Source of the DNA: Janibacter indicus | GTDB taxonomy: Bacteria > Actinomycetota > Actinomycetes > Actinomycetales > Dermatophilaceae | NCBI RefSeq assembly: GCF_900176385.1 | Contig: NZ_FWXN01000002.1 | Location: 248,001 to 312,000 of the forward strand | Length of the DNA stretch: 64,000 nucleotides | Reading direction: 5' to 3' | In this document: piece after piece, positions 1-64,000 of the stretch | Layout of the letters: every line of letters begins with the position of its first letter | Position numbering within the stretch: the stretch's first letter is position 1 | Translations under genes and position numbers: made by a program | Notes under the pieces: generated by a model | Database searches by the model: none | What the model saw: the letters and a program-made list of their open reading frames with translations, nothing else | What the model was told of the DNA's origin: nothing

Positions 1-143
1 CTCTGGCCGCGCTCCGACCCGGCGACGAGTGCGCCGTAGACGGGAGCGGGCAGCTTTTTGCGGGCGCGCTCCTGGGCGACGGCGACGGACTCGAACCACG
101 GGTTCTGCTTCCAGGGGTTGGTGAGCCACTCGGGCTTGTTCAT
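1..143 (-). CDS. mftD: Pre-mycofactocin synthase MftD, N-terminal part only
   Basis: Only the first 47 codons are in the window; the gene continues past the left edge. The start reads MNKPEWLTNPWKQ and continues with WFESVAVAQERARKKLPAP, which I recognise as the N-terminus of MftD. This FMN enzyme of the lactate-oxidase fold oxidises the MftC product to the alpha-keto lactam pre-mycofactocin. The ATG at 143 lies 13 nt after the mftC stop and is preceded by purine-rich GAGGACGAGACG, so it is probably cotranscribed. The catalytic region cannot be seen. Confidence 0.85.
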   Translation of the reverse strand, partial: MNKPEWLTNPWKQNPWFESVAVAQERARKKLPAPVYGALVAGSERGQ

Positions 144-156
144 CGTCTCGTCCTCG

Positions 157-1419
157 TCATCGAGGGTCGAAGCCAGCGAGCGGGCTCTCGGCGCACGGCG
201 AGACCGGACGCGGCGGGGCAGCGGTCTCCCCTTCGGGCCGGCGGCGCATGAGCTTGAGCATCACGGGCTCGTTGCGGGTGGGGTTGGCCTTGGAGTGGTC
301 CTGGCTGGCGGCGGGCACGGTGCGCTCGCCCGAGAGGGCGGACTCGCCGTAGCCCTGGACGCACTCCGGGTCGGGGCCGTCGAGCGGCAGGCCGGTGAAG
401 AACTTCGCGGCCATGCAGCCGCCGCGGCAGCTGTCGAAGTGGGCGCACTTCGAGCAGGCGCCACCGGTCTGAGGGGAGCGCAGCTCGCGGAAGAGCTCGG
501 AGTCGCGCCACACCCCGCCGAAGCCGCCGTCGGTGAGCAGGTTCCCGGCGTGGAACTGGTCGTGGATCGCGAAGGGGCACGCGTAGACGTCACCGACGGG
601 GTCGATGAGGCAGACGACGCGGCCGGCGCCGCAGAGGTTGAGCCCGGGCAGGGACTCGCCGAAGGCCGCAAGGTGGAAGAAGGAGTCGCCGGTGAGCACG
701 TCCTCTCCGTGAGCCATGAGCCAGTCGTAGAGCACCCGCTGCTGCTCCGGCAACGGGTGCAGTTCGTCCCACACGTCGGCGCCGCGGCCCGAGGGACGCA
801 GCCGGGTCAGGCGCAGCGTGGCGCCGTAGCGGTCGGCGATGGCCTTGAAGTCGTCGAGCTGGCTGATGTTCTGTCGGGTGCAGACGACGGAGATCTTGGC
901 GTCACCGAACCCGGCGGCCTGCAGGTTGTCGAGGGCACGCAGCGCCATGTCGTAGGAGCCGGGGCCGCGGACGTAGTCGTTGACCTCGGCGGTCGCGCCG
1001 TCGAGGGAGATCTGTACGTCGACGTAGTCGGTCGCGGCGAGGAAGGCCGCGCGCTCGGGGGTGATCCGGGCGCCGTTCGTCGAGAACTTCACGCCCACGT
1101 CGTGGGCGACCGCGTACTCGAGCAGCTCCCAGAAGTCGGGGCGGATCGTCGGCTCACCACCGCCGATGTTGACGTAGAAGACCTGCATCCGCTGCAACTC
1201 GTCGATGACGGCCTTGCACTGCTCGGTGCTCAACTCGCGCGGGTCTCGCCGACCCGAGCTGGAGAGGCAGTGGGCGCACTCGAGGTTGCAGGCGTAGGTC
1301 AGCTCCCAGGTCAGGCAGATCGGGGCGTCGAGGCCGAACTCGAACTGCTCGACGAGCGTGCCGCCCTCGGGGCGGGCTGGTGCCTGCCGGGCCGCGGGTC
1401 GGTCGGTGGTGAGGGTCAT
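157..1419 (-). CDS. mftC: Mycofactocin radical SAM maturase MftC
   Basis: This is a 420-residue radical SAM/SPASM protein. Cys44, Cys48 and Cys51 form the CX3CX2C motif that binds the SAM-cleaving [4Fe-4S] cluster (YACNLECAHC). A cysteine-rich SPASM tail follows, with CGAGRVVC, YACPF, CSKC and DSCRGGC. In mycofactocin biosynthesis MftC decarboxylates and cross-links the C-terminal Val-Tyr of MftA. The gene sits directly between mftB and mftD, which fixes the assignment. About 30 residues follow the SPASM domain and look disordered. The start used is the ATG 9 nt after the mftB stop. Confidence 0.95.
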   Translation of the reverse strand: MTLTTDRPAARQAPARPEGGTLVEQFEFGLDAPICLTWELTYACNLECAHCLSSSGRRDPRELSTEQCKAVIDELQRMQVFYVNIGGGEPTIRPDFWELLEYAVAHDVGVKFSTNGARITPERAAFLAATDYVDVQISLDGATAEVNDYVRGPGSYDMALRALDNLQAAGFGDAKISVVCTRQNISQLDDFKAIADRYGATLRLTRLRPSGRGADVWDELHPLPEQQRVLYDWLMAHGEDVLTGDSFFHLAAFGESLPGLNLCGAGRVVCLIDPVGDVYACPFAIHDQFHAGNLLTDGGFGGVWRDSELFRELRSPQTGGACSKCAHFDSCRGGCMAAKFFTGLPLDGPDPECVQGYGESALSGERTVPAASQDHSKANPTRNEPVMLKLMRRRPEGETAAPPRPVSPCAESPLAGFDPR

Positions 1420-1428
1420 GCTGGCTCC

Positions 1429-1725
1429 TCAGGAGTCGGTGCGTGGGCGGATCATGCCGTTGGCGGCAAGACCCTGCAGCGCACGCAGGTACCCGTCGTG
1501 CTGCTCCTGCGGGATGCCCTCGGCGACCAGGGTGCTCTGCACGTCCGGGTGGTCGGCGAGGTGCTCCACGACGCGGACGAGCTCCGGTCGCTTGAGGAAG
1601 GACAGCTTGCGGTTGTGGAAGTTGTAGGCCAGGGCCCCGAAGGGTTCGGGGCGAAGCGCCACGGATGCCGACAGCTCCCAGGGCCGCATCAGCATCCGTG
1701 GCGTTTCCGCGTTCATCGCGATCAT
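1429..1725 (-). CDS. mftB: Mycofactocin precursor chaperone MftB
   Basis: This small PqqD-like protein (98 residues from the chosen ATG at 1725) presents MftA to MftC. It contains the family pattern PWELSASVALRPEPFGALAYNF and KLSFLKRPEL. The frame is open further upstream to 1797, but that would overlap mftA and add sequence unlike the family. ATG at 1716 is an alternative start. No strong Shine-Dalgarno is visible, so translation may be coupled to mftA, whose stop is 22 nt upstream. Confidence 0.92.
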   Translation of the reverse strand: MIAMNAETPRMLMRPWELSASVALRPEPFGALAYNFHNRKLSFLKRPELVRVVEHLADHPDVQSTLVAEGIPQEQHDGYLRALQGLAANGMIRPRTDS

Positions 1726-1747
1726 CGATCTCTGGTCGAGGCGCGGA

Positions 1748-1855
1748 TCAGTAGACGCCGCACATGCCGTCGATGGAGACCTCTTCCACGAGGTCATCGG
1801 CGACTGCGTCGACCTGAGCGTCTTGCTCGAGACCGTCGTGCTGCTCGTCTGCCAT
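1748..1855 (-). CDS. mftA: Mycofactocin precursor peptide MftA
   Basis: This is a 35-residue RiPP precursor ending in IDGMCGVY, the invariant core of mycofactocin precursors. The final Val-Tyr becomes the redox cofactor. The leader is acidic (EQHDGLEQDAQVDAVADDLVEE). The start ATG at 1855 is preceded by GGAAGGACGACACC, a good Shine-Dalgarno. It is the first gene of the cluster and is followed by mftB, mftC and mftD on the same strand. Mycofactocin serves nicotinoprotein alcohol dehydrogenases in actinobacteria. No mftR-type TetR gene lies upstream; phosphoglucomutase is there instead. Confidence 0.96.
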   Translation of the reverse strand: MADEQHDGLEQDAQVDAVADDLVEEVSIDGMCGVY

Positions 1856-1892
1856 GGTGTCGTCCTTCCGACGTCGCTGTCTGGTTCGGCCC

Positions 1893-1921
1893 AAGTTAGT
1901 GACGTGAGAGGACGGCCGTAA
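1893..1921 (-). promoter_or_regulatory. Candidate promoter of the mft cluster
   Basis: Reading the minus strand, TTACGG (1921-1916) and TAACTT (1898-1893) are separated by 17 bp and lie about 40 nt upstream of the mftA ATG. This matches sigma70-type geometry with moderate -35 and -10 scores. It is a by-eye call. Confidence 0.35.
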
Positions 1922-1970
1922 CTGCCCTAACGGGTAGTCCGTGGCCTGCCCGGGTCGGTCAGGCGGGTGG

Positions 1971-3626
<1,656 letters not shown>

Positions 3627-3643
3627 GGTGCGACGCTACCGCC

Positions 3644-4852
3644 CTACCGCAGCACCGCCGCCAACCGCGCGGTGAGCGGTGCCCGGGCCGGGTGGCGCCC
3701 ATCGCCCAGCTCGTCGAGCGCCCGCTGCAGCACCTCGGTGTCGGCGACGACCTCGCTGTAGGCGAGGACCGCCGAGGGGTCGGGGTCGGTGAGCAGGCAC
3801 TCGCGGACGGCGACGGCGAGGTAGTCGGCCGTCTCGGTGAGCAGCGGCGAGCTGGTCCCGGGGACGAGGTCGCCGCCGTAGGCGTCGACGGCGGCCCGGG
3901 CGTCACCGCGCCGCACGGCGGCCCGGACGGCGTCGACATCGCTCGTCACCGGCAGGTCGAGCCGGTAGGGGCGCGATGCGAGCCGGCCGCCGAGGGCCGA
4001 GCGCAGGTGGCTGACCTCCGACTTCAGGGTGCTCGTCGAGACCCGCTCGTCGCCGTAGAGGTGGGCGTGCAGCTCGCCGAGCGAGAGCCCGTCGGGGTGC
4101 AGCGCGAGGATCGCGAGGATCTCGACCTGGCGGCGGGTGAGCAGCAGGCGCGAGCCGTCGAGGTGGACCTCGCTCGCGCCGAGCAGCCGTAGGTGCAGCC
4201 CCTGCTGCGCTGGCACGGTCAGCGTCGAGGCGATCGACGAGGCGGGGATCGCCGTCTCGAGGAGACGCGCCAGCGCCTGGGCGGTGGCGGCGCCGATGGG
4301 GTGGCTGCGGTCCCACGTCGTCGACAGGTCGAGCACCCCGAGCTGGGCACCGGTCCCCGGGTCGTGGACGGGCGCGGCCCAGCAGACCCAGTTGTGGATG
4401 ATCGGGGCGTAGTGCTCGGCGGCGAAGACGGTTGAGACGGAGTCCATGCGCAGCGCGAGGTTGAGCGCATTGGTCCCGACGCTGCCCTCGTCCCACCGGC
4501 CGCCGGCGACGAAGTTGACCTGCTCGGCAGCGCTGCGCATGACCCGCCCGCCATAGGTCCACAGGATCCGTGTCTGGGGGTCGGTGACAGCGACGACGAG
4601 GTCGCCGTCCTCGGCCGCGGACCGCAGCGCCCCCTCGAGCCGGGCGACCGCGGCCGACAGCGGTGACTCCGCGAAGAGGCTGGCGGTCTCCCCTTCGTCG
4701 GCCAGGGGGGCCGCGTCGACGCTGGCAGGCAGGTGCTCGGCGGACCGCTCCCACGACGAGAGGATCTCGGGGCGCACCTGCTCGGGGGCACTGCCCTCGC
4801 GCCAGTGCTCCCAGGCGCGCTCCAGCGTGCGCCGCCGACCCGACTCCACCAT
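3644..4852 (-). CDS. GAF-domain transcriptional regulator with C-terminal winged helix
   Basis: This is a 402-residue regulator. The N-terminal part (about residues 20-200) resembles the GAF sensor region of AcoR-like regulators: it begins with PEILSSWERS and contains DPQTRILWTYGG, GSVGTNALNLAL, HNWVCWAAPVHD and LGVLDLSTTW. There is no AAA+ domain and no Fis-type helix-turn-helix. The C-terminus (about 235-330) instead looks like an OmpR/SARP winged helix, TRRQVEILAILALHPDGLSL followed by SEVSHLRSALG. A second protein of the same build is at 36178-37416. The ligand is unknown. It is divergent from the YbaK-like gene. Confidence 0.8.
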   Translation of the reverse strand: MVESGRRRTLERAWEHWREGSAPEQVRPEILSSWERSAEHLPASVDAAPLADEGETASLFAESPLSAAVARLEGALRSAAEDGDLVVAVTDPQTRILWTYGGRVMRSAAEQVNFVAGGRWDEGSVGTNALNLALRMDSVSTVFAAEHYAPIIHNWVCWAAPVHDPGTGAQLGVLDLSTTWDRSHPIGAATAQALARLLETAIPASSIASTLTVPAQQGLHLRLLGASEVHLDGSRLLLTRRQVEILAILALHPDGLSLGELHAHLYGDERVSTSTLKSEVSHLRSALGGRLASRPYRLDLPVTSDVDAVRAAVRRGDARAAVDAYGGDLVPGTSSPLLTETADYLAVAVRECLLTDPDPSAVLAYSEVVADTEVLQRALDELGDGRHPARAPLTARLAAVLR

Positions 4853-4910
4853 CGGCCACCTCCTCGTGGTCCCCGGTCAGGGTAGGCCGGGCGGGGCCTA
4901 GAGTCGAGGG

Positions 4911-5447
4911 ATGAGCACCGCAGCCGGCACCCTGACCTGGACTCCGGCGGCCGAGCGCACGGATCTGCTCGCCGCGCCCGTCGCCGCCGCGATCGCGGCG
5001 GTCCCCTCGGCCCGCGTGGCCGAGATCGACCCCGAGCTGGCGGACACCGCCGCCTTCTGCGAGGCCTATGCGTCGCCGCCGCAGTTGTCCGCCAACTGCG
5101 TCGTCGTCGCAGGCCGAAGGGGAGGGGAGACCAAGCACGCCGCCGTCCTCGTCCTCGCGACGGACCGGGCGGACATCAACGGTGTCGTGCGCCGTCACGT
5201 CGACGCGCGCAAGATCTCCTTCGCCCCGATGGACGAGGCCGTCGAGGTCACCGGCATGGAGTACGGCGGCATCACCCCCGTCGGGCTGCCGGAGGGGTGG
5301 CCCGTGCTCGTCGACGAGGCGGTCGTTGCCGCCGGCGAGGTCGTCATCGGCTCGGGCGTGCGCGGCTCCAAGCTGCTCGTCGACGCGGCCGAGCTCGCGG
5401 CGCTGCCGAGCGCCGAGGTCCTCGCCCTGGCGCAGCCCACCGGCTGA
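4911..5447 (+). CDS. YbaK/EbsC-type aminoacyl-tRNA deacylase
   Basis: This 178-residue protein has the YbaK/ProX fold pattern. A variable N-terminus is followed by NCVVVAGRRGG, the LVLATDRADIN segment, HVDARKISFAPMDEAVEVTG, YGGITPVGLPEGWPVLVDE and a final GSGVRGSKLLVD. The family hydrolyses mischarged aminoacyl-tRNA, classically Cys-tRNA(Pro). The ATG at 4911 follows the GAF regulator divergently with 58 nt between them, so the two share a promoter region. The exact tRNA substrate cannot be read from sequence. Confidence 0.82.
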   Translation: MSTAAGTLTWTPAAERTDLLAAPVAAAIAAVPSARVAEIDPELADTAAFCEAYASPPQLSANCVVVAGRRGGETKHAAVLVLATDRADINGVVRRHVDARKISFAPMDEAVEVTGMEYGGITPVGLPEGWPVLVDEAVVAAGEVVIGSGVRGSKLLVDAAELAALPSAEVLALAQPTG

Positions 5448-5462
5448 GGTCCGCGACCCACC

Positions 5463-5508
5463 GTTGGTCGAGGTGCGAGGCCGTCCACGGCTGAGCCTCG
5501 AGACCCGG
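5463..5508. repeat. Dispersed palindromic element, family B, single copy
   Basis: This intergenic element runs from GTTGGTCGAGGTGCGAGG to GAGCCTCGAGACC and can fold through GGCCGTCCACGGCTGAGCC and through the outer GGTCGAGG/CCTCGAGACC arms. An almost identical 43-bp copy, with about four differences, lies inside cydB at 30947-30990. Shorter relatives form tandem arrays at 32633-32854 and 34713-34894. Confidence 0.75.
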
Positions 5509-5519
5509 TCAGTGACCCG

Positions 5520-5921
5520 TCACGCGTCCATCCCGAGCGAGGCGAGCAGCTCCTGCACCCGCCCCCGGATCTCGTCGCGGATCGGCCGCACGGCCTCGAT
5601 ACCCTGGCCGGCGGGGTCGTCGAGCTGCCAGTCCTCGTAGCGCTTGCCGGGGAAGATCGGGCAGGCATCACCGCACCCCATCGTGATGACGACGTCGCTG
5701 GCCTGCACCGCGTCGGTGGTCAGGACCTTGGGCCGCTCGGCGGACAGGTCGATGCCCTCTTCGAGCATCGCCGCGCGAACGGCCGGGTTGATCGAGTCGG
5801 CGGGGGCGGAGCCGGCGGAGCGCACCTCGACGGTGCCGCCGGACAGCACACGGGTCCAGGCCGCGGCCATCTGCGAGCGGCCGGCGTTGTGCACGCAGAC
5901 GTAGAGCACGGACGGGGTCAT
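5520..5921 (-). CDS. arsC: Arsenate reductase / arsenate-mycothiol transferase, low-MW phosphatase fold
   Basis: This 133-residue protein starts MTPSVLYVCVHNAGRSQMAAAW, which contains the CX5R phosphate loop of LMW-phosphatase-type ArsC. The sequence MGCGDACP supplies the further cysteines seen in actinobacterial arsenate reductases, and LDDPAGQ is the C-terminal acid loop. It reduces arsenate to arsenite using mycothiol or thioredoxin. The ATG overlaps the acr3 stop (ATGA), making it the last gene of arsM-acr3-arsC. Confidence 0.93.
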   Translation of the reverse strand: MTPSVLYVCVHNAGRSQMAAAWTRVLSGGTVEVRSAGSAPADSINPAVRAAMLEEGIDLSAERPKVLTTDAVQASDVVITMGCGDACPIFPGKRYEDWQLDDPAGQGIEAVRPIRDEIRGRVQELLASLGMDA

Positions 5922-7003
5922 CGGACCTCCTGCAGGTCGGGCGAAGGGGAGGGAAAGCGCGTGCGAAGGGCGAGGCTGACGTAGACCAGGCCGACGAGGA
6001 CGGGGACCTCGATGAGCGGCCCGACGACGCCGGCGAGGGCCTGGCCGCTCGTCGCGCCGAAGGTCGCGATGGCCACGGCGATGGCGAGCTCGAAGTTGTT
6101 GCCCGCCGCGGTGAAGGCGAGCGTCGTCGTGCGCTCGTAGCCCATGCCTAGGGTCCGGCCGAGGAGGTAGCCGGCACCCCACATCAGGGCGAAGTAGGCG
6201 AGCAGCGGCAGGGCGATCCGGCCGACGTCGAGGGGCCGGGAGGTGATGGCCTCGCCCTGCAGGGCGAAGAGCACGACGATGGTGAAGAGCAACCCGTAGA
6301 GGGCCCAGGGCCCGACCTTCGGCAGGAAGGTCTCCTCGTACTCCCTTCGCCCCCAATGGCGCTCGCCGACGCGACGGGAGAGGTAGCCGGCGAGCAGGGG
6401 GATGCCGAGGAAGATCAGGACGGACTTGGCGATCTGCCACGCAGAGACGTCGAGGGCGGCCTGCTCGAGGCCGAGCCAGCCGGGCAGGACCGACAGGTAG
6501 AACCAGCCGAGCCCGGCGAAGGCGACGACCTGGAAGAGCGAGTTGAGTGCCACGAGAACGGCGGCGGCGTCGCGGTCGCCGCAGGCGAGGTCGTTCCAGA
6601 TGATGACCATGGCGATGCAGCGGGCGAGCCCGACGATGATCAGGCCGGTGCGGTACTCGGGCAGGTCGGGCAGGAGGGTCCAGGCGAGGGCAAACATCAG
6701 CGCCGGTCCGACGAGCCAGTTGAGCAGCAGCGAGGACCCGAGCAGGCGGCGGTCGGAGGTCACGGTGTCGAGCCGGTCGTAGCGCACCTTGGCGAGCACG
6801 GGGTACATCATCACGAGCAGTCCGAGCGCGATCGGCAGCGAGATCCCGTCGACCTCGATGGCGCCCAGCAGGTCGCCGAGGCCGGGGACGAGCCGGCCGA
6901 GGAGGAGGCCGGCGACCATCGCCAGCCCGATCCACGCCGGCAGCCACCGGTCGAGGGTCGACAGGCGAGCGGGCGCCTGTCCGGGCGCGGTGTCGACGCT
7001 CAC
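5918..7003 (-). CDS. acr3: Arsenite efflux permease, ACR3 family
   Basis: This 361-residue membrane protein has about ten hydrophobic helices. It contains the ACR3 signature around RCIAMVIIWNDLACGDRDAAA, with the conserved cysteine in the R-C-I segment, and FTAAGNNFELAIAVAIA near the end. It exports arsenite at the cytoplasmic membrane. The GTG start at 7003 overlaps the arsM stop (GTGA). The frame is open upstream, but that stretch is antisense-like sequence within arsM. It is part of the arsM-acr3-arsC operon. Confidence 0.95.
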   Translation of the reverse strand: MSVDTAPGQAPARLSTLDRWLPAWIGLAMVAGLLLGRLVPGLGDLLGAIEVDGISLPIALGLLVMMYPVLAKVRYDRLDTVTSDRRLLGSSLLLNWLVGPALMFALAWTLLPDLPEYRTGLIIVGLARCIAMVIIWNDLACGDRDAAAVLVALNSLFQVVAFAGLGWFYLSVLPGWLGLEQAALDVSAWQIAKSVLIFLGIPLLAGYLSRRVGERHWGRREYEETFLPKVGPWALYGLLFTIVVLFALQGEAITSRPLDVGRIALPLLAYFALMWGAGYLLGRTLGMGYERTTTLAFTAAGNNFELAIAVAIATFGATSGQALAGVVGPLIEVPVLVGLVYVSLALRTRFPSPSPDLQEVR

Positions 7004-7839
7004 TGCTCGGCGGGCTTGCTCGCGCGGACGAAGGCGCTGGCGAAGGACCCGTCGAGCGCGTCGACCACCTGCTCGAGCGTCCAGCCATGCGGCAGCTGGT
7101 CGCCCACGAGGCCGGACAGGCGGTGCAGGTCGTCGCGGCCGTAGGTGCGCGTGATCTCCACGGAGGCGTCGGTGAAGCCCACCGCCGTGAGCCGCTCGAC
7201 GTAGGCGGTGTCGAGCAGGGCTCCGGAGATGCAGCCGGTCCACAGACCGACGATGCCGCGCAGCGCATCGGGGATCCCGCGGAGGAGGACGACGTCGGCG
7301 ACGGCGAAGCGTCCGCCCGGCCGCAGCACGCGGTGCGCCTCACGGATCACGGCGTCCTTGTCCGCGCTGAGGTTGATGACGCAGTTGGAGATGACGACGT
7401 CGACGCTCGCGTCATCGAGCGGGATGGCCTCGATCCGGCCACGGACGAAGCGCGCATTGGCGATGCCGGCCTCGGCCTGGTTGCGGCGGGCGAGCTCGAG
7501 CATCTCGTCAGTCATGTCGAGCCCGGTCGCGGTGCCGGTGGGGCCGACGCGCCGCGCGGAGAGCAGCACGTCGAGACCGCCGCCGGAGCCCAGGTCGAGG
7601 ACGTCCTCGCCGGGGGAGAGGTCGGCGAGGGCCGTCGGGTTGCCGCACCCGAGCGAGGCTGCGAGTGCCGCGTCCGAAGGGGAGTCCGTCCCCTCGTAGA
7701 GACCGACGGTGATCGGGTCGGGCTCGCCCCCGGGGCTGGACCCGCTGCAGCACGGGCTGGCGTCTCCCGTGAGGTGGGATCGGGCGGCAGCGGCATAGCG
7801 CTCGCGCACGGCATCGCGGGTGGGGGTCGTGGGGATCAC
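7000..7839 (-). CDS. arsM: Arsenite S-adenosylmethionine methyltransferase
   Basis: This 279-residue class I methyltransferase has the SAM-binding motif [11 protein letters not shown] and an N-terminal Cys30-Cys31 (ASPCCSG). Further conserved cysteines lie in SNCVINLS and WTGCISG and bind As(III) in the ArsM family. It methylates arsenite to volatile or less retained species. The GTG at 7839 is chosen because AGGAG lies 8 nt upstream; an ATG at 7872 lacks a good site. It is first in the operon, directly downstream of the candidate ArsR operator. Confidence 0.93.
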
Positions 7840-7884
7840 GAGAAGCTCCTGCTTCGATGGATGTCGAATCAACTGCTGCGGCCA

Positions 7885-7916
7885 GCATGGTCCGTTGATT
7901 TGAGATATGTCAAGAT
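7885..7916. promoter_or_regulatory. Candidate ArsR operator and divergent ars promoter
   Basis: TTGA (7900-7903) and TCAA (7910-7913) form an inverted repeat within ATTTGAGATATGTCAAGAT, an AT-rich island in this GC-rich genome. On the minus strand, TTGACA (7913-7908) is a perfect -35 box for arsM, with a weak -10 (CCATGC) 17 bp away. The element lies 10-23 nt before the arsR GTG. ArsR bound here would cover both starts, and arsenite would release it. Confidence 0.6.
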
Positions 7917-7922
7917 AAGCTC

Positions 7923-8273
7923 GTGAGCATCCTCGAGTCGGTCCCTGGTGAGCAGGCCGTGACCTGCTGCGGGCTGGCGACCTCGCCCGTCACCGAGGCC
8001 GACGCGGCCCGTCTGGCGCCGGTCTTCAAGGCGCTCGGCGACCCGGTCCGGCTGCGCATGGTCTCGATGATCGCCGCGCAGCCCGAGCTGTGCGTCTGCG
8101 AGATCACCCCGGCCTTCGACCTGTCGTCGGGCACGATCTCGCACCACCTCAAGCTGCTGCGCGAGGCCGGGCTCGTCGACTGCGAGCGCCGCGGCACCTT
8201 CGTCTACTACTGGATCAACCCCGAGGCCCTCGGCGCCCTGTCGACCCTGCTCGCGGTCGCCCCCGCCGGCTGA
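7923..8273 (+). CDS. arsR: Arsenic-responsive repressor, ArsR family
   Basis: This 116-residue winged-helix repressor contains the ArsR metal site ELCVCE (Cys57, Cys59) and the recognition helix LSSGTISHHLKLLREAGLV. Cys15-Cys16 at the N-terminus could be extra As(III) ligands. It starts with GTG at 7923 and has no clear Shine-Dalgarno, so it may be leaderless. It is transcribed away from arsM-acr3-arsC and probably represses both itself and that operon. Confidence 0.93.
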   Translation: MSILESVPGEQAVTCCGLATSPVTEADAARLAPVFKALGDPVRLRMVSMIAAQPELCVCEITPAFDLSSGTISHHLKLLREAGLVDCERRGTFVYYWINPEALGALSTLLAVAPAG

Positions 8274-8328
8274 GCCCCCCGCCCCCTTCGCTTTGACGCC
8301 AGCCGCCCCGGCGCGGTCCTATGGGTCC

Positions 8329-9183
8329 ATGACCGACCTCGCGATCGTCGACGCCGACCCCACGCCGCTCACCGCCACCGTGGGGACCAAGTTCGCCTAC
8401 GGCACGACCGGAGTCCGCGAGGCGCTCCTCTCTTTCGCCGTGTCCGCTGCGCACGACATCCTCGAGGAGGAGATCCTCATCCACGCGGGTGGCAAGCAGG
8501 TCGAGGCGCGAGAGCTTGCCGGCAACCACGGCACTCGGCTGCACGTCGTCGACGAGGTGGGCGACGGCTGGCTCGAGGTGACCTATCGCGCGGTTGTCGA
8601 CATCACCAGGCCGACCGGTGACCAGGTGGGGCGTGAGATCGACTTCGACCGCTGGGTCTTCACCCGTCCGAGCCGCTACGCCGAGTCGGATCGACTGGCC
8701 CCCATGGCTGCTCGGCTCTTCCCGAGCCAGTCCGGGATCGAGCGGGTCAATGCCGTCGGCGAGTGGGTCAACACGCACATGGCCTACATCTCCGGGTCGA
8801 GCCGGGGCACCGACGGCGCCGTCGACTCGATCCTCCAGGCCTCCGGGGTGTGCCGCGACTTCGCGCACGTCGTCGTCGCCCTGCTGCGGGCGCTCGGCAC
8901 CCCCGCGCGGCTCGTCTCGGTCTACGCCCCGGGGCTGCAGCCGATGGACTTCCACGCCGTGGCCGAGGCCTGGGTCGACGACGCGTGGCACATCGTCGAC
9001 GCGACCCGACTGGCCCCCCGCGAGGCGATGGTCCGCATCGCCACCGGCCGCGACGCGGCCGACACCGCCTTCCTCACCACGCGCGGTGGCCGTACGACCT
9101 TCAACCGTCAGGTCGTCACCGCCGCGCTCACCGAGGGCCGGCTCCCGCAGGAGGACCCCTCAGCGCTCGTGCGCCTGGCCTGA
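8329..9183 (+). CDS. Transglutaminase-like cysteine protease family protein
   Basis: This 284-residue cytosolic protein has the transglutaminase core triad. Cys175 is in GVCRDFAHV, His209 in MDFHAVAEAW, and Asp224 in WHIVDATR. An N-terminal beta-sandwich-like region precedes the core. Proteins of this kind often act as peptidases or amidases, and the substrate is unknown. ATG at 8329 is preferred over the TTG at 8293, which adds 12 unrelated residues. No partner gene (such as the usual alpha-E or circularly permuted ATP-grasp genes) lies next to it here. Confidence 0.85.
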   Translation: MTDLAIVDADPTPLTATVGTKFAYGTTGVREALLSFAVSAAHDILEEEILIHAGGKQVEARELAGNHGTRLHVVDEVGDGWLEVTYRAVVDITRPTGDQVGREIDFDRWVFTRPSRYAESDRLAPMAARLFPSQSGIERVNAVGEWVNTHMAYISGSSRGTDGAVDSILQASGVCRDFAHVVVALLRALGTPARLVSVYAPGLQPMDFHAVAEAWVDDAWHIVDATRLAPREAMVRIATGRDAADTAFLTTRGGRTTFNRQVVTAALTEGRLPQEDPSALVRLA

Positions 9184-9272
9184 GCCCACGGCCCCGGACG
9201 AAGGGGGGCCGGCCGCACCTTCCCGCGCCCCGGGACGTCGTGCGCCTGGCCGTGCGCGTCACCGGACCGGAA

Positions 9273-9288
9273 GTTACTGTGAAGTAAC
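9273..9288. promoter_or_regulatory. Palindromic operator candidate before the SGNH esterase
   Basis: GTTACT-GTGA-AGTAAC is a perfect 6-bp inverted repeat spaced by 4 bp, centred about 46 nt before the esterase ATG. It has the shape of a TetR- or GntR-type operator. The regulator is not identifiable. Confidence 0.4.
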
Positions 9289-9326
9289 ACCGGTCGACGG
9301 CGACCGGCTCTGCCCGGGAGGACGCC

Positions 9327-10397
9327 ATGCGCGCTCGCACCTTGTCCATCGTCACCGTCGTTGCGGCCGCGGCCGCCACCGTCGGTGCGGGTCCCTCGAA
9401 CGCCGCTCCAAGCGCCCCGGCCGAGTCGCGCCAGCACTTCGTCCAGCTCGGCGACTCCTTCTCCTCGGGCAACGGCGCGGGCAGCTACGAGGAGAAGTCG
9501 TGCTGGCGCTCGCCGAACAACTACGGCGCTCGGGTCGCGCAGCTCAAGGGCGCGACCTACACCAATGCGGCGTGCAGCGGTGGCGTGACCGCAGACATCC
9601 TCCAGCCGCGCGACATCGGGTCGCCGTCGTGGCGCACGCGCACCTACCGGATCCCGGTCGGGGCCGTCGATGCCCGGGTCCAGTGGCTGGCGAGGGCGAA
9701 GGCGGACCACCTCTGCGGCACTCCCGCCCAGCCGGACTTCTCCTACGTCTACACCCTCAGCTCGAGCGCGTCGGCGGGCGATCTCTACACCGCGACGGTC
9801 CGCTGCCAGCTGCAGGCCGCACCGCAGATCGACGCGGTCGACCGTTCGACGGACGCCGTCTTCGTCACCACGGGCGGCAACGACGTGGGCTTCACCTCGA
9901 TCGTCATCGACTGCCTCGTGCTGCGCGCGGCGGGAAGCTGCAAGGCCCGCATCGACGCGGCAAACGTCGAGCTGACGTCGCTGAAGCCCCGGCTCGTAGA
10001 GGCGCTGCAGGCGGTCCACGACCGCTCCGGCGGGCGTGCGCACGTCTACCTGCTGGGGTACCCGCACCTGATCAACACCGGCAGCTTCCGCCTGAGCTCG
10101 ACCTACGACGCCGGGCAAGAGCTCTCGCGGATGCAGCTGCGCGGCGACACCCTGCAGCGGGCGGCGATGGCCGAGCTGTCACGAGCCAACGGTGGTCAGG
10201 GCGGGTTCACCTTCGTCGACGTCAAGCGTGACTGGGGCGGCTACACGCACGGTATCGACCCGCACGTCGTCGCGAACAACAGCAATGCCTGGCTGGTCCC
10301 GGTCCTCGCGCCGGGGCGTGAGCTCAAGGAGTTCGTCCACCCGACGGCCGCGGGCTGGGGTGCGAGCGCGCTGGCGCTCGCCGACGCGATGCGTTGA
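9327..10397 (+). CDS. Secreted SGNH/GDSL hydrolase
   Basis: This 356-residue protein has a Sec signal peptide (about residues 1-27, ending SNAAP). Block I is QLGDSFSSGNG with the nucleophilic serine. Block III is TGGNDVGF, and the C-terminal FVHPTAAGWG carries the His of the triad. The overall pattern resembles the Streptomyces scabies esterase (SEST) group, with extra cysteines that can pair in the oxidising exterior. The start is supported by GGGAGGACGCC before the ATG. It probably cleaves extracellular esters or lipids. Confidence 0.9.
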   Translation: MRARTLSIVTVVAAAAATVGAGPSNAAPSAPAESRQHFVQLGDSFSSGNGAGSYEEKSCWRSPNNYGARVAQLKGATYTNAACSGGVTADILQPRDIGSPSWRTRTYRIPVGAVDARVQWLARAKADHLCGTPAQPDFSYVYTLSSSASAGDLYTATVRCQLQAAPQIDAVDRSTDAVFVTTGGNDVGFTSIVIDCLVLRAAGSCKARIDAANVELTSLKPRLVEALQAVHDRSGGRAHVYLLGYPHLINTGSFRLSSTYDAGQELSRMQLRGDTLQRAAMAELSRANGGQGGFTFVDVKRDWGGYTHGIDPHVVANNSNAWLVPVLAPGRELKEFVHPTAAGWGASALALADAMR

Positions 10398-10416
10398 CCC
10401 AGCCCCCGAGTGGGTC
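10396..10416 (+). terminator. Weak hairpin after the esterase gene
   Basis: GACCCA and TGGGTC enclose a 9-nt loop directly after the stop codon. There is no T-tract, so this is a weak terminator candidate. Confidence 0.3.
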
Positions 10417-10486
10417 GATCGCGAGGCCCCCCGGTCACCGCGCTGGCGCCGTGGAGGATTGTTCAATGTTCGTCTAAGGTTTGGCC

Positions 10487-12598
10487 ATGCCCTCCCTCTC
10501 GCGGTCCGGAGTCGTCCCCCGACTCCTCGCCGGCCTCGTCATCGTGCTCTGGTTTGTCGTGGCGGCGGTGGGTGGCCCGCTCGTCGGCCAGCTGTCGAGC
10601 GTGCAGGACAACGACCAGGCTTCCTTCCTGCCCCAGGAGGCCGAGTCGACCCGGGTGGCCGAGCAGCTCCCCGACTTCGAGGCCGACGCGACCCTGCCGC
10701 TCATCGTGGCGGTGGAGTCAGCCGACGGGTTGGACCGCCAGCAGCTGGCGGAGCTCGGCGCCTGGGCCAAGCAGCTGCCGCGGCAGCAGCTCGACTCAGT
10801 GCCGGGCACGGTGTCGGACTACCTTGCGGCGCAACGCATCCCGGTGATCCCGTCGGAGGACGGCGACGCGGCGATCGTCGTCCTGGCTCTCGACGCGGCT
10901 GCCGTCGAGGAGACCGTCGACGAGACGGCCATTTCCGACCTGGTCGTCGACGACCTGCGCGGTGACCTTGCTCCTGACGTCGACGGGGCGCAGGTGTCGG
11001 TGACCGGTCCCGCGGGGTTCGCCGCCGACCTCGGCGAGGCCTTCGCGGGGATCGATGGTCTGCTGCTCCTCGTCACGCTCGTCGTCGTGCTCGTCATCCT
11101 GCTCGTCGTCTACCGCAGCCCCGTCCTCCCCTTCGTCGTGCTCCTGACGAGCATCTTCGGGCTGGCGCTCGCTGCCCTGGTCATCCACCCGATGGCCGCG
11201 GCCGAGTGGATCCAGCTGTCCGGGCAGAGCCAGGGGATCCTCTTCATCCTCGTCGTCGGCGCCGCGACGGACTACTCGCTGCTGCTCGTCGCCCGCTACC
11301 GGGAGGAGCTGCACGCGGCCGATCCCCTGCCGGCGCTGCGCATCGCGTGGCGCCAGACCCTCGGCCCGGTCGCCGCCAGCGGCGGCACCGTCATCGCCGG
11401 TCTGCTGTGCCTGCTGCTGTCCGACCTCGGCAACATCTCGGGCCTGGGGCCCGTCGGTGCCCTCGGCATCGCCGGCGCCATGGTCGCCTCGCTCACCCTG
11501 CTGCCCGCGGCCCTGGCCCTGCTCGGTCGGGCCGCCTTCTGGCCGTCGGTGCCGCGTCGGGGGTCCCGACCGCAGCACCGGCTGTGGTCCGGCGTGGCGC
11601 GTCGGGTCACGGCCCGCCCGCGCGCCACCTGGGTGGTCACCACCGCCGTGCTGCTCGTCGCCGCGGCTGCCGCGCTGACCTTCCCGACCCAGGGCATCTC
11701 CCAGGCGCAGTTCTTCACCACCGATGTGGAGTCCGTCGACGGGCAGGGTGTCCTCGACCGGCACTTCGACGGCGGTGACCAGCAGCCCGTGCAGGTCGTC
11801 GTCCCCGACGCGAGCGTCCGCGAGGCGCAGGGAGTCCTCGCCGACCACGACGACGTCGCCGGCCGGGTCGAGTCGCGGGAGTCCACGTCCGGATCGGGCT
11901 CGACCCTGCTCTCGGCCACCCTGACCGTCGGGTCGGAGTCGCCGGAGGCCCGCGAGGTCGTGCGCGACCTGCGCGACGAGCTCCACGCGGTCGATCCCGG
12001 CATCATCGTCGGTGGCGCGACCGCGACCTCGGTCGACACCGACGACGCGAGCACGCGCGACTACCGGGTCGTCGTGCCCGCGATCCTGCTCGTCGTCACC
12101 CTCATCCTCATGGCCCTGCTGCGCTCCGTCGCCGCGGCCGTGCTGCTCGTGGCGGTCAACGTGCTGACCTTCGCCGCGACCCTGGGCGTCTCGGCGATCC
12201 TCTTCACCCGGGTCCTCGACCAGCCCGGCGCCGACCCCTCGACGCCCGTCCTCGGGTTCGTCTTCCTCGTCGCCCTCGCCGTGGACTACTCGATCTTCCT
12301 CATGACGAGGGCCAGGGAGGAGTCGTTGCACGTCGGGACCCGCCGCGGCGTGCGCCGCGCCGTCGCGGTCACGGGTGGGGTCATCACCAGCGCCGGCGTC
12401 GTCCTGGCGGCGACCTTCTCCGCGCTGTGGGTGATCCCGCTGCTCTTCCTCGCGCAGATCGCCTTCATCGTCGCCTTCGGGGTGCTCCTCGACACGATCG
12501 TCACCCGCTCGGTCCTCGTGCCGGCGCTGGCCGCGGACCTGGGCAACCGCATCTGGTGGCCCGGGTCCGGGCGGATGGCCGACGACGAGCCGCGCTGA
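10487..12598 (+). CDS. MMPL/RND-type membrane transporter
   Basis: This 703-residue protein has the two-halved MMPL layout. One transmembrane helix and a periplasmic loop are followed by five or six helices (about residues 185-350), and this is then repeated (about 390-700). The helix-4-like segments GAATDYSLLLVARYREEL and ALAVDYSIFLMTRAREE carry the conserved Asp-Tyr proton-relay pair in both halves. Such transporters export lipids or drugs. The ATG at 10487 follows AAGG at a good spacing. No regulator is adjacent, and it is only distantly similar to the larger MMPL gene at 16879-19194. Confidence 0.92.
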   Translation: MPSLSRSGVVPRLLAGLVIVLWFVVAAVGGPLVGQLSSVQDNDQASFLPQEAESTRVAEQLPDFEADATLPLIVAVESADGLDRQQLAELGAWAKQLPRQQLDSVPGTVSDYLAAQRIPVIPSEDGDAAIVVLALDAAAVEETVDETAISDLVVDDLRGDLAPDVDGAQVSVTGPAGFAADLGEAFAGIDGLLLLVTLVVVLVILLVVYRSPVLPFVVLLTSIFGLALAALVIHPMAAAEWIQLSGQSQGILFILVVGAATDYSLLLVARYREELHAADPLPALRIAWRQTLGPVAASGGTVIAGLLCLLLSDLGNISGLGPVGALGIAGAMVASLTLLPAALALLGRAAFWPSVPRRGSRPQHRLWSGVARRVTARPRATWVVTTAVLLVAAAAALTFPTQGISQAQFFTTDVESVDGQGVLDRHFDGGDQQPVQVVVPDASVREAQGVLADHDDVAGRVESRESTSGSGSTLLSATLTVGSESPEAREVVRDLRDELHAVDPGIIVGGATATSVDTDDASTRDYRVVVPAILLVVTLILMALLRSVAAAVLLVAVNVLTFAATLGVSAILFTRVLDQPGADPSTPVLGFVFLVALAVDYSIFLMTRAREESLHVGTRRGVRRAVAVTGGVITSAGVVLAATFSALWVIPLLFLAQIAFIVAFGVLLDTIVTRSVLVPALAADLGNRIWWPGSGRMADDEPR

Positions 12599-12625
12599 CC
12601 CGCTGCGCCCCGTGCCGGGAGGAGC

Positions 12626-14035
12626 TCAGTCCAGCAGGTCGACCAGCTGGGGCGCGATGCCGGTGTAGGTCGCGGGGGTCATCGCCGCGACGCGCTCCTC
12701 GACGTCGGCCGGCAGGCCCAGCCCGCGGACGAACCCGACGAGCTCCGGCTGGCCGATGCGCTGCCCGCGGGTGAGCTCCTTGAGCCGCTCGTAAGGCTCC
12801 TCCATGCCGGGCACGCCCTGCGCGCCGAGGGCCCGCATCACCGACTGGATCGGCTCGCCGAGCACCTCCCAGTTGCGGTCGAGGTCGGCGGCCATCGCCT
12901 CGGGCACGGCGTCGAGCCCGGCCAGACCGCGGCCTGCGTTGTCGATCGCGAGGAGGGAGTGGCCGAGCGCCGTGCCGATGTTGCGCTGCATCGAGCTGTC
13001 GGTGAGGTCGCGCTGCAGCCGCGAGGTGACGAGGGTGCTCGCGAGGACGTCGAGGAGTGCATTGCTCACCTCGAGGTTGGCCTCGGCATTTTCGAAGCGG
13101 ATCGGGTTGACCTTGTGCGGCATGGTGCTCGAGCCGACGGTGCCCTGGCCGCGCACCTGCGCGAAGTAGCCCATCGAGATGTAGCTCCACACGTCGGTGC
13201 ACAGGTTGTGCAGCACGCGGTTGTAGCGGGCGATGTCGGCGTAGATCTCCGCCTGCCAGTCGTGCGACTCGATCTGCGTCGTGAGGGGGTTCCACGTCAG
13301 GCCGAGGCCCTCGACGAAGGACTGCGAGATCTCCAGCCAGTCGGCCTCGGGCACGGCCGCCAGGTGTGCACCGAAGGTGCCGGTCGCGCCGTTGATCTTG
13401 CCGAGGTACTCGTCCTGCTGGATCCGCTTCAGCTGGCGCATCAGGCGGTGCGCCAGGACGGCCAGCTCCTTGCCCATGGTCGTCGGCGTCGCCGGCTGAC
13501 CGTGGGTGTGCGCCAGCAGCGGCACGTCGCGCAGCTCGTCGGCCATCGACGCGACCGCCTCGGCGAGCGCGTCGGCGCGCGGCAGCCAGACCTCCTCGAC
13601 AGCGCCCTGGACCATGAGGGCGTAGGAGAGGTTGTTGATGTCCTCGCTCGTGCAGCAGAAGTGGATCAGCTCGGCCAGACCCTTGTCCTCGGGGGCCGGG
13701 GCGATCTGCGCGAGCCGCTCCTTGAGGTAGTACTCGACGGCCTTGACGTCGTGCTGGGTGACCTTTTCGGTCGCCGCGAGCTCGGCGATCGCGTCAGGGC
13801 CGAAGTCCTCGACGACCCGGCGCAGGGCCGCCTGCTCGTCGTCGGTGAGCTGCCGCACGCCGGGCACGACCTGGCGGGAGGTCAGGTGGATCAGCCACTC
13901 GACCTCGACGTGGACCCGCATGCGGTTGAGCGCGGGCTCGCTCAGGTAGTCGATGAGCGGCGAGACGGCGGGCCGGTAGCGGCCGTCGAGCGCGCCCAGG
14001 GCGATCTGGGGAGTGGCGTCAGCAAGGCTCTGCAT
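12626..14035 (-). CDS. purB: Adenylosuccinate lyase
   Basis: This 469-residue enzyme splits adenylosuccinate to AMP and SAICAR to AICAR in purine synthesis. The fumarase/aspartase signature GSSTMPHKVNPIRFENAEAN is present, as are THGQPATPTTMGKE and the start pattern LGALDGRYRPAVSPL of the E. coli-like PurB subgroup. The ATG at 14035 is chosen because GGGAGG lies about ten nt upstream; ATGs at 14044 and 14074 would overlap that site or the hairpin beyond it. Confidence 0.96.
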   Translation of the reverse strand: MQSLADATPQIALGALDGRYRPAVSPLIDYLSEPALNRMRVHVEVEWLIHLTSRQVVPGVRQLTDDEQAALRRVVEDFGPDAIAELAATEKVTQHDVKAVEYYLKERLAQIAPAPEDKGLAELIHFCCTSEDINNLSYALMVQGAVEEVWLPRADALAEAVASMADELRDVPLLAHTHGQPATPTTMGKELAVLAHRLMRQLKRIQQDEYLGKINGATGTFGAHLAAVPEADWLEISQSFVEGLGLTWNPLTTQIESHDWQAEIYADIARYNRVLHNLCTDVWSYISMGYFAQVRGQGTVGSSTMPHKVNPIRFENAEANLEVSNALLDVLASTLVTSRLQRDLTDSSMQRNIGTALGHSLLAIDNAGRGLAGLDAVPEAMAADLDRNWEVLGEPIQSVMRALGAQGVPGMEEPYERLKELTRGQRIGQPELVGFVRGLGLPADVEERVAAMTPATYTGIAPQLVDLLD

Positions 14036-14056
14036 GGCGCCCATCCTCCCACTGGA

Positions 14057-14101
14057 GAAGGGGGTGCCCGTCACCTCGCTCAGGTGACGGGCACCCCCTT
14101 C
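14057..14101. terminator. Perfect 20-bp hairpin upstream of purB
   Basis: A 20-bp perfect inverted repeat (14057-14076 and 14082-14101) encloses the 5-nt loop CGCTC and contains GAAGGGGG/CCCCCTTC. It lies 21 nt before the purB ATG and no gene ends here on either strand. It may block readthrough into purB or sit in its leader. Confidence 0.6.
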
Positions 14102-14254
14102 GTCGCCGTTACCGATTTGAGACCTGGCCGGGTGGTGTGCTTACGGTGGGCGACGCCCGGTGGTCGGACCGCCGGGGTGACCGATGCGGTCAGGATCGAC
14201 CGCTCGTGGCCCTCGGCGGGCCGCGCCACGAGACGAGGAGGAGGAGTCATCACC

Positions 14255-14410
14255 ATGGCCACCACCCGTCACAGCACCACCCGCCGCGCCGCCCAGGCCA
14301 CGCCGGAGCAGCAGGTCGAGATCGCCCAGAAGGTCCTCGAGGGCCAGGGCCCAGGCGCTTGGCCGGTCTGCTCGGTCAAGGCGGGCCTGACCGCCACCAA
14401 CGGTGCCTGA
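14255..14410 (+). CDS. Small hypothetical protein, 51 residues
   Basis: The ATG at 14255 follows GAGGAGGAGTCATCACC, a very strong Shine-Dalgarno. The product is 51 residues, with a basic Thr/Arg-rich start (MATTRHSTTRRAAQ), a helical middle (TPEQQVEIAQKVLEGQ) and a Gly/Pro/Cys-containing tail (GPGAWPVCSVKAGLTATNGA). I do not recognise a family. It stands alone between purB and the phosphatase operon with hairpins on both sides. A TTGAGA box at 14117 could serve as a -35. The single Cys and short helix-plus-tail layout recall a RiPP precursor, but no maturase is adjacent. Confidence 0.55.
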   Translation: MATTRHSTTRRAAQATPEQQVEIAQKVLEGQGPGAWPVCSVKAGLTATNGA

Positions 14411-14451
14411 CGGGCACCGGCTCGGCGCCTGACCAGCGCCCCACCCACGTG

Positions 14452-14485
14452 ACGGGCGTCGACTCTCAGGGGAGTCGGCGCCCGT
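14452..14485. terminator. Bidirectional terminator candidate
   Basis: ACGGGCGTCGACTC (14452-14465) pairs with GAGTCGGCGCCCGT (14472-14485) with one G-T wobble and a 6-nt loop. It lies 4 nt beyond the phosphatase stop and about 42 nt after the 51-residue ORF, so it can serve both. Confidence 0.6.
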
Positions 14486-14488
14486 TGC

Positions 14489-14986
14489 TCATGCCTCGAG
14501 CTGCCCGCGCACGTGGTCGACGATGCCGTCGGCGGCGCCGGTGATCTCCGCGTAGGTGCGGTCGAAGTCGGAGTCGTCGCCGTACCAGGGGTCGTCGATG
14601 GCCAGGGCGTCACCCTTGAGGCCGGCGGGGTCGAAGGAGCGGATCATCCGGATGCGGTCCTTGGCCTCGGGGACCCCGGCGAGGCGCCGCAGCACGGTGT
14701 AGTGCCCGTGGTCGGCGGCGAGCACGAGGTCGCGGTCGGCGAACCAGCGCTTGTCGAAGACGCGGGCGCGGTGCTGCGCGTAGTCGCCGGTGTGGCCGTG
14801 GCGGTGCATCGCCGCGATGGTCCGCGGGTCGGCGGGGTGGCCCTCCTCCCACGCGGTGGTGCCGGCGGAGTCGACCGCGACCCGGTCGCCGAGCCCGGCC
14901 GCCTCGAAGCGCTCACGCAGCACCCACTCCGCCATCGGCGAGCGGCAGATGTTGCCCGTGCACACGACGGTGATCCGGTAGGTCAT
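14489..14986 (-). CDS. Low-molecular-weight protein-tyrosine phosphatase
   Basis: This 165-residue protein has the active-site loop VVCTGNICRSPMAEW (CX5R) near the N-terminus and the general-acid loop DPWYGDDSDFD near the end. These are the hallmarks of LMW protein-tyrosine phosphatases. The ATG overlaps the stop of the bioD-like gene (ATGA), so it is the third gene of a tightly coupled panE-like / bioD-like / phosphatase operon. The substrate is unknown. It differs from the ArsC protein at 5520, which shares the fold but has the arsenate-specific cysteines. Confidence 0.92.
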   Translation of the reverse strand: MTYRITVVCTGNICRSPMAEWVLRERFEAAGLGDRVAVDSAGTTAWEEGHPADPRTIAAMHRHGHTGDYAQHRARVFDKRWFADRDLVLAADHGHYTVLRRLAGVPEAKDRIRMIRSFDPAGLKGDALAIDDPWYGDDSDFDRTYAEITGAADGIVDHVRGQLEA

Positions 14987-15705
14987 GACGACATCGTCCA
15001 CCAGTCGTCTGGGGAGAACCATGCGGGGGCCTGTGAGGAGAGCGTGGCCGCGTCGAGGTCGGCGGCCCCGGCAGGTACGAGGGCGAGCAGCGGGGCGCCG
15101 GCCAGGCGCGGGAGCGACTGCAGGTGTGCCCGCTCGAGAGCGCCCTCCGTGCCGACCCCGGTGACGACGACCCCCACGACCGGCAGGTCGCGCCGGCCGA
15201 GAGCCTCGGCGGCGAGCGCGACGTGGTTGAGAGCGGTGGCGGCCAGGTCGGTGACGAGGACGATCCCCGTGGAGACCCCCTTGTAGCGAAGGGCGGTGCC
15301 CACGTCCGCGAGCGTCCCGCCGCGGGCGTCGAGGGGCACGAGCAGACCGTGGGCGCCGTGGAGGAGCAGGGCGTCGTGCTCGGTGCCGGCGGCACGCAGC
15401 GCGTGCTTGACCGCCGGCGGAAGGCTGACCCCGGCCCGCTCGGCGGCCGCGACCGGGGGGAGGGCGTCGTGCAGGCGCTGCCACTCCTGCGCCGACCGGC
15501 CGCTCAGCCGCGTGATGACCTCGCCGTCCCCCTCGCCCGTCGCCGTGACGACCGGGACGGCGATGCCCACATCGCGACCGGCGTCGGCGAGGAGCACGGC
15601 CAGGGCCGCGGTGGCAGCGGCGTGCTCGGGCCCGGTGCTGCCGGCGCCCGTGACGAGGACGACCCGCGGCAGGGCGAGCTCGTCGAGCGTGGTCTCGACG
15701 CTCAC
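14983..15705 (-). CDS. BioD-like (dethiobiotin synthetase-like) protein lacking the P-loop lysine
   Basis: This 240-residue protein aligns by pattern with BioD. It has the N-terminal RVVLVTG strand, HGAHGLLVPLD (compare the BioD GGLLVP segment), DLAATALNHVALAAEAL (compare GTINHTLLT) and VVGVVVTGVG. The Walker A motif, normally GTDTGVGKT, reads GAGSTGPEH here, so the ATP-binding Lys-Thr is gone. ATP-dependent ring closure is therefore doubtful, and it may be inactive or have another role. The GTG start at 15705 overlaps the upstream gene stop (GTGA). No bioA, bioF or bioB is in the window. Confidence 0.75.
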   Translation of the reverse strand: MSVETTLDELALPRVVLVTGAGSTGPEHAAATAALAVLLADAGRDVGIAVPVVTATGEGDGEVITRLSGRSAQEWQRLHDALPPVAAAERAGVSLPPAVKHALRAAGTEHDALLLHGAHGLLVPLDARGGTLADVGTALRYKGVSTGIVLVTDLAATALNHVALAAEALGRRDLPVVGVVVTGVGTEGALERAHLQSLPRLAGAPLLALVPAGAADLDAATLSSQAPAWFSPDDWWTMSS

Positions 15706-16739
15706 AGGCCCACGGCCGCCCGCAGCTGGGCACCGCTCCAGCGCCGACGGTCGGGGCCGCTCGCCTCGGCCTCGCGGACGAGCTCGACGATCCGGGCGCA
15801 CACCGGGGCCGCCGACCCGTGGTCGGCCCCGAGCTGCACGACGGCCCCCTGCAACTCGTCGATCTCGGTCGGCCGACCGGCATCGAGGTCGTCGGCCATG
15901 GAGGAGCGGGCCGTCGGCGCGACCTTGAGCGAGGCGCGAGCAAGGTTGCTGAAGACGGGCGTGGGGGAGCGCAGCAGGGCCGGCATCGCGGCGGCCGGCA
16001 GCGGGGTCATCCGCGCGGGGGAGATCCCGATTCGCCGGGCGAGGGCCAGCGCCTCGTCCTGGCAGGCGGCCAGGACGGTCCGGCAGTCACGGTCGCGCAG
16101 CTCGACGGCGAGGGGCAGGCCGGTCAGCGCGTTGACCGCGTTGTTGAGGTTGAGCAGGAGCTTGCCGAAGAGCACCGCCCGCATGTCGGGGTCGACCTCG
16201 ACGCGCAGCCCGCCGCCCTGCGCGACCCGGACGAAGGGGTCGACGCGCGGGTGGTCCTTGACCACCGGCCGCCCGCTCGTCGTCTGGGTCCAGTGCGTCT
16301 CGGCGGTGCGCACGACGTTGAAGGGGACCATGCCCGAGAGCACGAGCGGTCGGGAGGCCCGGCTGGGGAAGGCACCGGCAAGCGCCTCGTCGATCGCGCT
16401 CGCATTGCGCAGGCCGTTTTGCAGGGAGATGACGACCGAGTCGTGCTGGAGGTAGGGCGCGATCTGCTGGGTCGCGGCGGCCAGGCCGTGGGTCTTGGTC
16501 GTGAGGAGCACGTAGTCGGCGCCGACGACGGCACTCGGCTCGGTCGCGAGCGTGAGCGTCTCGGGGGGCACCGTGCGGGTGCGCCCGGCGAGGTCGGTGA
16601 CGGTCAGGCCGTCGCGGGTGATGGCGTCGACGTTCGGCGCCCGGCCGATGAGCGTCACATCGGCCGCGGCGGCCAGCCACCCGCCGAAGTAGGTGCCGAT
16701 GCTGCCCGCCCCCATGACGGCCACGCGCGTGCGCTCCAC
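15702..16739 (-). CDS. Ketopantoate reductase family protein (PanE/ApbA)
   Basis: This 345-residue NADP(H)-dependent reductase has the dinucleotide loop VMGAGSIGTYFGGWLA at the N-terminus. SLQNGLRNASAIDEAL and FGKLLLNLNNAVNALTGLPL are typical of the second domain of 2-dehydropantoate 2-reductase. It could supply pantoate for coenzyme A or act on a related 2-oxo acid. It is the first gene of a three-gene operon with 4-nt overlaps. Because several paralogues usually exist in actinobacteria, I do not assign panE firmly. Confidence 0.85.
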   Translation of the reverse strand: MERTRVAVMGAGSIGTYFGGWLAAAADVTLIGRAPNVDAITRDGLTVTDLAGRTRTVPPETLTLATEPSAVVGADYVLLTTKTHGLAAATQQIAPYLQHDSVVISLQNGLRNASAIDEALAGAFPSRASRPLVLSGMVPFNVVRTAETHWTQTTSGRPVVKDHPRVDPFVRVAQGGGLRVEVDPDMRAVLFGKLLLNLNNAVNALTGLPLAVELRDRDCRTVLAACQDEALALARRIGISPARMTPLPAAAMPALLRSPTPVFSNLARASLKVAPTARSSMADDLDAGRPTEIDELQGAVVQLGADHGSAAPVCARIVELVREAEASGPDRRRWSGAQLRAAVGL

Positions 16740-16816
16740 TGCTGCTCACCCCTTGCCGAGCCATCGGCCTGCCGATCCCGGCTGCCGTTGCCGCGATCCT
16801 AACCTCCGGGGTTGCC

Positions 16817-16855
16817 GAAGCGGCCGGTCCGACGAGCTGTCGGGCCGGCCGCTTC
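16817..16855 (-). terminator. Strong hairpin after the MMPL gene
   Basis: GAAGCGGCCGG and CCGGCCGCTTC pair around an inner CCGAC/GTCGG stem with loop GAGCT. The structure lies 24 nt beyond the stop of the minus-strand MMPL gene and before the panE-like start region. Confidence 0.65.
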
Positions 16856-16878
16856 CGTGGCCGCGAGGCGAAGGGAGG

Positions 16879-19194
16879 TCACCTCGCCGCGGCGGGCTCC
16901 TCCACGGGCCGGTCCTCGGTCCGGGCCGCGGACGTGAGCTGGGTGAGGGCCTCCCCTTCGACGTCGACATTGGGCAGGAGCCTGTCCAGCCACCGCGGCA
17001 TCGACCACGCCGCGTCGCCCATGAGGTACATGAGCGCCGGGATGAGCGTCATCCGCACGACGAAGGCGTCGAGCAGGACGGCCGCGGCGAGGGCGAAGCC
17101 CATCGACTTGATGAGGTTGTCCGGCTGCAGCATGAAGGCGGCGAAGACCGAGATCATGATGAGCGCGGCGGCGGTGACGACCCGGGCGCCGTGGCGGAAG
17201 CCGTCGACGACGGCCTCGCGGGCGGTGTCGCCGTGGACGTAGGCCTCACGCATCCGGGTGACGAGGAAGACCTGGTAGTCCATCGCGAGCCCGAAGACGA
17301 TGCCGATCATCAGGATCGGCAGGAAGCTCACGAGCGGGGCGCCGTCGACGAGGCCGAGGGCCCCCTCCTGGAAGATCAGGACCGTCGCGCCGACCGTGCC
17401 GAGCGTCGAGAGCACGAAGCCGAGCGTCGCGGTGAGCGGCACGAGCAGCGAGCGGAAGACGAGCATGAGCAGCACGAAGGCCAGCCCGACGACGACGCCG
17501 AGGTAGGGCAGCAGCGCGTTTTGGAGCTTTTCGGACACGTCGGTCTGGATCGCGGTCAGGCCGGTGACGCCGATCGTGGTGCCGGTTATCTCCTCCTGCT
17601 GGCCCTGACCCGCGCGGATGTCGGTGAGCAGGGTCTCGGTGGCCTCGTCGGCAGCGCCGGTCTTCGGGGTGACGAGCAGCTGGGCGCCGGTGCCCTCCTC
17701 GTTCATGCCGACGACCTGCGCGTTGGCGACGCCGTCGAAGCCGCTCAGCCACTCGACGACCTGGCCGTAGGCCGCCGGGGCCTGACGCGGGTCCTCGAGG
17801 TCACGGCCGTCGACGACGACGACCATGCGGGCCTCCTGGCCGACGCCGAAGCCGTCGGCGATGAGGTCGGCCGCCCGACGCTGCGAGGTGTCCGCCGCGG
17901 CGGTCGAGTCGCTCGGCAGGGCGAGGTGGAGGTCCTTGGCCGGCACGGCGAGGGCGCCGAGCGCGAGGACCGCGACGAGGGCGGCGATGATCGGGTGCGC
18001 ACCGATGGCGCGCGCCCAGCGGGTGCCGCCGTTGTCGACGTGCTCGCCCTCGTCGACGACCTTGTTCTTGCGGATCTGTCCGGCGAAGGCCCGGGTCCCG
18101 AGGGCGCCGACGATCGCGGGGAGCAGGGTGAGCGCCACGAGGACGGCGACGAGGACGGTCCCCGCCGCGGCCAGACCCATCGCGGTGAGGAAGGGGATCT
18201 GCACGACGGCGAGGGCGGCGAGGGCGATGATCACCGTCAGGCCGGCGAAGACGACCGCGGAGCCGGCGCGCCCGACGGCCAGGCCGATGGCGTGCTGGCG
18301 GTCGTCCGTGTGCCGCAGTTCGGTCCGGTAGCGGGAGAGGATGAAGAGGGCGTAGTCGATGCCGACGGCGAGGCCGAGCATCGAGGCGAGGATCGGGGTC
18401 GTCGTGCCGAGGTCGAAGAAGGCGGTCGCGGCGGTGATGCCGAGGATGCCGGTGCCGACGCCGACGAGGGCGGTGAGGATCGGCAGGCCCGCGGCGACGA
18501 GCGAGCCGAAGGTCAGGACGAGGACGAGCAGCGCGACGGCGATGCCGATGAGCTCGCTGGTCATGCCCATCTCGGGGGTGCCCTGCATGCCGGTGCCGGT
18601 GACCTCGGCGGTCAGGCCGGCGTCGCGCGCGTCGTCGACGGCCTCGGTGACCGCGTCACGGCTGGACTGCTCGACGTCGGTCACGGTGTCGACGTCGAAG
18701 TTCCACTGGATCAGGCCGGTGCGCCCGTCCTCGGTGAGCGGGGAGAGCGCGGCGGCGTTGGTCTCGGCCACCGCCTGCGGCTGGCCGTTCTTCTTCGCCT
18801 CGGCGAGCATCTGGCGCTCGAGTCCGGCGGCCGCGGTGACCGGGTTGACGAACTGCTCGGGGTCACCGACCTGCGGGGCCTCGCGCAGCTCGGCGAGCAG
18901 GTCGTCGACGGCGGCGGAGTTGGCCGGGTCGGAGAGCTTTTCGCCCTCGGGTGCCTGGACGACGACGGTGCCGGTGGCCTGGTCGAAGGCGTCCTGGGTC
19001 TGCGGGAAGAGCTCCTGCTGCAGGTTCTGCGCCTGCTCGGACTCGATCCCGGGGATGGAGAACTTGTCGCTCATCGGCTGCGACATCGTCGCGGCCGCGC
19101 CGCCGATCGCGACGAGGACGACGAGCCAGCCGATGAGGAAGGCGGGCCAGCGTCGGTGCGCGAGGCGTCCGAGCCGGTAGAGGGCGTGGGCCAT
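16879..19194 (-). CDS. MMPL family lipid/drug transporter
   Basis: This 771-residue protein starts MAHALYRLGRLAHRRWPAFLIGWL, a typical MMPL start with one transmembrane helix. It has two large periplasmic domains and two helical bundles. GLAVGIDYALFILSRYRTEL and GLAMDYQVFLVTRMREAYVHG carry the Asp-Tyr pairs of both halves. It is transcribed 88 nt after a TetR gene on the same strand and is probably repressed by it. The likely role is export of a lipid or toxic compound from the cytoplasmic membrane. Confidence 0.93.
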   Translation of the reverse strand: MAHALYRLGRLAHRRWPAFLIGWLVVLVAIGGAAATMSQPMSDKFSIPGIESEQAQNLQQELFPQTQDAFDQATGTVVVQAPEGEKLSDPANSAAVDDLLAELREAPQVGDPEQFVNPVTAAAGLERQMLAEAKKNGQPQAVAETNAAALSPLTEDGRTGLIQWNFDVDTVTDVEQSSRDAVTEAVDDARDAGLTAEVTGTGMQGTPEMGMTSELIGIAVALLVLVLTFGSLVAAGLPILTALVGVGTGILGITAATAFFDLGTTTPILASMLGLAVGIDYALFILSRYRTELRHTDDRQHAIGLAVGRAGSAVVFAGLTVIIALAALAVVQIPFLTAMGLAAAGTVLVAVLVALTLLPAIVGALGTRAFAGQIRKNKVVDEGEHVDNGGTRWARAIGAHPIIAALVAVLALGALAVPAKDLHLALPSDSTAAADTSQRRAADLIADGFGVGQEARMVVVVDGRDLEDPRQAPAAYGQVVEWLSGFDGVANAQVVGMNEEGTGAQLLVTPKTGAADEATETLLTDIRAGQGQQEEITGTTIGVTGLTAIQTDVSEKLQNALLPYLGVVVGLAFVLLMLVFRSLLVPLTATLGFVLSTLGTVGATVLIFQEGALGLVDGAPLVSFLPILMIGIVFGLAMDYQVFLVTRMREAYVHGDTAREAVVDGFRHGARVVTAAALIMISVFAAFMLQPDNLIKSMGFALAAAVLLDAFVVRMTLIPALMYLMGDAAWSMPRWLDRLLPNVDVEGEALTQLTSAARTEDRPVEEPAAAR

Positions 19195-19282
19195 GGGGTG
19201 CCTTTCGGGGCGTTGAGGGTGGGCGACCGCGTCGTCGGGGCCGGTGGTGCGGGTCGGGTGGGACGGGCAGGACGAAGGGGGG

Positions 19283-19867
19283 TCACGCCGGGTCGGCGAG
19301 GATCTCCCGGGCGGTGGTCAGGTTGGCGCGGGCCCGGTCGGACAGCGGGCCGAGGCTGGGGGTGGCGATGCACTGGACGACGGAGTGCTGGACGATGCCG
19401 CCGACGATCGCCAGAGCCATGCGTGAGCGGGAGTCGTCGGCGTCGTCCCGGGCCGACAGGTGGGTCACGAGCTGCTCGCCGAGCTCCTCGACGTGGGTCT
19501 TGACCCGCACGAAGAGCTCGGGGTTGCGCTCGCTGACGTCGTGCAGCTGCTCGAAGTCGGCGGGTGTCCCGTCGTCGGCGTGCAGGCAGTCGAGGACGAC
19601 GGTGAGCACGTCGTCGACGAGGTGTCCGGTCGGTCCGCCCGAGCGCAGGGTCGCGGCCTGCTCGTCGGTGAGGACGGGGAGCAGGCCGAGGACGGCCTCC
19701 TCCTTGGAGGAGACGTGGTTGAAGAGCGTGCGGCGGGAGACGCCGACGGCGCGGGCGAGGTCCTCGACCGTGAAGCCCGCGTAGCCGCAGTCCACGGCCA
19801 GCCGCTGCGCGGCGGTGATGATCGCGGAGCGACGGCTGCCTGCCCGCGTGGTTGCACTTTCGGTCAC
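19283..19867 (-). CDS. TetR family repressor of the MMPL transporter
   Basis: This 194-residue regulator has an N-terminal TetR helix-turn-helix (AAQRLAVDCGYAGFTVEDLARAVGVSRRTLFNHVSSKEEAVLG). The ligand domain is divergent as usual. GTG at 19867 is used. A TTG at 19903 would extend it but runs through GGAGGAGG and the palindrome GTGCAGTTTTGCAC, so the true start is uncertain and could be leaderless. It is encoded just upstream of the MMPL gene on the same strand, so autoregulation of a two-gene unit is likely. Confidence 0.88.
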   Translation of the reverse strand: MTESATTRAGSRRSAIITAAQRLAVDCGYAGFTVEDLARAVGVSRRTLFNHVSSKEEAVLGLLPVLTDEQAATLRSGGPTGHLVDDVLTVVLDCLHADDGTPADFEQLHDVSERNPELFVRVKTHVEELGEQLVTHLSARDDADDSRSRMALAIVGGIVQHSVVQCIATPSLGPLSDRARANLTTAREILADPA

Positions 19868-19870
19868 GGA

Positions 19871-19884
19871 GTGCAGTTTTGCAC
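19871..19884. promoter_or_regulatory. Operator candidate for the TetR regulator
   Basis: GTGCA-GTTT-TGCAC is a perfect palindrome just before the GTG start. Half-sites TTGCAC (19854-19859) and GTGCAA (19898-19903) flank it, giving three related half-site clusters in 50 bp. This fits TetR autoregulation. Confidence 0.5.
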
Positions 19885-19992
19885 TTCCTCCTCCTTCGTG
19901 CAAAACCCGCAGTCCTCCCCGTCCGCTCTCCGTCTTCAGGCACGGCGAAGGGGGTCGGCCTCCGGCTGGAGATCGACCCCCTTCGTGTCACG

Positions 19993-20032
19993 CGCTCCCT
20001 GAGGAGGTCGCGCAGCGAACGCCTCGAAGGGA
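19993..20032. repeat. Dispersed repeat, family C copy
   Basis: The pattern GCTCCCTGAGGAG ... CTCGAAGGG also occurs at 42212-42257 with a different middle. It lies just beyond the end of the truncated reductase gene. Only two copies are seen, so it is a weak family. Confidence 0.4.
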
Positions 20033-20038
20033 GGTGGG

Positions 20039-20437
20039 TCAGGCGGCGACGGGGGCACCGAGGCGCGCGACGAGCGCCTGCAGTGCGGCGTCGGCCTCGC
20101 CGTCGACGAGGCGGCCCTCGGCGAAGGCCTCGTAGGAGGCGCCGATGCCGAAGGTGTCCTCGACGACGTCCGCGCCGGCGATCTGCAGGGAGCGGACGGC
20201 GTCCTTGCGGGCCCACTCGGCACCGTAGGGAGCGCCCGAGGCGGCCAGGACGATGGCCTGCTTGCCGTGGATGGATGCGGCCTCGCGGGGGCGCGAGGCC
20301 CAGTCGATGGTGTTCTTGACGACGCTCGAGAGGGTGCCGTTGTACTCGGGCGTGACGACGATCAGGGCGTCGGAGGCGGCGACCGCCTCGCCCACCTCGA
20401 GCGCAACGGCTGCAGGTGGCCTCCCTTCGGCAGACCC
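20039..20437 (-). pseudogene. NAD(P)H-dependent FMN reductase, N-terminally truncated
   Basis: The C-terminal two thirds of an NADPH-dependent FMN reductase are intact: EGRPPAAVALEVGEAVAASD, DALIVVTPEYNGTLSSVVKN, TIDWASRPREAASIHGK, then GASYEAFAEGRLVDGEADA. The first 60 or so residues, with the flavin phosphate loop GSLRxxS, are missing. Homology continues a few codons upstream of the possible GTG at 20395 and then meets TGA at 20440. A deletion or rearrangement has removed the 5' end. A GTG-started 118-residue product is possible but should not bind FMN normally. Confidence 0.65.
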
Positions 20438-20469
20438 TCACCGACCTCCTCGGCGACGCGACCTGCTGA
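20401..20469 (+). pseudogene. Possible C-terminal remnant of a regulator gene
   Basis: The plus strand reads AQRLQVASLRQTLTDLLGDA then TC and a stop. This looks like the coiled C-terminal end of a MerR-type regulator. It abuts the broken 5' end of the FMN reductase, as expected if one deletion fused two divergent genes. The stretch is only 22 codons, so this is suggestive only. Confidence 0.25.
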
Positions 20470-20475
20470 GCCGGC

Positions 20476-20793
20476 TCACTGCTCGCGGATCGACACCCAT
20501 CCGTCGGGGCCGTCGCCGTGGCCGCTGTCGGGGACGATCTGGACGACTTCGTACTCCTGTTCGCCGAGCCTCACGGTGCTGCCGACGGTGACCTCGGAGG
20601 TCTCGGAGTCCACCGACATGACCGCGGACTCGTCGTCCATGTTGTAAGCGATGACCCGATGGTCCTGGACCCGCGTCGGGATGTTCTGCCGCAGCTGCGT
20701 CGCGTCGGCCACGGGGTCGGGCTGGTTGGCACCGCACCCGGCGAGGGCGGTGAGCGCGCACACCGCGACCACCACCCGACTGCGGGCACTCAT
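20476..20793 (-). CDS. Small lipoprotein, paralogue of the next gene
   Basis: This 105-residue protein has a lipobox (LTALAGC, Cys20), so it is likely an exported lipoprotein. The mature part contains LRQNIPTRVQDHRVIAYNMD, ESAVMSVD, VRLGEQEYEVVQIVP and GPDGWVSIREQ. The neighbouring 82-residue cytosolic protein has the same blocks in the same order, so they are paralogues in two compartments. The ATG overlaps the upstream stop (ATGA). I do not recognise the family. The operon context suggests a role with the calpain-like protease at 21068. Confidence 0.8.
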   Translation of the reverse strand: MSARSRVVVAVCALTALAGCGANQPDPVADATQLRQNIPTRVQDHRVIAYNMDDESAVMSVDSETSEVTVGSTVRLGEQEYEVVQIVPDSGHGDGPDGWVSIREQ

Positions 20794-21038
20794 GGACGCA
20801 CCTGGCGAAGGCGCACCCAGCCGTTGGGGCGGTGCTCGGGGCGTGCGTCGTCGTGGGGCGCGAGCTCGTGCACGGCGTAGGCCAGGCCTGCGACGGAAAC
20901 GACGTCGTCGGGGTGGATCATCGACCGTGCCCCGTCGTTGCTCAGCACAGCCGACTCCGGTGCGATGTTGTAGGCGATGAGGCGGGCCCCCTCGACCTTG
21001 GTCGGCAGGTTCTGCCGCAGGACCACGTCGTCAGTCAT
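20790..21038 (-). CDS. Small cytosolic protein, paralogue of the adjacent lipoprotein
   Basis: This 82-residue protein starts MTDDVVLRQNLPTKVEGARL, with IAYNIAPESAVLSNDG, VVSVAGLAYAVHELAP and RPNGWVRLRQVRP. It matches the lipoprotein encoded next to it but has no signal sequence. ATG at 21038 follows GAGGAGATGAC on the minus strand. It lies 29 nt after the stop of the calpain-like protease gene and overlaps the lipoprotein gene by 4 nt. An immunity or inhibitor role is possible but unproven. Confidence 0.8.
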   Translation of the reverse strand: MTDDVVLRQNLPTKVEGARLIAYNIAPESAVLSNDGARSMIHPDDVVSVAGLAYAVHELAPHDDARPEHRPNGWVRLRQVRP

Positions 21039-21067
21039 GTCATCTCCTCGTCCGGCTCGTCCCGGCG

Positions 21068-22153
21068 TCACGGTTGGGAGGTCGTGATGTGGGTGAAGTT
21101 CTCGCGGTACTCGTCGTACGACATCTCGTGTGCCGGCTCGCTCGGGTCGTGCGGGTTGACGAGCACGAGCGTGCCGTCGTCCTTGACCTCGGACACCCAG
21201 TAGATGTGGTCGGTGACGATGCCGTCCTCCCCTTGATAGGCCGGCCGGTCGCCCGCGTCGTCGTGAGAGGACAGGGCCACCTGCCCGTCGTTGTCGAGGA
21301 TGTCGCGGATCTCATCGGACGAAGGGGGCGGGTTCAGCCCGAGGAAGCCGCTGCCGGTGCCCTCGGTGTCGGCCTCCTGACCGGTGATCGCCTCGATACC
21401 CCGCTCAGCGGTGTCGTACTCCATGTCCTCCCAGCTGCCGCCCATGTGCTGGGCCATCGCCTTTTCGTAGAGCAGCGGCCACAGCTCGCGCTCGCCGGGG
21501 TTGTCGGCGAACTCCGGGTCGCCGTTGGTGGCGGGGAAGTCCGGTGTGACGACGTATTCGACCGGTTCGCCGTCCTCGTAGAGCGTGACCGTGTAGGTGC
21601 CGTCGCCGTTGTCCGTGACGTTCTTCTCGATGAGGTCGGGGTTGGAAGCGGCGACCGTCTGCATCGAGGTGATGAACCAGCAGTCGGCCAGGCTGCCCTG
21701 CTGCACGTCGGTGGGCTGGATCTGCGGCTCGCCCTCCTCGCCGGTGAAGAGGGGTCCGTCGATGCGCTCCTCGGGTGGCGTGTCGTCCATGCCCTTGGGG
21801 TCGGGCTTCTGCTTGGGTCCGCCGCCCCCTTCGCCGTCCTGTGCGCCGGCCCGGTCCACGGGGCTGGATCGCGGGATCAGCCCTTCGCCCTCCGAGGCGC
21901 CTTCCTGCTCGTCTGCCTGCCTGCGCAGCAGGTCGGCAAAGGTGGTCAACCGGTCGCTGCAGACGTGGGCCTGCCGCTCCGCGACCGACCAGTCGCGGGC
22001 AAAAATCTCGCTGTCGGGACCCTCCCACACCTGCTCCAGTGCTCGCAGCAGACCGGAGCCCTCGGATGACAGCGCTGACAGGCGCTGGCCCTGGCCGTGC
22101 AGGAGGACCGATATCTGTCGCCCCCGGGCAACATCCATGCCTTCGCTGATCAT
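21068..22153 (-). CDS. WXG-like / calpain-family cysteine protease fusion
   Basis: In this 361-residue protein, residues 1-85 are helical with VWEGPDSEIFARDWS, resembling WXG100/ESX-type N-terminal domains. Residues 90-145 are a Pro/Gly/acidic linker. Residues 146-361 form a calpain-like (C2) domain with all three catalytic positions: Cys158 in QQGSLADCWF, His316 in DHIYWV and Asn333 in LVNPHD. There is no Sec signal, which fits type VII export or a cytosolic role. Two small paralogous proteins follow it in the operon. A polymorphic-toxin-like effector is one reading, a regulatory protease another. ATG at 22138 is an alternative start. Confidence 0.75.
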   Translation of the reverse strand: MISEGMDVARGRQISVLLHGQGQRLSALSSEGSGLLRALEQVWEGPDSEIFARDWSVAERQAHVCSDRLTTFADLLRRQADEQEGASEGEGLIPRSSPVDRAGAQDGEGGGGPKQKPDPKGMDDTPPEERIDGPLFTGEEGEPQIQPTDVQQGSLADCWFITSMQTVAASNPDLIEKNVTDNGDGTYTVTLYEDGEPVEYVVTPDFPATNGDPEFADNPGERELWPLLYEKAMAQHMGGSWEDMEYDTAERGIEAITGQEADTEGTGSGFLGLNPPPSSDEIRDILDNDGQVALSSHDDAGDRPAYQGEDGIVTDHIYWVSEVKDDGTLVLVNPHDPSEPAHEMSYDEYRENFTHITTSQP

Positions 22154-22244
22154 CGTGCTGCCCTGTCCCTGATGCTGTGACCAACATAGGGCGGGTCGCG
22201 TCGGGCAGGAAGGGGGAGAGCTCCCCGGGGCCCCGCGAGCCGAC

Positions 22245-22517
22245 TCAGTCGGCCCGGGCTGTCCCGCTCGTCTCGCCGTGCTTCTTGCACACGGCGGTCC
22301 ACGTCGTGCCCTCGGTCGTCACCGTGAGCGTGCGGCGGCAGGTGGTGCAGAAGGTCGGGGCGTGCGCGGCGAGCTCCTCGTGGCACAGCACGTGGTTGCC
22401 CTTGGTGGCGGACTTGCCGCAGTGACCGCAGTAGGTGACCGCCACGACGGGCGGGATCGCACCGAGCGTGTCCGGGTCGCTCCAGCCGGAGTCGCCGGCG
22501 GTGGGGAGGTCAGTCAT
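22245..22517 (-). CDS. bsaP: Biotin synthase auxiliary protein BsaP-like
   Basis: This 90-residue cysteine-rich protein has CGHCGKSATKGNHVLCHEE, then FCTTCRRTLTV, then WTAVCKKHG. The order CxxC-HxxxC, CxxC, W.A.C..HG matches actinobacterial BsaP, which helps biotin synthase (BioB) use its iron-sulfur cluster. BsaP genes are usually beside bioB; none is visible here, although a BioD-like gene lies 7 kb away. Assignment is from the cysteine pattern. A generic zinc-ribbon protein is the alternative. Confidence 0.7.
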   Translation of the reverse strand: MTDLPTAGDSGWSDPDTLGAIPPVVAVTYCGHCGKSATKGNHVLCHEELAAHAPTFCTTCRRTLTVTTEGTTWTAVCKKHGETSGTARAD

Positions 22518-22680
22518 GTCACCGATTGTGTCGCATGCTCGCCGGGGCCTCGCCGCCGCACCCGCAGGTCACGTCTCGGTCACTCCTGGTCAGGACGCAA
22601 CCGGACAGCGCTCCCGGACGTCCACAATGACGAGGACCGGCCGCAGGGGGCGGCCGGCCGCACGATCAGGGGACACTTCC

Positions 22681-23493
22681 ATGACTCAGGGACGGGCAGC
22701 GCTGGTGGCGCTGATGGCAGGGGCGGCGCTCGCAGGCTGCGGCACCCAGGCGGCGCCGACGGGGGAACCGACCGCCGCGACGTCGTCGAGCTCGAGTGGT
22801 TCGACCACGAGCAGCACGCCGTCGACGTCGTCGAGCACGACGACGACACCCACGACGACGACACCCACGACCACGGCGCCGGCGACGACGGCGGCGAGTC
22901 GCCCCCTTCGTCCGGGTGACGAGGGTCGGGCCGTGCGCGCCCTGCAGCGCGACCTCAACGCTGCCGGCTACTGGCTGGGCACCCCCGACGGCACCTACGG
23001 GCACCTGACCGAGCAGGCCGTCATGGCCCTGCAGAAGTCCGCGGGCCTCACCCGCGACGGGGTCGCCGGACGCAAGACCCTGGACGCGCTCGCCGAGGGC
23101 ACCCTGCCGCCGCTGCCCAGCGGTCCGGCCAACCGCGTCGAGATCGACCTCGAGCGCCAGGTGCTCGTGGTCGTGCGCGGGGGCAGCATCACGCACGTCA
23201 TCAACACCAGCACCGCCTCCGGCGAGACCTACATCTCCCGCGGGCAGCCGGCGGTCGCCGTGACGCCGACGGGGACCTTCCGGGTCGGGCGCACCTTCCG
23301 CGGGGCGGAGGTGGCGCCGCTCGGCACGCTCTACAGCCCGCGCTACTTCTACGGCGGCTACGCCGTCCACGGGTCCGGCTCGATCCCGGCCTATCCCGCC
23401 TCGCACGGCTGCGCCCGGGTGAGCAACCCGGCGATGGACATGATCTGGGACGAGGACCTCATGCCCGTCGGGTCGACCGTCGTCGTGCGCTGA
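22681..23493 (+). CDS. L,D-transpeptidase lipoprotein with peptidoglycan-binding domain
   Basis: This 270-residue protein has a lipobox with Cys20 (GAALAGC) and a long Ser/Thr/Pro stalk (about 25-72). A peptidoglycan-binding type 1 domain (about 78-140, EGRAVRALQRDLNAAGYWLG) is followed by a YkuD domain with His230 and Cys244 in HGSGSIPAYPASHGCARVSN. It probably makes 3-3 cross-links in peptidoglycan or tethers proteins outside the membrane. The ATG at 22681 is chosen because the lipobox fits it. It is a single gene, divergent from bsaP. Confidence 0.93.
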   Translation: MTQGRAALVALMAGAALAGCGTQAAPTGEPTAATSSSSSGSTTSSTPSTSSSTTTTPTTTTPTTTAPATTAASRPLRPGDEGRAVRALQRDLNAAGYWLGTPDGTYGHLTEQAVMALQKSAGLTRDGVAGRKTLDALAEGTLPPLPSGPANRVEIDLERQVLVVVRGGSITHVINTSTASGETYISRGQPAVAVTPTGTFRVGRTFRGAEVAPLGTLYSPRYFYGGYAVHGSGSIPAYPASHGCARVSNPAMDMIWDEDLMPVGSTVVVR

Positions 23494-23520
23494 CGCCGGG
23501 GGCCAGAGCCCGCGGCGCCC

Positions 23521-23913
23521 TCAGCGAGCGTCGCGGAAGACCTCGTCGGGGTAGGTCGTCGTCATCCCCGCGTCGTTGCGCAGGGTGACCGACCCATCGC
23601 CGAACTCCACGTCGACCTCGCCGGACAGTGGCCACGGGTGCGGCTCGAAGCGCACGCCCCCGGTGTCGCTGTAGTAGAACTCCACGAGGTGCTCGTCGGG
23701 CGCGACGAGATTGCGGTTGTCGCGCTCGCGGACGCACCGCTCACGCACGGTGACCGTCGGGTCGTCGGTGAGCTCCTCGCACCACTCATGCGTCTGCCCG
23801 CCGGCGAGCACCGACTCCGCGACACCGACCGCGCCGACCACGAGCAGCAGGCCGACGGAGCCGGCGGCGAGACCGCCGAGCGCCGCCGGCCAGCGCCGCA
23901 CCCGGTCAGCCAC
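23521..23913 (-). CDS. Hypothetical membrane-anchored protein
   Basis: This 130-residue protein has one N-terminal transmembrane helix (about residues 10-34) and an extracytoplasmic part of mixed strands. Two cysteines (HEWCEEL, RERCVRE) could pair. I do not recognise a family. It overlaps the AIM24 gene end by 8 nt on the same strand, so it is the second gene of a two-gene unit. Confidence 0.75.
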   Translation of the reverse strand: MADRVRRWPAALGGLAAGSVGLLLVVGAVGVAESVLAGGQTHEWCEELTDDPTVTVRERCVRERDNRNLVAPDEHLVEFYYSDTGGVRFEPHPWPLSGEVDVEFGDGSVTLRNDAGMTTTYPDEVFRDAR

Positions 23914-24631
23914 CGAGGAGGTCGCTCAGCCCGCCGCTGCTGCCGCCGGAGCCCTGGTGGCCGCCGTCGGTCACCGACTCCGCGGGCTGGACGAGGACGT
24001 AGCCCTGCCCGCCGAAGGCCATCTGGAAGGTCTCGCCGGTCCCTCCGCGGACCATCGACTTCAGCCCGCCGGTGTCGACCTTGATGTCCATCCGGACGCC
24101 GCCGGTCCACATGACGACGGCCTGCGCGTCGCCGAAGGTCGGGGCGCTCGCGACGTCGAGGGCGACGGGCTCTCCCTTCGTCGTCAGGGCCACGTAGCCG
24201 CTGCCGCGGAGGGTGACGTTGTAGAGGCCGCCGGTCATCGCGGCGCCGCGTGCCTGGATGCGGTGGATGTCCCAGTCGATCGAGGCGCTGAAGGCGAGGA
24301 TGCTGTTGCCGTTGACGGAGATCATGTCGTTTTCCAGGTAGATCACCAGGATGTCCTGCGCCTCGTTGGCGACGAAGAGCTCGCCCTGACCGGTGCACGT
24401 CATCATCTTGACGCCCTCGCCCGTCGTGGCCTGCTTGAGGAACTTGCCGACGCCGCCCGAGCCCTTGTTCTCGAAGCGGATGTCACCCTGGTAGGCGACA
24501 ATCGAGCCGGTCCGGGCCATGACGGGGCCGTGGCCCATCTGGATCTTGAGCAGCTTCTTGTTCTGCAGCGAGAACTGGTCGGTCGAGGACTCCTCGCGGA
24601 AGTCCTGGAAGAGAGAACCGTGGATCGGCAT
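23906..24631 (-). CDS. AIM24 family protein
   Basis: This 241-residue protein is rich in beta strands. The AIM24/TRAP-like motifs are present: QNKKLLKIQMGHGPVMARTG near the start, GVGKFLKQATTGEGVKMMTC in the middle, and TGETFQMAFGGQGYVLVQPA near the end. The last 20 residues are Gly/Ser-rich. The molecular function in bacteria is not established. ATG at 24631 starts the conserved domain directly. It is followed by an overlapping small membrane-protein gene. Confidence 0.88.
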   Translation of the reverse strand: MPIHGSLFQDFREESSTDQFSLQNKKLLKIQMGHGPVMARTGSIVAYQGDIRFENKGSGGVGKFLKQATTGEGVKMMTCTGQGELFVANEAQDILVIYLENDMISVNGNSILAFSASIDWDIHRIQARGAAMTGGLYNVTLRGSGYVALTTKGEPVALDVASAPTFGDAQAVVMWTGGVRMDIKVDTGGLKSMVRGGTGETFQMAFGGQGYVLVQPAESVTDGGHQGSGGSSGGLSDLLGG

Positions 24632-24764
24632 GGTGTGCGAGCCCTTCGGGTGGGGCGCCCCCTGCGGCGCCGTCTGGACGCAACTGTAGAGCCATCCGCG
24701 TGAGCCCTCTAGGGTGTTGACCCCCTGCTGGCCTTGTTGCCACCCCCCGAGGCAAGGACGATCG

Positions 24765-25394
24765 ATGAGCTTCTTCGAGCGAGCACGCGCTGGCTATGAC
24801 AACCTCGCCGGGCGCACCGACGACGCCTTCGACCGTGCGACGGCGAGCAAGGACCTCGGCGAGATCGACAAGCACTACCGCGACCTCGGGGTCCTGGCCT
24901 ATCTCGCGGCGACCGGGCGGCCGGTCGACGAGGCGACCCAGCACCGGCTGCTGGGTGCGCTGACCGCCCTCGAGCAGCGCGGTGCGATCCGCGACTTCAC
25001 GCTCCACACGACTGGTGGGGCGCCGGCAGGTGCTCCCCAGGCCCCGCAGCGCGAAGGGGGGTCCGACGGCATCCCGACGCCTCCGCCGGAGCGGGCCGGC
25101 CGGCACGGCGACTTCCTCAGCCAGCCGCGCGACCAGGCGCTGCCGGCGTCGACGATGCCCCCGCCGGCCCCGCCCGCTGCTGCGGGCGGGGGCCCGGGTG
25201 GCGACGGCGTGGCGGGCAGTGGGGTGGCCGGTCAGCCGGAGCGGACGTGGCCGGCGAGCGACCCGGACGAGACGACCGGCCCGCGGCCGGTGCCGCCCCC
25301 GCCGCCGCCGTCAACCGGCGGCACCTGGGGGCCGCCGCAGCAGGACAACCAGGGCCCGACCCGGTGGCAGCCGGTCCGTCGCGGCGAGGCGTGA
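24765..25394 (+). CDS. Hypothetical protein with proline-rich tail
   Basis: This 209-residue protein has an ordered N-terminal domain (about 1-90, MSFFERARAGYDNLAGRTDD to GAIRDFTLHTTG) and a long disordered tail rich in Pro, Gly and Ala. The N-terminal part looks helical and includes HYRDLGVLAYLAATGRPVDE. I do not recognise the family. The ATG at 24765 is preferred over an upstream frame extension that lacks a Shine-Dalgarno. Confidence 0.7.
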   Translation: MSFFERARAGYDNLAGRTDDAFDRATASKDLGEIDKHYRDLGVLAYLAATGRPVDEATQHRLLGALTALEQRGAIRDFTLHTTGGAPAGAPQAPQREGGSDGIPTPPPERAGRHGDFLSQPRDQALPASTMPPPAPPAAAGGGPGGDGVAGSGVAGQPERTWPASDPDETTGPRPVPPPPPPSTGGTWGPPQQDNQGPTRWQPVRRGEA

Positions 25395-25401
25395 GCCCCG
25401 C

Positions 25402-26250
25402 TCAGAGGGCCACCGTGACCGCGAGCACCGGCGGGGTGACGAAGGACGCCACGCAGATGCCGTAGAGCACGAGCGTCTGCCACGGGGCCGGGTCGTCGGC
25501 GACGAGCAGGCGGATCCGTGCCGCGGCCGCGCCGGCGCCGACCGATGCCCCGGGGGTGAGGTCCTCACCCGTGGCCTCGGCGAGTGCGACGAGGGCTCGC
25601 CCGAGCGCGACCTCGCCGACCTCGTCGCGTGCCGCGCGGTCGGCGAGCACCTCGACGAGCAGCGCGACCTCACGCAGGGCGGCGTCGGTGCGCAGCAGGC
25701 GCGGCGTGGCGGTGTGCAGCACGGTGAAGAACTCGAGCACGAGGTCGTGCCGCTCCCGCAGGTGGGCCTCCTCGTGGGCGACGACGGCGGCGAGCTGCTC
25801 GTCGGGCAGGGCCGCCAGGGCCGCTTCGGTGATGACCAGACGCGACCCCGCGCCCGGGACGCAGTAGGCCGAGAGCTCCTGGGAGGGCAACACGCGGGTG
25901 TGGTCGCCCTCGTGCCGCCCCACGAGGTCGACGAGGCGACGGTGCTCGTCGCGGGAGGCGCGGATCCGGGTGCCGACGTTGTGCCCGTTGACGAGGAGCC
26001 GCACGAGCACGCCGACGGACGCGATGGCGGCGACGACGAGGATCGCGACCTCGACGGGCGCCGGCCAGGGCTGTGGGTGGACGAGGGCGAGCGGGGCGGC
26101 CGTGAGCAGGCAGAGCACGGCCGACAGGGAGAGCGACTGCCACACCAGGAGCGCCGCCCGGGGGCTCGTGCGCAGCCGCTCGACGCGCACGAGCAGGCGC
26201 GGGGCGGCGAGGAGTGCCGCTGCGCAGAGCAGCAGCAGGGCGGCGATCAC
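25402..26250 (-). CDS. M56 (BlaR1-like) membrane metallopeptidase
   Basis: This 282-residue membrane protein has helices near residues 2-20, 35-60 and 65-85 and at the C-terminus. The zinc-protease motif HEEAH lies in AAVVAHEEAHLRERHDLVLE, and the second acidic ligand is in EVLADRAARDEV. It resembles BlaR1 without a sensor domain. The partner is the BlaI repressor encoded just before it, and the GTG start overlaps the blaI stop (GTGA). BlaR-type proteases inactivate BlaI. Confidence 0.88.
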   Translation of the reverse strand: MIAALLLLCAAALLAAPRLLVRVERLRTSPRAALLVWQSLSLSAVLCLLTAAPLALVHPQPWPAPVEVAILVVAAIASVGVLVRLLVNGHNVGTRIRASRDEHRRLVDLVGRHEGDHTRVLPSQELSAYCVPGAGSRLVITEAALAALPDEQLAAVVAHEEAHLRERHDLVLEFFTVLHTATPRLLRTDAALREVALLVEVLADRAARDEVGEVALGRALVALAEATGEDLTPGASVGAGAAAARIRLLVADDPAPWQTLVLYGICVASFVTPPVLAVTVAL

Positions 26251-26675
26251 CCTCGTGAGTGTGCCGCACCCCGACCGCGTCGCCGTGCGGGGCGATCGCC
26301 CTGGGCCTCGACCGCGGCCATCGCCTCGCGGACGGCGGCCAGGTCGTCGGGACTCGCCTCCGCGAGGAAGTGCAGGATCGCCGCCTGTCGCTCGGCGCCG
26401 CTCAGGTCGTGCAGCGGGCTGCGCATGGCCTCGGCGGTGAGGGACTCGCGGCTGGCGGCTGGGCGGTAGCGCCAAGCGCGGCCGTCCCGCTCACGGGTGG
26501 TCACCCCCTTCGCCTCGAGGCGGGAGAGGACCGTCATGACGGTCGTGTAGGCGAGGTCGCGACCGGTGAGGCCGTCGAGGACCTCGCGGACGGTGAGGCC
26601 GTGGTCGGCGTCGCTGGACCACAGGACGTCCATGATCGCCTGCTCGAGGTCACCGAGGGACGCGTTCTTGGCCAT
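26247..26675 (-). CDS. BlaI/MecI family repressor
   Basis: This 142-residue winged-helix protein contains GDLEQAIMDVLWSSD, TVREVLDGLTGRDLAYTTVM, TVLSRLEAKGVTTRERDGRA and WRYRPAASRE, the BlaI pattern. The C-terminal tail is basic. The ATG at 26675 lies inside the end of cydC (26-nt overlap), so translation is coupled to the cytochrome bd operon. The M56 protease gene follows. Its targets may include this operon as well as cell-envelope genes. Confidence 0.9.
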   Translation of the reverse strand: MAKNASLGDLEQAIMDVLWSSDADHGLTVREVLDGLTGRDLAYTTVMTVLSRLEAKGVTTRERDGRAWRYRPAASRESLTAEAMRSPLHDLSGAERQAAILHFLAEASPDDLAAVREAMAAVEAQGDRPARRRGRGAAHSRG

Positions 26676-28329
26676 GGTGGGCTCCTTCCCTGGTGATGGT
26701 GACGGTGCGGTCGAGACGATCGAGGCCGACGCCGTGGTGGGTCACCATGATCACCGACCGCCCGCCGGCGTGCTGCAGCAGGTCGGCGATGACCGCGTCG
26801 GCGGTCGGGTGGTCGAGGTGGGCGACGGGCTCGTCGAGGAGGATCACCGGTCGCTGGCTGGCGATGGCGCGGGCGATGGCCAGGCGGGCGCGCTCGCCTC
26901 CGGAGATGCCACGACCGTCGGCGCCGAGTCGCGTGTCGAGGCCCTCGGGGAGGGCGTCGAGCCACGTGCCGAGCCCCGCCCGACGAAGGGAGTCGACGAG
27001 CGCCTCGTCGTCCGCCTCCGGAGCGGCGAGGACGAGGTTGGCGCGCAGGGTGCCGGCGAAGACGTGGGGCTCGTCGTCGACGACGGCGATGTGGGAGCGG
27101 ATGTCGGCGAGCTCGGTCGTCGTGACGTCGCGGTCGTCCACGGTGTAGGTGCCGGCGGTGGGGTCGAGGTGGCGGGCGAGGACGGCCAGCAGGGTGGACT
27201 TGCCGGCGCCGTTGGGCCCGGTGACCGCGAGGTGCTCGCCGGGTTCGACGACGAGGTCGACCGGCCCCAGGTCGGTGCGGCCGGGGACCCATCCGGCGGT
27301 GAGCCCGCGCAGCTCGAGCCGCGGGGCCCGCACGCCCTGTGCCGCACCCGAGCTCGGCAGGACGGTGGGGTCCTGCACGGCCGGCGGTACCGGGCCCTGG
27401 GGAGTCGCGACCGCCGGCTCCTGGTCGAGCAGCTCGTCGAGTCGCGCGGCGCAGGCACGTGCCCGCGCCAGCGCGCGGGTGGCGTCGGTGAGTACGCCGA
27501 GGGCTTCGCCGGTCGCGACCGGGGCGAGGACGAGCAGTGCCTGGACCGGGGTGCTGGCGCCCGAGGTCGTGGCGAGCCCCGCGGCGGCCAGCGTCGCGAT
27601 GCCCGTGATGACGAGCACCGCTGCGGCGGAGAGGGATCGGCCCCACGCCTGCCGGGCGACGCTCACTCGCAGCTCGGTGTGCGCCTCGCGCAACCAGCCG
27701 GCTGCCGTCTCGGTGCCACCGACCGCGCGCAGCTCGTCAGCGTGCGTGGCGATGAGCTCGGCGACGCGCGAGACCTCGGCGCGGGCGTCGAGCACGCGGG
27801 TCTGAGCGCGCGACTCGAGCCGGTCGGCGAGCCACGCGACGCCGGCGACGGCGAGGAGCATCGCCGCGAGCACGAGGCCGACTCGCGGGTCGACGAGAGC
27901 CGTGAGGGCCGCGGCGAGGACGCCGGCGACGAGCGCTGTCAGGGCCGGCACGGTGACCCGCACCGAGGCCTCGACGACGTCGGTGAGGTCGTCGACGACC
28001 CCGGTGAGCACCTCGGTGCGGCCCCGTCGCCCGAGCCGCGCTGGCGTCAGGGGGATGAGCGCGGCATAGGTGGCGGTGCGGGCCTCGGCGAGGTCGGCGA
28101 GCGCGGCATCGTGGCTGCGCAGCCGCTCCCAGTAGCGGAAGACCGGCCGGGCGAGACCAAAGGTGCGCACCGCGACGATCGCCGTGAGCAGCAGCATGAT
28201 CTGGGGTCGCTGGTCGGCCCGGACGATGAGCCAGCCGGAGGTCGTCGTCAGGGCAATGCCCGACGCGGTCGCGACGCCGCCGAGCAGGCCGGCGACGACG
28301 AGCCCTCGGCTCAGGTGCAGGAGCTTCAT
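26650..28329 (-). CDS. cydC: Thiol reductant ABC exporter subunit CydC
   Basis: This 559-residue ABC half-transporter begins MKLLHLSRGLVVAGLLGG and has six membrane helices (about 15-300). The nucleotide-binding domain carries Walker A TGPNGAGKST, signature ISGGERARLAIARAIAS and Walker B VILLDEPVAHLD. With CydD it exports cysteine or glutathione-type thiols needed to assemble cytochrome bd. The start overlaps the cydD stop (ATGA), and its last 26 nt overlap blaI. There are no repeats inside it, in contrast to cydB and cydD. Confidence 0.94.
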   Translation of the reverse strand: MKLLHLSRGLVVAGLLGGVATASGIALTTTSGWLIVRADQRPQIMLLLTAIVAVRTFGLARPVFRYWERLRSHDAALADLAEARTATYAALIPLTPARLGRRGRTEVLTGVVDDLTDVVEASVRVTVPALTALVAGVLAAALTALVDPRVGLVLAAMLLAVAGVAWLADRLESRAQTRVLDARAEVSRVAELIATHADELRAVGGTETAAGWLREAHTELRVSVARQAWGRSLSAAAVLVITGIATLAAAGLATTSGASTPVQALLVLAPVATGEALGVLTDATRALARARACAARLDELLDQEPAVATPQGPVPPAVQDPTVLPSSGAAQGVRAPRLELRGLTAGWVPGRTDLGPVDLVVEPGEHLAVTGPNGAGKSTLLAVLARHLDPTAGTYTVDDRDVTTTELADIRSHIAVVDDEPHVFAGTLRANLVLAAPEADDEALVDSLRRAGLGTWLDALPEGLDTRLGADGRGISGGERARLAIARAIASQRPVILLDEPVAHLDHPTADAVIADLLQHAGGRSVIMVTHHGVGLDRLDRTVTITREGAHHGQERVPR

Positions 28330-29990
28330 CGGGCCACCTCCGGCTGGCGCAGGGCGAGGTGCGCGTCGGCGCGGGCGACGAGATCGCTCTGGTGGGTCAC
28401 CGCGATGACGGTGCGGGTGCGGGCGAGGCGCTCGACGACCTCGCCGATCGTCGCGGCAGAGTCGGCGTCGACGTGGGCGGTGACCTCGTCGAGGAGGACG
28501 ACGGCCTCGGGGGAGAGGAGGGCCCGTGCCAGGACCAGCCGGGCACGCTGACCGGCCGACAGGCCGAAGCCGTCGTCGCCGATCCGCGTGTCGAGCCCGT
28601 CGGGCAGCCCGGCGACGGTGCCGTCGAGGCCGACCTCGCGCAGCGCCTCCCACAGGTCGTGGGACTCGTGCGGGCCGCCGATGGTGAGGTTGTCGCGCAG
28701 GGTCCCGGCGCCGAGGAAGGGGCGCTGGGTCACGAGGTGGACGAGTGGGGCGCTGACCCGGCCGCTGTCCGGTCGGCGGATGCCGGCGACGAGCTCGAGC
28801 AGCGTCGTCTTGCCGCAGCCGGACGGTCCGGTGACGACCGTGAGCCCGGGGCCGGCGACGAGGTCGACACCGGTGAGGGTCGCCCCCTTCGCCCCGGGGT
28901 GGGTGTAGTCGACCCCGGTGACGGTGACGACCTCCTCGGCCCCGCCCCCTTCACTCCGCATTGCCGTACGGCAATGCGGACTCGCGCCCCCTCCAGCCTG
29001 CATTGCCGTAGGGCAATGCGGACTGTCGAGCTCGGCGAGGATGGCGTCGAGGGCCGCGGCACCGTCGGCGGCGGAGTGGAACTCGGTCCCGACCCGTCGG
29101 ATCGGCCAGTAGGCCTCGGGCGCGAGGAGGATCGCAGTGAGCCCGACGAGCAGGTCCATCGAGCCGTGGGTCAGGCGCAGCCCGACGGCGACGGCGACGA
29201 TGGCGACCGAGATCGTCGCGAGCAGCTCCAGCGCCGCGGCCGACATGAAGGCCAGCCGCAGCGTGCGCATCGTGGCCCGTCGGTGCCGCTGGCTCACCTC
29301 GCCGATCGTGTCGACCTGCCGCTCGGCGCGGCCGTAGACCACGAGCGTCGGCAGCCCGCGCACGACGTCGAGGAAGTGCCCCGACAGGTCCGTCAGCGCG
29401 CCCCACCTGCGCTCGGTGTCCTCCTGCGTCGTCGCGCCGATGAGCGCCGCGAAGAGCGGGAGCAGCCACACCGTGCCGACGACGATCGCCGCGCTCGGCC
29501 AGTCGACGACGGCGAGGCAGGCGATGGCGAGCGCCGGCACGACCGCGGCGGAGACGAGGGCGGGCAGGTACTTCGCGACATAGGGCTCGACGGCGCTCGT
29601 GCCCTGCGTCGCGAGGGTGAGTGCCCGCGAGCGGCCCCGGACGAAGGGGGACTCCCCGGCCTCGTCCGTGACGTCACGCTGGTCCGTCGGTCGCCGTGAC
29701 CAGGCCGCGAGCAGCTGCTCGCGCAGCCCCGTCGCCACGGTGGCGCCGGCCCGCGCCGCCACCGTCTCGGAGAGCGCCCCGAGCACGGCACGGGCCGCGA
29801 AGAGCCCGCCGGTCCACAGCGCGGGCCCGGTGAGGTCGGACCCACGCACCACCGCGACGACGAGCGAGGCGAGGGCGAAGGCCGTCGCGATCGTCGCGAC
29901 GCCCTGCACGATGCCGATGCCGGCCAGCGCCGCCACCGGCCTGCGGGTGGCCGGGACCACCCGCAGGATGCGTGGGTCGAAGGGCCTCAT
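28326..29990 (-). CDS. cydD: Thiol reductant ABC exporter subunit CydD, with in-frame repeat insertion
   Basis: This 554-residue ABC half-transporter is the partner of CydC. The membrane domain spans about 1-300. The nucleotide-binding domain has VVTGPSGCGKTTLLELVAG, LSAGQRARLVLARALLS and AVVLLDEVTAHVD. Between the two domains, residues about 324-344 (DSPHCPTAMQAGGGASPHCR and onward) are encoded by a palindrome-pair repeat also found in four intergenic places. The frame is kept, so the linker is lengthened without obvious damage. The gene lies 1 bp after the cydB stop and overlaps cydC by 4 nt. Confidence 0.94.
   Translation of the reverse strand: MRPFDPRILRVVPATRRPVAALAGIGIVQGVATIATAFALASLVVAVVRGSDLTGPALWTGGLFAARAVLGALSETVAARAGATVATGLREQLLAAWSRRPTDQRDVTDEAGESPFVRGRSRALTLATQGTSAVEPYVAKYLPALVSAAVVPALAIACLAVVDWPSAAIVVGTVWLLPLFAALIGATTQEDTERRWGALTDLSGHFLDVVRGLPTLVVYGRAERQVDTIGEVSQRHRRATMRTLRLAFMSAAALELLATISVAIVAVAVGLRLTHGSMDLLVGLTAILLAPEAYWPIRRVGTEFHSAADGAAALDAILAELDSPHCPTAMQAGGGASPHCRTAMRSEGGGAEEVVTVTGVDYTHPGAKGATLTGVDLVAGPGLTVVTGPSGCGKTTLLELVAGIRRPDSGRVSAPLVHLVTQRPFLGAGTLRDNLTIGGPHESHDLWEALREVGLDGTVAGLPDGLDTRIGDDGFGLSAGQRARLVLARALLSPEAVVLLDEVTAHVDADSAATIGEVVERLARTRTVIAVTHQSDLVARADAHLALRQPEVAR
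28958..29019. repeat. Paired-palindrome element (family A), inside cydD
   Basis: Two 20-bp palindromes, GCATTGCCGTACGGCAATGC (28958-28977) and GCATTGCCGTAGGGCAATGC (29000-29019), are spaced 42 bp start to start. The 22-nt spacer differs from those of the intergenic copies. The copy is translated as part of the CydD interdomain linker. Confidence 0.92.
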
Positions 29991-29991
29991 G

Positions 29992-31116
29992 TCAGTGCGC
30001 CTCCGCGCCGGCCTGCTCGCGGACCGGCATGTGCTCGACGGACAGTCGACGGCGGAAGACCCAGTAGGTCCACACCGTGTAGGCGAGCATGATCGGCGTG
30101 AAGACGACGGCGGCCCACGTCATGATCGTCAGGGTCATCGGCGAGCTGGCCGCGGCCTCGAGGGTCAGGTCGGGGCTGTCGCCGCGACCGTTGATGGCAT
30201 TGGGCGTCAGCATGAGGAAGTAGGCGACGACCGTCAGGCCGATCGTCACGGAGGTGCCGACGAAGGCCCAGCCCTCCCTCCCCTTCGTGTTGGCGGCGAT
30301 GGCGGCGAGCAGCGCGACGGCGGCGAGGGCCATCGCGACCCACGCGGCGGTCGTGCCGCGCTGGGTGCCGAGCCAGACGAAGAGCGCGACGGCGAGCACC
30401 GCGGTGACCAGGCCGGCGCGGGTGGCGACCGACCGGGCCCGGGTGCGGATGTCGCCGGTGGTCTTCAGCGCGAGGAAGTGGGCGCCGTGCGTCAGGCAGG
30501 CGGCCGTGACGGTGAGGCCGCCGAGGATCGCGACCGGCGTGAGCAAGCTGAGCAGGTTGCCGTCGAACTCGGTGTAGGCCGTGCTGCCCATCATGTGCTC
30601 GGTCATCGGCAGGCCGGCGACGAGGTTGGTCAGGGCGACGCCGACGAGGAAGGGGGCGACGAAGGAGCCGGCGACGATCGCCAGGTCCCAGCGGCGCACC
30701 CACTCACGGTCGTGCCGCTTGTGCCGGTACTCCAGCCCCATGTTGCGCAGGATGAGCGTGACGAGCAGGAGCAGCAGCGCGAGGTACATGCCGGAGAACA
30801 TCGTCGCGTACCAGTGCGGGAAGGCGGCGAAGGTCGCGCCGCCCGCGGTGAGCAGCCACACCTCGTTGCCGTCCCAGTGGGGGCCGATGGTCGTGAGCAT
30901 CGTGCGCCGCCGCGTCTCCCGCTCCTCGCCTCCCTTGTCGCCCCCACGTTGATCGAGGTGCGAGGCCGTCCGCGGCCGAGCCTCGAGATCGCCGGCGCCG
31001 GAACCCTTGTCGAGCACGGGCAGGAGCATCCCGACACCGAAGTCGAAGCCCTCGGTGACGAGGTAACCGGTCCACAGGACCGCCAGCAGGACGAACCAGA
31101 TGGTGATGAGATCCAT
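29992..31116 (-). CDS. cydB: Cytochrome bd ubiquinol/menaquinol oxidase subunit II, with in-frame repeat insertion
   Basis: This 374-residue integral membrane protein has EGFDFGVGMLLPVL, TIGPHWDGNEVWLLTAGGATFAAFPHWYA and the later FRRRL end, all typical of CydB. Residues about 43-58 (DLEARPRTASHLDQRG) come from a palindromic repeat found elsewhere in the window and lengthen the loop between helices 1 and 2. CydB stabilises CydA and its haems. It is 14 nt after cydA and 1 nt before cydD. ATG at 31116 is the start, since the open frame upstream lies inside cydA. Confidence 0.94.
   Translation of the reverse strand: MDLITIWFVLLAVLWTGYLVTEGFDFGVGMLLPVLDKGSGAGDLEARPRTASHLDQRGGDKGGEERETRRRTMLTTIGPHWDGNEVWLLTAGGATFAAFPHWYATMFSGMYLALLLLLVTLILRNMGLEYRHKRHDREWVRRWDLAIVAGSFVAPFLVGVALTNLVAGLPMTEHMMGSTAYTEFDGNLLSLLTPVAILGGLTVTAACLTHGAHFLALKTTGDIRTRARSVATRAGLVTAVLAVALFVWLGTQRGTTAAWVAMALAAVALLAAIAANTKGREGWAFVGTSVTIGLTVVAYFLMLTPNAINGRGDSPDLTLEAAASSPMTLTIMTWAAVVFTPIMLAYTVWTYWVFRRRLSVEHMPVREQAGAEAH
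30947..30990. repeat. Palindromic element, family B, inside cydB
   Basis: The copy runs GTTGATCGAGGTGCGAGG, a short middle, then GAGCCTCGAGATC. It is nearly the same as the intergenic copy at 5463-5508. It is read in frame in the first extramembrane loop of CydB. Confidence 0.88.
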
Positions 31117-31130
31117 GTCAGTGCTCCCGG

Positions 31131-32570
31131 TCAGTAGGCGAACTCGAGCGGCTGGTCGTCCTCGACGAGACGTGGCTGCTCGAAGGGCTCGGCGCCCTTG
31201 CGGATGTAGGCGAGGAGGAGGCGGACCTCGACGACGGCCAGGCCTCCGTAGAGCAGGGTGAAGACGATCATCGACGTCCACACGTCGGCGGCACCGACCG
31301 AAGGGGAGACGGCGGTGTGCGTGGCCATCTCGCCGAAGACGACCCACGGCTGGCGCCCGACCTCGGTGAAGATCCAGCCGAAGCTGTGCCCGAGGACGGT
31401 GGCGATCGGGGTGAGCACGATGATCGGGAAGACCCAGCGCTGCATCGGCACGCGGTCCTTGCGCGTGGCCCACAGCGCCCAGGCGCCGACGGCCATGGCG
31501 AAGAAGCCGGTGGTCATCATCAGGCGGAAGTTCCAGTAGGTCATGGCGATCGGCGGGATGTAGGTCTCGGCCTGCGTCAGCTCGTCGTCGCCGAAGCTCT
31601 CGCGGTACTCGGCCTCGAGGTCGGCGATGCCCCGGACCTCACCGTCGAAGCTCCCGGTGCCGAGGAAGGAGAGCAGGCACGGGATCTCGATGACGTGCTT
31701 GGGGTCCTCGCCGCCGAGGCCGGCGACGGTCAGGACGGAGAAGGGCGCGCACTCGCCCTCGGGCGGGGTGTCGTAGAGGGCTTCTGCCGCGGCCATCTTC
31801 ATCGGCTGGACCTCGGTCATGACCTTGCCCTGGAGGTCGCCACTGATCGCCACGCCGAGGCCGCCGAGCAGGACGACGACGGCACCGAGCCGCGCCGCGT
31901 GTCGGTACATCCTGCGGTCGGCGTCGGGTCCCCCCTTCGTCACGGTCCGGCGCAGCTTGTGCAGCCCCACGGCCATGACCAGGGCGCCGCCGACGAGGTA
32001 GCAGGCGGTGATGACGTGGGGGAAGGCGACGAGCTGGACCTCGTTGGTGAGGATCGCGACGAAGTCGGCCATCTCGGCCCGACCGGTCTCGGGGTTGATC
32101 CGGTAGCCGACGGGGTGCTGCATGAAGGAGTTGGCCGCAAGGATGAAGTACGCCGACAGCAGGGTGCCGACGTGCACGATCCACATGCAGGCCGCGTGCA
32201 GACGCTCGGGGATGCGGCCCCAGCCGAAGATCCACAGGCCGAGGAAGGTCGACTCGAGGAAGAAGGCGAGTAGCGCCTCGAGGGCTAACGGCGCGCCGAA
32301 GATGTCACCGACGAAGCGGCTGTAGCTGCTCCAGTTCATCCCGAACTGGAACTCCTGGACGATGCCGGTGACCAGGCCGAGGGCGAAGTTGATCGTGAAG
32401 AGCTTGCCGAGGAACTTCGCCATCCGCAGGTGGCCCTCGTCGCGCGTGCGGATCCACCGCGAGTGGTACCAGGCGACGATCGCGGACAGCCCGATCGTGA
32501 TCGGCACGAAGAAGAAGTGGTAGACGGTGGTGATCGCGAACTGCCACCGTGCGAGGTCGAGGACGTCCAT
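31131..32570 (-). CDS. cydA: Cytochrome bd oxidase subunit I
   Basis: This 479-residue membrane protein holds three haems. His18 in TTVYHFFFVPITIGL is the haem ligand near the N-terminus. LALEALLAFFLESTFLGLW, FPHVITACYLVGGA, MTYWNFRLMMTTGF and GWIFTEVGRQPWVVFGE are the other conserved blocks. It oxidises menaquinol and reduces oxygen with high affinity. It is the first gene of cydABDC, with ATG at 32570 preceded by GAAGGAACC. A perfect inverted repeat lies just upstream. Confidence 0.96.
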   Translation of the reverse strand: MDVLDLARWQFAITTVYHFFFVPITIGLSAIVAWYHSRWIRTRDEGHLRMAKFLGKLFTINFALGLVTGIVQEFQFGMNWSSYSRFVGDIFGAPLALEALLAFFLESTFLGLWIFGWGRIPERLHAACMWIVHVGTLLSAYFILAANSFMQHPVGYRINPETGRAEMADFVAILTNEVQLVAFPHVITACYLVGGALVMAVGLHKLRRTVTKGGPDADRRMYRHAARLGAVVVLLGGLGVAISGDLQGKVMTEVQPMKMAAAEALYDTPPEGECAPFSVLTVAGLGGEDPKHVIEIPCLLSFLGTGSFDGEVRGIADLEAEYRESFGDDELTQAETYIPPIAMTYWNFRLMMTTGFFAMAVGAWALWATRKDRVPMQRWVFPIIVLTPIATVLGHSFGWIFTEVGRQPWVVFGEMATHTAVSPSVGAADVWTSMIVFTLLYGGLAVVEVRLLLAYIRKGAEPFEQPRLVEDDQPLEFAY

Positions 32571-32581
32571 CCAGGTTCCTT

Positions 32582-32615
32582 CTACTACGTCGATGAATAC
32601 GACATGACGTAGTAG
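32582..32615. promoter_or_regulatory. Inverted repeat before cydA, candidate operator
   Basis: CTACTACGTC and GACGTAGTAG are perfect 10-bp arms around a 14-nt centre, and GTCG/CGAC form an inner pair. The repeat lies 12-45 nt before the cydA ATG, so it overlaps the probable transcription start or leader. It does not match the Rex consensus. Confidence 0.5.
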
Positions 32616-32632
32616 ATGCTACCCCCCTCGCC

Positions 32633-32854
32633 GGTCGAGGTGCGACGAAGGAGCCTCGAGACCTCCAGTCCGCTGGTCTGGGTCCCACGCTCCGCGTGGG
32701 CGGTGCGACGAAGGAGCCTCGAGGCCTCCAGTCCGTTGGTCTGGGTCCCACGCTCCGCGTGGGCGGTGCGACGAAGGAGCCTCGAGACCTCCAGTCCGTT
32801 GGTCTGGGGTCCCACGCTCCGCGTGGGCGGTGCGACGAAGGAGCCTCGAGACCC
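32633..32854. repeat. Tandem repeat array between phoD and cydA
   Basis: Units beginning TGCGACGAAGGAGCCTCGAG start at 32641, 32704, 32767 and 32831, a period of 63-64 bp. Each contains TCCAGTCCG, GGTCTGGGTCCCACGCTCCG and CGTGGGCGG; CCCACGCTCCGCGTGGG is itself a hairpin. The flanks carry GGTCGAGG and CTCGAGACC as in family B. I see no gene in the 419-bp gap 32571-32989 other than this array and the cydA operator. Confidence 0.9.
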
Positions 32855-32989
32855 GGACGGACGAAGGGAGACCCCGCCGCCCGCCGAAGTCCCTGCGTCC
32901 CCGGGACGCTCACGTCGTCGCGACGGACTTCGGCTTGATGTGCGGCGAGGCCTCCCTTCGCCCGCTCCCCACGGCTCACCCCTTGCGAC

Positions 32990-34570
32990 TCACCCCACGG
33001 GCCGCAGCCCCCGCTGCCCGTCCGCGACCTCGAAGCTCGCCTGGGTCGCCACGGCCCCGCCGCGGGTCGTCACCCGGTCGACCGAGCGGAAGTCGGCCCG
33101 CAGCCCGTCCGGGGTGACCGTCGTGCGCAGGTACCCGCGCAGGTCGCCGGAGAAGCGCAGGTGCGGGTTCCACTCCATGATCGGGTCCGACCACGCGGCA
33201 TTGCCGTTGCCGCCGGAGGTGATCGACGACGCGACGAGCTCGGTGCCGACGACAGGTGCGTCGGGGTCGGCGTAGTCGGTCTTGACGTCGGCGGCCCAGT
33301 GCTTGTGGACGTCACCGGTGAGCACGACGGGGTTGCGCACGCCGGCGTCCATCCACGCGCGGGTAACGCGGTCGCGCGAGCCGACGTAGCCGTCCCACGC
33401 GTCATTGCTCGTGTGGAGCAGCTCCTGCTCGACCTTGCCGTCACGCTGCGCGAAGAAGACCTGCTGGCCGAGGAAGTCCCAGCGAGCACCGCTGCGGGAG
33501 AAGCCCTCTCGCAGCCACTGCTCCTGAGCGGAGCCGGTGATCGTGCGGCTCGGGTCGAGTGCGCCGGCGCAGTTGGTGTCCCACCCGTCGTCGCAGGCCT
33601 GGTCGTCGCGGTACTGGCGCGTGTCGAGCATGTGGAAGCTCGCCAGCCGGCCCCACCCGAGGCGCCGGTAGATCTGCATGTCGGAGCCGCGGGGGATCGA
33701 GGAGCGGCGCAGCGGCATGTTCTCGTAGTAGGCCTTGAAGGCATTGGCCCGCCGGGCGAGGAAGCGCTCGGGGGTGTCGTTCCACTCCGGGGCCTTGGCG
33801 TCCTGGGGGACACCGGCGGCCCAGTTGTTGTCGACCTCGTGGTCGTCCCAGACGACGAGCCACGGGGCGATCGCGTGGGCGGTCTGCAGGTCGGGGTCGG
33901 TCTTGTACTGCGCGTGACGCAGGCGGTACCCCTCGAGCGTCACGGTCTCGCTGCCCGCGTGGACCCGCGGCGCGGCCGGGTTGGTGGTGCCCTTGCCCTC
34001 GTACTGGTAGTCGCCCAGGTGCAGCACGAGGTCCGGCGCGTCGTCGGCGAGGTAGCGGTAGGCGGTGAAGAAGCCGGCCTCCCAGTTGGCGCAGCTGGCC
34101 GCGGACATCGCGAGCGTCGCCGGCATCTCGTCGCGTCGCGGGGCGGTGCGGGTGCGGCCGACGGGGCTGAGGTGGCCGTCGACGCGGAAGCGGTACCAGT
34201 ACTCGCGGCCGGACCGCAGGCCCTCGACCTCGACGTGCACGCTGTGCGCGTCGGCGGTGCGGGCGCGGACGGCGCCCCGGGCGACGGGGCGGTGCATCCG
34301 GTCGTTGTCGGCGACCTCCCACTGGACCGTGATGTCGCGGCTCGGCATGCCGCCCTTGCCGTCGGGGGCCAGCGGGTCGACCGCCAGACGGGTCCACAGG
34401 ACGACGCCGGTGGGCGTCGGGTCGCCCGAGGCGACACCCAGGGCGAAGGGGGAGGTCCGCACCGGTCCCGCAGCGGTGAGGAGCGGGGCCGCCGAGGCGG
34501 GGGAGATGGCGATCGTGGTGGCGCCGGCGGCGATGCCGCCGGCGAGGACGTGGCGTCGACTCAGGGTCAT
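32990..34570 (-). CDS. phoD: Secreted alkaline phosphatase D family protein
   Basis: This 526-residue protein has a Tat signal (MTLSRRHVLAGGIAAGATT, cleavage near SAA). An N-terminal fibronectin-like domain is followed by the PhoD metallophosphatase core with HLGDYQYEG, VVWDDHEVDNNW, FHMLDTRQYRDD and LTGDVHKHWAADV. It releases phosphate from diesters and monoesters outside the cell and uses Ca and Fe. Candidate PHO-box repeats lie 24-107 nt before the start. The ATG at 34570 is chosen to place the twin-arginine motif at residues 5-6. Confidence 0.94.
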   Translation of the reverse strand: MTLSRRHVLAGGIAAGATTIAISPASAAPLLTAAGPVRTSPFALGVASGDPTPTGVVLWTRLAVDPLAPDGKGGMPSRDITVQWEVADNDRMHRPVARGAVRARTADAHSVHVEVEGLRSGREYWYRFRVDGHLSPVGRTRTAPRRDEMPATLAMSAASCANWEAGFFTAYRYLADDAPDLVLHLGDYQYEGKGTTNPAAPRVHAGSETVTLEGYRLRHAQYKTDPDLQTAHAIAPWLVVWDDHEVDNNWAAGVPQDAKAPEWNDTPERFLARRANAFKAYYENMPLRRSSIPRGSDMQIYRRLGWGRLASFHMLDTRQYRDDQACDDGWDTNCAGALDPSRTITGSAQEQWLREGFSRSGARWDFLGQQVFFAQRDGKVEQELLHTSNDAWDGYVGSRDRVTRAWMDAGVRNPVVLTGDVHKHWAADVKTDYADPDAPVVGTELVASSITSGGNGNAAWSDPIMEWNPHLRFSGDLRGYLRTTVTPDGLRADFRSVDRVTTRGGAVATQASFEVADGQRGLRPVG

Positions 34571-34593
34571 GACCTGCAGCCTGTCGACGCCGG

Positions 34594-34676
34594 GTGAACC
34601 CAGCAGCCCCCCTTCGTGAACCAGCCTGCCCTGCAACGTGGTCCACGCATGAAGGTCCGGTCAGGCAATGGTCAGG
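34594..34676 (-). promoter_or_regulatory. Candidate PHO boxes upstream of phoD
   Basis: On the minus strand GTTCAC occurs at 34621-34616 and 34599-34594, exactly 22 bp (two 11-bp units) apart. CCTGACC occurs twice, 11 bp apart, at 34659-34676. Actinobacterial PhoP boxes are 11-bp direct repeats beginning GTTCACC, so phoD is plausibly induced by phosphate starvation. Confidence 0.4.
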
Positions 34677-34712
34677 GTTGTCCCCGCCGTTGGTCGAGCC
34701 GTCCCCCTTCCG

Positions 34713-34894
34713 CTGGTCGAGGTGCGAGCTTGCGAGCCGTCCCCCTTGCGCTGGTCGAGGTGCGAGCTTGCGAGCCGTCCCCCTTCCGCTGGTCGAGGTG
34801 CGAGCTTGCGAGCCGTCCTTTCCGCTGGTCGAGGTGCGAGCTTGCGAGCCGTCCTTTCCGCTGGTCGAGGTGCGAGCTTGCGAGCCTCGAGACC
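34713..34894. repeat. Tandem repeat array between the MFS gene and phoD
   Basis: Five copies of CTGGTCGAGGTGCGAGCTTG followed by CGAGCC start at 34713, 34751, 34789, 34825 and 34861, spaced 38, 38, 36 and 36 bp. The array ends in CGAGCCTCGAGACC, the right arm of family B, so it looks like expansion of one family B arm. The 326-bp gap 34571-34896 holds only this array and the PHO-box candidates. Confidence 0.92.
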
Positions 34895-34896
34895 CC

Positions 34897-36168
34897 TCAG
34901 GCCCGCGGCACCCGGTACTTCGCGAAGGCCGGCACGAGCGCCGAGGCGAGCAGCGTCAGGACGATGACGAGGAGGCCACCGACGATGGTCGTCGTGGCCG
35001 CGCCGATCTGCCCGGCGACGAGCCCGTGGAGCACGTCGGCGACGCGCGGACCGCCGGCGACGACGACGATGAAGACGCCCTGGAGCCGGCCGCGCATCGC
35101 ATCGGTGGCCGAGCTCTGCAGCATCGTCGAGCGGAAGGCCGCGGAGGCGACGTCGGCCGCGCCACCGGCCGCGAAGAAGACGACGGCGACCGCGAGCCAG
35201 AGGCCGGCCGACCCGTCGGCGAGGGCGACCGCGATGCCGAAGCCGGTGATCGCGCCACCCCACACGAGGATCGCGACGATGACGGCCAGGCCGTGCCGCT
35301 CCACCCGCGAGACCCACCCGGACATCACCCCGCCGAGGAAGGCGCCGGCGGGCATGGCGGCGAAGAGCACCGCGAAGGCCAGCCCACCGTCGACCGGTCC
35401 GCCGAAGTCGAGGTGCGCCATCTCGGGGATGAGCGCTCGCGGCATGCCGAAGATCATCGCGATGAGGTCGACGACGAAGGACATGAGCAGCACCGGGTGC
35501 CCGGCGAGGTAGACGAATCCGTCGAGCACCGACCGCAGCCCCGGGGTCGACCCGGCGACCGCCTCGACCGGCAGCGGCGGTAGCGAGATGACCGCCCACA
35601 GGGTCGCGAAGAGGCAGATCGTGTCGGCGAGGTAGAGCCAGGAGAAGCCGAGCACGGGGATGAGCGCGCCACCGACGAGCGGGCCGGCGATGGCACCGCC
35701 GGTGAAGACCGTCATGTTGAGCGTGTTGGCCGAAGGGAGGAGCTCGGCCGGCACGATGCGTGGCAGGACCGCCGACCGGGTCGGCTGGTTGACCGCGAAG
35801 AAGGCCTGCTGCAGGGAAAAGATGGCGAGCAGCAGCCAGACATTGGTGTTGCCGAGCGCGGCCTGCACGAAGAACAGGGCCGAGGTGATGATCAGGCCCC
35901 ACGTCGTCACGGTGAGGATCCGACGCCGGTCGAAGTGGTCGGCCAGTGACCCGCCGTAGAGCCCGAAGACGACGAGCGGCACGAGCCCGAAGATGCCGGT
36001 CAGCCCGACGTAGGCGCTCGAGCCGGTCATCGAGTAGATCTGGGCGGGCACCGTGACGACGGTCAGCTGTGCACCGATGACCGTGACGATCTGGGCGGTG
36101 AAGAGTCGCCGGTATGCCGGCACCTGCAGGGGACGGGTGTCGGCCAGCAGGCCCCGGAGGCGACGCAC
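34897..36168 (-). CDS. MFS transporter, EntS-like
   Basis: This 423-residue permease has twelve predicted helices. The MFS loop 2-3 motif is GGSLADHFDRRRIL, and AFFAVNQPTRSAVLPRIVP is typical of the enterobactin-exporter-like MFS group. The substrate (siderophore, drug or metabolite) is unknown, and no siderophore genes are near. The stop lies just after the tandem-repeat array. The gene to its right, a GAF regulator, ends 9 nt upstream on the same strand. Confidence 0.9.
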   Translation of the reverse strand: MRRLRGLLADTRPLQVPAYRRLFTAQIVTVIGAQLTVVTVPAQIYSMTGSSAYVGLTGIFGLVPLVVFGLYGGSLADHFDRRRILTVTTWGLIITSALFFVQAALGNTNVWLLLAIFSLQQAFFAVNQPTRSAVLPRIVPAELLPSANTLNMTVFTGGAIAGPLVGGALIPVLGFSWLYLADTICLFATLWAVISLPPLPVEAVAGSTPGLRSVLDGFVYLAGHPVLLMSFVVDLIAMIFGMPRALIPEMAHLDFGGPVDGGLAFAVLFAAMPAGAFLGGVMSGWVSRVERHGLAVIVAILVWGGAITGFGIAVALADGSAGLWLAVAVVFFAAGGAADVASAAFRSTMLQSSATDAMRGRLQGVFIVVVAGGPRVADVLHGLVAGQIGAATTTIVGGLLVIVLTLLASALVPAFAKYRVPRA

Positions 36169-36177
36169 CGCGTCACC

Positions 36178-37416
36178 CTACGCCCGCGCCAGAGCCCCCC
36201 GCGCACGGATGACGACGGGGGCGCTGGCTCCGGGCAGCAACTGCGTCCCGCTCGCCGGCCACCGGACCTCGAGGTCGACGGTCGGGGCGACTCGGTAGGG
36301 GCGCGCGAGCAGCAGCCCGCCGAGTACCCGCCGCAGCCGGGACATCTCGGCGCGGACCGTGACGACCCGGCTCGGGTCGGCGAAGACCTCGTCGGCGAGG
36401 GCCGCGGCGTTCAGCCCCGTGTCGCCCGCGCCGACGAGCGCGAGGAGCAGCTCGGCGTGGCGGGGTGTGAGCCGCCGTGTCCACGCGCCGGACTCGGCGA
36501 CCACCTCGATGCTCGGCTCGGCGGTGAGGTCGAGCACGGCCCGCGGCGCGAGCGGGCCCTCGGCGGGCCCGCCGCGCAGCAGCCAGCCGCCGGGCAACGG
36601 CTCGACGACGACGTCGCCGAGCCCGGCGAGGTGGACGACGCCGGGCTGGAGGTCGTCGGGAAGGGCGACCCGCCGCTGGGTCAGCAGGCCGGAGGTCGCG
36701 GCGACGTGCCCGGCGCGGTCGACGACGGCGGCAGGGCTGCTGACGCGGGTGAGGACGTGGCCCGACCCGGTGCGCAGCTCCTCGAGGGAGCGGCGGTGCC
36801 GCTCGAGCAGCTCCATCGAGGCGAGCCGGGAGGCCATGGCCGCGGTCGCGAGCACGCTCGGGTGCATCGCCGTGCGCGGACCGCTGATGTCGACGACCCC
36901 GACGACCTCGTCGGTCCACGGGTCGCGCAGCGGAGCGGCGGAGCACCCCCACCGGGCGTGTGACTCGACGAAGTGCTCCGAGCCCTGGATGTGCACCGGT
37001 TCGCCGAGGACGAGGGCGGTGCCGATGGCATTGGTCCCGACATTGCCCTCGGTCCACTCGGAGCCGGGGACGAAGCCGAGGTCGTCGGCGAAGCGGCGCA
37101 CCCCAGGGCGGCCCATCCGCCACAGCACGTGCCCGTCGGCGTCGGTGACGACGACGAGGTGGCCGCCGTCGACGACCGACTGGAGGTAGGGGGTGAGCTC
37201 GGAGGTGATGCGGTCGAGCCCGTGGTGGGTGCGGCGGCGCTGCACCTCGGCCTCATCGAGGGGCGCGATGCGGGGCCGTCCGCCGGGGTCGACCCCCGCG
37301 GCGCTCACCCTTCGCCACGACGCGATGACGTCCGCGCGGCCGGGGGGATCGCCCTTCGAGCGCGCGCCGAGGTGGGCGTCGCGCTGCCGCGCACGCTCCC
37401 GCTCGCTCGGGTCCAT
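36178..37416 (-). CDS. GAF-domain regulator divergent from a flavin monooxygenase
   Basis: This 412-residue regulator starts MDPSERERARQRDAHLGARS at the ATG (37416) with GAGGAG 8 nt upstream. The GAF region resembles AcoR-type sensors: DVIASWRRVSAAGVDP, DADGHVLWRMG, GSEWTEGNVGTNAIGTALVL, HARWGCSAAPLRDPWTDEVV and GVVDISG. The C-terminus (about 320-390, TPRHAELLLALVG then MSRLRRVLGGLLLARPYRV) is a winged helix, not AAA+/Fis. It has the same build as the regulator at 3644-4852. It probably controls the divergent monooxygenase gene and senses its substrate. Confidence 0.83.
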   Translation of the reverse strand: MDPSERERARQRDAHLGARSKGDPPGRADVIASWRRVSAAGVDPGGRPRIAPLDEAEVQRRRTHHGLDRITSELTPYLQSVVDGGHLVVVTDADGHVLWRMGRPGVRRFADDLGFVPGSEWTEGNVGTNAIGTALVLGEPVHIQGSEHFVESHARWGCSAAPLRDPWTDEVVGVVDISGPRTAMHPSVLATAAMASRLASMELLERHRRSLEELRTGSGHVLTRVSSPAAVVDRAGHVAATSGLLTQRRVALPDDLQPGVVHLAGLGDVVVEPLPGGWLLRGGPAEGPLAPRAVLDLTAEPSIEVVAESGAWTRRLTPRHAELLLALVGAGDTGLNAAALADEVFADPSRVVTVRAEMSRLRRVLGGLLLARPYRVAPTVDLEVRWPASGTQLLPGASAPVVIRARGALARA

Positions 37417-37454
37417 GGCTCGCTCCTCACCCGACGGCGGGGGGAGCGGGAGGG

Positions 37455-37518
37455 ATGCAACGTCATGCAACCCTGTCGCCCGGCGCCGCTGCCGGAGTTG
37501 TGTGGGTCACGGTACAAC
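37455..37518. promoter_or_regulatory. Candidate binding sites for the GAF regulator
   Basis: ATGCAAC occurs twice exactly 10 bp apart (37455-37461 and 37465-37471). GTTGT (37497-37501) and ACAAC (37514-37518) form an inverted repeat. All lie in the 117-bp divergent region between the regulator and the monooxygenase. Confidence 0.4.
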
Positions 37519-37533
37519 GCAAAGGAGCGGATC

Positions 37534-39357
37534 GTGACCCAGATGACCGAGCAGCAGACGACGACGGCGACCGAGCGGGCAACGGCCTGGTTCGGTGCCC
37601 TCGAGGCGGCCCTCACGGCGCAGGACGTGGCGGCGGCCGCAGATCTCTTCGCCACCGAGAGCTATTGGCGAGATCTCGTCGCCTTCTCGTGGAACCTCGT
37701 CACCGTCGAGCACCGGGAGGGGGTGAGCGAGCTGCTCGAGAGCACGGCGCGTGCGACCGCGGCTCGCAGCTTCGCCCTCTCCGAGGAGGCCACCGAGGAG
37801 GACGGGGTGATCACCGCCTGGTTCACCTTCGAGACCGCGGTCGGCCGCGGCCGCGGGCTCGCCCGGCTCGTCACCGAGGACGGCGAGGACCGCGCCTGGA
37901 CCTTCCTCACCACCCTCTACGAGCTCAAGGGCCACGAGGAGCCGCGCGGCGAGTACCGGCCGAAGGGGGCCGAGCACGGGGTCGACCCCCAGCGCCTCAG
38001 CTGGAAGGAGAAGCGCGAGGCCGAGGACGCGGCGATGGGTGTGAGCACCCAGCCCTACGTCCTCTTCGTCGGCGGCGGGCAGGGCGGCATCGCCCTCGGC
38101 GCCCGGCTGCGCCAGCTCGGGGTGCCCTCGCTCGTGCTCGACCGCAACGAGCGACCCGGTGACCAGTGGCGACAGCGCTACAAGTCCCTCTGCCTGCACG
38201 ACCCGGTCTGGTACGACCACCTGCCGTACCTGAAGTTCCCCGACAACTGGCCGGTCTTCGCCCCGAAGGACAAGATCGGCGATTGGCTGGAGAGCTACAC
38301 GAAGATCATGGAGGTGCCCTACTGGGGCTCCACGACGGTCAAGAGCGCCAGCTACGACGAGGCGAAGGGGGAGTGGACCGTCGAGATCGAGCGTGACGGC
38401 ACGCCGATGACCCTCCGGCCGACCCAGCTCGTCCTGGCCACCGGCATGTCCGGCAAGCCCAACGTGCCGGTCGTCCCGGGGCAGGACATCTTCCGCGGCG
38501 AGCAGCACCACTCGTCCGGGCATCCCGGCCCGGACGCCTACGCCGGCAAGAAGGTCGTCGTCATCGGGTCCAACAACTCCGCCTTCGACATCTGCGGCGC
38601 GCTGTGGGAGCACGGAGCCGACGTGACGATGGTGCAGCGCTCGTCGACGCACATCGTCAAGAGCGCCAGCCTCATGGAGATCGGTCTCGGCGACCTCTAC
38701 TCCGAGCGGGCGCTCGCCGCCGGCATGACGACGGAGAAGGCCGATCTCGTCTTCGCCTCGTTGCCGTACCGGATCATGCACGAGTTCCAGATCCCGCTCT
38801 ACGACAAGATGAAGCAGGTCGACGCCGACTTCTACGCGCGGCTCGAGGCGGCCGGCTTCGACCTCGACTTCGGTGACGACGGCTCGGGGCTCTTCCTCAA
38901 GTACCTACGTCGCGGGTCCGGCTACTACATCGACGTCGGCGCGGCCGAGCTCGTCGCTGACGGCAGCGTCAAGCTCGTCAAGGGCCAGCTCGACCACCTC
39001 ACCGAGGACGCGGTGGTCCTCGCCGACGGCACCGAGCTCGAGGCCGATCTCGTCGTCTACGCGACGGGCTACGGCTCGATGAACGGCTGGGCCGCCGACC
39101 TCATCAGCCAAGAGGTGGCGGACAAGGTCGGCAAGGTGTGGGGCCTCGGCTCCGAGACGACCAAGGACCCCGGGCCGTGGGAGGGCGAGCAGCGCAACAT
39201 GTGGAAGCCGACGCAGCAGGAGAACCTGTGGTTCCACGGCGGCAACCTGCACCAGTCGCGGCACTACTCGCTCTACCTGGCGCTCCAGCTCAAGGCGCGC
39301 TACGAGGGCCTCGACACCCCGGTCCACGCGCTGGCCCCGGTGCACCACCTCGGGTGA
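37534..39357 (+). CDS. SnoaL-like / flavin-containing monooxygenase fusion
   Basis: In this 607-residue protein, residues 1-140 look like an NTF2/SnoaL domain (AWFGALEAALTAQDVAAAAD onward). The rest is a class B flavin monooxygenase. The FAD loop is FVGGGQGGIALGARL, the FMO-type motif is FRGEQHHSSGH, the NADPH loop is VVVIGSNNSAFDIC, and the end contains DLVVYATGYGSMNGW. It would hydroxylate or Baeyer-Villiger-oxidise a small organic compound. GTG at 37534 is chosen because AGGAG lies 6 nt upstream; ATG at 37543 is the alternative. It is likely under control of the divergent GAF regulator. Confidence 0.88.
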   Translation: MTQMTEQQTTTATERATAWFGALEAALTAQDVAAAADLFATESYWRDLVAFSWNLVTVEHREGVSELLESTARATAARSFALSEEATEEDGVITAWFTFETAVGRGRGLARLVTEDGEDRAWTFLTTLYELKGHEEPRGEYRPKGAEHGVDPQRLSWKEKREAEDAAMGVSTQPYVLFVGGGQGGIALGARLRQLGVPSLVLDRNERPGDQWRQRYKSLCLHDPVWYDHLPYLKFPDNWPVFAPKDKIGDWLESYTKIMEVPYWGSTTVKSASYDEAKGEWTVEIERDGTPMTLRPTQLVLATGMSGKPNVPVVPGQDIFRGEQHHSSGHPGPDAYAGKKVVVIGSNNSAFDICGALWEHGADVTMVQRSSTHIVKSASLMEIGLGDLYSERALAAGMTTEKADLVFASLPYRIMHEFQIPLYDKMKQVDADFYARLEAAGFDLDFGDDGSGLFLKYLRRGSGYYIDVGAAELVADGSVKLVKGQLDHLTEDAVVLADGTELEADLVVYATGYGSMNGWAADLISQEVADKVGKVWGLGSETTKDPGPWEGEQRNMWKPTQQENLWFHGGNLHQSRHYSLYLALQLKARYEGLDTPVHALAPVHHLG

Positions 39358-39376
39358 GCCTCGCCGAGGCGGTCGC

Positions 39377-40179
<803 letters not shown>

Positions 40180-40183
<4 letters not shown>

Positions 40184-41196
40184 TTGCCGCCTCCGATCGT
40201 CAGGCCCATGAGGCGGGTGCGGGTGGTGTCGTCCTTGGTCTGCGTGCGGGTGTTGCCGTAGCCGCGACCGAAGTGCCGCTCGAGGTAGTACTGCCCGACC
40301 ATGAGCAGCGACGTGAGGATCAGGTACCAGGCGCACGCAGCGACGAGCGTCGGCATGATCTTCAGCGTCCGGTTGCCGATGATCGAGGTCTGGTTGAACA
40401 ACTCGGTGCCCAGCGGTAGTGCGACCAGGAGCGAGGTGTCCTTGAGCATCGCGATGGTCTCGTTGCCCGTCGGCGGGATGATCACCCGCATGGCCTGCGG
40501 CAGGACGATGCGACGCATCGACAGGCTCGGCTTCATGCCCAGGGCCGCGGCGGCCTCGCGCTGGCCCTCGTCGACCGACATGATGCCGGCGCGGGCGATC
40601 TCGGCCATGTAGGCCGCCTCGGACAGACCCATCGCGATGATGCCCCAGATGAGCGTCGTGCTGATCTGGTTGACGTTGAGCGTGAAGAGGGTGAGGTCGC
40701 TGCTCAGCCCGAGGTAGCCGGCGAGCTGCTGGCTGAAGGGGAAGGGCCCGATGTCGAAGCGCGGATAGAGGTAGCCGATGCCGGTACCGAAGAGCGTGAC
40801 GAGCACCAGGCGCGGGATCCCGCGGAAGAACCACGTGTAGAGGAAGCCGACGAACTTCAGCACCGGGTTGTCCGAGAGCCGCATGACGCCGATGACGATG
40901 CCGAGGCTGACGCCGATGATCATCGACCCGATCGTCGCGATGATCGTGCCCTTGAGCAGCCCCTCGAGCACCGGGTTGAAGTTCATCACCTGCAGCGCGA
41001 AGGGGATGTCCCACCGCGGGTTGGTGACGAAGCTGGAGATCATCATCGCGAAGATCACCGCGATGACCACTAGGGCCACCCACCGACCCGGGTGACGCAC
41101 CGGGACGGCGTCGATGGGGCCGGCGTCCTCGGACACGGGGGCGGTCCCCCCTTCGTCGGACGAAGGGGGGACCGCCGCGCTGCTCGTGTCGGACAT
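40180..41196 (-). CDS. Polar amino-acid ABC transporter permease
   Basis: This 338-residue permease has an unusual N-terminal extension of about 35 hydrophilic residues ([20 protein letters not shown] onward). About six helices follow, with the HEAT-type loop [30 protein letters not shown] facing the ATPase. The extension is encoded partly by a perfect hairpin containing two CGAAGGG motifs. The ATG shares one base with the stop of the binding-protein gene. It imports an amino acid across the membrane together with its two neighbours. Confidence 0.93.
41141..41175 (-). terminator. Hairpin inside the start of the permease gene
   Basis: GCGGTCCCCCCTTCGTC (41141-41157) and GACGAAGGGGGGACCGC (41159-41175) pair perfectly over 17 bp with a 1-nt loop. 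It lies about 21-55 nt inside the permease gene, just after the binding-protein stop. Such a structure could stabilise or terminate mRNA so that the binding protein is made in excess. Confidence 0.6.
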
Positions 41197-42089
41197 CAGG
41201 GGTTGACGGCGAACTCGTCGATGCCGCCGGACTCGTTGCCCCAGTCCTTGAGGATCTGCTCGTAGGTGCCGTCCTCCTTCATGGACTCGAAGGCGGCGGC
41301 GATGGCCTCGCCGAACTCCTCCTGGTCCTTCGGGATGACGATGCCGTAGGGGGCGGAGTCGTAGATGTCGCCGAGGGCCTCGAGCTCCTCGCCCTGCTGC
41401 TTGACGGCGTAGAGGCTGATCGGGGAGTCAGCGGCCATGGCCTCGGTCTTGCCGGAGACGAGGCTCGCGGTGACCTTGGACTGCTCCTGCTCGACGACGA
41501 TCTTGATCTTGTCGTCGCACTTCTTGTTGAGCTCCTCGAGCTCGTCGAACTGGACGGTGCCCTTCTGCACGCCGACGGTCGCGCCGCACGGGTCCTTGGG
41601 GTCGACCTTGCCGGGGTTGCCCTTGGCGGTGACCCACTGGGTGCCGGCGTCGAAGTAGCTGATCATGTTGACCTGCTTCTTGCGCTCGTCGTTGATCGTG
41701 AAGGAGCTGACCGCGACGTCGTACTTGTCCGAGGAGACACCGAGGATGAGCGAGTCGAAGGAGGCATTGCTCCACTTCGTCTTCAGGCCCATCTTGGCGG
41801 CGGCCGCGTCGAAGAGCTCGACGTCCATGCCCTCGACGGTCTTGCCGTCGTCCCCGAGGAACTCGTTGGGAGCGTAGGAGGCGTCGGAGCCGATGTTGAG
41901 CGTGCCCTTGCTCTTGATGTCCTCGGGCACGAGCTCGGCGACGGCGTCGTCGACCTCGACCTCGGCCGCGGAGGCGGTCTCGCCGCCCCCGCCGGAGTCG
42001 GAGCCCTCGAGCGAGTCGGACCCGCAGGCGGTGAGGGCGCTGACCCCGAGGGTCAGCGAGGCGAAGAGAGCGACGTGGGCGCGGCGCAT
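41196..42089 (-). CDS. Amino-acid-binding lipoprotein of the ABC transporter
   Basis: This 297-residue solute-binding protein has a lipobox (GVSALTAC, Cys22) and an acidic linker. A family 3 binding fold follows: [58 protein letters not shown], then [17 protein letters not shown] and [11 protein letters not shown]. It delivers a polar amino acid to the permease. The ATG at 42089 follows GGAGGATCCACC. It is the first gene of its operon. Confidence 0.93.
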
Positions 42090-42211
42090 GGTGGATCCTC
42101 CATCGAGCAGGGGGGCACTGGGTGCGTGCCCGGTGCCGGACATGGTGCCACCGCGGTGGTCGCGGCGGGGACTGCCCCGCCGCGACCTTGACCGTCTCGT
42201 GACTCTGCCCC

Positions 42212-42257
42212 GCTCCCTGAGGAGCGAGGCCGCCTGCGGCCGAGGGTCTCGAAGGGC
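42212..42257. repeat. Dispersed repeat, family C copy, between two genes
   Basis: CGCTCCCTGAGGAGCGAGGC leads into GGCCGCCTGCGGCCGAGGG (an internal hairpin) and ends TCTCGAAGGG. The outer blocks are shared with 19993-20032. The copy overlaps the region after the vWA gene stop and may act as its terminator. Confidence 0.5.
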
Positions 42258-42261
42258 GGGG

Positions 42262-44034
42262 TCAGCTGCGGCGGGCGAGCAGCGCCTGGACGAAGACCCG
42301 CTCGATGTCGTCGGGCGTCTCGGCGATGTAGCTCGTGCCGCCGGTCTCGTCGGCGATCTTCTGCAGGGCCGTGGGGTTGGCCTCGCCCATGCCGATGGTG
42401 ATGACCCGGACCGGTCGCTTCGGGTCGTAGGACGTGTCGAGCTTGCTCAGCAGCTGGTTGAGCGAGAGGCCGCCGTTGGGGTCGTCGTTCTCGCCGTCGG
42501 TGAAGACGACGATCGAGTTGACGTAGTCGTCGTCGTAGTCCTTGACCATCTGCTGGTGGGCGGCCCAGATCGAGTCGTAGAGCGCGGTGTCGCCCTCGAC
42601 GAGCTTGTCGCTGCCCGCGACGATCCGCTTGAGCCGGTCGCGGTGGGAGCCGGAGCCGGCGGCGGCGTCGAGCCGCTTGACCGGGGCGAGCTCCTCGTAG
42701 TCCTTGCCCTTGCTGCGGCCGCTGCTGAAGACCCACGCGCCGACCTGGCTGCCGGCGGGGAGCATGTCGGCGCCCTGGGTGAGCGCCCCCTTCGTCACGT
42801 CCCACCGGGTCTCGCCGGGCGTGGGGCTGTCCCACTTCATCGAGCCGGAGGCGTCGACGAGCGCGAGCATGCGCATGTCCGTGCGCATGACGTCCCACTG
42901 CTCGACGGCGGAGATCCGCTCGTTGCGGTCGAGCGGCTCGAGCTCGGTGAGCTTCGGCGGGGTGGCACCGTCGATCTCGGGGCCGCCCTGTCCGTTGGAG
43001 TCGCGGAAGCCGGCCTCGGTGAGGGCCTCGCGCACCTCGAGCGAGCCCAGCTCGGTGCGGGCCCGGTCGGCGGTCTTGAGCTCGTCGCCGGCGAGCTCGG
43101 GGTTGGTGATCCACGGGTAGTCCAGCGTCAACGTCCCCTTCTTCGGCATCACCGCGCGAAGGGGGGAGGCGTCACCGTTGTCGGCGTTCCACGCGGCGAT
43201 CTGCTGCTCGGAGGCGGGGAAGGGCTGGGTCTTGCTCGGGTCGGCGGCGTAGTCGTCGAGGAGCTTGTCGATCGAGGGGGCGGCGAAGCGCGACATGAAG
43301 ATCAGTCGCTTGCCGGTGTCGAGACCGATCCGGCCGGGCTGCCCGATGCGGCTGGCGTGGAAGGCCAGACGGCTCGCGGTGTCGGAGTCGGGGTTGGCCA
43401 TGCGCAGGCCGCCGTCCTGGTTGAGCAGCGAGGACCACGAGGTGAAGCCGGTGCGGTTGTCCTTCTGCTCGTCGCTCGTCGCGAGGACGACGGGGGAGGA
43501 GGCGATCGACTGGCCCTCGAGCCACTGGCCCGTGCTCTTGCCCGGGTCGACCGCGTCGATCCAGGTCGAGCTGTCGGGGATCCAGACATCGGGGGCGGTG
43601 CCATCGTTGATGCCCTGGGCGGCGTCGGCGGCCGAGGTGGCCGAGACGTCGAAGTTGGCGCACTCGTCCTGCTCGCGCACCTTGTCCAGGGCGTCCTCGA
43701 GCGCATCGGCGATCTCGGGGGTCGCGGCGACGGTGAGGGCGTCGCCGCCGCACGCGCTGTCGTCACCGCCGCGGCCGAAGGCCGCGAAGGCGCCACCGCC
43801 GCACAGGGCCAGCACGAGCAGGGCAGCGATCGGCAGCAGCCAGCGCTTGCGCTTGCTCGCGGCCTCGTCCCGGCGACGGGAGTGCCTCGACGGGGCGGGC
43901 TCGTCCCCCTTCGTCGGGGTCGCCGCAGCGGTGCTCCCGGCTGCGGCCGAGGTGTCGGCTGGGCCCGAGGTGGTGCCGAGGTCGTCGTCCTCGTCCCAGA
44001 GGTCGTGCCGTCGTCCGGGGCGGCCGTCGCTCAT
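42262..44034 (-). CDS. Membrane-anchored substrate-binding-like / von Willebrand factor A protein
   Basis: In this 590-residue protein, a disordered cytoplasmic start is followed by one transmembrane helix (WLLPIAALLVLALCGGGAFA). An extracellular-solute-binding-like domain follows (about 90-320; PDVWIPDSSTWIDAVD, SPVVLATSDEQ). A C-terminal vWA domain then has the metal site LALVDASGSM and VVFTDGENDDPNGG. It may be a surface or cell-wall-associated binding protein. ATG at 44034 is chosen because GGAGGAGA lies 7 nt upstream; ATGs at 44052 and 44049 overlap that site. No MoxR or other vWA operon partner is present. Confidence 0.85.
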   Translation of the reverse strand: MSDGRPGRRHDLWDEDDDLGTTSGPADTSAAAGSTAAATPTKGDEPAPSRHSRRRDEAASKRKRWLLPIAALLVLALCGGGAFAAFGRGGDDSACGGDALTVAATPEIADALEDALDKVREQDECANFDVSATSAADAAQGINDGTAPDVWIPDSSTWIDAVDPGKSTGQWLEGQSIASSPVVLATSDEQKDNRTGFTSWSSLLNQDGGLRMANPDSDTASRLAFHASRIGQPGRIGLDTGKRLIFMSRFAAPSIDKLLDDYAADPSKTQPFPASEQQIAAWNADNGDASPLRAVMPKKGTLTLDYPWITNPELAGDELKTADRARTELGSLEVREALTEAGFRDSNGQGGPEIDGATPPKLTELEPLDRNERISAVEQWDVMRTDMRMLALVDASGSMKWDSPTPGETRWDVTKGALTQGADMLPAGSQVGAWVFSSGRSKGKDYEELAPVKRLDAAAGSGSHRDRLKRIVAGSDKLVEGDTALYDSIWAAHQQMVKDYDDDYVNSIVVFTDGENDDPNGGLSLNQLLSKLDTSYDPKRPVRVITIGMGEANPTALQKIADETGGTSYIAETPDDIERVFVQALLARRS

Positions 44035-44162
44035 CCGTCTCTCCTCCATCACCGGTGCTCCCTCGCTACCGGCCGGTCAAGTATGACCCACTAGGGGACC
44101 ACAGCCGCCGCCCGTCGGGCGGGTCCTGTGCCCATGGTCACGTGTGCTGCCATGCTGGGCCC

Positions 44163-44561
44163 ATGACCAACTTCCTCATCCGGACCGGCGTCAACGCCGT
44201 GGCGCTGTGGGTCGCCGCGTGGCTCATCGACGGGATCCACCTGGCCGACGGTGACGCGACCTTCGCCTCGAAGTTCGCGACCATCGTGCTCGTTGCGCTG
44301 ATCTTCGGTGTCGTCAACGCGGTCGTGAAGCCGATCGCCAAGGTGCTGACCTTCCCCTTCATCGTCCTGACGCTGGGGCTGTTCACCTTCGTGGTCAACG
44401 CCTTCCTGCTCCAGCTCACCGAGTGGATCTCCTCGCCGCTGGGCCTGGACTTCGAGATCACCGAGTTCTGGTGGGACGCGGTCATCGGTGCCCTCGTCAT
44501 CACGATCGTCTCGATGATCCTCAACTGGGTCCTGCCGGAGAAGGAAGACCTCGACCGCTGA
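44163..44561 (+). CDS. Phage-holin-like (family 4) membrane protein
   Basis: This 132-residue protein has four membrane helices, with VVNAVVKPIAKVLTFPFIVL and TLGLFTFVVNAFLLQLTEWI typical of the widely conserved family named phage holin family 4. In chromosomes it is a housekeeping membrane protein of unknown role, and no prophage genes are near. ATG at 44163 is used. Confidence 0.85.
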   Translation: MTNFLIRTGVNAVALWVAAWLIDGIHLADGDATFASKFATIVLVALIFGVVNAVVKPIAKVLTFPFIVLTLGLFTFVVNAFLLQLTEWISSPLGLDFEITEFWWDAVIGALVITIVSMILNWVLPEKEDLDR

Positions 44562-44573
44562 CCCCCGGACTCT

Positions 44574-44635
44574 GCATTGCCCTACGGCAATGCACTCTCT
44601 CGAGATCAAGACTCTGCATTGCCGTAGGGCAATGC
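44574..44635. repeat. Paired-palindrome element (family A)
   Basis: GCATTGCCCTACGGCAATGC (44574-44593) and GCATTGCCGTAGGGCAATGC (44616-44635) are reverse complements of one another, spaced 42 bp start to start. The spacer is ACTCTCTCGAGATCAAGACTCT-like. It lies just after the holin-like gene and may end its transcript. Confidence 0.93.
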
Positions 44636-44711
44636 AGAGTTGGCGGGGCTCAACCAGCCTCACTGTGGATAACTCCGGGACTCGGGTCGGTGATTCGACC
44701 AACGTGGTCGC

Positions 44712-45650
44712 ATGGCACCCGTCATCGCGCGACACGTCGACCTCTCCGCCTTCCGCGGCCTCCCGCTCTTCACGACCGAGCAGGCCCGTGAGGCGCGGAT
44801 CTCCGGGCACGACCTGACCGCCCTCATCCGTCGCGAGCAGGTCTGGCGCGTCGCGCCCGGTTGGTACTCCTGCCTGGTGGACGCGACCGATGACGAGCGG
44901 CACGTCCTGAGGACGGTCGCCCGGTTGCGGCTCCTCGGGGAGGGGGCAGCCGCGTGCCGCGTCTCGGCGGCCCTGTTGCTCGGTCTGCCGATCGCCCGGT
45001 GCGATCTGGCCACCGTGGAGATCGCGACTGCCGGTTCTGGTCACGGCCGGACCCGCACGGGAGTGCGCGTCAGCGAGTACGCGGCGAAGGGGGGAGCCTG
45101 CCGTGACGTCGACGTCCCCTTGGTGGGCGGCGCGGTGCGCGTCGTGGACCCCGCGACGGCGATCGTCGGGATGGCCGCGATCAACAGCGCGCCGGGCGCC
45201 CTCGTGGCCGCGGACTTCGCCGTGGCCCAGGGTATGTGCACCGTGGAGGACATCGCGGCGTCGCTGAAGGCGCACGCGGGATCCACGGGCATCGACCGTG
45301 CACGAGCGTGGCTGGCGGACATCGATCCGCGCCACGAGTCGGCGGGCGAGACCCTCACCGCGGTGATCCTGCGGCAAGGGTCCTGGGAGTTCGAGCCGCA
45401 GCTGTGGGTGCGTGCGGGCGGCCGCAGGTTCCGGCTGGACTTCGCGCTGCGTGAGTACAAGGTCGCCATCGAGTTCGACGGCGAGGGCAAGTACACCGGC
45501 CCCGAGGTGATGGTGGACCAGCTGGCGCGGCAGGCGGCCCTCGAGGCCGAAGGGTGGGTCTTCGTGCGACTGGGCTGGGCCGACCTGGACGACCCCTCGA
45601 CGATCCTGCGGCGGATCGCCGAAGCCGTCGCTGTGGCCGAGGCCCGCTGA
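44712..45650 (+). CDS. AbiEi-like N-terminal / DUF559 nuclease-like protein
   Basis: In this 312-residue protein the N-terminal part (about 15-75, LFTTEQAREARISGHDLTAL then WRVAPGWYSC) resembles the winged helix of AbiEi-type antitoxins. The C-terminal part (FRLDFALREYKVAIEFDGEG, then QAALEAEGWVFVRLGWADL) resembles DUF559, a Vsr/PD-(D/E)xK nuclease-like fold. This fusion is common in actinobacteria, and its function is not known. No AbiEii toxin gene is adjacent. It is flanked on both sides by family A repeats. There is no clear Shine-Dalgarno, so it may be leaderless. Confidence 0.82.
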   Translation: MAPVIARHVDLSAFRGLPLFTTEQAREARISGHDLTALIRREQVWRVAPGWYSCLVDATDDERHVLRTVARLRLLGEGAAACRVSAALLLGLPIARCDLATVEIATAGSGHGRTRTGVRVSEYAAKGGACRDVDVPLVGGAVRVVDPATAIVGMAAINSAPGALVAADFAVAQGMCTVEDIAASLKAHAGSTGIDRARAWLADIDPRHESAGETLTAVILRQGSWEFEPQLWVRAGGRRFRLDFALREYKVAIEFDGEGKYTGPEVMVDQLARQAALEAEGWVFVRLGWADLDDPSTILRRIAEAVAVAEAR

Positions 45651-45674
45651 CCTCCCCTTCGCCCGGGTGAGACT

Positions 45675-45736
45675 GCATTGCCCTACGGCAATGCAGAGGC
45701 TTGACGTCGAGAGGTTGCATTGCCGTAGGGCAATGC
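45675..45736. repeat. Paired-palindrome element (family A)
   Basis: Cores at 45675-45694 and 45717-45736 are spaced 42 bp. The spacer contains CTTGACGTCGAGAG, close to the reverse complement of the spacer at 50650. It lies between two convergent genes. Confidence 0.93.
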
Positions 45737-45750
45737 AGAGTCCACGGGTG

Positions 45751-46830
45751 TCAGGAAGCGGCGCGCAGGAACTCCCGGGCCACCTCGATGAGTCGGTCGT
45801 TGGCCTCGGTCTCGCCGATCGTCACCCGCACGCCGTCGCTGCCGTAGGGGCGCACCGACAGGCCCGCCTCGGTGCACGCCGCGACGAAGTCGGCCGTGCG
45901 CTCGCCGAGCGGGAACCACACGAAGTTGGCCTGGCTCGGCGTCATCTGCCAGCCCGCCTCGGCGAGGGCGGCGAGCACCCGCTCGCGCTCGGCGACGATC
46001 TCCTTGACCCGCACGTCGAGCTCGTCCTTCGCCTCGAGGGAGGCGATCGCCGCGGCCTGGGCGATGAGGTTGACGCCGAAGGGGGTCGCGGTCTTGCGCA
46101 GCGCCTCGGCCACCGGCTCCGGCGCGACGGCGTAGCCGACCCGCAGCCCGGCGAGGCCGTAGGCCTTGGAAAAGGTGCGCAGGAGCATGACATTGCCGTG
46201 CTCGCGGCGAAGGGAGAGGCCGTCGACCTCCCCTTCGCCCTCGACGAACTCGAGGTAGGCCTCGTCGACGACGACGAGGACGTCGCGGGGCACCTTGGCG
46301 AGGAAGGCCTCGAGCTCGGCGTGGGTCACCGATGTGCCGGTCGGGTTGTTGGGGGTGCACACGAGCACGACGCGGGTGCGGTCGGTGATCGCGGCGGCCA
46401 TCGCGTCGAGGTCGTGGCGCTGGTCGTCGGTCAGCGGCACCTGGACCGACACGGCGCCGGCGATCGCCACGACGATCGGGTAGGCCTCGAAGGAGCGCCA
46501 CGCGTAGACGACCTCGTCGCCCGGGTCGCACGTGGACTGGATGATCTGCGCGAGCACGCCCACCGACCCGGTGCCGGTCGCGAGCTGCTCGCGCGGCACG
46601 TCGAGGTGCGCGGCGAGGGCGTCGGTGAGGGCCGTGACGCCCATGTCGGGGTAGCGGTTGACCCCTTCAGCCGCCTCGCGGATGACCTCCACGACCGAAG
46701 GGAGAGGAGGGTGCGGGTTTTCGTTGGAGGAGACCTTGTAGACCGTCACTCCGTCACGCGGGGCAGGCGGTTTGCCGGCCACGTAGGCGGGGACCTGGTC
46801 GAGGGCGGAGCGCAGCCGCGGGGTGTCCAT
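45751..46830 (-). CDS. Histidinol-phosphate / aromatic aminotransferase
   Basis: This 359-residue class I/II PLP enzyme has [14 protein letters not shown] near the start and [11 protein letters not shown]. The PLP lysine lies in [19 protein letters not shown], and [15 protein letters not shown] near the end. It matches the HisC/Pat family, which makes histidinol phosphate or aromatic amino acids. Because it stands apart from any his operon and next to branched-chain keto-acid genes, an aromatic aminotransferase (Pat) is as likely as HisC. It is divergent from the bkd operon. Confidence 0.88.
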
Positions 46831-46919
46831 GCGCGCACCCTAGCCCCCCTCGCGCAGTGGGTCGGGACCGGTTTGGGCGTCCACCTGTTGAGACGCTAGG
46901 TTGGCCCCAGCCAGTGAAC

Positions 46920-46935
46920 TGTGGCTCGGGTCACA
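46920..46935. promoter_or_regulatory. CRP/GlxR-like site upstream of the bkd operon
   Basis: TGTG-GCTCGGGT-CACA matches the TGTG-N8-CACA pattern of CRP-family sites in actinobacteria. It lies 89-104 nt before the bkdA start, just downstream of a candidate promoter (TTGGGC-N18-TAGGTT, 46873-46902). Confidence 0.4.
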
Positions 46936-47023
46936 AGCCCGCCGCAGCCGACCGGGGCGTCGACGTCGACGCCCCCAGTGCCGCGGACGGGCGACCCCCG
47001 GGCCGGGCCGAAGGGAGCACACC

Positions 47024-48265
47024 GTGAGCGACAGCGACGTCGCCGGCCACGCCGGCACCCGAGGACACGTGGCGGGGGCCTTCGAGCCCTCGCCCGAGAT
47101 GGGGCCGACGCCACCGTCCCAGATCACCGGGCACTTCTCCGACGACAACCCCGAGATGGTCCAGTTCGTCGACGCCGAGGGCACCCGCCTGGAGACCAAT
47201 CCGACCAACGCGCCCTACGCCCAGATCGTCGAGGACATGACGAGCGAGGACGCGCGCACCATCTACCGCGACCTCGTCCTCGTGCGCCGCATCGACGCCG
47301 AGGGCTTCGCCCTCCAGCGTCAGGGCGAGCTCGGCCTGTGGCCGAGCCTCTTCGGCCAGGAGGCCGCGCAGGTCGGGGCCGGCCGCGCGCTGCGCCCCCA
47401 CGACTACGCCTTCCCCGGCTACCGTGAGCACGGTGTCGCCTGGTGCCGCGGCGTCGACCCGGTGAGCCTCTTCGGGATGTTCCGCGGGGTTAACCACGGC
47501 GGGTGGGACTCCAACGAAAAGAACTTCCACCTCTACACGATCGTCATCGGCAACCAGATGCTCCACGCGGTCGGCTACGCCATGGGCATCACGGCCGACG
47601 GGGCCATGGGCACCGGGGACCCGGAGCGCGACAGCGCCGTCATGGCTTTCACCGGTGACGGCGGCACGAGCCAGGGCGACTTCAACGAGGCGCTCGTCTT
47701 CGCGGCCGTGACCAACGCCCCGGTCGTGTTCTTCGTGCAGAACAACCAGTGGGCGATCTCCGAGCCCAACGACAAGCAGTTCATCATCCCGCCCTACCAG
47801 CGGGCCCGCGGCTTCGGCTTCCCCGGCGTGCTCGTCGACGGCAACGACCCGCTGGCCACCTATGCCGTCGCCAAGGACGCGCTCGACAAGGCGCGCAGCG
47901 GTCAGGGCCCGACGCTCATCGAGGCCTACACCTACCGGATGGGCGCGCACACGACCTCCGACGACCCGACGAAGTACCGCAGCGACGCCGAGGTCGAGAT
48001 CTGGAAGCACAAGGACCCGATCAAGCGCATGCGCGGCTTCATGACCGAGCGTGGCCACGCCGACCAGGCCTTCTTCGACGCGGTCGACGCCGAGGCCGGG
48101 CAGGTCGCCGAGCGCATCCGCACGGCCTGCCAGGAGATGCCCGACCCGGAGCTGCCGACGATGTTCGACCACCAGTACACCGAGCCGCACCCCGTCGTCG
48201 ACGCCGAGCGCGAGGAGTTCCTCGCCTACCACGCCGGCTTCGCCGAGGAAGGAGACGCCCGATGA
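47024..48265 (+). CDS. bkdA: Branched-chain 2-oxoacid dehydrogenase E1 alpha subunit
   Basis: This 413-residue thiamine-diphosphate enzyme subunit has the ThDP motif AFTGDGGTSQGDFNEAL and ends with FFVQNNQWAIS. RMGAHTTSDDPTKYR is characteristic of E1 alpha of branched-chain or related 2-oxoacid dehydrogenases. With E1 beta it decarboxylates the keto acids of Val, Leu and Ile, feeding branched fatty-acid primers. The GTG at 47024 follows GAAGGGAGCACACC. A pyruvate dehydrogenase role for the same architecture cannot be excluded. Confidence 0.9.
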   Translation: MSDSDVAGHAGTRGHVAGAFEPSPEMGPTPPSQITGHFSDDNPEMVQFVDAEGTRLETNPTNAPYAQIVEDMTSEDARTIYRDLVLVRRIDAEGFALQRQGELGLWPSLFGQEAAQVGAGRALRPHDYAFPGYREHGVAWCRGVDPVSLFGMFRGVNHGGWDSNEKNFHLYTIVIGNQMLHAVGYAMGITADGAMGTGDPERDSAVMAFTGDGGTSQGDFNEALVFAAVTNAPVVFFVQNNQWAISEPNDKQFIIPPYQRARGFGFPGVLVDGNDPLATYAVAKDALDKARSGQGPTLIEAYTYRMGAHTTSDDPTKYRSDAEVEIWKHKDPIKRMRGFMTERGHADQAFFDAVDAEAGQVAERIRTACQEMPDPELPTMFDHQYTEPHPVVDAEREEFLAYHAGFAEEGDAR

Positions 48266-49251
48266 GCGGCCAGCGCCTCTCTCTCGCCAAGGGCCTCAAC
48301 GCCGGCCTGCGCAAGGCCATGGACAAGGACCCCAAGGTCGTCCTCATGGGCGAGGACGTCGGCAAGCTCGGCGGCGTCTTCCGCATCACCGAGGGCCTGC
48401 AGAAGGACTTCGGCGAGCACCGGGTCCTCGACACCCCGCTCGCCGAGTCCGGCATCGTCGGCACCGCCGTCGGTCTGGCGCTGCGTGGCTACCGGCCCGT
48501 CGTCGAGATCCAGTTCGACGGCTTCGTCTACCCGGCCTTCGACCAGATCGTCAGCCAAGTCGCCAAGATGCACGCGCGTTCCCTCGGTCACCTCAGGGTG
48601 CCGATGGTCATCCGCATCCCCTGCGGCGGCGGCATCGGTGCGGTCGAGCACCACAGCGAGTCCAACGAGGCCTACTTCGCGCACACCGCCGGCCTGCGGG
48701 TCGTCTCGTGCAGCAATGCGGCCGATGCCTACTGGATGATCCAGCAGGCCATCGAGACCGACGACCCGGTGATCTTCTTCGAGCCCAAGCGCCGCTACCA
48801 CGAGCGCGGCGAGACCGAGATCGACGAAGGGGGTGCCCCCGACCTCGGTCTCTACGACGCCCGCGTGGTCCGGGAGGGTCGTGACGCGACGCTCCTGTGC
48901 TACGGCCCGATGGTCAAGACCTGCCTGCAGGCGGCCGAGGCCGCGCGCGAGGAGGGCCGCGACCTCGAGGTCGTCGACCTGCGCTCGCTCAGCCCGCTGG
49001 ACCTGCCGACGATCACCGACTCGGTGAAGAAGACCGGTCGCGCCGTCATCGTCCACGAGGCGCAGACCTTCGTCGGGCTGGGTGCGGAGATCGCCGCCCG
49101 GGTCCAGGAGGAGTGCTTCTACCATCTCGAGGCGCCGGTGCTGCGGGTCGGTGGCTACAACATCCCCTACCCGCCCAGCCGCTTCGAGGAGGAGTTCCTC
49201 CCGACCCTCGACCGGGTCCTCGACGCCGTCGACCGCTCGCTCGCGCACTGA
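48262..49251 (+). CDS. bkdB: Branched-chain 2-oxoacid dehydrogenase E1 beta subunit
   Basis: This 329-residue subunit has LMGEDVGKLGGVFRITEGL, DTPLAESGIVGTAVGLAL, RPVVEIQFDGFVYPAFDQIV and GGIGAVEHHSESNEAYFAHT. These are the conserved blocks of E1 beta that form the ThDP site with E1 alpha. The ATG overlaps the bkdA stop (ATGA), so the two subunits are made together. The E2 gene follows after 11 nt. Confidence 0.93.
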   Translation: MSGQRLSLAKGLNAGLRKAMDKDPKVVLMGEDVGKLGGVFRITEGLQKDFGEHRVLDTPLAESGIVGTAVGLALRGYRPVVEIQFDGFVYPAFDQIVSQVAKMHARSLGHLRVPMVIRIPCGGGIGAVEHHSESNEAYFAHTAGLRVVSCSNAADAYWMIQQAIETDDPVIFFEPKRRYHERGETEIDEGGAPDLGLYDARVVREGRDATLLCYGPMVKTCLQAAEAAREEGRDLEVVDLRSLSPLDLPTITDSVKKTGRAVIVHEAQTFVGLGAEIAARVQEECFYHLEAPVLRVGGYNIPYPPSRFEEEFLPTLDRVLDAVDRSLAH

Positions 49252-49262
49252 CAGGAGTCCCC

Positions 49263-50615
49263 GTGGCCGTCAAGAAGTTCAACCTGCCCGACCCCGGCGA
49301 GGGCCTCACCGAGGCCGAGGTGACGACCTGGAAGGTCAAGGTCGGCGACACCGTCGCCATCAACGACATCGTCATCGAGGTCGAGACCGCCAAGTCGCTC
49401 GTCGAGCTGCCCATCCCCTTCGCCGGCACCGTCGTCGAGCTGCTCGTCGCCGAGGGCGACACCGTCGACGTCGGCGCCCCGATCATCACCGTGGAGGTCG
49501 CCGGCGTCGACCCGGAGCCGGCGGCTCCCGAGGCCGGTGAGGCGGAGGAGGCCTCCGGCCCCAACCTCGTCGGCTACGGCGCCAAGGCCGGCAGCACCCG
49601 ACGTCGTGCCCGCAAGGGCGGCGCCGACGCGGCACCCCCGGTCCCTGAGGAGGCGCGCCAGCGCCGTCTCGATGGGTCGGCCCCGGCGCAGCCGCTCACG
49701 GGCGCGCAGACCCGCGCCCTGGCCAAGCCGCCGGTGCGCAAGCTCGCCAAGGACCTCGGCGTCGACCTGCAGTCGGTGGCCCCCACGGGCGAAGGCGGCA
49801 TCGTCACCCGCGCGGACGTCGAGGGTGCGTCGACGGCGTCGGCCGCCCCGGTCGCCGAGGCCCACGTCCAGCGGCCGCAGCATCTCGCGGGGACGCCCGT
49901 CGACGAGGTGCGCATCCCGATCAAGGGCGTGCGCAAGGCGACGGCGGAGGCGATGGTCGCCTCGGCCTTCACCGCCCCGCACGTCACCGAGTTCGTCACC
50001 GTCGACGTCACCGCGATGATGGAGATGGTCGACCGACTCAAGCGCGACCGGGCCTTCGCCGACGTCAAGGTCACGCCGCTGCTGCTCGTCGCCAAGGCCT
50101 TCTGCCTGGCGCTGCGGCGGCACGGCGAGGCCAATGCGAGCTGGGACCAGTCCGCCCAGGAGATCGTCCTGCACCCGCAGGTCAACCTCGGCGTCGCCGC
50201 GGCGACCCCGCGCGGGCTGCTCGTGCCCAACATCAAGGGGGCCGACGGACTCTCGCTGCACGACCTGGCCGCCGCGCTCGGCGACCTCGTCGCGACGGCC
50301 CGAGAGGGCCGCACGCCGCCAGCCGACCTGTCCGGCGGCACCGCGACGATCACCAATGTCGGCGTCTTCGGCGTCGACACCGGCACCCCGATCCTCAACC
50401 CCGGCGAGGCCGCGATCCTCGCCTTGGGGGCCGTGCGGCGCATGCCGTGGGTCGTCACCGCCGCCGACGGCAGCGAATCGATCGAGCCGCGCTGGGTCAC
50501 CCAGCTCGCGCTCTCCTTCGACCACCGGCTGATCGACGGCGAGCTCGGCTCCAAGCTGCTCGCCGACGTCGGTGCCCTGCTCCACGACCCGGGCACGGCC
50601 TTCCTCTGGGCCTGA
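49263..50615 (+). CDS. bkdC: Dihydrolipoyl acyltransferase E2 of the branched-chain complex
   Basis: This 450-residue protein has an N-terminal lipoyl domain with Lys44 in EVETAKSLVELP. A linker and a peripheral-subunit-binding domain follow (about 150-190, KPPVRKLAKDLGVDLQSVAP). The C-terminal catalytic domain ends in LSFDHRLIDGELGSKLL, which has the active His and Asp. It transfers the acyl group from E1 to coenzyme A. The E3 gene is not in the window and is presumably shared. GTG at 49263 follows CAGGAGTCCCC. Confidence 0.93.
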   Translation: MAVKKFNLPDPGEGLTEAEVTTWKVKVGDTVAINDIVIEVETAKSLVELPIPFAGTVVELLVAEGDTVDVGAPIITVEVAGVDPEPAAPEAGEAEEASGPNLVGYGAKAGSTRRRARKGGADAAPPVPEEARQRRLDGSAPAQPLTGAQTRALAKPPVRKLAKDLGVDLQSVAPTGEGGIVTRADVEGASTASAAPVAEAHVQRPQHLAGTPVDEVRIPIKGVRKATAEAMVASAFTAPHVTEFVTVDVTAMMEMVDRLKRDRAFADVKVTPLLLVAKAFCLALRRHGEANASWDQSAQEIVLHPQVNLGVAAATPRGLLVPNIKGADGLSLHDLAAALGDLVATAREGRTPPADLSGGTATITNVGVFGVDTGTPILNPGEAAILALGAVRRMPWVVTAADGSESIEPRWVTQLALSFDHRLIDGELGSKLLADVGALLHDPGTAFLWA

Positions 50616-50629
50616 CCTGCGTGGACTCT

Positions 50630-50691
50630 GCATTGCCCTACGGCAATGCAATCTCTCGACGTCAAGGCTCTGCATTGCCGTAGGGCAATGC
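50630..50691. repeat. Paired-palindrome element (family A)
   Basis: Cores at 50630-50649 and 50672-50691 are spaced 42 bp. This copy and the one at 50831 differ at only one base over about 75 bp, including the flank CGTGGACTCT, so one is a recent duplicate of the other. Confidence 0.95.
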
Positions 50692-50704
50692 AGTCCTGCT
50701 CGGG

Positions 50705-50750
50705 CGAAGGGAGGGCCCCGCCGGCGACAACCGGCGGGGCCCTCCCTTCG
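50705..50750. terminator. Strong hairpin terminator after bkdC
   Basis: CGAAGGGAGGGCCCCGCCGG and its exact complement enclose the loop CGACAA, giving a 20-bp perfect stem. The stem ends are the CGAAGGG heptamer. It sits between two copies of the family A repeat. Confidence 0.8.
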
Positions 50751-50830
50751 TCATGGGCGGCGCCAAGACAGGCAGGCGGACTCGAGGTGGCCCGAGAGCC
50801 CGCCCCGCAGGCTCCTCACCCGTGGACTCT

Positions 50831-50892
50831 GCATTGCCCTACGGCAATGCAATCTCTCGACGTCAAGACTCTGCATTGCCGTAGGGCAATGC
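50831..50892. repeat. Paired-palindrome element (family A), near-identical neighbour copy
   Basis: Cores at 50831-50850 and 50873-50892 are spaced 42 bp. It ends 14 nt before the stop of the minus-strand serine hydrolase gene, so it is in that gene's 3' end region. Confidence 0.95.
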
Positions 50893-50906
50893 AGTCGCGC
50901 GGCGGG

Positions 50907-52877
50907 TCACCAGACGTACGTCAGGCTGCCCAGCCCCTCGCTGATGTTGCGGTAGCTCGTGCCCTGGCCGCCGCCCTTGGTGCCGTAGTGCATCCGGCCG
51001 CGACCGGAGGGCCACACCGCGACGATGTCGTCCTGCTTCGACGAGGAGACGTTGATGTCGCCGGGGGAGAGGACCGTGCGGTAGGCGCTCCAGCCGGTGC
51101 TCGTCGCGCTCGCCTGCTTCCACGCGGTGCCCGTGGAGGTCCAGGTGCGCATGCGGCCGCCGGCGGCGACGCCACGCAGGTCGTCGCGGCCGTCGCCGTT
51201 GACGTCGGCCACGAGCATGATGCTCTGGTAGTAGACGGCCGGCTTGCCCATCGTGCGGATCCGCTTGAGGCTGCCGGAGTCGGACATCTCGTAGTGGTCG
51301 ACCGCGCCGCCGACCTTGCGGTTGAGGACGTCGAGCTTGCCGTTGCGGTCGACGTCGCCACCCGCGGCGATGTCGGTGTAGGAGCCCCAGCCGGTCGCGA
51401 TCGTCTTGGGAGTGCCCAGGGCGCCGCTGCTCGTCGTGAGCATCAGCTGCAGCCGGCCGTCGCCACGGCGCACGAGGACGTCGGAGCGCTTGTCCTTGTT
51501 GACGTCACCGGCGGTGCCCAGCCAGGTGGCGTCCGAGAAGCCGGACTTGACGACCTTCTTCGCGCCGAAGTCGGTGCCCGATCCCTTCATCCGGTAGATC
51601 CGGCCGGTGGCCGACATGCCCATGAGGTCGGCCTTGCCGTCGGCGTCGACGTCACCGCGCTTGCCGCGGGTCGTCGGCGTGGGGGTGGTCGATCCGCCGA
51701 GCTTCGCGCGGTTCTTCCACACGATGCGCGAGACCCCCTCGATGGTCGCGACCTCGGTGCTCATCGCGCCGGGGTTGTCGTGGGTGAGCACGGCGATCGT
51801 GTAGTCGGGGTAGTCGGCGTTGACCCAGCCGATGGAGTTGACGTGCCAGCCGTCGGTGCGCGGCAGCCAGCCGTTCTTCAGCGCCACCTTGCCGGCGGGC
51901 GGGCCGGCCGTGACGCCCCAGTCCTGGCTCGAGTTGATCTGGCGCATCAGGCTCAGGCCGTACATGCGGTTGGTCGCGCTGAGCACGCTGGACGGGCGGG
52001 CGTAGTGCTCCATGAGCCGGGCCTGGTCGGCCGCGGTCGTGCTCGTCAGGCCCCAGTGGTTGTAGGGGTCGGCGACGGTGCTCGTCATGCCGAGCCGGTC
52101 GGCGGTGCTGTCGATCGCCCGCCGGCCACCGATGTGGTTGAAGAGTGCCGTCGTCGCGTCGTTGTCGCTGTTGCGGATCATCGGGGAGATCTTCGACTTC
52201 TCCCAGGAGGACAGGGCGCGCCCCTCGCTCTGGGCCTTCATCATCACGGCCGACATGATCTGGACCTTGACGATGCTCGCGGTGACGTTGCGGGAGGAGA
52301 CCTTGGTGTAGGTCCAGGACTTGCCGGTGCCGGGTCGGCGGACGGCGACCCCGACGGCACCGGGGCGGGAGTTGAGATAGCTGCGCAGCTCCGACTCGAA
52401 GGGGAGTGCGGCGGCGGTCGACATCGTGTCGCCCTGGGCGGCGGCCTGCGGCGCCACCGCGGCGCTGGTGTCGACCTCGACGGTGAAGGTCAGCTGCCCG
52501 GTCACCGTGCCGGAGGAGGGGGCCTTGGCGGCCTGGGTGGCCGGCAGCACCTTGGCGATCGCGCTGGCCGTCGTCTCCTCGTCGGCGGTGCACAGGGCGC
52601 CGTCGCCGGTGGGCGCGACCTCGACCTGGTGGCCGGAGGCGTCCTCGCCGGTGAAGCCGGGGCGGCCGACGACGGTCAACGGGCCCCGCTCGATCTCGGC
52701 GGTGCCACCGCGAGTGAGGTCGCCGGTGAGGGTCACGGTGTCGGCGCCGATGCCCTCGCAGTTGACGTCGATGCCGGTGCTGGTCGGTGCGGCGGGGGCG
52801 GCACCGGCGGACGAGCCGATGAGCGCGCTCGACGTCGCGAGGACGAGTGCGGTGAGTGCAGCACTGCGATAACGCAT
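50907..52877 (-). CDS. Secreted serine hydrolase (class A beta-lactamase-like) with VCBS/FG-GAP repeats
   Basis: In this 656-residue protein, a signal peptide (1-27) is followed by an N-terminal domain (about 30-140). The beta-lactamase-like domain (about 155-395) has Ser201-x-x-Lys204 in TASIVKVQ, the SDN motif at 237-239 and LKNGW in place of KTG. Four or five VCBS/FG-GAP-type repeats follow (GDVDADGKADLMGMS, GDVNKDKRSDVLVRR, GDVDRNGKLDVLNRK, ADVNGDGRDDLRGVA), with Ca-binding DxDxDG loops. It may be a cell-wall-bound peptidase or a beta-lactamase relative. KNG instead of KTG makes classical beta-lactamase activity uncertain. Confidence 0.87.
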   Translation of the reverse strand: MRYRSAALTALVLATSSALIGSSAGAAPAAPTSTGIDVNCEGIGADTVTLTGDLTRGGTAEIERGPLTVVGRPGFTGEDASGHQVEVAPTGDGALCTADEETTASAIAKVLPATQAAKAPSSGTVTGQLTFTVEVDTSAAVAPQAAAQGDTMSTAAALPFESELRSYLNSRPGAVGVAVRRPGTGKSWTYTKVSSRNVTASIVKVQIMSAVMMKAQSEGRALSSWEKSKISPMIRNSDNDATTALFNHIGGRRAIDSTADRLGMTSTVADPYNHWGLTSTTAADQARLMEHYARPSSVLSATNRMYGLSLMRQINSSQDWGVTAGPPAGKVALKNGWLPRTDGWHVNSIGWVNADYPDYTIAVLTHDNPGAMSTEVATIEGVSRIVWKNRAKLGGSTTPTPTTRGKRGDVDADGKADLMGMSATGRIYRMKGSGTDFGAKKVVKSGFSDATWLGTAGDVNKDKRSDVLVRRGDGRLQLMLTTSSGALGTPKTIATGWGSYTDIAAGGDVDRNGKLDVLNRKVGGAVDHYEMSDSGSLKRIRTMGKPAVYYQSIMLVADVNGDGRDDLRGVAAGGRMRTWTSTGTAWKQASATSTGWSAYRTVLSPGDINVSSSKQDDIVAVWPSGRGRMHYGTKGGGQGTSYRNISEGLGSLTYVW

Positions 52878-52967
52878 GGTGGGTTCCCCCGGTCTGAGGC
52901 AGATGACGTCGTCATCTTGGCAGACGCCCGGCCGGTCTGCCGGGTTGCCCCGGTGTCAGCAGCGGTG

Positions 52968-53414
52968 TCAGGGGCGGTGGCGCTGGTCCGTGGAGACGGC
53001 GTCGCAGAAGCGGTCGACGTAGCCGATGAAGGCCGCGATGTCGTTCTCGCTCCAGTCGTCGAGCAGCTCGGCGAACCAGGCCTCGCGGCGCTCCACGAGC
53101 TCGTCGAGCAGAGCAGCGCCCTCGTCGGTCAGCGCGACGAGCTGGGCGCGGCCGTCCTGCGGGTCGGGCACCTTGTGCAGCAGTCCGAGGGAGGTCAGGT
53201 GGCTCACCTGGCGGCTGACCGTCGACGCGTCGGAGAGGTTGCGCTCGGCGATGTCGCCGACCCTGCTCGGGGCGTCGCGGACGGCGACGAGCACCGAGTG
53301 GTGGCTCGCCTCGACGGCGGGGTGCACGCGAGGGGCGCGCACGCGCGTGGCGTGGAGCATGCGCAGCATCCGGATGACGCTGGTGCTCAGCTCTGCGGAC
53401 GACGACGTGGTCAC
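52968..53414 (-). CDS. MarR family regulator
   Basis: This 148-residue winged-helix regulator has DIAERNLSDASTVSRQVSHL, TSLGLLHKVPDPQDGRAQLV and ALTDEGAALLDELVERR, the MarR core. GTG at 53414 is chosen because GAAGGGAG lies 5 nt upstream; ATG at 53438 would include that site in the coding part. It is divergent from the CopD-CtaG gene with 74 nt between them and may regulate it. Confidence 0.88.
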   Translation of the reverse strand: MTTSSSAELSTSVIRMLRMLHATRVRAPRVHPAVEASHHSVLVAVRDAPSRVGDIAERNLSDASTVSRQVSHLTSLGLLHKVPDPQDGRAQLVALTDEGAALLDELVERREAWFAELLDDWSENDIAAFIGYVDRFCDAVSTDQRHRP

Positions 53415-53488
53415 GGGCACTCCCTTCGATCGGTCCATGACAGCACACGATGCGGTGGTCCCCGGACTCGTTGCCTAGATTAGAGGGC

Positions 53489-55510
53489 ATGTCAGCCAGC
53501 CCGGGCGCCCCCCGCACCACCTCCGTCCCGCTCGGGATCCTCGGCCTCGTCAGCGTCCTCGCGGTCGTCGCGGCCACGGCCTTCGGTGGCGGTGCGGCGC
53601 CGCTCGAGCTCGGCGACCCCGGCGGCTTCGTCCGCTGGTCGCTGCCCGTGCTCCGCGTGGTCCACGACGCCGCGGCCGCCGTGACCGTCGGAGCCCTCGT
53701 CGTCGCCGCCTTCCTCGTGCCCGAGACGACTCGCACGGCCCGACGCGAGAGCCTGGCCCAGCTGGCTGGCGGTGCGGCGATCGTCTGGTTCCTCGCGGGC
53801 ATCGGCCGGATGCTCACCGACTTCGCCTCCCTCGCGGGTCTGCGCCTCACCGACTCCACCTACTTCTCCCAGCTCGTCGCCTTCGTCTGGGAGTTGGACA
53901 GCACCCGTACGGCGGTCATCTCCTCGGCCATCGTCGGCGTCATCGCGATCGCCGCTCCGCTGGCCCGGACGAAGGGAACGCTGGCCTGGGCCGCCGCCGG
54001 CTCGGTCCTCGCGCTGCTCCCGCTCGCCCTCTCCGGGCACTCCGCCGCCAGCCTCGACCACATGAGCGGGGTCAACGCCCTCGCCTTCCACCTCGTCTCG
54101 GCGACGGTGTGGATCGGTGGGCTCGTCGCCCTCCTCGTCGTGCGCCCATCGCTCGGCACCCACCTGGCCGTGACCGTGCGGCGCTACTCGAGCATCGCCG
54201 CGTGGTGCTTCGCGTTCCTCGTCCTCTCCGGCCTGCTCGCGACGTGGATCAACATCGGTGGCCTCGGCGGACTCGACTCGCGCTACGGGGTCCTGCTCAT
54301 CCTCAAGGCCGTCGCGGCGATCGTCCTCGGGGTCATCGGCTGGTGGCACCGCAACCGGATCATCGCCGGACTGGAGGCAGGCGCCCAGGGGGCGTCCCCC
54401 CGTCGAGGCTCGGGCCTGAAGGCCCTCGCACCTCAGGACAGCGCCTTCGTCCGGCTCGCGCTCGGCGAGATCGCCGTCATGGCCACCGCCATGGGGCTCG
54501 GCGTGGCCGTCGGTCGCACGCCGACCCCCGAGACCGCGCAGACCGCGCCGGAGAACGCCGTCGTCTACGACCTCTCCGGCTACCCCGACCCCGGGCCGCC
54601 GAGCGCGACGAGCTGGATCAGCGACTGGCAGATCGACTGGCTGTGGCTGACCGTCGCCGTCGTCGCGGTCGTCGTCTACGTCCGGTGGGCCCTGCGGCTG
54701 CGGGCTCGTGGCGACCACTGGCCGCTGCTGCGCACGATCAGCTGGGTCCTCGGCTGGGTCGTCTTCGTCTACTTCACCTCGGGCGGGCCGGCCGTCTACG
54801 GCAAGATCCTCTTCTCCTGGCACATGATCGAGCACATGGGCGTGGCGATGATTGCCCCGCTGCTGCTCGTGCCGGGTGCCCCGATCACCCTGGCGCTGCG
54901 GGCCCTGCCAGCACGCAAGGACAAGACCCTCGGGCCCCGCGAGCTCATCCTGGCGACGGTCCACTCGAGCTACCTGCGGGTGCTGGCCAACCCTGCGGTC
55001 GCGGCCTCGCTCTTCTTCTTCAGCCTGGCGATCTTCTACTACAGCCCGCTCTTCGAGCTGGCGATGCGCACGCACACCGGCCACGTGCTGATGATGGTGC
55101 ACTTCCTGCTCACCGGGTACATGTTCACGTGGGTGCTCATCGGCATCGACCCGGGCCCCAAGCGGTGGTCGCCGCTCGCCCTGCTCGTCGTGCTCTTCGC
55201 GACGATCAGCTTCCACGCCTTCTTCGGCGTCATCCTCACCCAGTCGACGCAGCTGCTCGCCGAGGACTTCTTCGGCCGTCTCGACCTGTCGTGGATGCGT
55301 GACCCGATCGCCGACCAGCAGCGCGGTGGCGCGATCGCCTGGGGCGTGGGCGAGGCGCCGACCCTCGTGCTGGCCATCGCCGTGGCCTGGCAGTGGATGC
55401 GCTCGGACGACCGCGAGACCGCACGGCGCGACCGGGCGGCCGACCGCGACGGTGACGCCGAGCTCGAGGCCTACAACAGGCACCTGGCCGGCCTCTCCCG
55501 CGAGGACTGA
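53489..55510 (+). CDS. CopD-CtaG fusion, copper import / cytochrome oxidase assembly membrane protein
   Basis: This 673-residue membrane protein has two modules. Residues 1-310 are a CopD-like domain (LSGHSAASLDHMSGVNALAFHL, VWIGGLVALLVV, LSGLLATW, LILKAVAA). Residues about 360-640 are a CtaG (caa3 assembly) domain (WHMIEHMGVAMIAPLLLVPG, MMVHFLLTGYMFTWVLIGID, ISFHAFFGVILTQSTQLLAEDFF). His and Met residues on the helices can bind copper for cytochrome oxidase. This fusion is common in actinobacteria. The C-terminal 35 residues are charged and cytosolic. Confidence 0.92.
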   Translation: MSASPGAPRTTSVPLGILGLVSVLAVVAATAFGGGAAPLELGDPGGFVRWSLPVLRVVHDAAAAVTVGALVVAAFLVPETTRTARRESLAQLAGGAAIVWFLAGIGRMLTDFASLAGLRLTDSTYFSQLVAFVWELDSTRTAVISSAIVGVIAIAAPLARTKGTLAWAAAGSVLALLPLALSGHSAASLDHMSGVNALAFHLVSATVWIGGLVALLVVRPSLGTHLAVTVRRYSSIAAWCFAFLVLSGLLATWINIGGLGGLDSRYGVLLILKAVAAIVLGVIGWWHRNRIIAGLEAGAQGASPRRGSGLKALAPQDSAFVRLALGEIAVMATAMGLGVAVGRTPTPETAQTAPENAVVYDLSGYPDPGPPSATSWISDWQIDWLWLTVAVVAVVVYVRWALRLRARGDHWPLLRTISWVLGWVVFVYFTSGGPAVYGKILFSWHMIEHMGVAMIAPLLLVPGAPITLALRALPARKDKTLGPRELILATVHSSYLRVLANPAVAASLFFFSLAIFYYSPLFELAMRTHTGHVLMMVHFLLTGYMFTWVLIGIDPGPKRWSPLALLVVLFATISFHAFFGVILTQSTQLLAEDFFGRLDLSWMRDPIADQQRGGAIAWGVGEAPTLVLAIAVAWQWMRSDDRETARRDRAADRDGDAELEAYNRHLAGLSRED

Positions 55511-55554
55511 CGCACGGCGCGAGCCCGGCCGTCAGCGCGGGCCGGACGACGACG

Positions 55555-55583
55555 GAGCCGGGCCCCATTGTGGGGCCCGGCTC
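55555..55583. terminator. Bidirectional terminator
   Basis: GAGCCGGGCCCCA and TGGGGCCCGGCTC form a perfect 13-bp stem with loop TTG. It sits between the convergent CopD-CtaG gene and the Ig-like secreted protein gene and can serve both. Confidence 0.75.
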
Positions 55584-55603
55584 CGGGTGCGTGTGGGCGG
55601 CGG

Positions 55604-56353
55604 TCAGCCGCAGTTGCTCCACTCGGCGGTGGTGCTCTTGGCGGCCCAGCCGTTGGAGTTGCCCTTGTAGATCGCGCGGTAGCGGTAGCAGGCGCTCGGC
55701 TTGACCGAGGTGTTCCAGCCGAAGTACCCGTGACCGTTGGTCCTCGTCCGGCCGGCGTCGAACCAGTAGGTGCCGTAGGCCTGACGGGCCTGGATGTGGA
55801 CGTTGACGTAGCGCAGCGGGCGGGTCGGGCTGGAGACGAGCTGGGTGACCCGGCCGGTGACCTTGGTGCCGCCGTTGCTCGTCGCGACCGGCTTGGCGGT
55901 CGTGCGCACCCACGTGCCCGGCTTGGCCGTCTGGCGCTCCCAGTTGCTGTGGCGGCCGGTGTACCAAGCATTGCCCGAGTAGACCGCGCGGTAGGTCTTC
56001 GAGCGGTCGGCCGTCAGCGAGACGGAGAAGGCGCCGTTGGAGTTGGTCTCCGGGCGGGCGACCGTGCGCCACGTCGTGGAGCCGACGTTGCGGGCCTGCA
56101 GCGAGATCGAGCGACCGGTCAGCGGGCGGTAGGTCTTCGAGTCGTAGAGCTCGCCGATGACGGTCAGTCGCTCGTTGACCCCGCTCCACAGCGGCTCGAC
56201 GGTGAGGTTGAAGCCGGGGCTGCTCTTGGCGGTGGTCGCCGCCGGGGCGGCCGGAGCGGCGGGGGCCGCGCTCGTGCTGGCGGCGGGGACGAGGGAGACG
56301 GCGAGGGCGGTCGTGGCGGTGAGGACCATCGCGCGGCGGGTGCTCGGGCGCAT
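55604..56353 (-). CDS. Secreted protein with Ig-like repeats
   Basis: This 249-residue protein has a Sec signal peptide (about 1-29) and an Ala/Pro linker. Two similar beta-sandwich units follow (about 48-130 and 140-235), each with a W-R-T / G-x-F or G-Y-F pattern as in bacterial Ig-like or Ca-binding surface domains (SNGAFSVSLTADRSKTYRAV; TNGHGYFGWNTSVKPSACYR). No enzyme motif is seen. Two cysteines near the end could form a disulfide. Confidence 0.78.
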   Translation of the reverse strand: MRPSTRRAMVLTATTALAVSLVPAASTSAAPAAPAAPAATTAKSSPGFNLTVEPLWSGVNERLTVIGELYDSKTYRPLTGRSISLQARNVGSTTWRTVARPETNSNGAFSVSLTADRSKTYRAVYSGNAWYTGRHSNWERQTAKPGTWVRTTAKPVATSNGGTKVTGRVTQLVSSPTRPLRYVNVHIQARQAYGTYWFDAGRTRTNGHGYFGWNTSVKPSACYRYRAIYKGNSNGWAAKSTTAEWSNCG

Positions 56354-56483
56354 CTGAGGGCTCCAGGGACGAGAGAGGCAGGGGCGTGGCGGGTGTGACT
56401 CATGTGACTGGTGTGGTCACAATCGCAGTGTGCCTCGTCCGCGGGTCTAGGCTGGGGCGAAACGCCGAAGAGAGGGGTACTCC

Positions 56484-56684
56484 ATGGGCGGCGAAGCCCT
56501 GTTCTGGATCTTCATCGTCGTCTTCAGCCTGCTGATGATCGCGGGTTTCTTCCTCCTCGAGCGGCCGCGCCGTTCGCGCGAGGTGCCCACGCGGCTGTCC
56601 GTCCACACCGACCCCAAGGACCCCCGCGGTCGGCACCAGCCGGCCGAGCGGGTCGACCCCACCGAGACCACCAACCGGCTCTGA
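56484..56684 (+). CDS. Small single-helix membrane protein
   Basis: This 66-residue protein has one N-terminal transmembrane helix (ALFWIFIVVFSLLMIAGFFL), followed by a basic, hydrophilic tail. ATG at 56484 follows GAGAGGGGTACTCC. I do not recognise a family. The next gene, on the same strand, encodes another small membrane protein. Confidence 0.65.
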   Translation: MGGEALFWIFIVVFSLLMIAGFFLLERPRRSREVPTRLSVHTDPKDPRGRHQPAERVDPTETTNRL

Positions 56685-56705
56685 GCGGAGTCAGGAGCAC
56701 GACAC

Positions 56706-56908
56706 ATGTAATCGGCGCCGGGATCTTCCTGCTGCTCGTCGGACTCGTCATCGTCTTCGCCTACAACGGCGATATGTCGATCGCCGGGCTCGACCTCGCG
56801 GCCCTAGGGTGGATCGCCATCGGTCTGGGCGTCCTCGCGATCGTCCTGAGCTTCCTGCTCACCAACCGCCGTCGCGAGACCGTGGTCCGCGACGACCGTC
56901 GCTACTGA
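56706..56908 (+). CDS. DUF6458-like small membrane protein with a disturbed start
   Basis: The product, read from codon GTA at 56708, is a 66-residue two-helix membrane protein (VIGAGIFLLLVGLVIVFAYN, LGWIAIGLGVLAIVLSFLL) ending RRRETVVRDDRRY, like the DUF6458 family. AGGAG lies 8 nt before ATG at 56706, exactly where a start is expected. However, the next codon in that frame is TAA. One added G (ATG-GTA-ATC) would restore M-V-I-G-A-G. Either a base has been lost here, or initiation is unusual. Confidence 0.6.
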
Positions 56909-56921
56909 CGCTCCCGAGCAC

Positions 56922-56961
56922 GACGAAGGGGGGCCCGCCAGCTGGCGGGCCCCCCTTCGTC
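56922..56961. terminator. 40-bp perfect palindrome, bidirectional terminator
   Basis: GACGAAGGGGGGCCCGCCAG is followed directly by its exact reverse complement, with no loop. The outer ends are the GACGAAGGG motif. It lies between the DUF6458-like gene and the convergent acyl-CoA dehydrogenase, 13 nt from the stop of each. Confidence 0.85.
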
Positions 56962-56974
56962 ATGTGCGTGCGGG

Positions 56975-58846
56975 TCAGAAGGCCGACTCGGGCACGTCCA
57001 TGAGGGTGTTGTCCGTGGCCTCGGCGATGGCGCGCTCGCCGGCCAGGAGCGGCAGGACGTTCTTGGCGAAGAAGCTCGCCGCGGCGATCTTGCCCGTGTA
57101 GAAGTCCTTGTCCTTGCCCTCCGCGCCGGCCTCGAGGGCCTCGGTGGCAACGGCGGCCTGGCGCAGCAGCAGCCAGCCGACGACGAGGTCGCCGGCGCCG
57201 AGCAGCAGACGCGAGGTGTTCTGGCCCACCTTGTAGATGTTGGTGATGTCCGAGCCCTCCTGCTTGGGGTCGGAGGCCATGAGCGCCTGGAACATCGCGC
57301 CGAGGATGCCCTGGACGTTTTCCAGGCCCTGGCCGAGCAGCTCGCGCTCGTGCTTGAGCGCACCGCCCTGCGCGTCGACGTCCTGGGCGAACTCCTGGAT
57401 CTGCATCGCGAGGTGACCCAGCGCCTGGCCGTTGTCACGCACGATCTTGCGGAAGAAGAAGTCCTGACCCTGGATGGCCGTGGTGCCCTCGTAGAGGGTG
57501 TCGATCTTCGCGTCGCGGACGTACTGCTCGATCGGGTACTCCTGCAGGAAGCCGGAGCCACCGAAGGTCTGCAGCGACTCGGTGCCGAGGAGGGTCCAGG
57601 CCCGCTCGGAGCCCAGGCCCTTGACGATCGGCAGCAGCAGGTCGTTGACCCGGTTGGCCATCGCGGCGGGGGAGTCGTCGGCGATCTCCTCGACGCCCGT
57701 CGCGAGCTGCTCGACGTCGACGGTGTCCTGCTGGCTCGACGTGAGCGTGACGAGCGCCCGCAGGCCCTCGGCGTAGGCCTTCTGCAGCATGAGGCTGCGG
57801 CGCACGTCCGGGTGGTGGGTGATCGTCACACGCGGCGCGTCCTTGGCGGGCGTCGTCAGGTCGGCGCCCTGGACGCGCTCCTTGGCGTACTCGAGCGCGT
57901 TGAGGTAGCCGGTGGAGAGGGTGGCGATGGCCTTGGTGCCGACCATCATCCGGGCGTTCTCGATGACGCGGAACATCTGGGCGATGCCGTCGTGGACGTC
58001 GCCGAAGAGGGTGCCGACGGCGGCGTGCTTCTCGCCGAAGGTCACCTCGCAGGTCGTCGAGACCTTCAGGCCCATCTTCTTCTCGACGTTGGTGACGTAG
58101 ACGCCGTTGCGCTCGCCCAACTCGCCGGTCTCGAGGTCGACGGCGTACTTGGTGAGGATGAAGAGGCTCAGGCCCTTGGTGCCCGGGCCGGCGCCCTCGG
58201 GGCGGGCGAGGACGAAGTGGACGACGTTGTCGGTCATGTCCGACTCGGCCGAGGTGATGAAGCGCTTGACGCCCTCGATGTTCCACGTGCCGTCGCCGTT
58301 GTCGGTGGCCTTGGTCCGCCCGGCGCCGACGTCCGAGCCGGCGTCGGGCTCGGTGAGCACCATGGTGCAGTGCCAGCCCTTCTCGGCAATCCACTTCGCG
58401 AGCTTCTTCTGCTCGTCGGTGCCGAGCAGGTAGAGCAGCTTGGCGAAGGAGTAGCTCGCGCCGAACATGCCGATCGCCGGGTTGGCGCCGAGGACGAGCT
58501 CGTTCATCGCCCAGCGCAACGACGGGGGAGCGACGGTGCCGTCGAGCTCCTCGGGCAGGTCGAGCGACCAGAAGCCGGCGTCCTGGAAGGCCTTGTACGA
58601 CTTCTTGAAGGACTCGGGCATCGCCACGGACGAGGTCTCGGGGTCGAAGACCGGGGGGTTGCGGTCGGCGTCGGCGAAGGACTCGGCGAGCTCGTTCTCG
58701 GCCAGACGCGCGTACTCCTTGAGCATCTCGCGCGCGGTGTCGGCGTCGACCGCCTCGTAGGGGCCCTGGCCCAGGACCTCGTCGCGACCGAAGACCTCGA
58801 AGAGGTTGAACTCGATGTCGCGCAGGTTGCTCTTGTAGTGACCCAT
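56975..58846 (-). CDS. Acyl-CoA dehydrogenase (FadE5-like, long form)
   Basis: This 623-residue flavoenzyme has an extra N-terminal domain ([20 protein letters not shown]) of the type seen in long actinobacterial acyl-CoA dehydrogenases. [19 protein letters not shown] and [12 protein letters not shown] bind FAD and substrate, and [17 protein letters not shown] carries the catalytic glutamate. It introduces the alpha-beta double bond in fatty-acid oxidation. A perfect palindrome 54-77 nt upstream is a likely operator. It is a single gene. Confidence 0.95.
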
Positions 58847-58899
58847 GCAGGCGTCTCCTGGTCGTGTCGTGCGCCGGGCCTGCCCGACGCTGGGGACAA

Positions 58900-58923
58900 G
58901 ACAGTAAGCAAGCGCTTACTGTC
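58900..58923. promoter_or_regulatory. Palindromic operator of the acyl-CoA dehydrogenase gene
   Basis: GACAGTAAGC-AAGC-GCTTACTGTC is a perfect 24-bp palindrome. The core TAAGCAAGCGCTTA is typical of TetR-type repressors of fatty-acid or sterol degradation genes in actinobacteria. The regulator gene is not adjacent. Confidence 0.7.
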
Positions 58924-58995
58924 CATTCGATTCATCTTCACCCCGCCGCGCTTGCTGGGGCAAGCGAATGTCAGGTGACCTGAGGCACAACGCAA

Positions 58996-59030
58996 CTCGT
59001 CCCCCTTCGCCATGGACGAAGGGGGACGAG
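58996..59030 (-). terminator. Hairpin terminator of the alpha/beta hydrolase gene
   Basis: CTCGTCCCCCTTCG and CGAAGGGGGACGAG pair over 14 bp with loop CCATGGA. CAGGTGACC and GGTCACCTG further out extend the pairing. The CGAAGGG heptamer appears on both arms. It lies 23 nt beyond the hydrolase stop. Confidence 0.75.
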
Positions 59031-59053
59031 GTCACCTGCTCGAGGTGGGCGGC

Positions 59054-59920
59054 TCAGCGCACCGCGTCGTGCCAGGCCAGGGCTGCGTCGAGCTGGTCGC
59101 GCATCTGCGTCGGCCGGGGCGGGGAGTGGCCGTCGGCGAAGTCGTCGAAGACGAGCGAGAAGCGGGGGTGTCCCTCGAGGTCGTCGGGGTCGACGCCGGC
59201 GGCGGAGAGGAAGGGGCGGACGTGGTCCTCGAGGTGACCGGGGTCGCCGCTGTTGTGGACGAGGCGCACCCAGGCATCGGGCTGGTCGGGGCCGGCCGCC
59301 CAGCGGTGGGTCAGGTCGACGCGGTCGCGGTGGGCCGCCTCGACGGAGTCCATGTCGGGGTGCTCGGGGAAGAGCCGGGTGCGGAAGATCTTCACCGGCA
59401 TGCGCTCGTAGCGCGAGACGCGCGTCTGCGGGGAGAAGGGCACGGCGAGCGAGCCGGGTGTGTGCGCCGCGAGGGCGATCGACGCGTAGCCGCCACCGCT
59501 GCTGCCGGTGAAGACCGTGCGCCGTGCGCCGAGGCGGCCGGCCATCGCCGTCACCTCGTCGGCGAGGCGGGCGGTGACATCGTGCTCCTGCGGCCCGATG
59601 TACCAGGCGAGCGGGATCGCCTCGTCGACCTGCAGCGACGGGTCCGAGACGAAGAGCAGGCTCTCGGGGCGCTCGCGCAGGGTCCGCAGCCACTCGAAGC
59701 GCGGCAGCGTCACGTCCTTGCGCACCAGCGCACCGTGGAGCACGACGACGAGGTCGGGATGGTCACGACGCAGCAGGAGGGTGTCGATCGTCAGCCGCGG
59801 GTCGTCCGGGTGGGTCAGGCGAGTCAACTGGCGGGTGCCGACCTCAGGCAGGGCCGCCTGCGCAAATCCTGTGGCCTCCACGACCGGCGCCTCGGTGCGC
59901 TCGTCCCACTCGGTGCTCAT
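59054..59920 (-). CDS. Alpha/beta hydrolase family protein
   Basis: This 288-residue protein has the nucleophile elbow TGSSGGGYASIALAAH (G-x-S-x-G) and an oxyanion region (LVVVLHGAL). A late acidic and histidine region (HLEDHVRPFL, DGHSPP) probably completes the triad. There is no signal peptide. The substrate is unknown. ATG at 59920 is chosen over 59956, which adds 12 residues with no Shine-Dalgarno. The tRNA-Gly gene lies upstream on the opposite strand. Confidence 0.78.
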   Translation of the reverse strand: MSTEWDERTEAPVVEATGFAQAALPEVGTRQLTRLTHPDDPRLTIDTLLLRRDHPDLVVVLHGALVRKDVTLPRFEWLRTLRERPESLLFVSDPSLQVDEAIPLAWYIGPQEHDVTARLADEVTAMAGRLGARRTVFTGSSGGGYASIALAAHTPGSLAVPFSPQTRVSRYERMPVKIFRTRLFPEHPDMDSVEAAHRDRVDLTHRWAAGPDQPDAWVRLVHNSGDPGHLEDHVRPFLSAAGVDPDDLEGHPRFSLVFDDFADGHSPPRPTQMRDQLDAALAWHDAVR

Positions 59921-60029
59921 CGGCCAATCCAAGCATCCCGAGGTCCGACCCCGCACCCAGCGTGGTCACTGCAGAGCCGGTGCCGGGAAGGCGCTGGCGG
60001 TGAGTTAGCATGTCGCCTGCGCCTCGCGC

Positions 60030-60100
60030 GCCGGTGTAGCTCAATGGTAGAGCGCCAGCTTCCCAAGCTGGACACGCGGGTTCGATTCCCGTCACCGGCT
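60030..60100 (+). tRNA. tRNA-Gly (anticodon CCC)
   Basis: The acceptor arms GCCGGTG (60030-60036) and CACCGGC (60093-60099) pair fully. The D arm is GCTC...GAGC, the anticodon stem is CCAGC/GCTGG with loop TTCCCAA (anticodon CCC), and the T arm contains TTCGATT. The discriminator base is T, and CCA is not encoded. A mobile element begins directly downstream, as is common for tRNA genes. Confidence 0.96.
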
Positions 60101-60108
60101 CAGCGGGG

Positions 60109-60143
60109 TGTTGCCCGAATTTGCGGAATCTGTTGCCCGAATT
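60109..60143. repeat. 13-bp direct repeats near the left end of the element
   Basis: TGTTGCCCGAATT occurs at 60109-60121 and again at 60131-60143, 22 bp apart (two helical turns). GGGTGTT (60106-60112) and AACACCC (60149-60155) flank them as an inverted repeat. These look like recombinase or transposase binding sites at an element end. Confidence 0.6.
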
Positions 60144-60165
60144 CGGTGTAACACCCGGAATGGTT

Positions 60166-60195
60166 GAAGGGCCGCCCCAGACGGGGCGGCCCTTC
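60166..60195 (-). terminator. Terminator of the transposase gene
   Basis: GAAGGGCCGCCCC and GGGGCGGCCCTTC form a perfect 13-bp stem with loop AGAC, 33 nt beyond the transposase stop on the minus strand. Confidence 0.65.
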
Positions 60196-60228
60196 AGTCG
60201 TTGATGGAGTTGTTGGACATCGTCGTTG

Positions 60229-62064
60229 TCAGGCAGCGACAGGGGCGCCGTGCTGCTGGTCGAGCTGGATCTGCTGCTCGTGGGTCAGCATCTGGAAGCC
60301 GAAGGTGTGCTCGGTGCGTGCCGTGTGGAGCGGGTGGCTCGAGTAGGCGGTGGCGGCGGCGTACTCGCGCGGCTCAGCGCTCGCGCGTGCGTGCCAGTCC
60401 TCGAGCTCCTTGAGGTTGTAGTCGACGACTTGCGCGACCAAGGCCAAGGTCATCAGTGGTTCTCCGATGAAGCGGGTGAAGCCTCGTTTGATGCTTCGCG
60501 TGCTCAGGTTCTTGAGGTTGCCGAAGATGCTCTCCACGTACGTTCGTCGGTTGAAGCTGATGAGCCACGGGCGGCTGCCGTAGTACTCGGCCTGCTGGTA
60601 CTTCATGATCACGTGCGCTGGGATCTGCACGACCGGCGGCTTGGGCTCGCAGAAGACGCTCTCGTGGTCCGCCGGGGGGCGCACGACGGGGATCCCGGCC
60701 TCCCGTGCTGCCGCGACGCTGCCGGGCAGGATGCTGCATCCGATCTTGCCGGCCGCTGCGGGGCACAGCCACCGCGTCTTTCCGTCGCGGTCCTGCTGAG
60801 CGGTCTTCTTCCGGCGCATTGCGTACTGCTCGCGCTCCGTGATGAGTTGCTCGTAGGCGTCGATCTCTTCGCGGCTGGCGGTCAGACCAGGGCGCTCGAG
60901 GCCACGAAGGCCCTGTGGGGTCATGGGGCAGTGCGGGGTGCCGTCGAGGATCACGGCGCCCTTGTAGTCCTTGGGGCCGTGATCTCTGGCGCGCATGTCG
61001 AGGACCTGTCGGATGCCGAGCTTGGCCAGTGGCAGTGCCCAGCGCTCGTACTTCTTGTAGCTGTAGTGGCGGTCGCCGATGAGGTCGCCGATCACCAGAC
61101 CTCGACCCAGGGTGCGGTGGATCATGTCGAGGGTGGGGTCGACGATGTCGGTGCTGGCGGGGGTGAGTGCGATCTGCTCGACCAGGAGGGGCTCGAGGTG
61201 AGGGTCGGCAATCGCCTTCCCGCCCCGCTTGATCACGTCAGGCACGCGGACCAGTGCGTGGAGCCCGTACCCGTAGAAGCTGGAGGACCCGCCGTTCTTG
61301 TGCGTCTTGCTACCCCACGCGGCGAAATTGCACTGCTTGGCTTCCCGACGAACGTTGGAGCAGCGCTCATCACTGGCGACAAAGGCTGATTCCTGGTCCT
61401 GGTCGTGGCCCTCGCAGTCGGTGGTCGTGGCAAGGTCTGCCTCGTCCTCGTCGATGATCTCAGCCTCGGCCTTGTAGGTGGGCTTGCGCTGGGAGAGGCT
61501 CCAGCTCCACACGCCCGTCTCGTCCACGGCGTAGGACGTCCCCTGCCGGGGCACGACGTGGGTGGCCGTGATGAGCGCGTCGCGGATGGCCGCCAGGTTG
61601 CGGCGTCGGTACTCGCGCGCCTCCTCGCTGTCGGCCGACTGGGGGTCGAGGTTGGCGTTGAGGTTCTGGGCGATGGTGTTCAACTGCTTCTCGGAGAGCA
61701 TGCGCGCCTTCCCCTGGCCGTCGAGCGTTATGATGCCTAGGCGCCATTGGAGGTCCCTCGGGAGGTTGCCGACGGCCAGCTGGTGCATCGCTCGGATCTG
61801 CAGGGTCTTGGTGTGGAAGCGACAGCACAAGAGCATCAGGATCAGGAAGAGGCGTACTGTCGCTCCCTGCTTGCGGCGTCCTCGGTTGCTGGTGCGTTCG
61901 AAGCGCTCGAGGAGCTCGACGACGGACACCTGCTGGTTGGGGTCTTCGGGGTCGTCGATGACGGCGGCGTCGACGATGTACTCGATGCGCTGCAGGTGCG
62001 TCAGGAGCGCCTCGATCGTCTGTGCGTCGTTGTCGGTGCGCTTGGTCGGGTTCGTGGCGGGCAT
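60229..62064 (-). CDS. DDE-type transposase, about 611 residues
   Basis: This large transposase has candidate catalytic residues Asp181 (SYAVDETGVWSW), Asp327 or Asp331 (VIGDLIGDRHYSYKKYERW) and Glu511 (RRTYVESIFGNLKNLSTR). The last block is the YxxxxxxE/FGxLK region of IS1634/IS4-like enzymes. Cysteines in RWLCPAAAGKIGC and FCEPK could bind zinc. The N-terminal 130 residues look like a DNA-binding region. The ATG at 62064 is one base after the stop of the integrase-like gene, so the genes are coupled. I do not recognise a named IS family. Confidence 0.82.
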   Translation of the reverse strand: MPATNPTKRTDNDAQTIEALLTHLQRIEYIVDAAVIDDPEDPNQQVSVVELLERFERTSNRGRRKQGATVRLFLILMLLCCRFHTKTLQIRAMHQLAVGNLPRDLQWRLGIITLDGQGKARMLSEKQLNTIAQNLNANLDPQSADSEEAREYRRRNLAAIRDALITATHVVPRQGTSYAVDETGVWSWSLSQRKPTYKAEAEIIDEDEADLATTTDCEGHDQDQESAFVASDERCSNVRREAKQCNFAAWGSKTHKNGGSSSFYGYGLHALVRVPDVIKRGGKAIADPHLEPLLVEQIALTPASTDIVDPTLDMIHRTLGRGLVIGDLIGDRHYSYKKYERWALPLAKLGIRQVLDMRARDHGPKDYKGAVILDGTPHCPMTPQGLRGLERPGLTASREEIDAYEQLITEREQYAMRRKKTAQQDRDGKTRWLCPAAAGKIGCSILPGSVAAAREAGIPVVRPPADHESVFCEPKPPVVQIPAHVIMKYQQAEYYGSRPWLISFNRRTYVESIFGNLKNLSTRSIKRGFTRFIGEPLMTLALVAQVVDYNLKELEDWHARASAEPREYAAATAYSSHPLHTARTEHTFGFQMLTHEQQIQLDQQHGAPVAA

Positions 62065-62065
62065 G

Positions 62066-63088
62066 TCAGCAGCCCTCCCCACGCAGAGCGATCTGGGCCG
62101 GGGTGGCGGGAACGAAGTCGAGCAGGTCGAACAGCGCTCGGGTCGAGGACAGGCCTGCGGCGTGGCAGAGCACGGCGAAGGGGGTGGCTCGTGTGAGGTG
62201 CCCGACGATCCAGGTGGCACGCAGACGGTCCTGTGAGAGGGGTGGCACGTCGCCGTAGAGGTGGGCGCGGTCGAAGACGCGGGCCGCGACGTTGCGGCGA
62301 GCCGGGTCCTCGCCGAGCAGGTACGCATCCTGTGCGCGTCCACGCACTCCGCGGGCGACGATGTCTTCCCACTCGCGCCGGACCCAGACCGTGCGGGCCT
62401 TGGTGCCGGGGATGTCGACCTGCACCGCACCGTCTTCCGCGATGTGCACGTCGCTGGTACGGATCTGCTTGAGCTCGTTGGAGTTGATGCCGGCACCGAG
62501 GCCGAGGCCAACACACACGCACAGCTGGCGGACCATCTCGTCGGTGGGCTGGACGAGGATGACGCGACGGATGACCCGGATCTCCTCATCGGTGTACGGC
62601 GCCAGGACCTCCTTGCGGCGCAGGACCGGCGCCGGCAGGGGCGCCGTCGCGGGGTGGAGGGAGTCAGCGATGGGGCGCAGGCGGCCGCGGTAGTCGGAGC
62701 GGGTCTTCTCGCTGGCGCTCTGCAGCGCGGTGCTGCAGAAGTCCTCGATCAGCTGGTGGGTGAAGATGTCGGCGACCTCGGTCAGGCCGTGCTGCTGCTC
62801 GGCCCAGACCAGCACAGCCACGATCTGCCCGGTGCGCAGCTCGAGACTGCGCAGACCGCGACCGGGCACGTGACTGATCGCTTCGACGATCTTGGGGCGC
62901 ATCCGCTCCAGCTGGCGGTCGGTCAGCTTCTTCGAGCGGTAGTTCTCCCGCAGCCACGTGAGGTACTCCTCGGGCAGCGGCTCGTTCTGGACGTTGTTGG
63001 CTTCTGCTCGGGCTCGCAGCACGGCGGCGCCGCTGAGGCGGCGAGCGGTGCGGGGACGGCGGGCGACGAGCGGCTGGATCTGGGACAT
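62066..63088 (-). CDS. Tyrosine-recombinase-like protein, catalytic residues not seen
   Basis: This 340-residue protein is built like a phage integrase: an N-terminal SAM-like domain (EEYLTWLRENYRSKKLTDRQ onward) and a C-terminal domain with LCVCVGLGLGAGINSNELKQ and SQDRLRATWIVGHLTRATPF. The box I arginine (G-x-R-x-x-E) is replaced by Asn in GINSNEL, and no HxxR or terminal tyrosine motif is evident. It may be a DNA-binding partner of the transposase. ATG at 63088 is chosen because GGAGG lies 7 nt upstream; ATG at 63145 is possible. Confidence 0.7.
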   Translation of the reverse strand: MSQIQPLVARRPRTARRLSGAAVLRARAEANNVQNEPLPEEYLTWLRENYRSKKLTDRQLERMRPKIVEAISHVPGRGLRSLELRTGQIVAVLVWAEQQHGLTEVADIFTHQLIEDFCSTALQSASEKTRSDYRGRLRPIADSLHPATAPLPAPVLRRKEVLAPYTDEEIRVIRRVILVQPTDEMVRQLCVCVGLGLGAGINSNELKQIRTSDVHIAEDGAVQVDIPGTKARTVWVRREWEDIVARGVRGRAQDAYLLGEDPARRNVAARVFDRAHLYGDVPPLSQDRLRATWIVGHLTRATPFAVLCHAAGLSSTRALFDLLDFVPATPAQIALRGEGC

Positions 63089-63161
63089 CTTGGCCTCCGG
63101 TTGTTTGGGCGATCCCCAAGCGGGGACAACCGGGAAGGTGCTCATTGCTGCTGCTACGGCA

Positions 63162-63192
63162 ATCCCCGCCAGAAGTTTTTTCTGGCGGGGAT
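63162..63192. terminator. Hairpin between the two integrase-like genes
   Basis: ATCCCCGCCAGAA and TTCTGGCGGGGAT pair perfectly over 13 bp with a 5-nt loop (GTTTT). It lies 8 nt beyond the stop of the first gene and could attenuate expression of the second and third genes. Confidence 0.6.
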
Positions 63193-63200
63193 CTCAGGCG

Positions 63201-63947
63201 TCAGCCGCGGAGCTGATCGATGGTTCCGGGGGCTGCTGGGTGATGCTGCAGGTAGCGCTCGCAGTCGTTGCGGCTGAACCCATGGCTGCGGGCCAACGTT
63301 GCGAAGTCCAGGTCGTTTCTGACCAGCCGACTGGCCCAGGTGGGCCGCCAGCGCCGACGGTCGAACTTCAGACCTGCCGTCGCGAACTCACGACACATCG
63401 CCTCCGTCGCGATGCCTTCCAGAGCGGCCACGACGCTTTCGGCAGCGGTGGAGTCGTCGTCCAGGAGCGCGAGCAGCTTCGCGAGCGTCACCGACGGGGC
63501 GTCGATGGCCCGCAGCGCGGCCACCTCGGCGGGGGAGTAGGGCGGGGCGAAGGGGCTACGCCCGCGAGCGATGGCCTTGCGCGCGGGGCGCCCAGCCAGG
63601 CCCCGCTGCACGCGGAAAAGCTGGCTGCGTCGGTTCTCACGGGTGCCCGTCGCCGTGCCGCCCTGCTCGAGGACGGCCAAGTATCGAGTGATCTGGTCCG
63701 GGGTGACCTGGGCAGCCAGATCGTCGTCTCCATGGGTGGGGGTCGACCACGCGAGGAAGGCACAGATGGAGCCGAGGACGTAGGTCAGGTCCTGGAAGCT
63801 GGACGGCTCGGCAGCTCGAGCCATGTCCGCCACTTCGTCTTCCCACGCCTCCCACGTCTCGGCGGGCAGGCTCGCGGGGACGTAGGTGGACATCTTCGCG
63901 TCAACGTCGGCGTCGGACAGGATCTTGGGTGCTGAAGTCTTCGTCAT
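63201..63947 (-). CDS. Integrase-like accessory protein of the element
   Basis: This 248-residue protein has an N-terminal part that resembles the core-binding domain of tyrosine recombinases (LTYVLGSICAFLAWS, VTPDQITRYLAVLEQ, TGTRENRRSQLFRVQRGLAG). The C-terminal half has no recombinase boxes. It probably acts with the two genes downstream. Upstream of its ATG only 53 bases are visible, with CCCGGA/TCCGGG as a short inverted repeat and no strong Shine-Dalgarno. Confidence 0.65.
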   Translation of the reverse strand: MTKTSAPKILSDADVDAKMSTYVPASLPAETWEAWEDEVADMARAAEPSSFQDLTYVLGSICAFLAWSTPTHGDDDLAAQVTPDQITRYLAVLEQGGTATGTRENRRSQLFRVQRGLAGRPARKAIARGRSPFAPPYSPAEVAALRAIDAPSVTLAKLLALLDDDSTAAESVVAALEGIATEAMCREFATAGLKFDRRRWRPTWASRLVRNDLDFATLARSHGFSRNDCERYLQHHPAAPGTIDQLRG

Positions 63948-64000
63948 GACCCGGAACGTCCGGGCCGGCGACTCTGCGTCAATCCCCCCGAGCGCTGACG

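What the first reader, a model, noticed from the sequence alone, without database searches (positions are those of the whole stretch)
28958..50892. Paired 20-bp palindromes with fixed 42-bp spacing, five copies, one inside cydD
The element consists of two 20-bp palindromes (consensus GCATTGCCSTASGGCAATGC) whose starts are exactly 42 bp apart in every copy: 28958/29000, 44574/44616, 45675/45717, 50630/50672 and 50831/50873. The 22-nt spacers vary, so the geometry is conserved more than the sequence. Four copies are intergenic and one is translated in CydD between the membrane and ATPase domains. The layout recalls REP/BIME pairs and, for the coding copy, Rickettsia-type palindromic elements. 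A fixed spacing suggests a dimeric protein or a folded RNA/DNA intermediate as the agent of spread.
Basis: seen in the sequence. Interest (0 to 1): 0.82.

Follow-up and report, generated by a model that had tools for sequence, protein, structure and literature searches.

The report
Palindrome arrays paired with nuclease gene
A bacterium's genome carries dozens of short mirror-image DNA sequences spaced by whole turns of the helix, and the same sequences flank a small DNA-cutting-enzyme gene, which suggests a gene-and-repeat partnership not described in the papers searched.

Summary
In detail: ten 20-bp palindromes form five pairs at exactly 42 bp in the window. Genome-wide (Janibacter; 124 palindromes) the spacing is not fixed at 42. 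It falls on whole helical turns: 31-32 and 41-42 bp, occasionally 52 or 62-64. Of 97 arrays from 8 species, 90 lie within 1.5 bp of a multiple of 10.5. Species have their own palindrome 'dialects'; in this genome most copies sit just 3' of genes. No Y1/RAYT transposase domain was found in any of 16 Janibacter genomes.

The likely partner is inside the window. Gene 44712-45650 encodes an AbiEi-like DNA-binding region fused to a Vsr/DUF559-type endonuclease and has a palindrome pair on each side. Of 28 Janibacter homologues scored, 24 have a shared flanking repeat, against 7 of 361 control genes. Divergent paralogues have different palindromes. Two such pairings replicate independently: one in a second Janibacter paralogue, one in another class of the phylum.

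Best reading: a REP/RAYT-like gene-repeat partnership built on an unrelated nuclease. The pairing is shown statistically; binding, cutting and mobility are inferred. No clean insertion footprint was found.

The parts
28958..29019 (.). palindrome pair (28958-28977, 29000-29019; 42 bp), translated in-frame inside cydD (reverse strand gene 28326-29990)
44574..44635 (.). palindrome pair upstream of the nuclease gene (44574-44593, 44616-44635; 42 bp), inverted CTAC...GTAG
44712..45650 (+). AbiEi-like N-terminal region + Vsr/DUF559/MTES_1575-type endonuclease gene, 312 aa; proposed cognate trans factor
   Evidence: Pfam, PADLOC AbiEi profiles in 22 of 24 aligned members, catalytic-type residues invariant, flank test
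45675..45736 (.). palindrome pair downstream of the nuclease gene (45675-45694, 45717-45736; 42 bp)
50630..50691 (.). palindrome pair (50630-50649, 50672-50691; 42 bp), 14 bp after the stop of the 2-oxoacid dehydrogenase acyltransferase gene
50831..50892 (.). palindrome pair (50831-50850, 50873-50892; 42 bp), 14 bp from the 3' end of the convergent gene 50907-52877

Best explanation
The palindromes are the cognate DNA sites of a small protein family that joins an AbiEi-like winged-helix DNA-binding region to a Vsr/DUF559-type endonuclease. Each gene of the family tends to travel with its own palindrome type on both sides, and for successful types further copies without the gene are scattered over the genome. 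I propose that the protein binds palindromes as dimers lying side by side on one face of the helix, hence arrays at 3, 4 or 6 turns, and nicks or cuts there. Repair then copies, duplicates or replaces the elements. The result works like a REP/RAYT pair but uses an unrelated enzyme. SHOWN: quantised spacing; species dialects; gene flanked by its own dialect; enrichment over controls; replication with other paralogues. INFERRED: binding of these palindromes by this protein, cleavage, and nuclease-driven spread.
For: (a) Flank test: 24 of 28 scored Janibacter family genes have an up/downstream shared repeat with score >=16, against 7 of 361 control genes; of those 7, two are family genes and two are neighbours sharing the palindromes (coordinates); Fisher p 4e-28. 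The 28 include orthologues, so they are not fully independent. (b) Shared flank pieces score higher as hairpins than the mean gene-body piece in 20 of 22, and above 95% of such pieces in 16 of 22. (c) In G000, G004, G006, G007, G008 and G010 the dialect on both sides of the gene is also found elsewhere in the genome; in G012 it is on one side only. (d) A second paralogue's palindrome, taken from its flanks, lies at 14 places in G011 (2 flank the gene) and 3 in G008 (2 flank the gene) at up to 1 mismatch. (e) Outside the genus 8 of 20 family genes are repeat-flanked against 0 of 380 swapped flanks; in G370 that repeat recurs at 14 further places with no family gene in the fetched stretch. (f) Spacing: 90 of 97 arrays within 1.5 bp of n x 10.5, mean phase 0.03 bp. 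(g) Invariant D243, E254, D256, K260 in 24 of 24; an AbiEi profile in 22 of 24. (h) Published: AbiEi binds two inverted repeats and autoregulates (PMC3985639, passages); a DUF559 Vsr-like protein triggers the SOS response in Caulobacter cells lacking a methylase (PMC12907096, listing abstract and passages). (i) The hisC/holin-like/nuclease block has four arrangements among seven gene-bearing species, with palindromes at one to three of its junctions in each.
Against: No empty/filled pair showed a clean insertion or target duplication. G011 has 110 matches to the relaxed main-family pattern, but its best homologue of the window gene is only 36% identical and is flanked by another palindrome; its contig ends near the expected place, so absence is not proven. 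In 4 of 28 Janibacter genes (G012, G013b, G007b, G015) and 12 of 20 outside the genus the flank test failed. The window protein scores below Pfam's curated cut-offs, the structure model is poor (mean pLDDT 41.6), and PDB matches are weak (E 0.017 and 0.12). Spacing in G010 is looser (30-32, 40-44, 55). Array members do not show flank covariation. In 6 of 22 shared flank pieces the hairpin score is not exceptional.
Confidence: 0.66

Rival explanations
1. Host-functional hairpins: bidirectional transcription terminators or mRNA 3' stabilisers kept by selection and spread by ordinary recombination; the nuclease gene merely sits among them.
For: 25 of 39 intergenic clusters in G000 lie between convergent genes (46 of 198 gaps in the same loci are convergent, those with clusters included; p 1e-6); 14 of 26 in G008 (46 of 239 gaps; p 2e-4). 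Median distance to a gene 3' end 16 bp over 62 distances. One orthologous pair has symmetric arm changes between G000 and G008 (L041); the 13 single copies show flank pairing (3 of 2000 shuffles as high).
Against: RNA hairpins need no 10.5-bp spacing rule. Identical 20-mers at about 100 sites with species dialects require copying. The convergent bias is weak elsewhere: 3 of 11 arrays in G012, 2 of 6 in G006. It does not explain the 24 of 28 nuclease flanks or G370.
Confidence: 0.13
2. Homing variant: the palindromes are the nuclease's target or landing sites and the gene homes into existing arrays; the palindromes themselves spread by another route.
For: Nuclease weakly resembles a 'mobile intron protein' (3r3p, E 0.12); 1 of 24 members matches a homing-endonuclease profile; DUF559 genes have been assigned to the EDxHD homing family (PMC9403480, one passage); the closest homologues in G013 and G001 sit at other loci.
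Against: Paralogues have their own palindromes, and where checked the dispersed dialect matches the gene's, so palindromes and gene change together.
Confidence: 0.12
3. Operators only: an AbiEi-like autoregulator with a genome-wide regulon; no cutting or mobility.
For: AbiEi binds paired inverted repeats (PMC3985639, passages); an upstream pair lies 76 bp before the start codon; phasing suits cooperative repressor binding.
Against: Sites avoid promoters in G000: 2 of 39 intergenic clusters are between divergent genes; 24 of 28 homologues share the repeat up- and downstream; catalytic-type residues invariant.
Confidence: 0.06
4. Classical REP/BIME moved by a RAYT, or MITEs of an unseen insertion sequence.
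For: Copy number, 3' location and inverted pairs match published REPs (PMC3733652, abstract and passages).
Against: PF01797 in 0 of 16 Janibacter genomes while it is found in 5 of 14 control genomes; comparison of 192 genes near the G000 clusters showed no recurrent family that looks like a transposase (not scanned with Pfam); no terminal duplications seen.
Confidence: 0.03

Closest known systems
REP / REPIN / BIME elements with RAYT (TnpA-REP) transposases
   Same: Short palindromes, >100 copies, at 3' ends and between convergent genes, often in inverted pairs or clusters, some in genes; a gene flanked by its own palindromes (PMC3733652: abstract and passages; PMC2817692: passages).
   Different: No Y1 HUH transposase domain found; no GTAG/CGTC tag at the stem foot; spacing quantised at helical turns; the paired gene is an AbiEi-Vsr-like nuclease.
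CGTC-tagged REPs (no dedicated transposase known)
   Same: Palindromic repeats without a RAYT (PMC3733652 abstract).
   Different: Different sequence; here a candidate enzyme is identified.
AbiE type IV toxin-antitoxin systems (AbiEi)
   Same: AbiEi-like region about residues 19-191; AbiEi binds paired inverted repeats (PMC3985639, passages).
   Different: Nuclease domain fused at the C-terminus; the window neighbours are a holin-like protein and an aminotransferase, no AbiEii toxin; sites dispersed.
Vsr-like / EDxHD homing endonucleases (I-Bth0305I as the type: recalled)
   Same: Weak match of the C-terminal domain to 3r3p, 'mobile intron protein'; a DUF559 gene assigned to the EDxHD family in PMC9403480 (one passage).
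   Different: Free-standing gene between palindrome arrays, dispersed palindromes; no intron or intein context was looked for.
Rickettsia palindromic elements (recalled, not tested)
   Same: One copy translated in frame in a coding gene.
   Different: In G000 most clusters are intergenic or at gene ends; the CydD linker also varies in 8 of 14 relatives.

Membership tests
REP/RAYT | Y1 (HUH) RAYT transposase in genomes with the repeat | tested here: not met
   PF01797: 0 of 16 Janibacter genomes, 2 of 58 genomes in all (both other genera of the order); control rings in 5 of 14
REP/RAYT | GTAG or CGTC unpaired tag at the foot of the hairpin | tested here: not met
   Judged by eye: in G000 GTAG/CTAC is the palindrome's centre and other dialects have CTAG, CCGG or TTAA there; no common foot tag
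REP/RAYT | high copy number, 3' and convergent location, inverted pairs | tested here: met
   G000 and G008; weaker convergent bias in G006 and G012
REP/RAYT | gene flanked by its own palindromes | tested here: met
   but with a different gene: 24 of 28 against 7 of 361 controls
AbiE type IV toxin-antitoxin | AbiEi-type DNA-binding region | tested here: met
   a PADLOC AbiEi profile in 22 of 24 members at E<=0.01; Pfam AbiEi_4 in 12 of 24 at E<=0.001, window protein only E 0.059
AbiE type IV toxin-antitoxin | adjacent AbiEii nucleotidyltransferase toxin | tested here: not met
   window neighbours are PF04020 and an aminotransferase; neighbours in other genomes not scanned with Pfam
Vsr/DUF559-type endonuclease | conserved acidic catalytic-type residues and domain match | tested here: met
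   D243, E254, D256, K260 invariant in 24 of 24; MTES_1575 in 15 and DUF559 in 12 of 24 at E<=0.001; window protein itself below curated cut-off
Vsr/DUF559-type endonuclease | DNA cleavage | not testable with these tools
   -
MITE / insertion-sequence derivative | target site duplication or clean empty site | tested here: inconclusive
   14 rows of orthologous comparison G000/G008 and 5 of G008/window: intergenic DNA too diverged or replaced
Homing endonuclease | cuts the allele that lacks the gene; gene copied in by repair | not testable with these tools
   -

The most novel reading that the evidence does not exclude
A phylum-wide class of selfish gene-repeat pairs in Actinomycetota. Each AbiEi-Vsr-like nuclease paralogue recognises its own hairpin-forming palindrome, carries it on both sides, and spreads gene-less copies, in Janibacter as helically phased arrays. 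The nuclease's changing specificity drives turnover of palindrome dialects, local rearrangement, and new in-frame linkers in host proteins such as CydD. It would be a convergent counterpart of REP/RAYT with a different enzyme class.
Probability: 0.5. Interest if true: 0.92.

Novelty: categorically new. Interest (0 to 1): 0.85.

Why it matters
MTES_1575/DUF559-type genes are frequent in this phylum: 54 of 119 genomes have a PF18741 match (long multidomain proteins included) and five of them have 10 or more. The passages I read treat such proteins as Vsr-type nucleases: a fold prediction (PMC3710099), a DNA-damaging Caulobacter protein (PMC12907096), an EDxHD homing assignment (PMC9403480). None of these passages mentions dispersed palindromes. 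Pairing the genes with their own palindromes gives them a testable partner. It also supplies a candidate mechanism for REP-like repeats in genomes that lack RAYTs, and the 10.5-bp spacing makes a sharp biochemical prediction. Ten literature searches (open-licence PMC papers) listed no paper whose title or abstract start links this gene family with palindromic repeats. Most listed papers, including several that mention DUF559, were not opened, and subscription papers were not searchable.

Tried and rejected
RAYT: absent. Transposase beside the palindromes: all-against-all comparison of 192 genes near clusters in G000 gave no recurrent mobile-looking family; the largest, of 8, contains CydC and CydD. 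DNA uptake sequence: the window has 23 half-sites, of which 20 are in the palindromes, so half-sites are not scattered. Whole 62-bp pair as the moving unit: most 22-nt spacers look unrelated between loci, although tandem duplication with flank is visible at some loci. Clean insertion footprints: none found. Presence/absence correlation of the window gene with palindrome number: suggestive but imperfect (G011). Viral relatives: none confirmed among 52 pattern matches; plasmids: 2 records, half of the query each. Single-sequence structure prediction: too poor for a fold search, so none was run. The GCANNNNCCTAGGNNNNTGC core outside Janibacter: 0-1 per genome in the 248 genomes drawn from the order, two of them Janibacter, so related systems must be sought through the gene, not this sequence.

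Corrections and partial sets: an earlier count said 17 orthologous sites; one search printed 14 rows. One search found 60 matches and returned 30 loci; one search scored 28 of these (L205 lacked flank, L225 gave no match and was left out). One search aligned 24 and one search examined 25 of the 30. One search's 20 loci were picked by me from the list (open frame about 300-390 aa, one per genome, before seeing flanks), not at random. The 8 outside sequences are those that passed. The G370 repeat was chosen because L272 had the second-highest flank score. Palindromes beyond the first 100 listed rows were not studied. Orthologous arrays shared by species were not removed. In G370 the gene context of the dispersed copies was not called, and two of the 14 stretches (L276, L277) are cut by contig ends.
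Full report
WHAT IS IN THE WINDOW. One pair is translated in CydD between the membrane and ATPase domains. The other four are intergenic, 12, 14, 14 and 14 bp from the nearest gene 3' end. Four of the five 62-bp units are related in sequence, one of them inverted.

GENOME-WIDE. The genome (3.42 Mb, 29 contigs) has 124 palindromes at up to 2 mismatches, against 1 for the reversed control. Named contigs with 40-44-bp pairs are all Janibacter (J. sp. Soil728, J. terrae, J. anophelis; 14 of 14 stretches). In 51 clusters there are 13 singles, 30 pairs, 6 triplets and 2 quadruplets; spacings are 31-32 (22 of 48) and 41-42 (22 of 48), with 4 others. Flank preferences extend the unit to about 32 bp, so 32 bp can be read as head-to-tail abutment and 42 bp as a unit plus a 10-bp linker.

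DIALECTS. The exact NTAN-centre palindrome occurs in 7 of 58 genomes (own included), all Janibacter. A relaxed pattern is found in 12 of 16 Janibacter genomes, from 1 to 142 copies. Other species use other 20-mers with GCA...TGC ends: GCARRACCCTAGGGTYYTGC (G008), GCATYTCCCCGGGGARATGC (G011), GCATTTCCCTAGGGAAATGC (G004), GCACGACCTTAAGGAGATGC (G012), GCAGGAGCCTAAGCAGTTGC (G006). Without prior patterns, the commonest dispersed intergenic 14-mer in the stretches of G006, G008 and G012 is the local dialect; in G010 it ties with two other 14-mers. A CCTAGG-core pattern is 0-1 per genome in 248 genomes drawn from the order.

PHASING. Over 150 spacings from 8 species, 142 lie within 1.5 bp of a multiple of 10.5. 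Counting one spacing per array, 90 of 97 do (about 28 expected), with mean phase 0.03 bp. Resultant length is 0.87, against at most 0.35 in 20,000 uniform draws. The evidence rests mostly on the 3-turn and 4-turn classes, with few 5- or 6-turn cases, and orthologous arrays were not removed. RNA folding does not predict this; proteins on one face of the duplex do.

TURNOVER. Between G000 and G008, one array is inherited unchanged with an older CAAC centre (L039). At L038 the second palindrome has the G000 dialect in one species and the G008 dialect in the other at the same 42-bp offset. At L041 the arms changed symmetrically. In G011 both dialects sit in the same arrays. In the CydD linker, relatives have dialect-specific repeats at 10- or 14-residue periods: four copies in G010, three in G012, three in G011, two in G008 and in G000. 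G002, G004, G006 and G013 have one palindrome-like segment by eye, and the other 6 of 14 relatives none. No clean insertion footprint was seen.

LOCATION. 25 of 39 intergenic clusters in G000 and 14 of 26 in G008 lie between convergent genes; p 1e-6 and 2e-4 against all gaps in the same sequence. In smaller samples the bias is weaker: G010 4 of 7, G006 2 of 6, G012 3 of 11 arrays, those inside predicted genes counted. Of the G000 clusters, 12 of 51 overlap a predicted gene, several only its 3' end. The layout matches published REPs (PMC3733652, abstract and passages), and could reflect tolerance as much as function.

NO RAYT. PF01797 was found in none of 16 Janibacter genomes and rings in 5 of 14 control genomes.

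THE PARTNER GENE. Gene 44712-45650 has a palindrome pair on each side. Its relatives in G004, G006, G007, G008 and G010 are flanked on both sides by the local dialect; G012 has it upstream only. All 16 genomes have 1-6 homologues. Several divergent paralogues are flanked by quite different hairpins, such as GCCACAGCACGTGGTGTGGC in G011 and GCCCACGACATACCGTGGGC in G006. A mechanical score of up/downstream sharing reaches 16 in 24 of 28 family genes and 7 of 361 control genes; of those 7, two are family genes and two are neighbours. The shared pieces score above the gene-body mean as hairpins in 20 of 22, and above 95% of gene-body pieces in 16 of 22.

REPLICATION. The GCCACAGCACGT palindrome, taken from the flanks of a paralogue, occurs at 14 places in G011, two beside the gene, and 3 in G008, two beside the gene; G010 has 3, G012 and G005 one each, the other 11 of 16 none. 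Outside the genus, 8 of 20 PF18741-type genes have shared flank repeats, against 0 of 380 swapped pairs. In G370, from another class, the flanking 79-bp four-half-site repeat recurs at 14 other places, with no family gene in the fetched stretches of up to about 1.5 kb on each side.

THE PROTEIN. Pfam finds MTES_1575 (15 of 24), AbiEi_4 (12 of 24) and DUF559 (12 of 24) among the aligned members. A PADLOC AbiEi profile matches 22 of 24, over residues 19-191 of the window protein. D243, E254, D256, G257 and K260 are invariant in 24 of 24. MTES_1575 was described as a Vsr-type nuclease fold (PMC3710099, passages). A DUF559 Vsr-like protein in Caulobacter triggers the SOS response in cells lacking a methylase (PMC12907096, passages), and a cyanobacterial DUF559 gene was assigned to the EDxHD homing family (PMC9403480, one passage). 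The window protein itself is below the curated cut-offs and the single-sequence model is poor. AbiEi is known to bind two inverted repeats and repress its own promoter (PMC3985639, passages). No AbiEii-like toxin is adjacent in the window.

REARRANGEMENT. The holin-like gene, nuclease gene and hisC lie in one block. Its order and orientation differ between G000/G004/G007, G008/G006, G010 and G012, with palindromes at one to three of the junctions in each species. Four genomes without the gene there (G001, G003, G005, G014) share one order; G013, also without it there, has hisC inverted. In four drafts (G002, G009, G011, G015) the contig ends there.

CONCLUSION. The pairing of nuclease gene and palindrome is well supported statistically. 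The step from pairing to binding, cutting and spreading is inference by analogy with RAYT/REP and AbiEi. It works like a REP/RAYT pair but fails that family's membership test. I rate it categorically new because the enzyme class and spacing rule differ from each known kind considered, while noting that mobility is not shown and that only open-licence papers were searched.

Noticed in passing
window 32622-32874 and 34695-34890: Two unrelated tandem repeat arrays (63-bp and 36-38-bp units) containing GAGGTGCGA/GCGGTGCGA-type sequence.
   Followed up: no
window 44574, 45675, 50630, 50831; L023, L031, L043, L057: A subset of spacers or flanks shares a TCTCGACGTCAAGACTCT-like core, itself near-palindromic, perhaps a sub-lineage that spread as a 62-bp pair or a regulator site (by eye).
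   Followed up: partly
window 42262-47024 and orthologous loci L096-L106: Repeated inversions and re-orderings of the holin-like/nuclease/hisC block between Janibacter species.
   Followed up: partly
L023:4015-4079: A variant pair GCATTCCCCCGGGGGAATGC at 45 bp inside a predicted gene of the same genome.
   Followed up: no
L125, L127 (G011:C1, C12): Two palindrome dialects stand in one 42-46-bp array.
   Followed up: partly
L107-L110 (G011, G009, G015, G002): Four draft assemblies break upstream of pdhA, next to where the nuclease locus lies in relatives.
   Followed up: no
window 50620-50760, L096-L106, L136-L155: CCCCCTTCG / CGAAGGGGG motifs recur at gene 3' ends in Janibacter (by eye).
   Followed up: no
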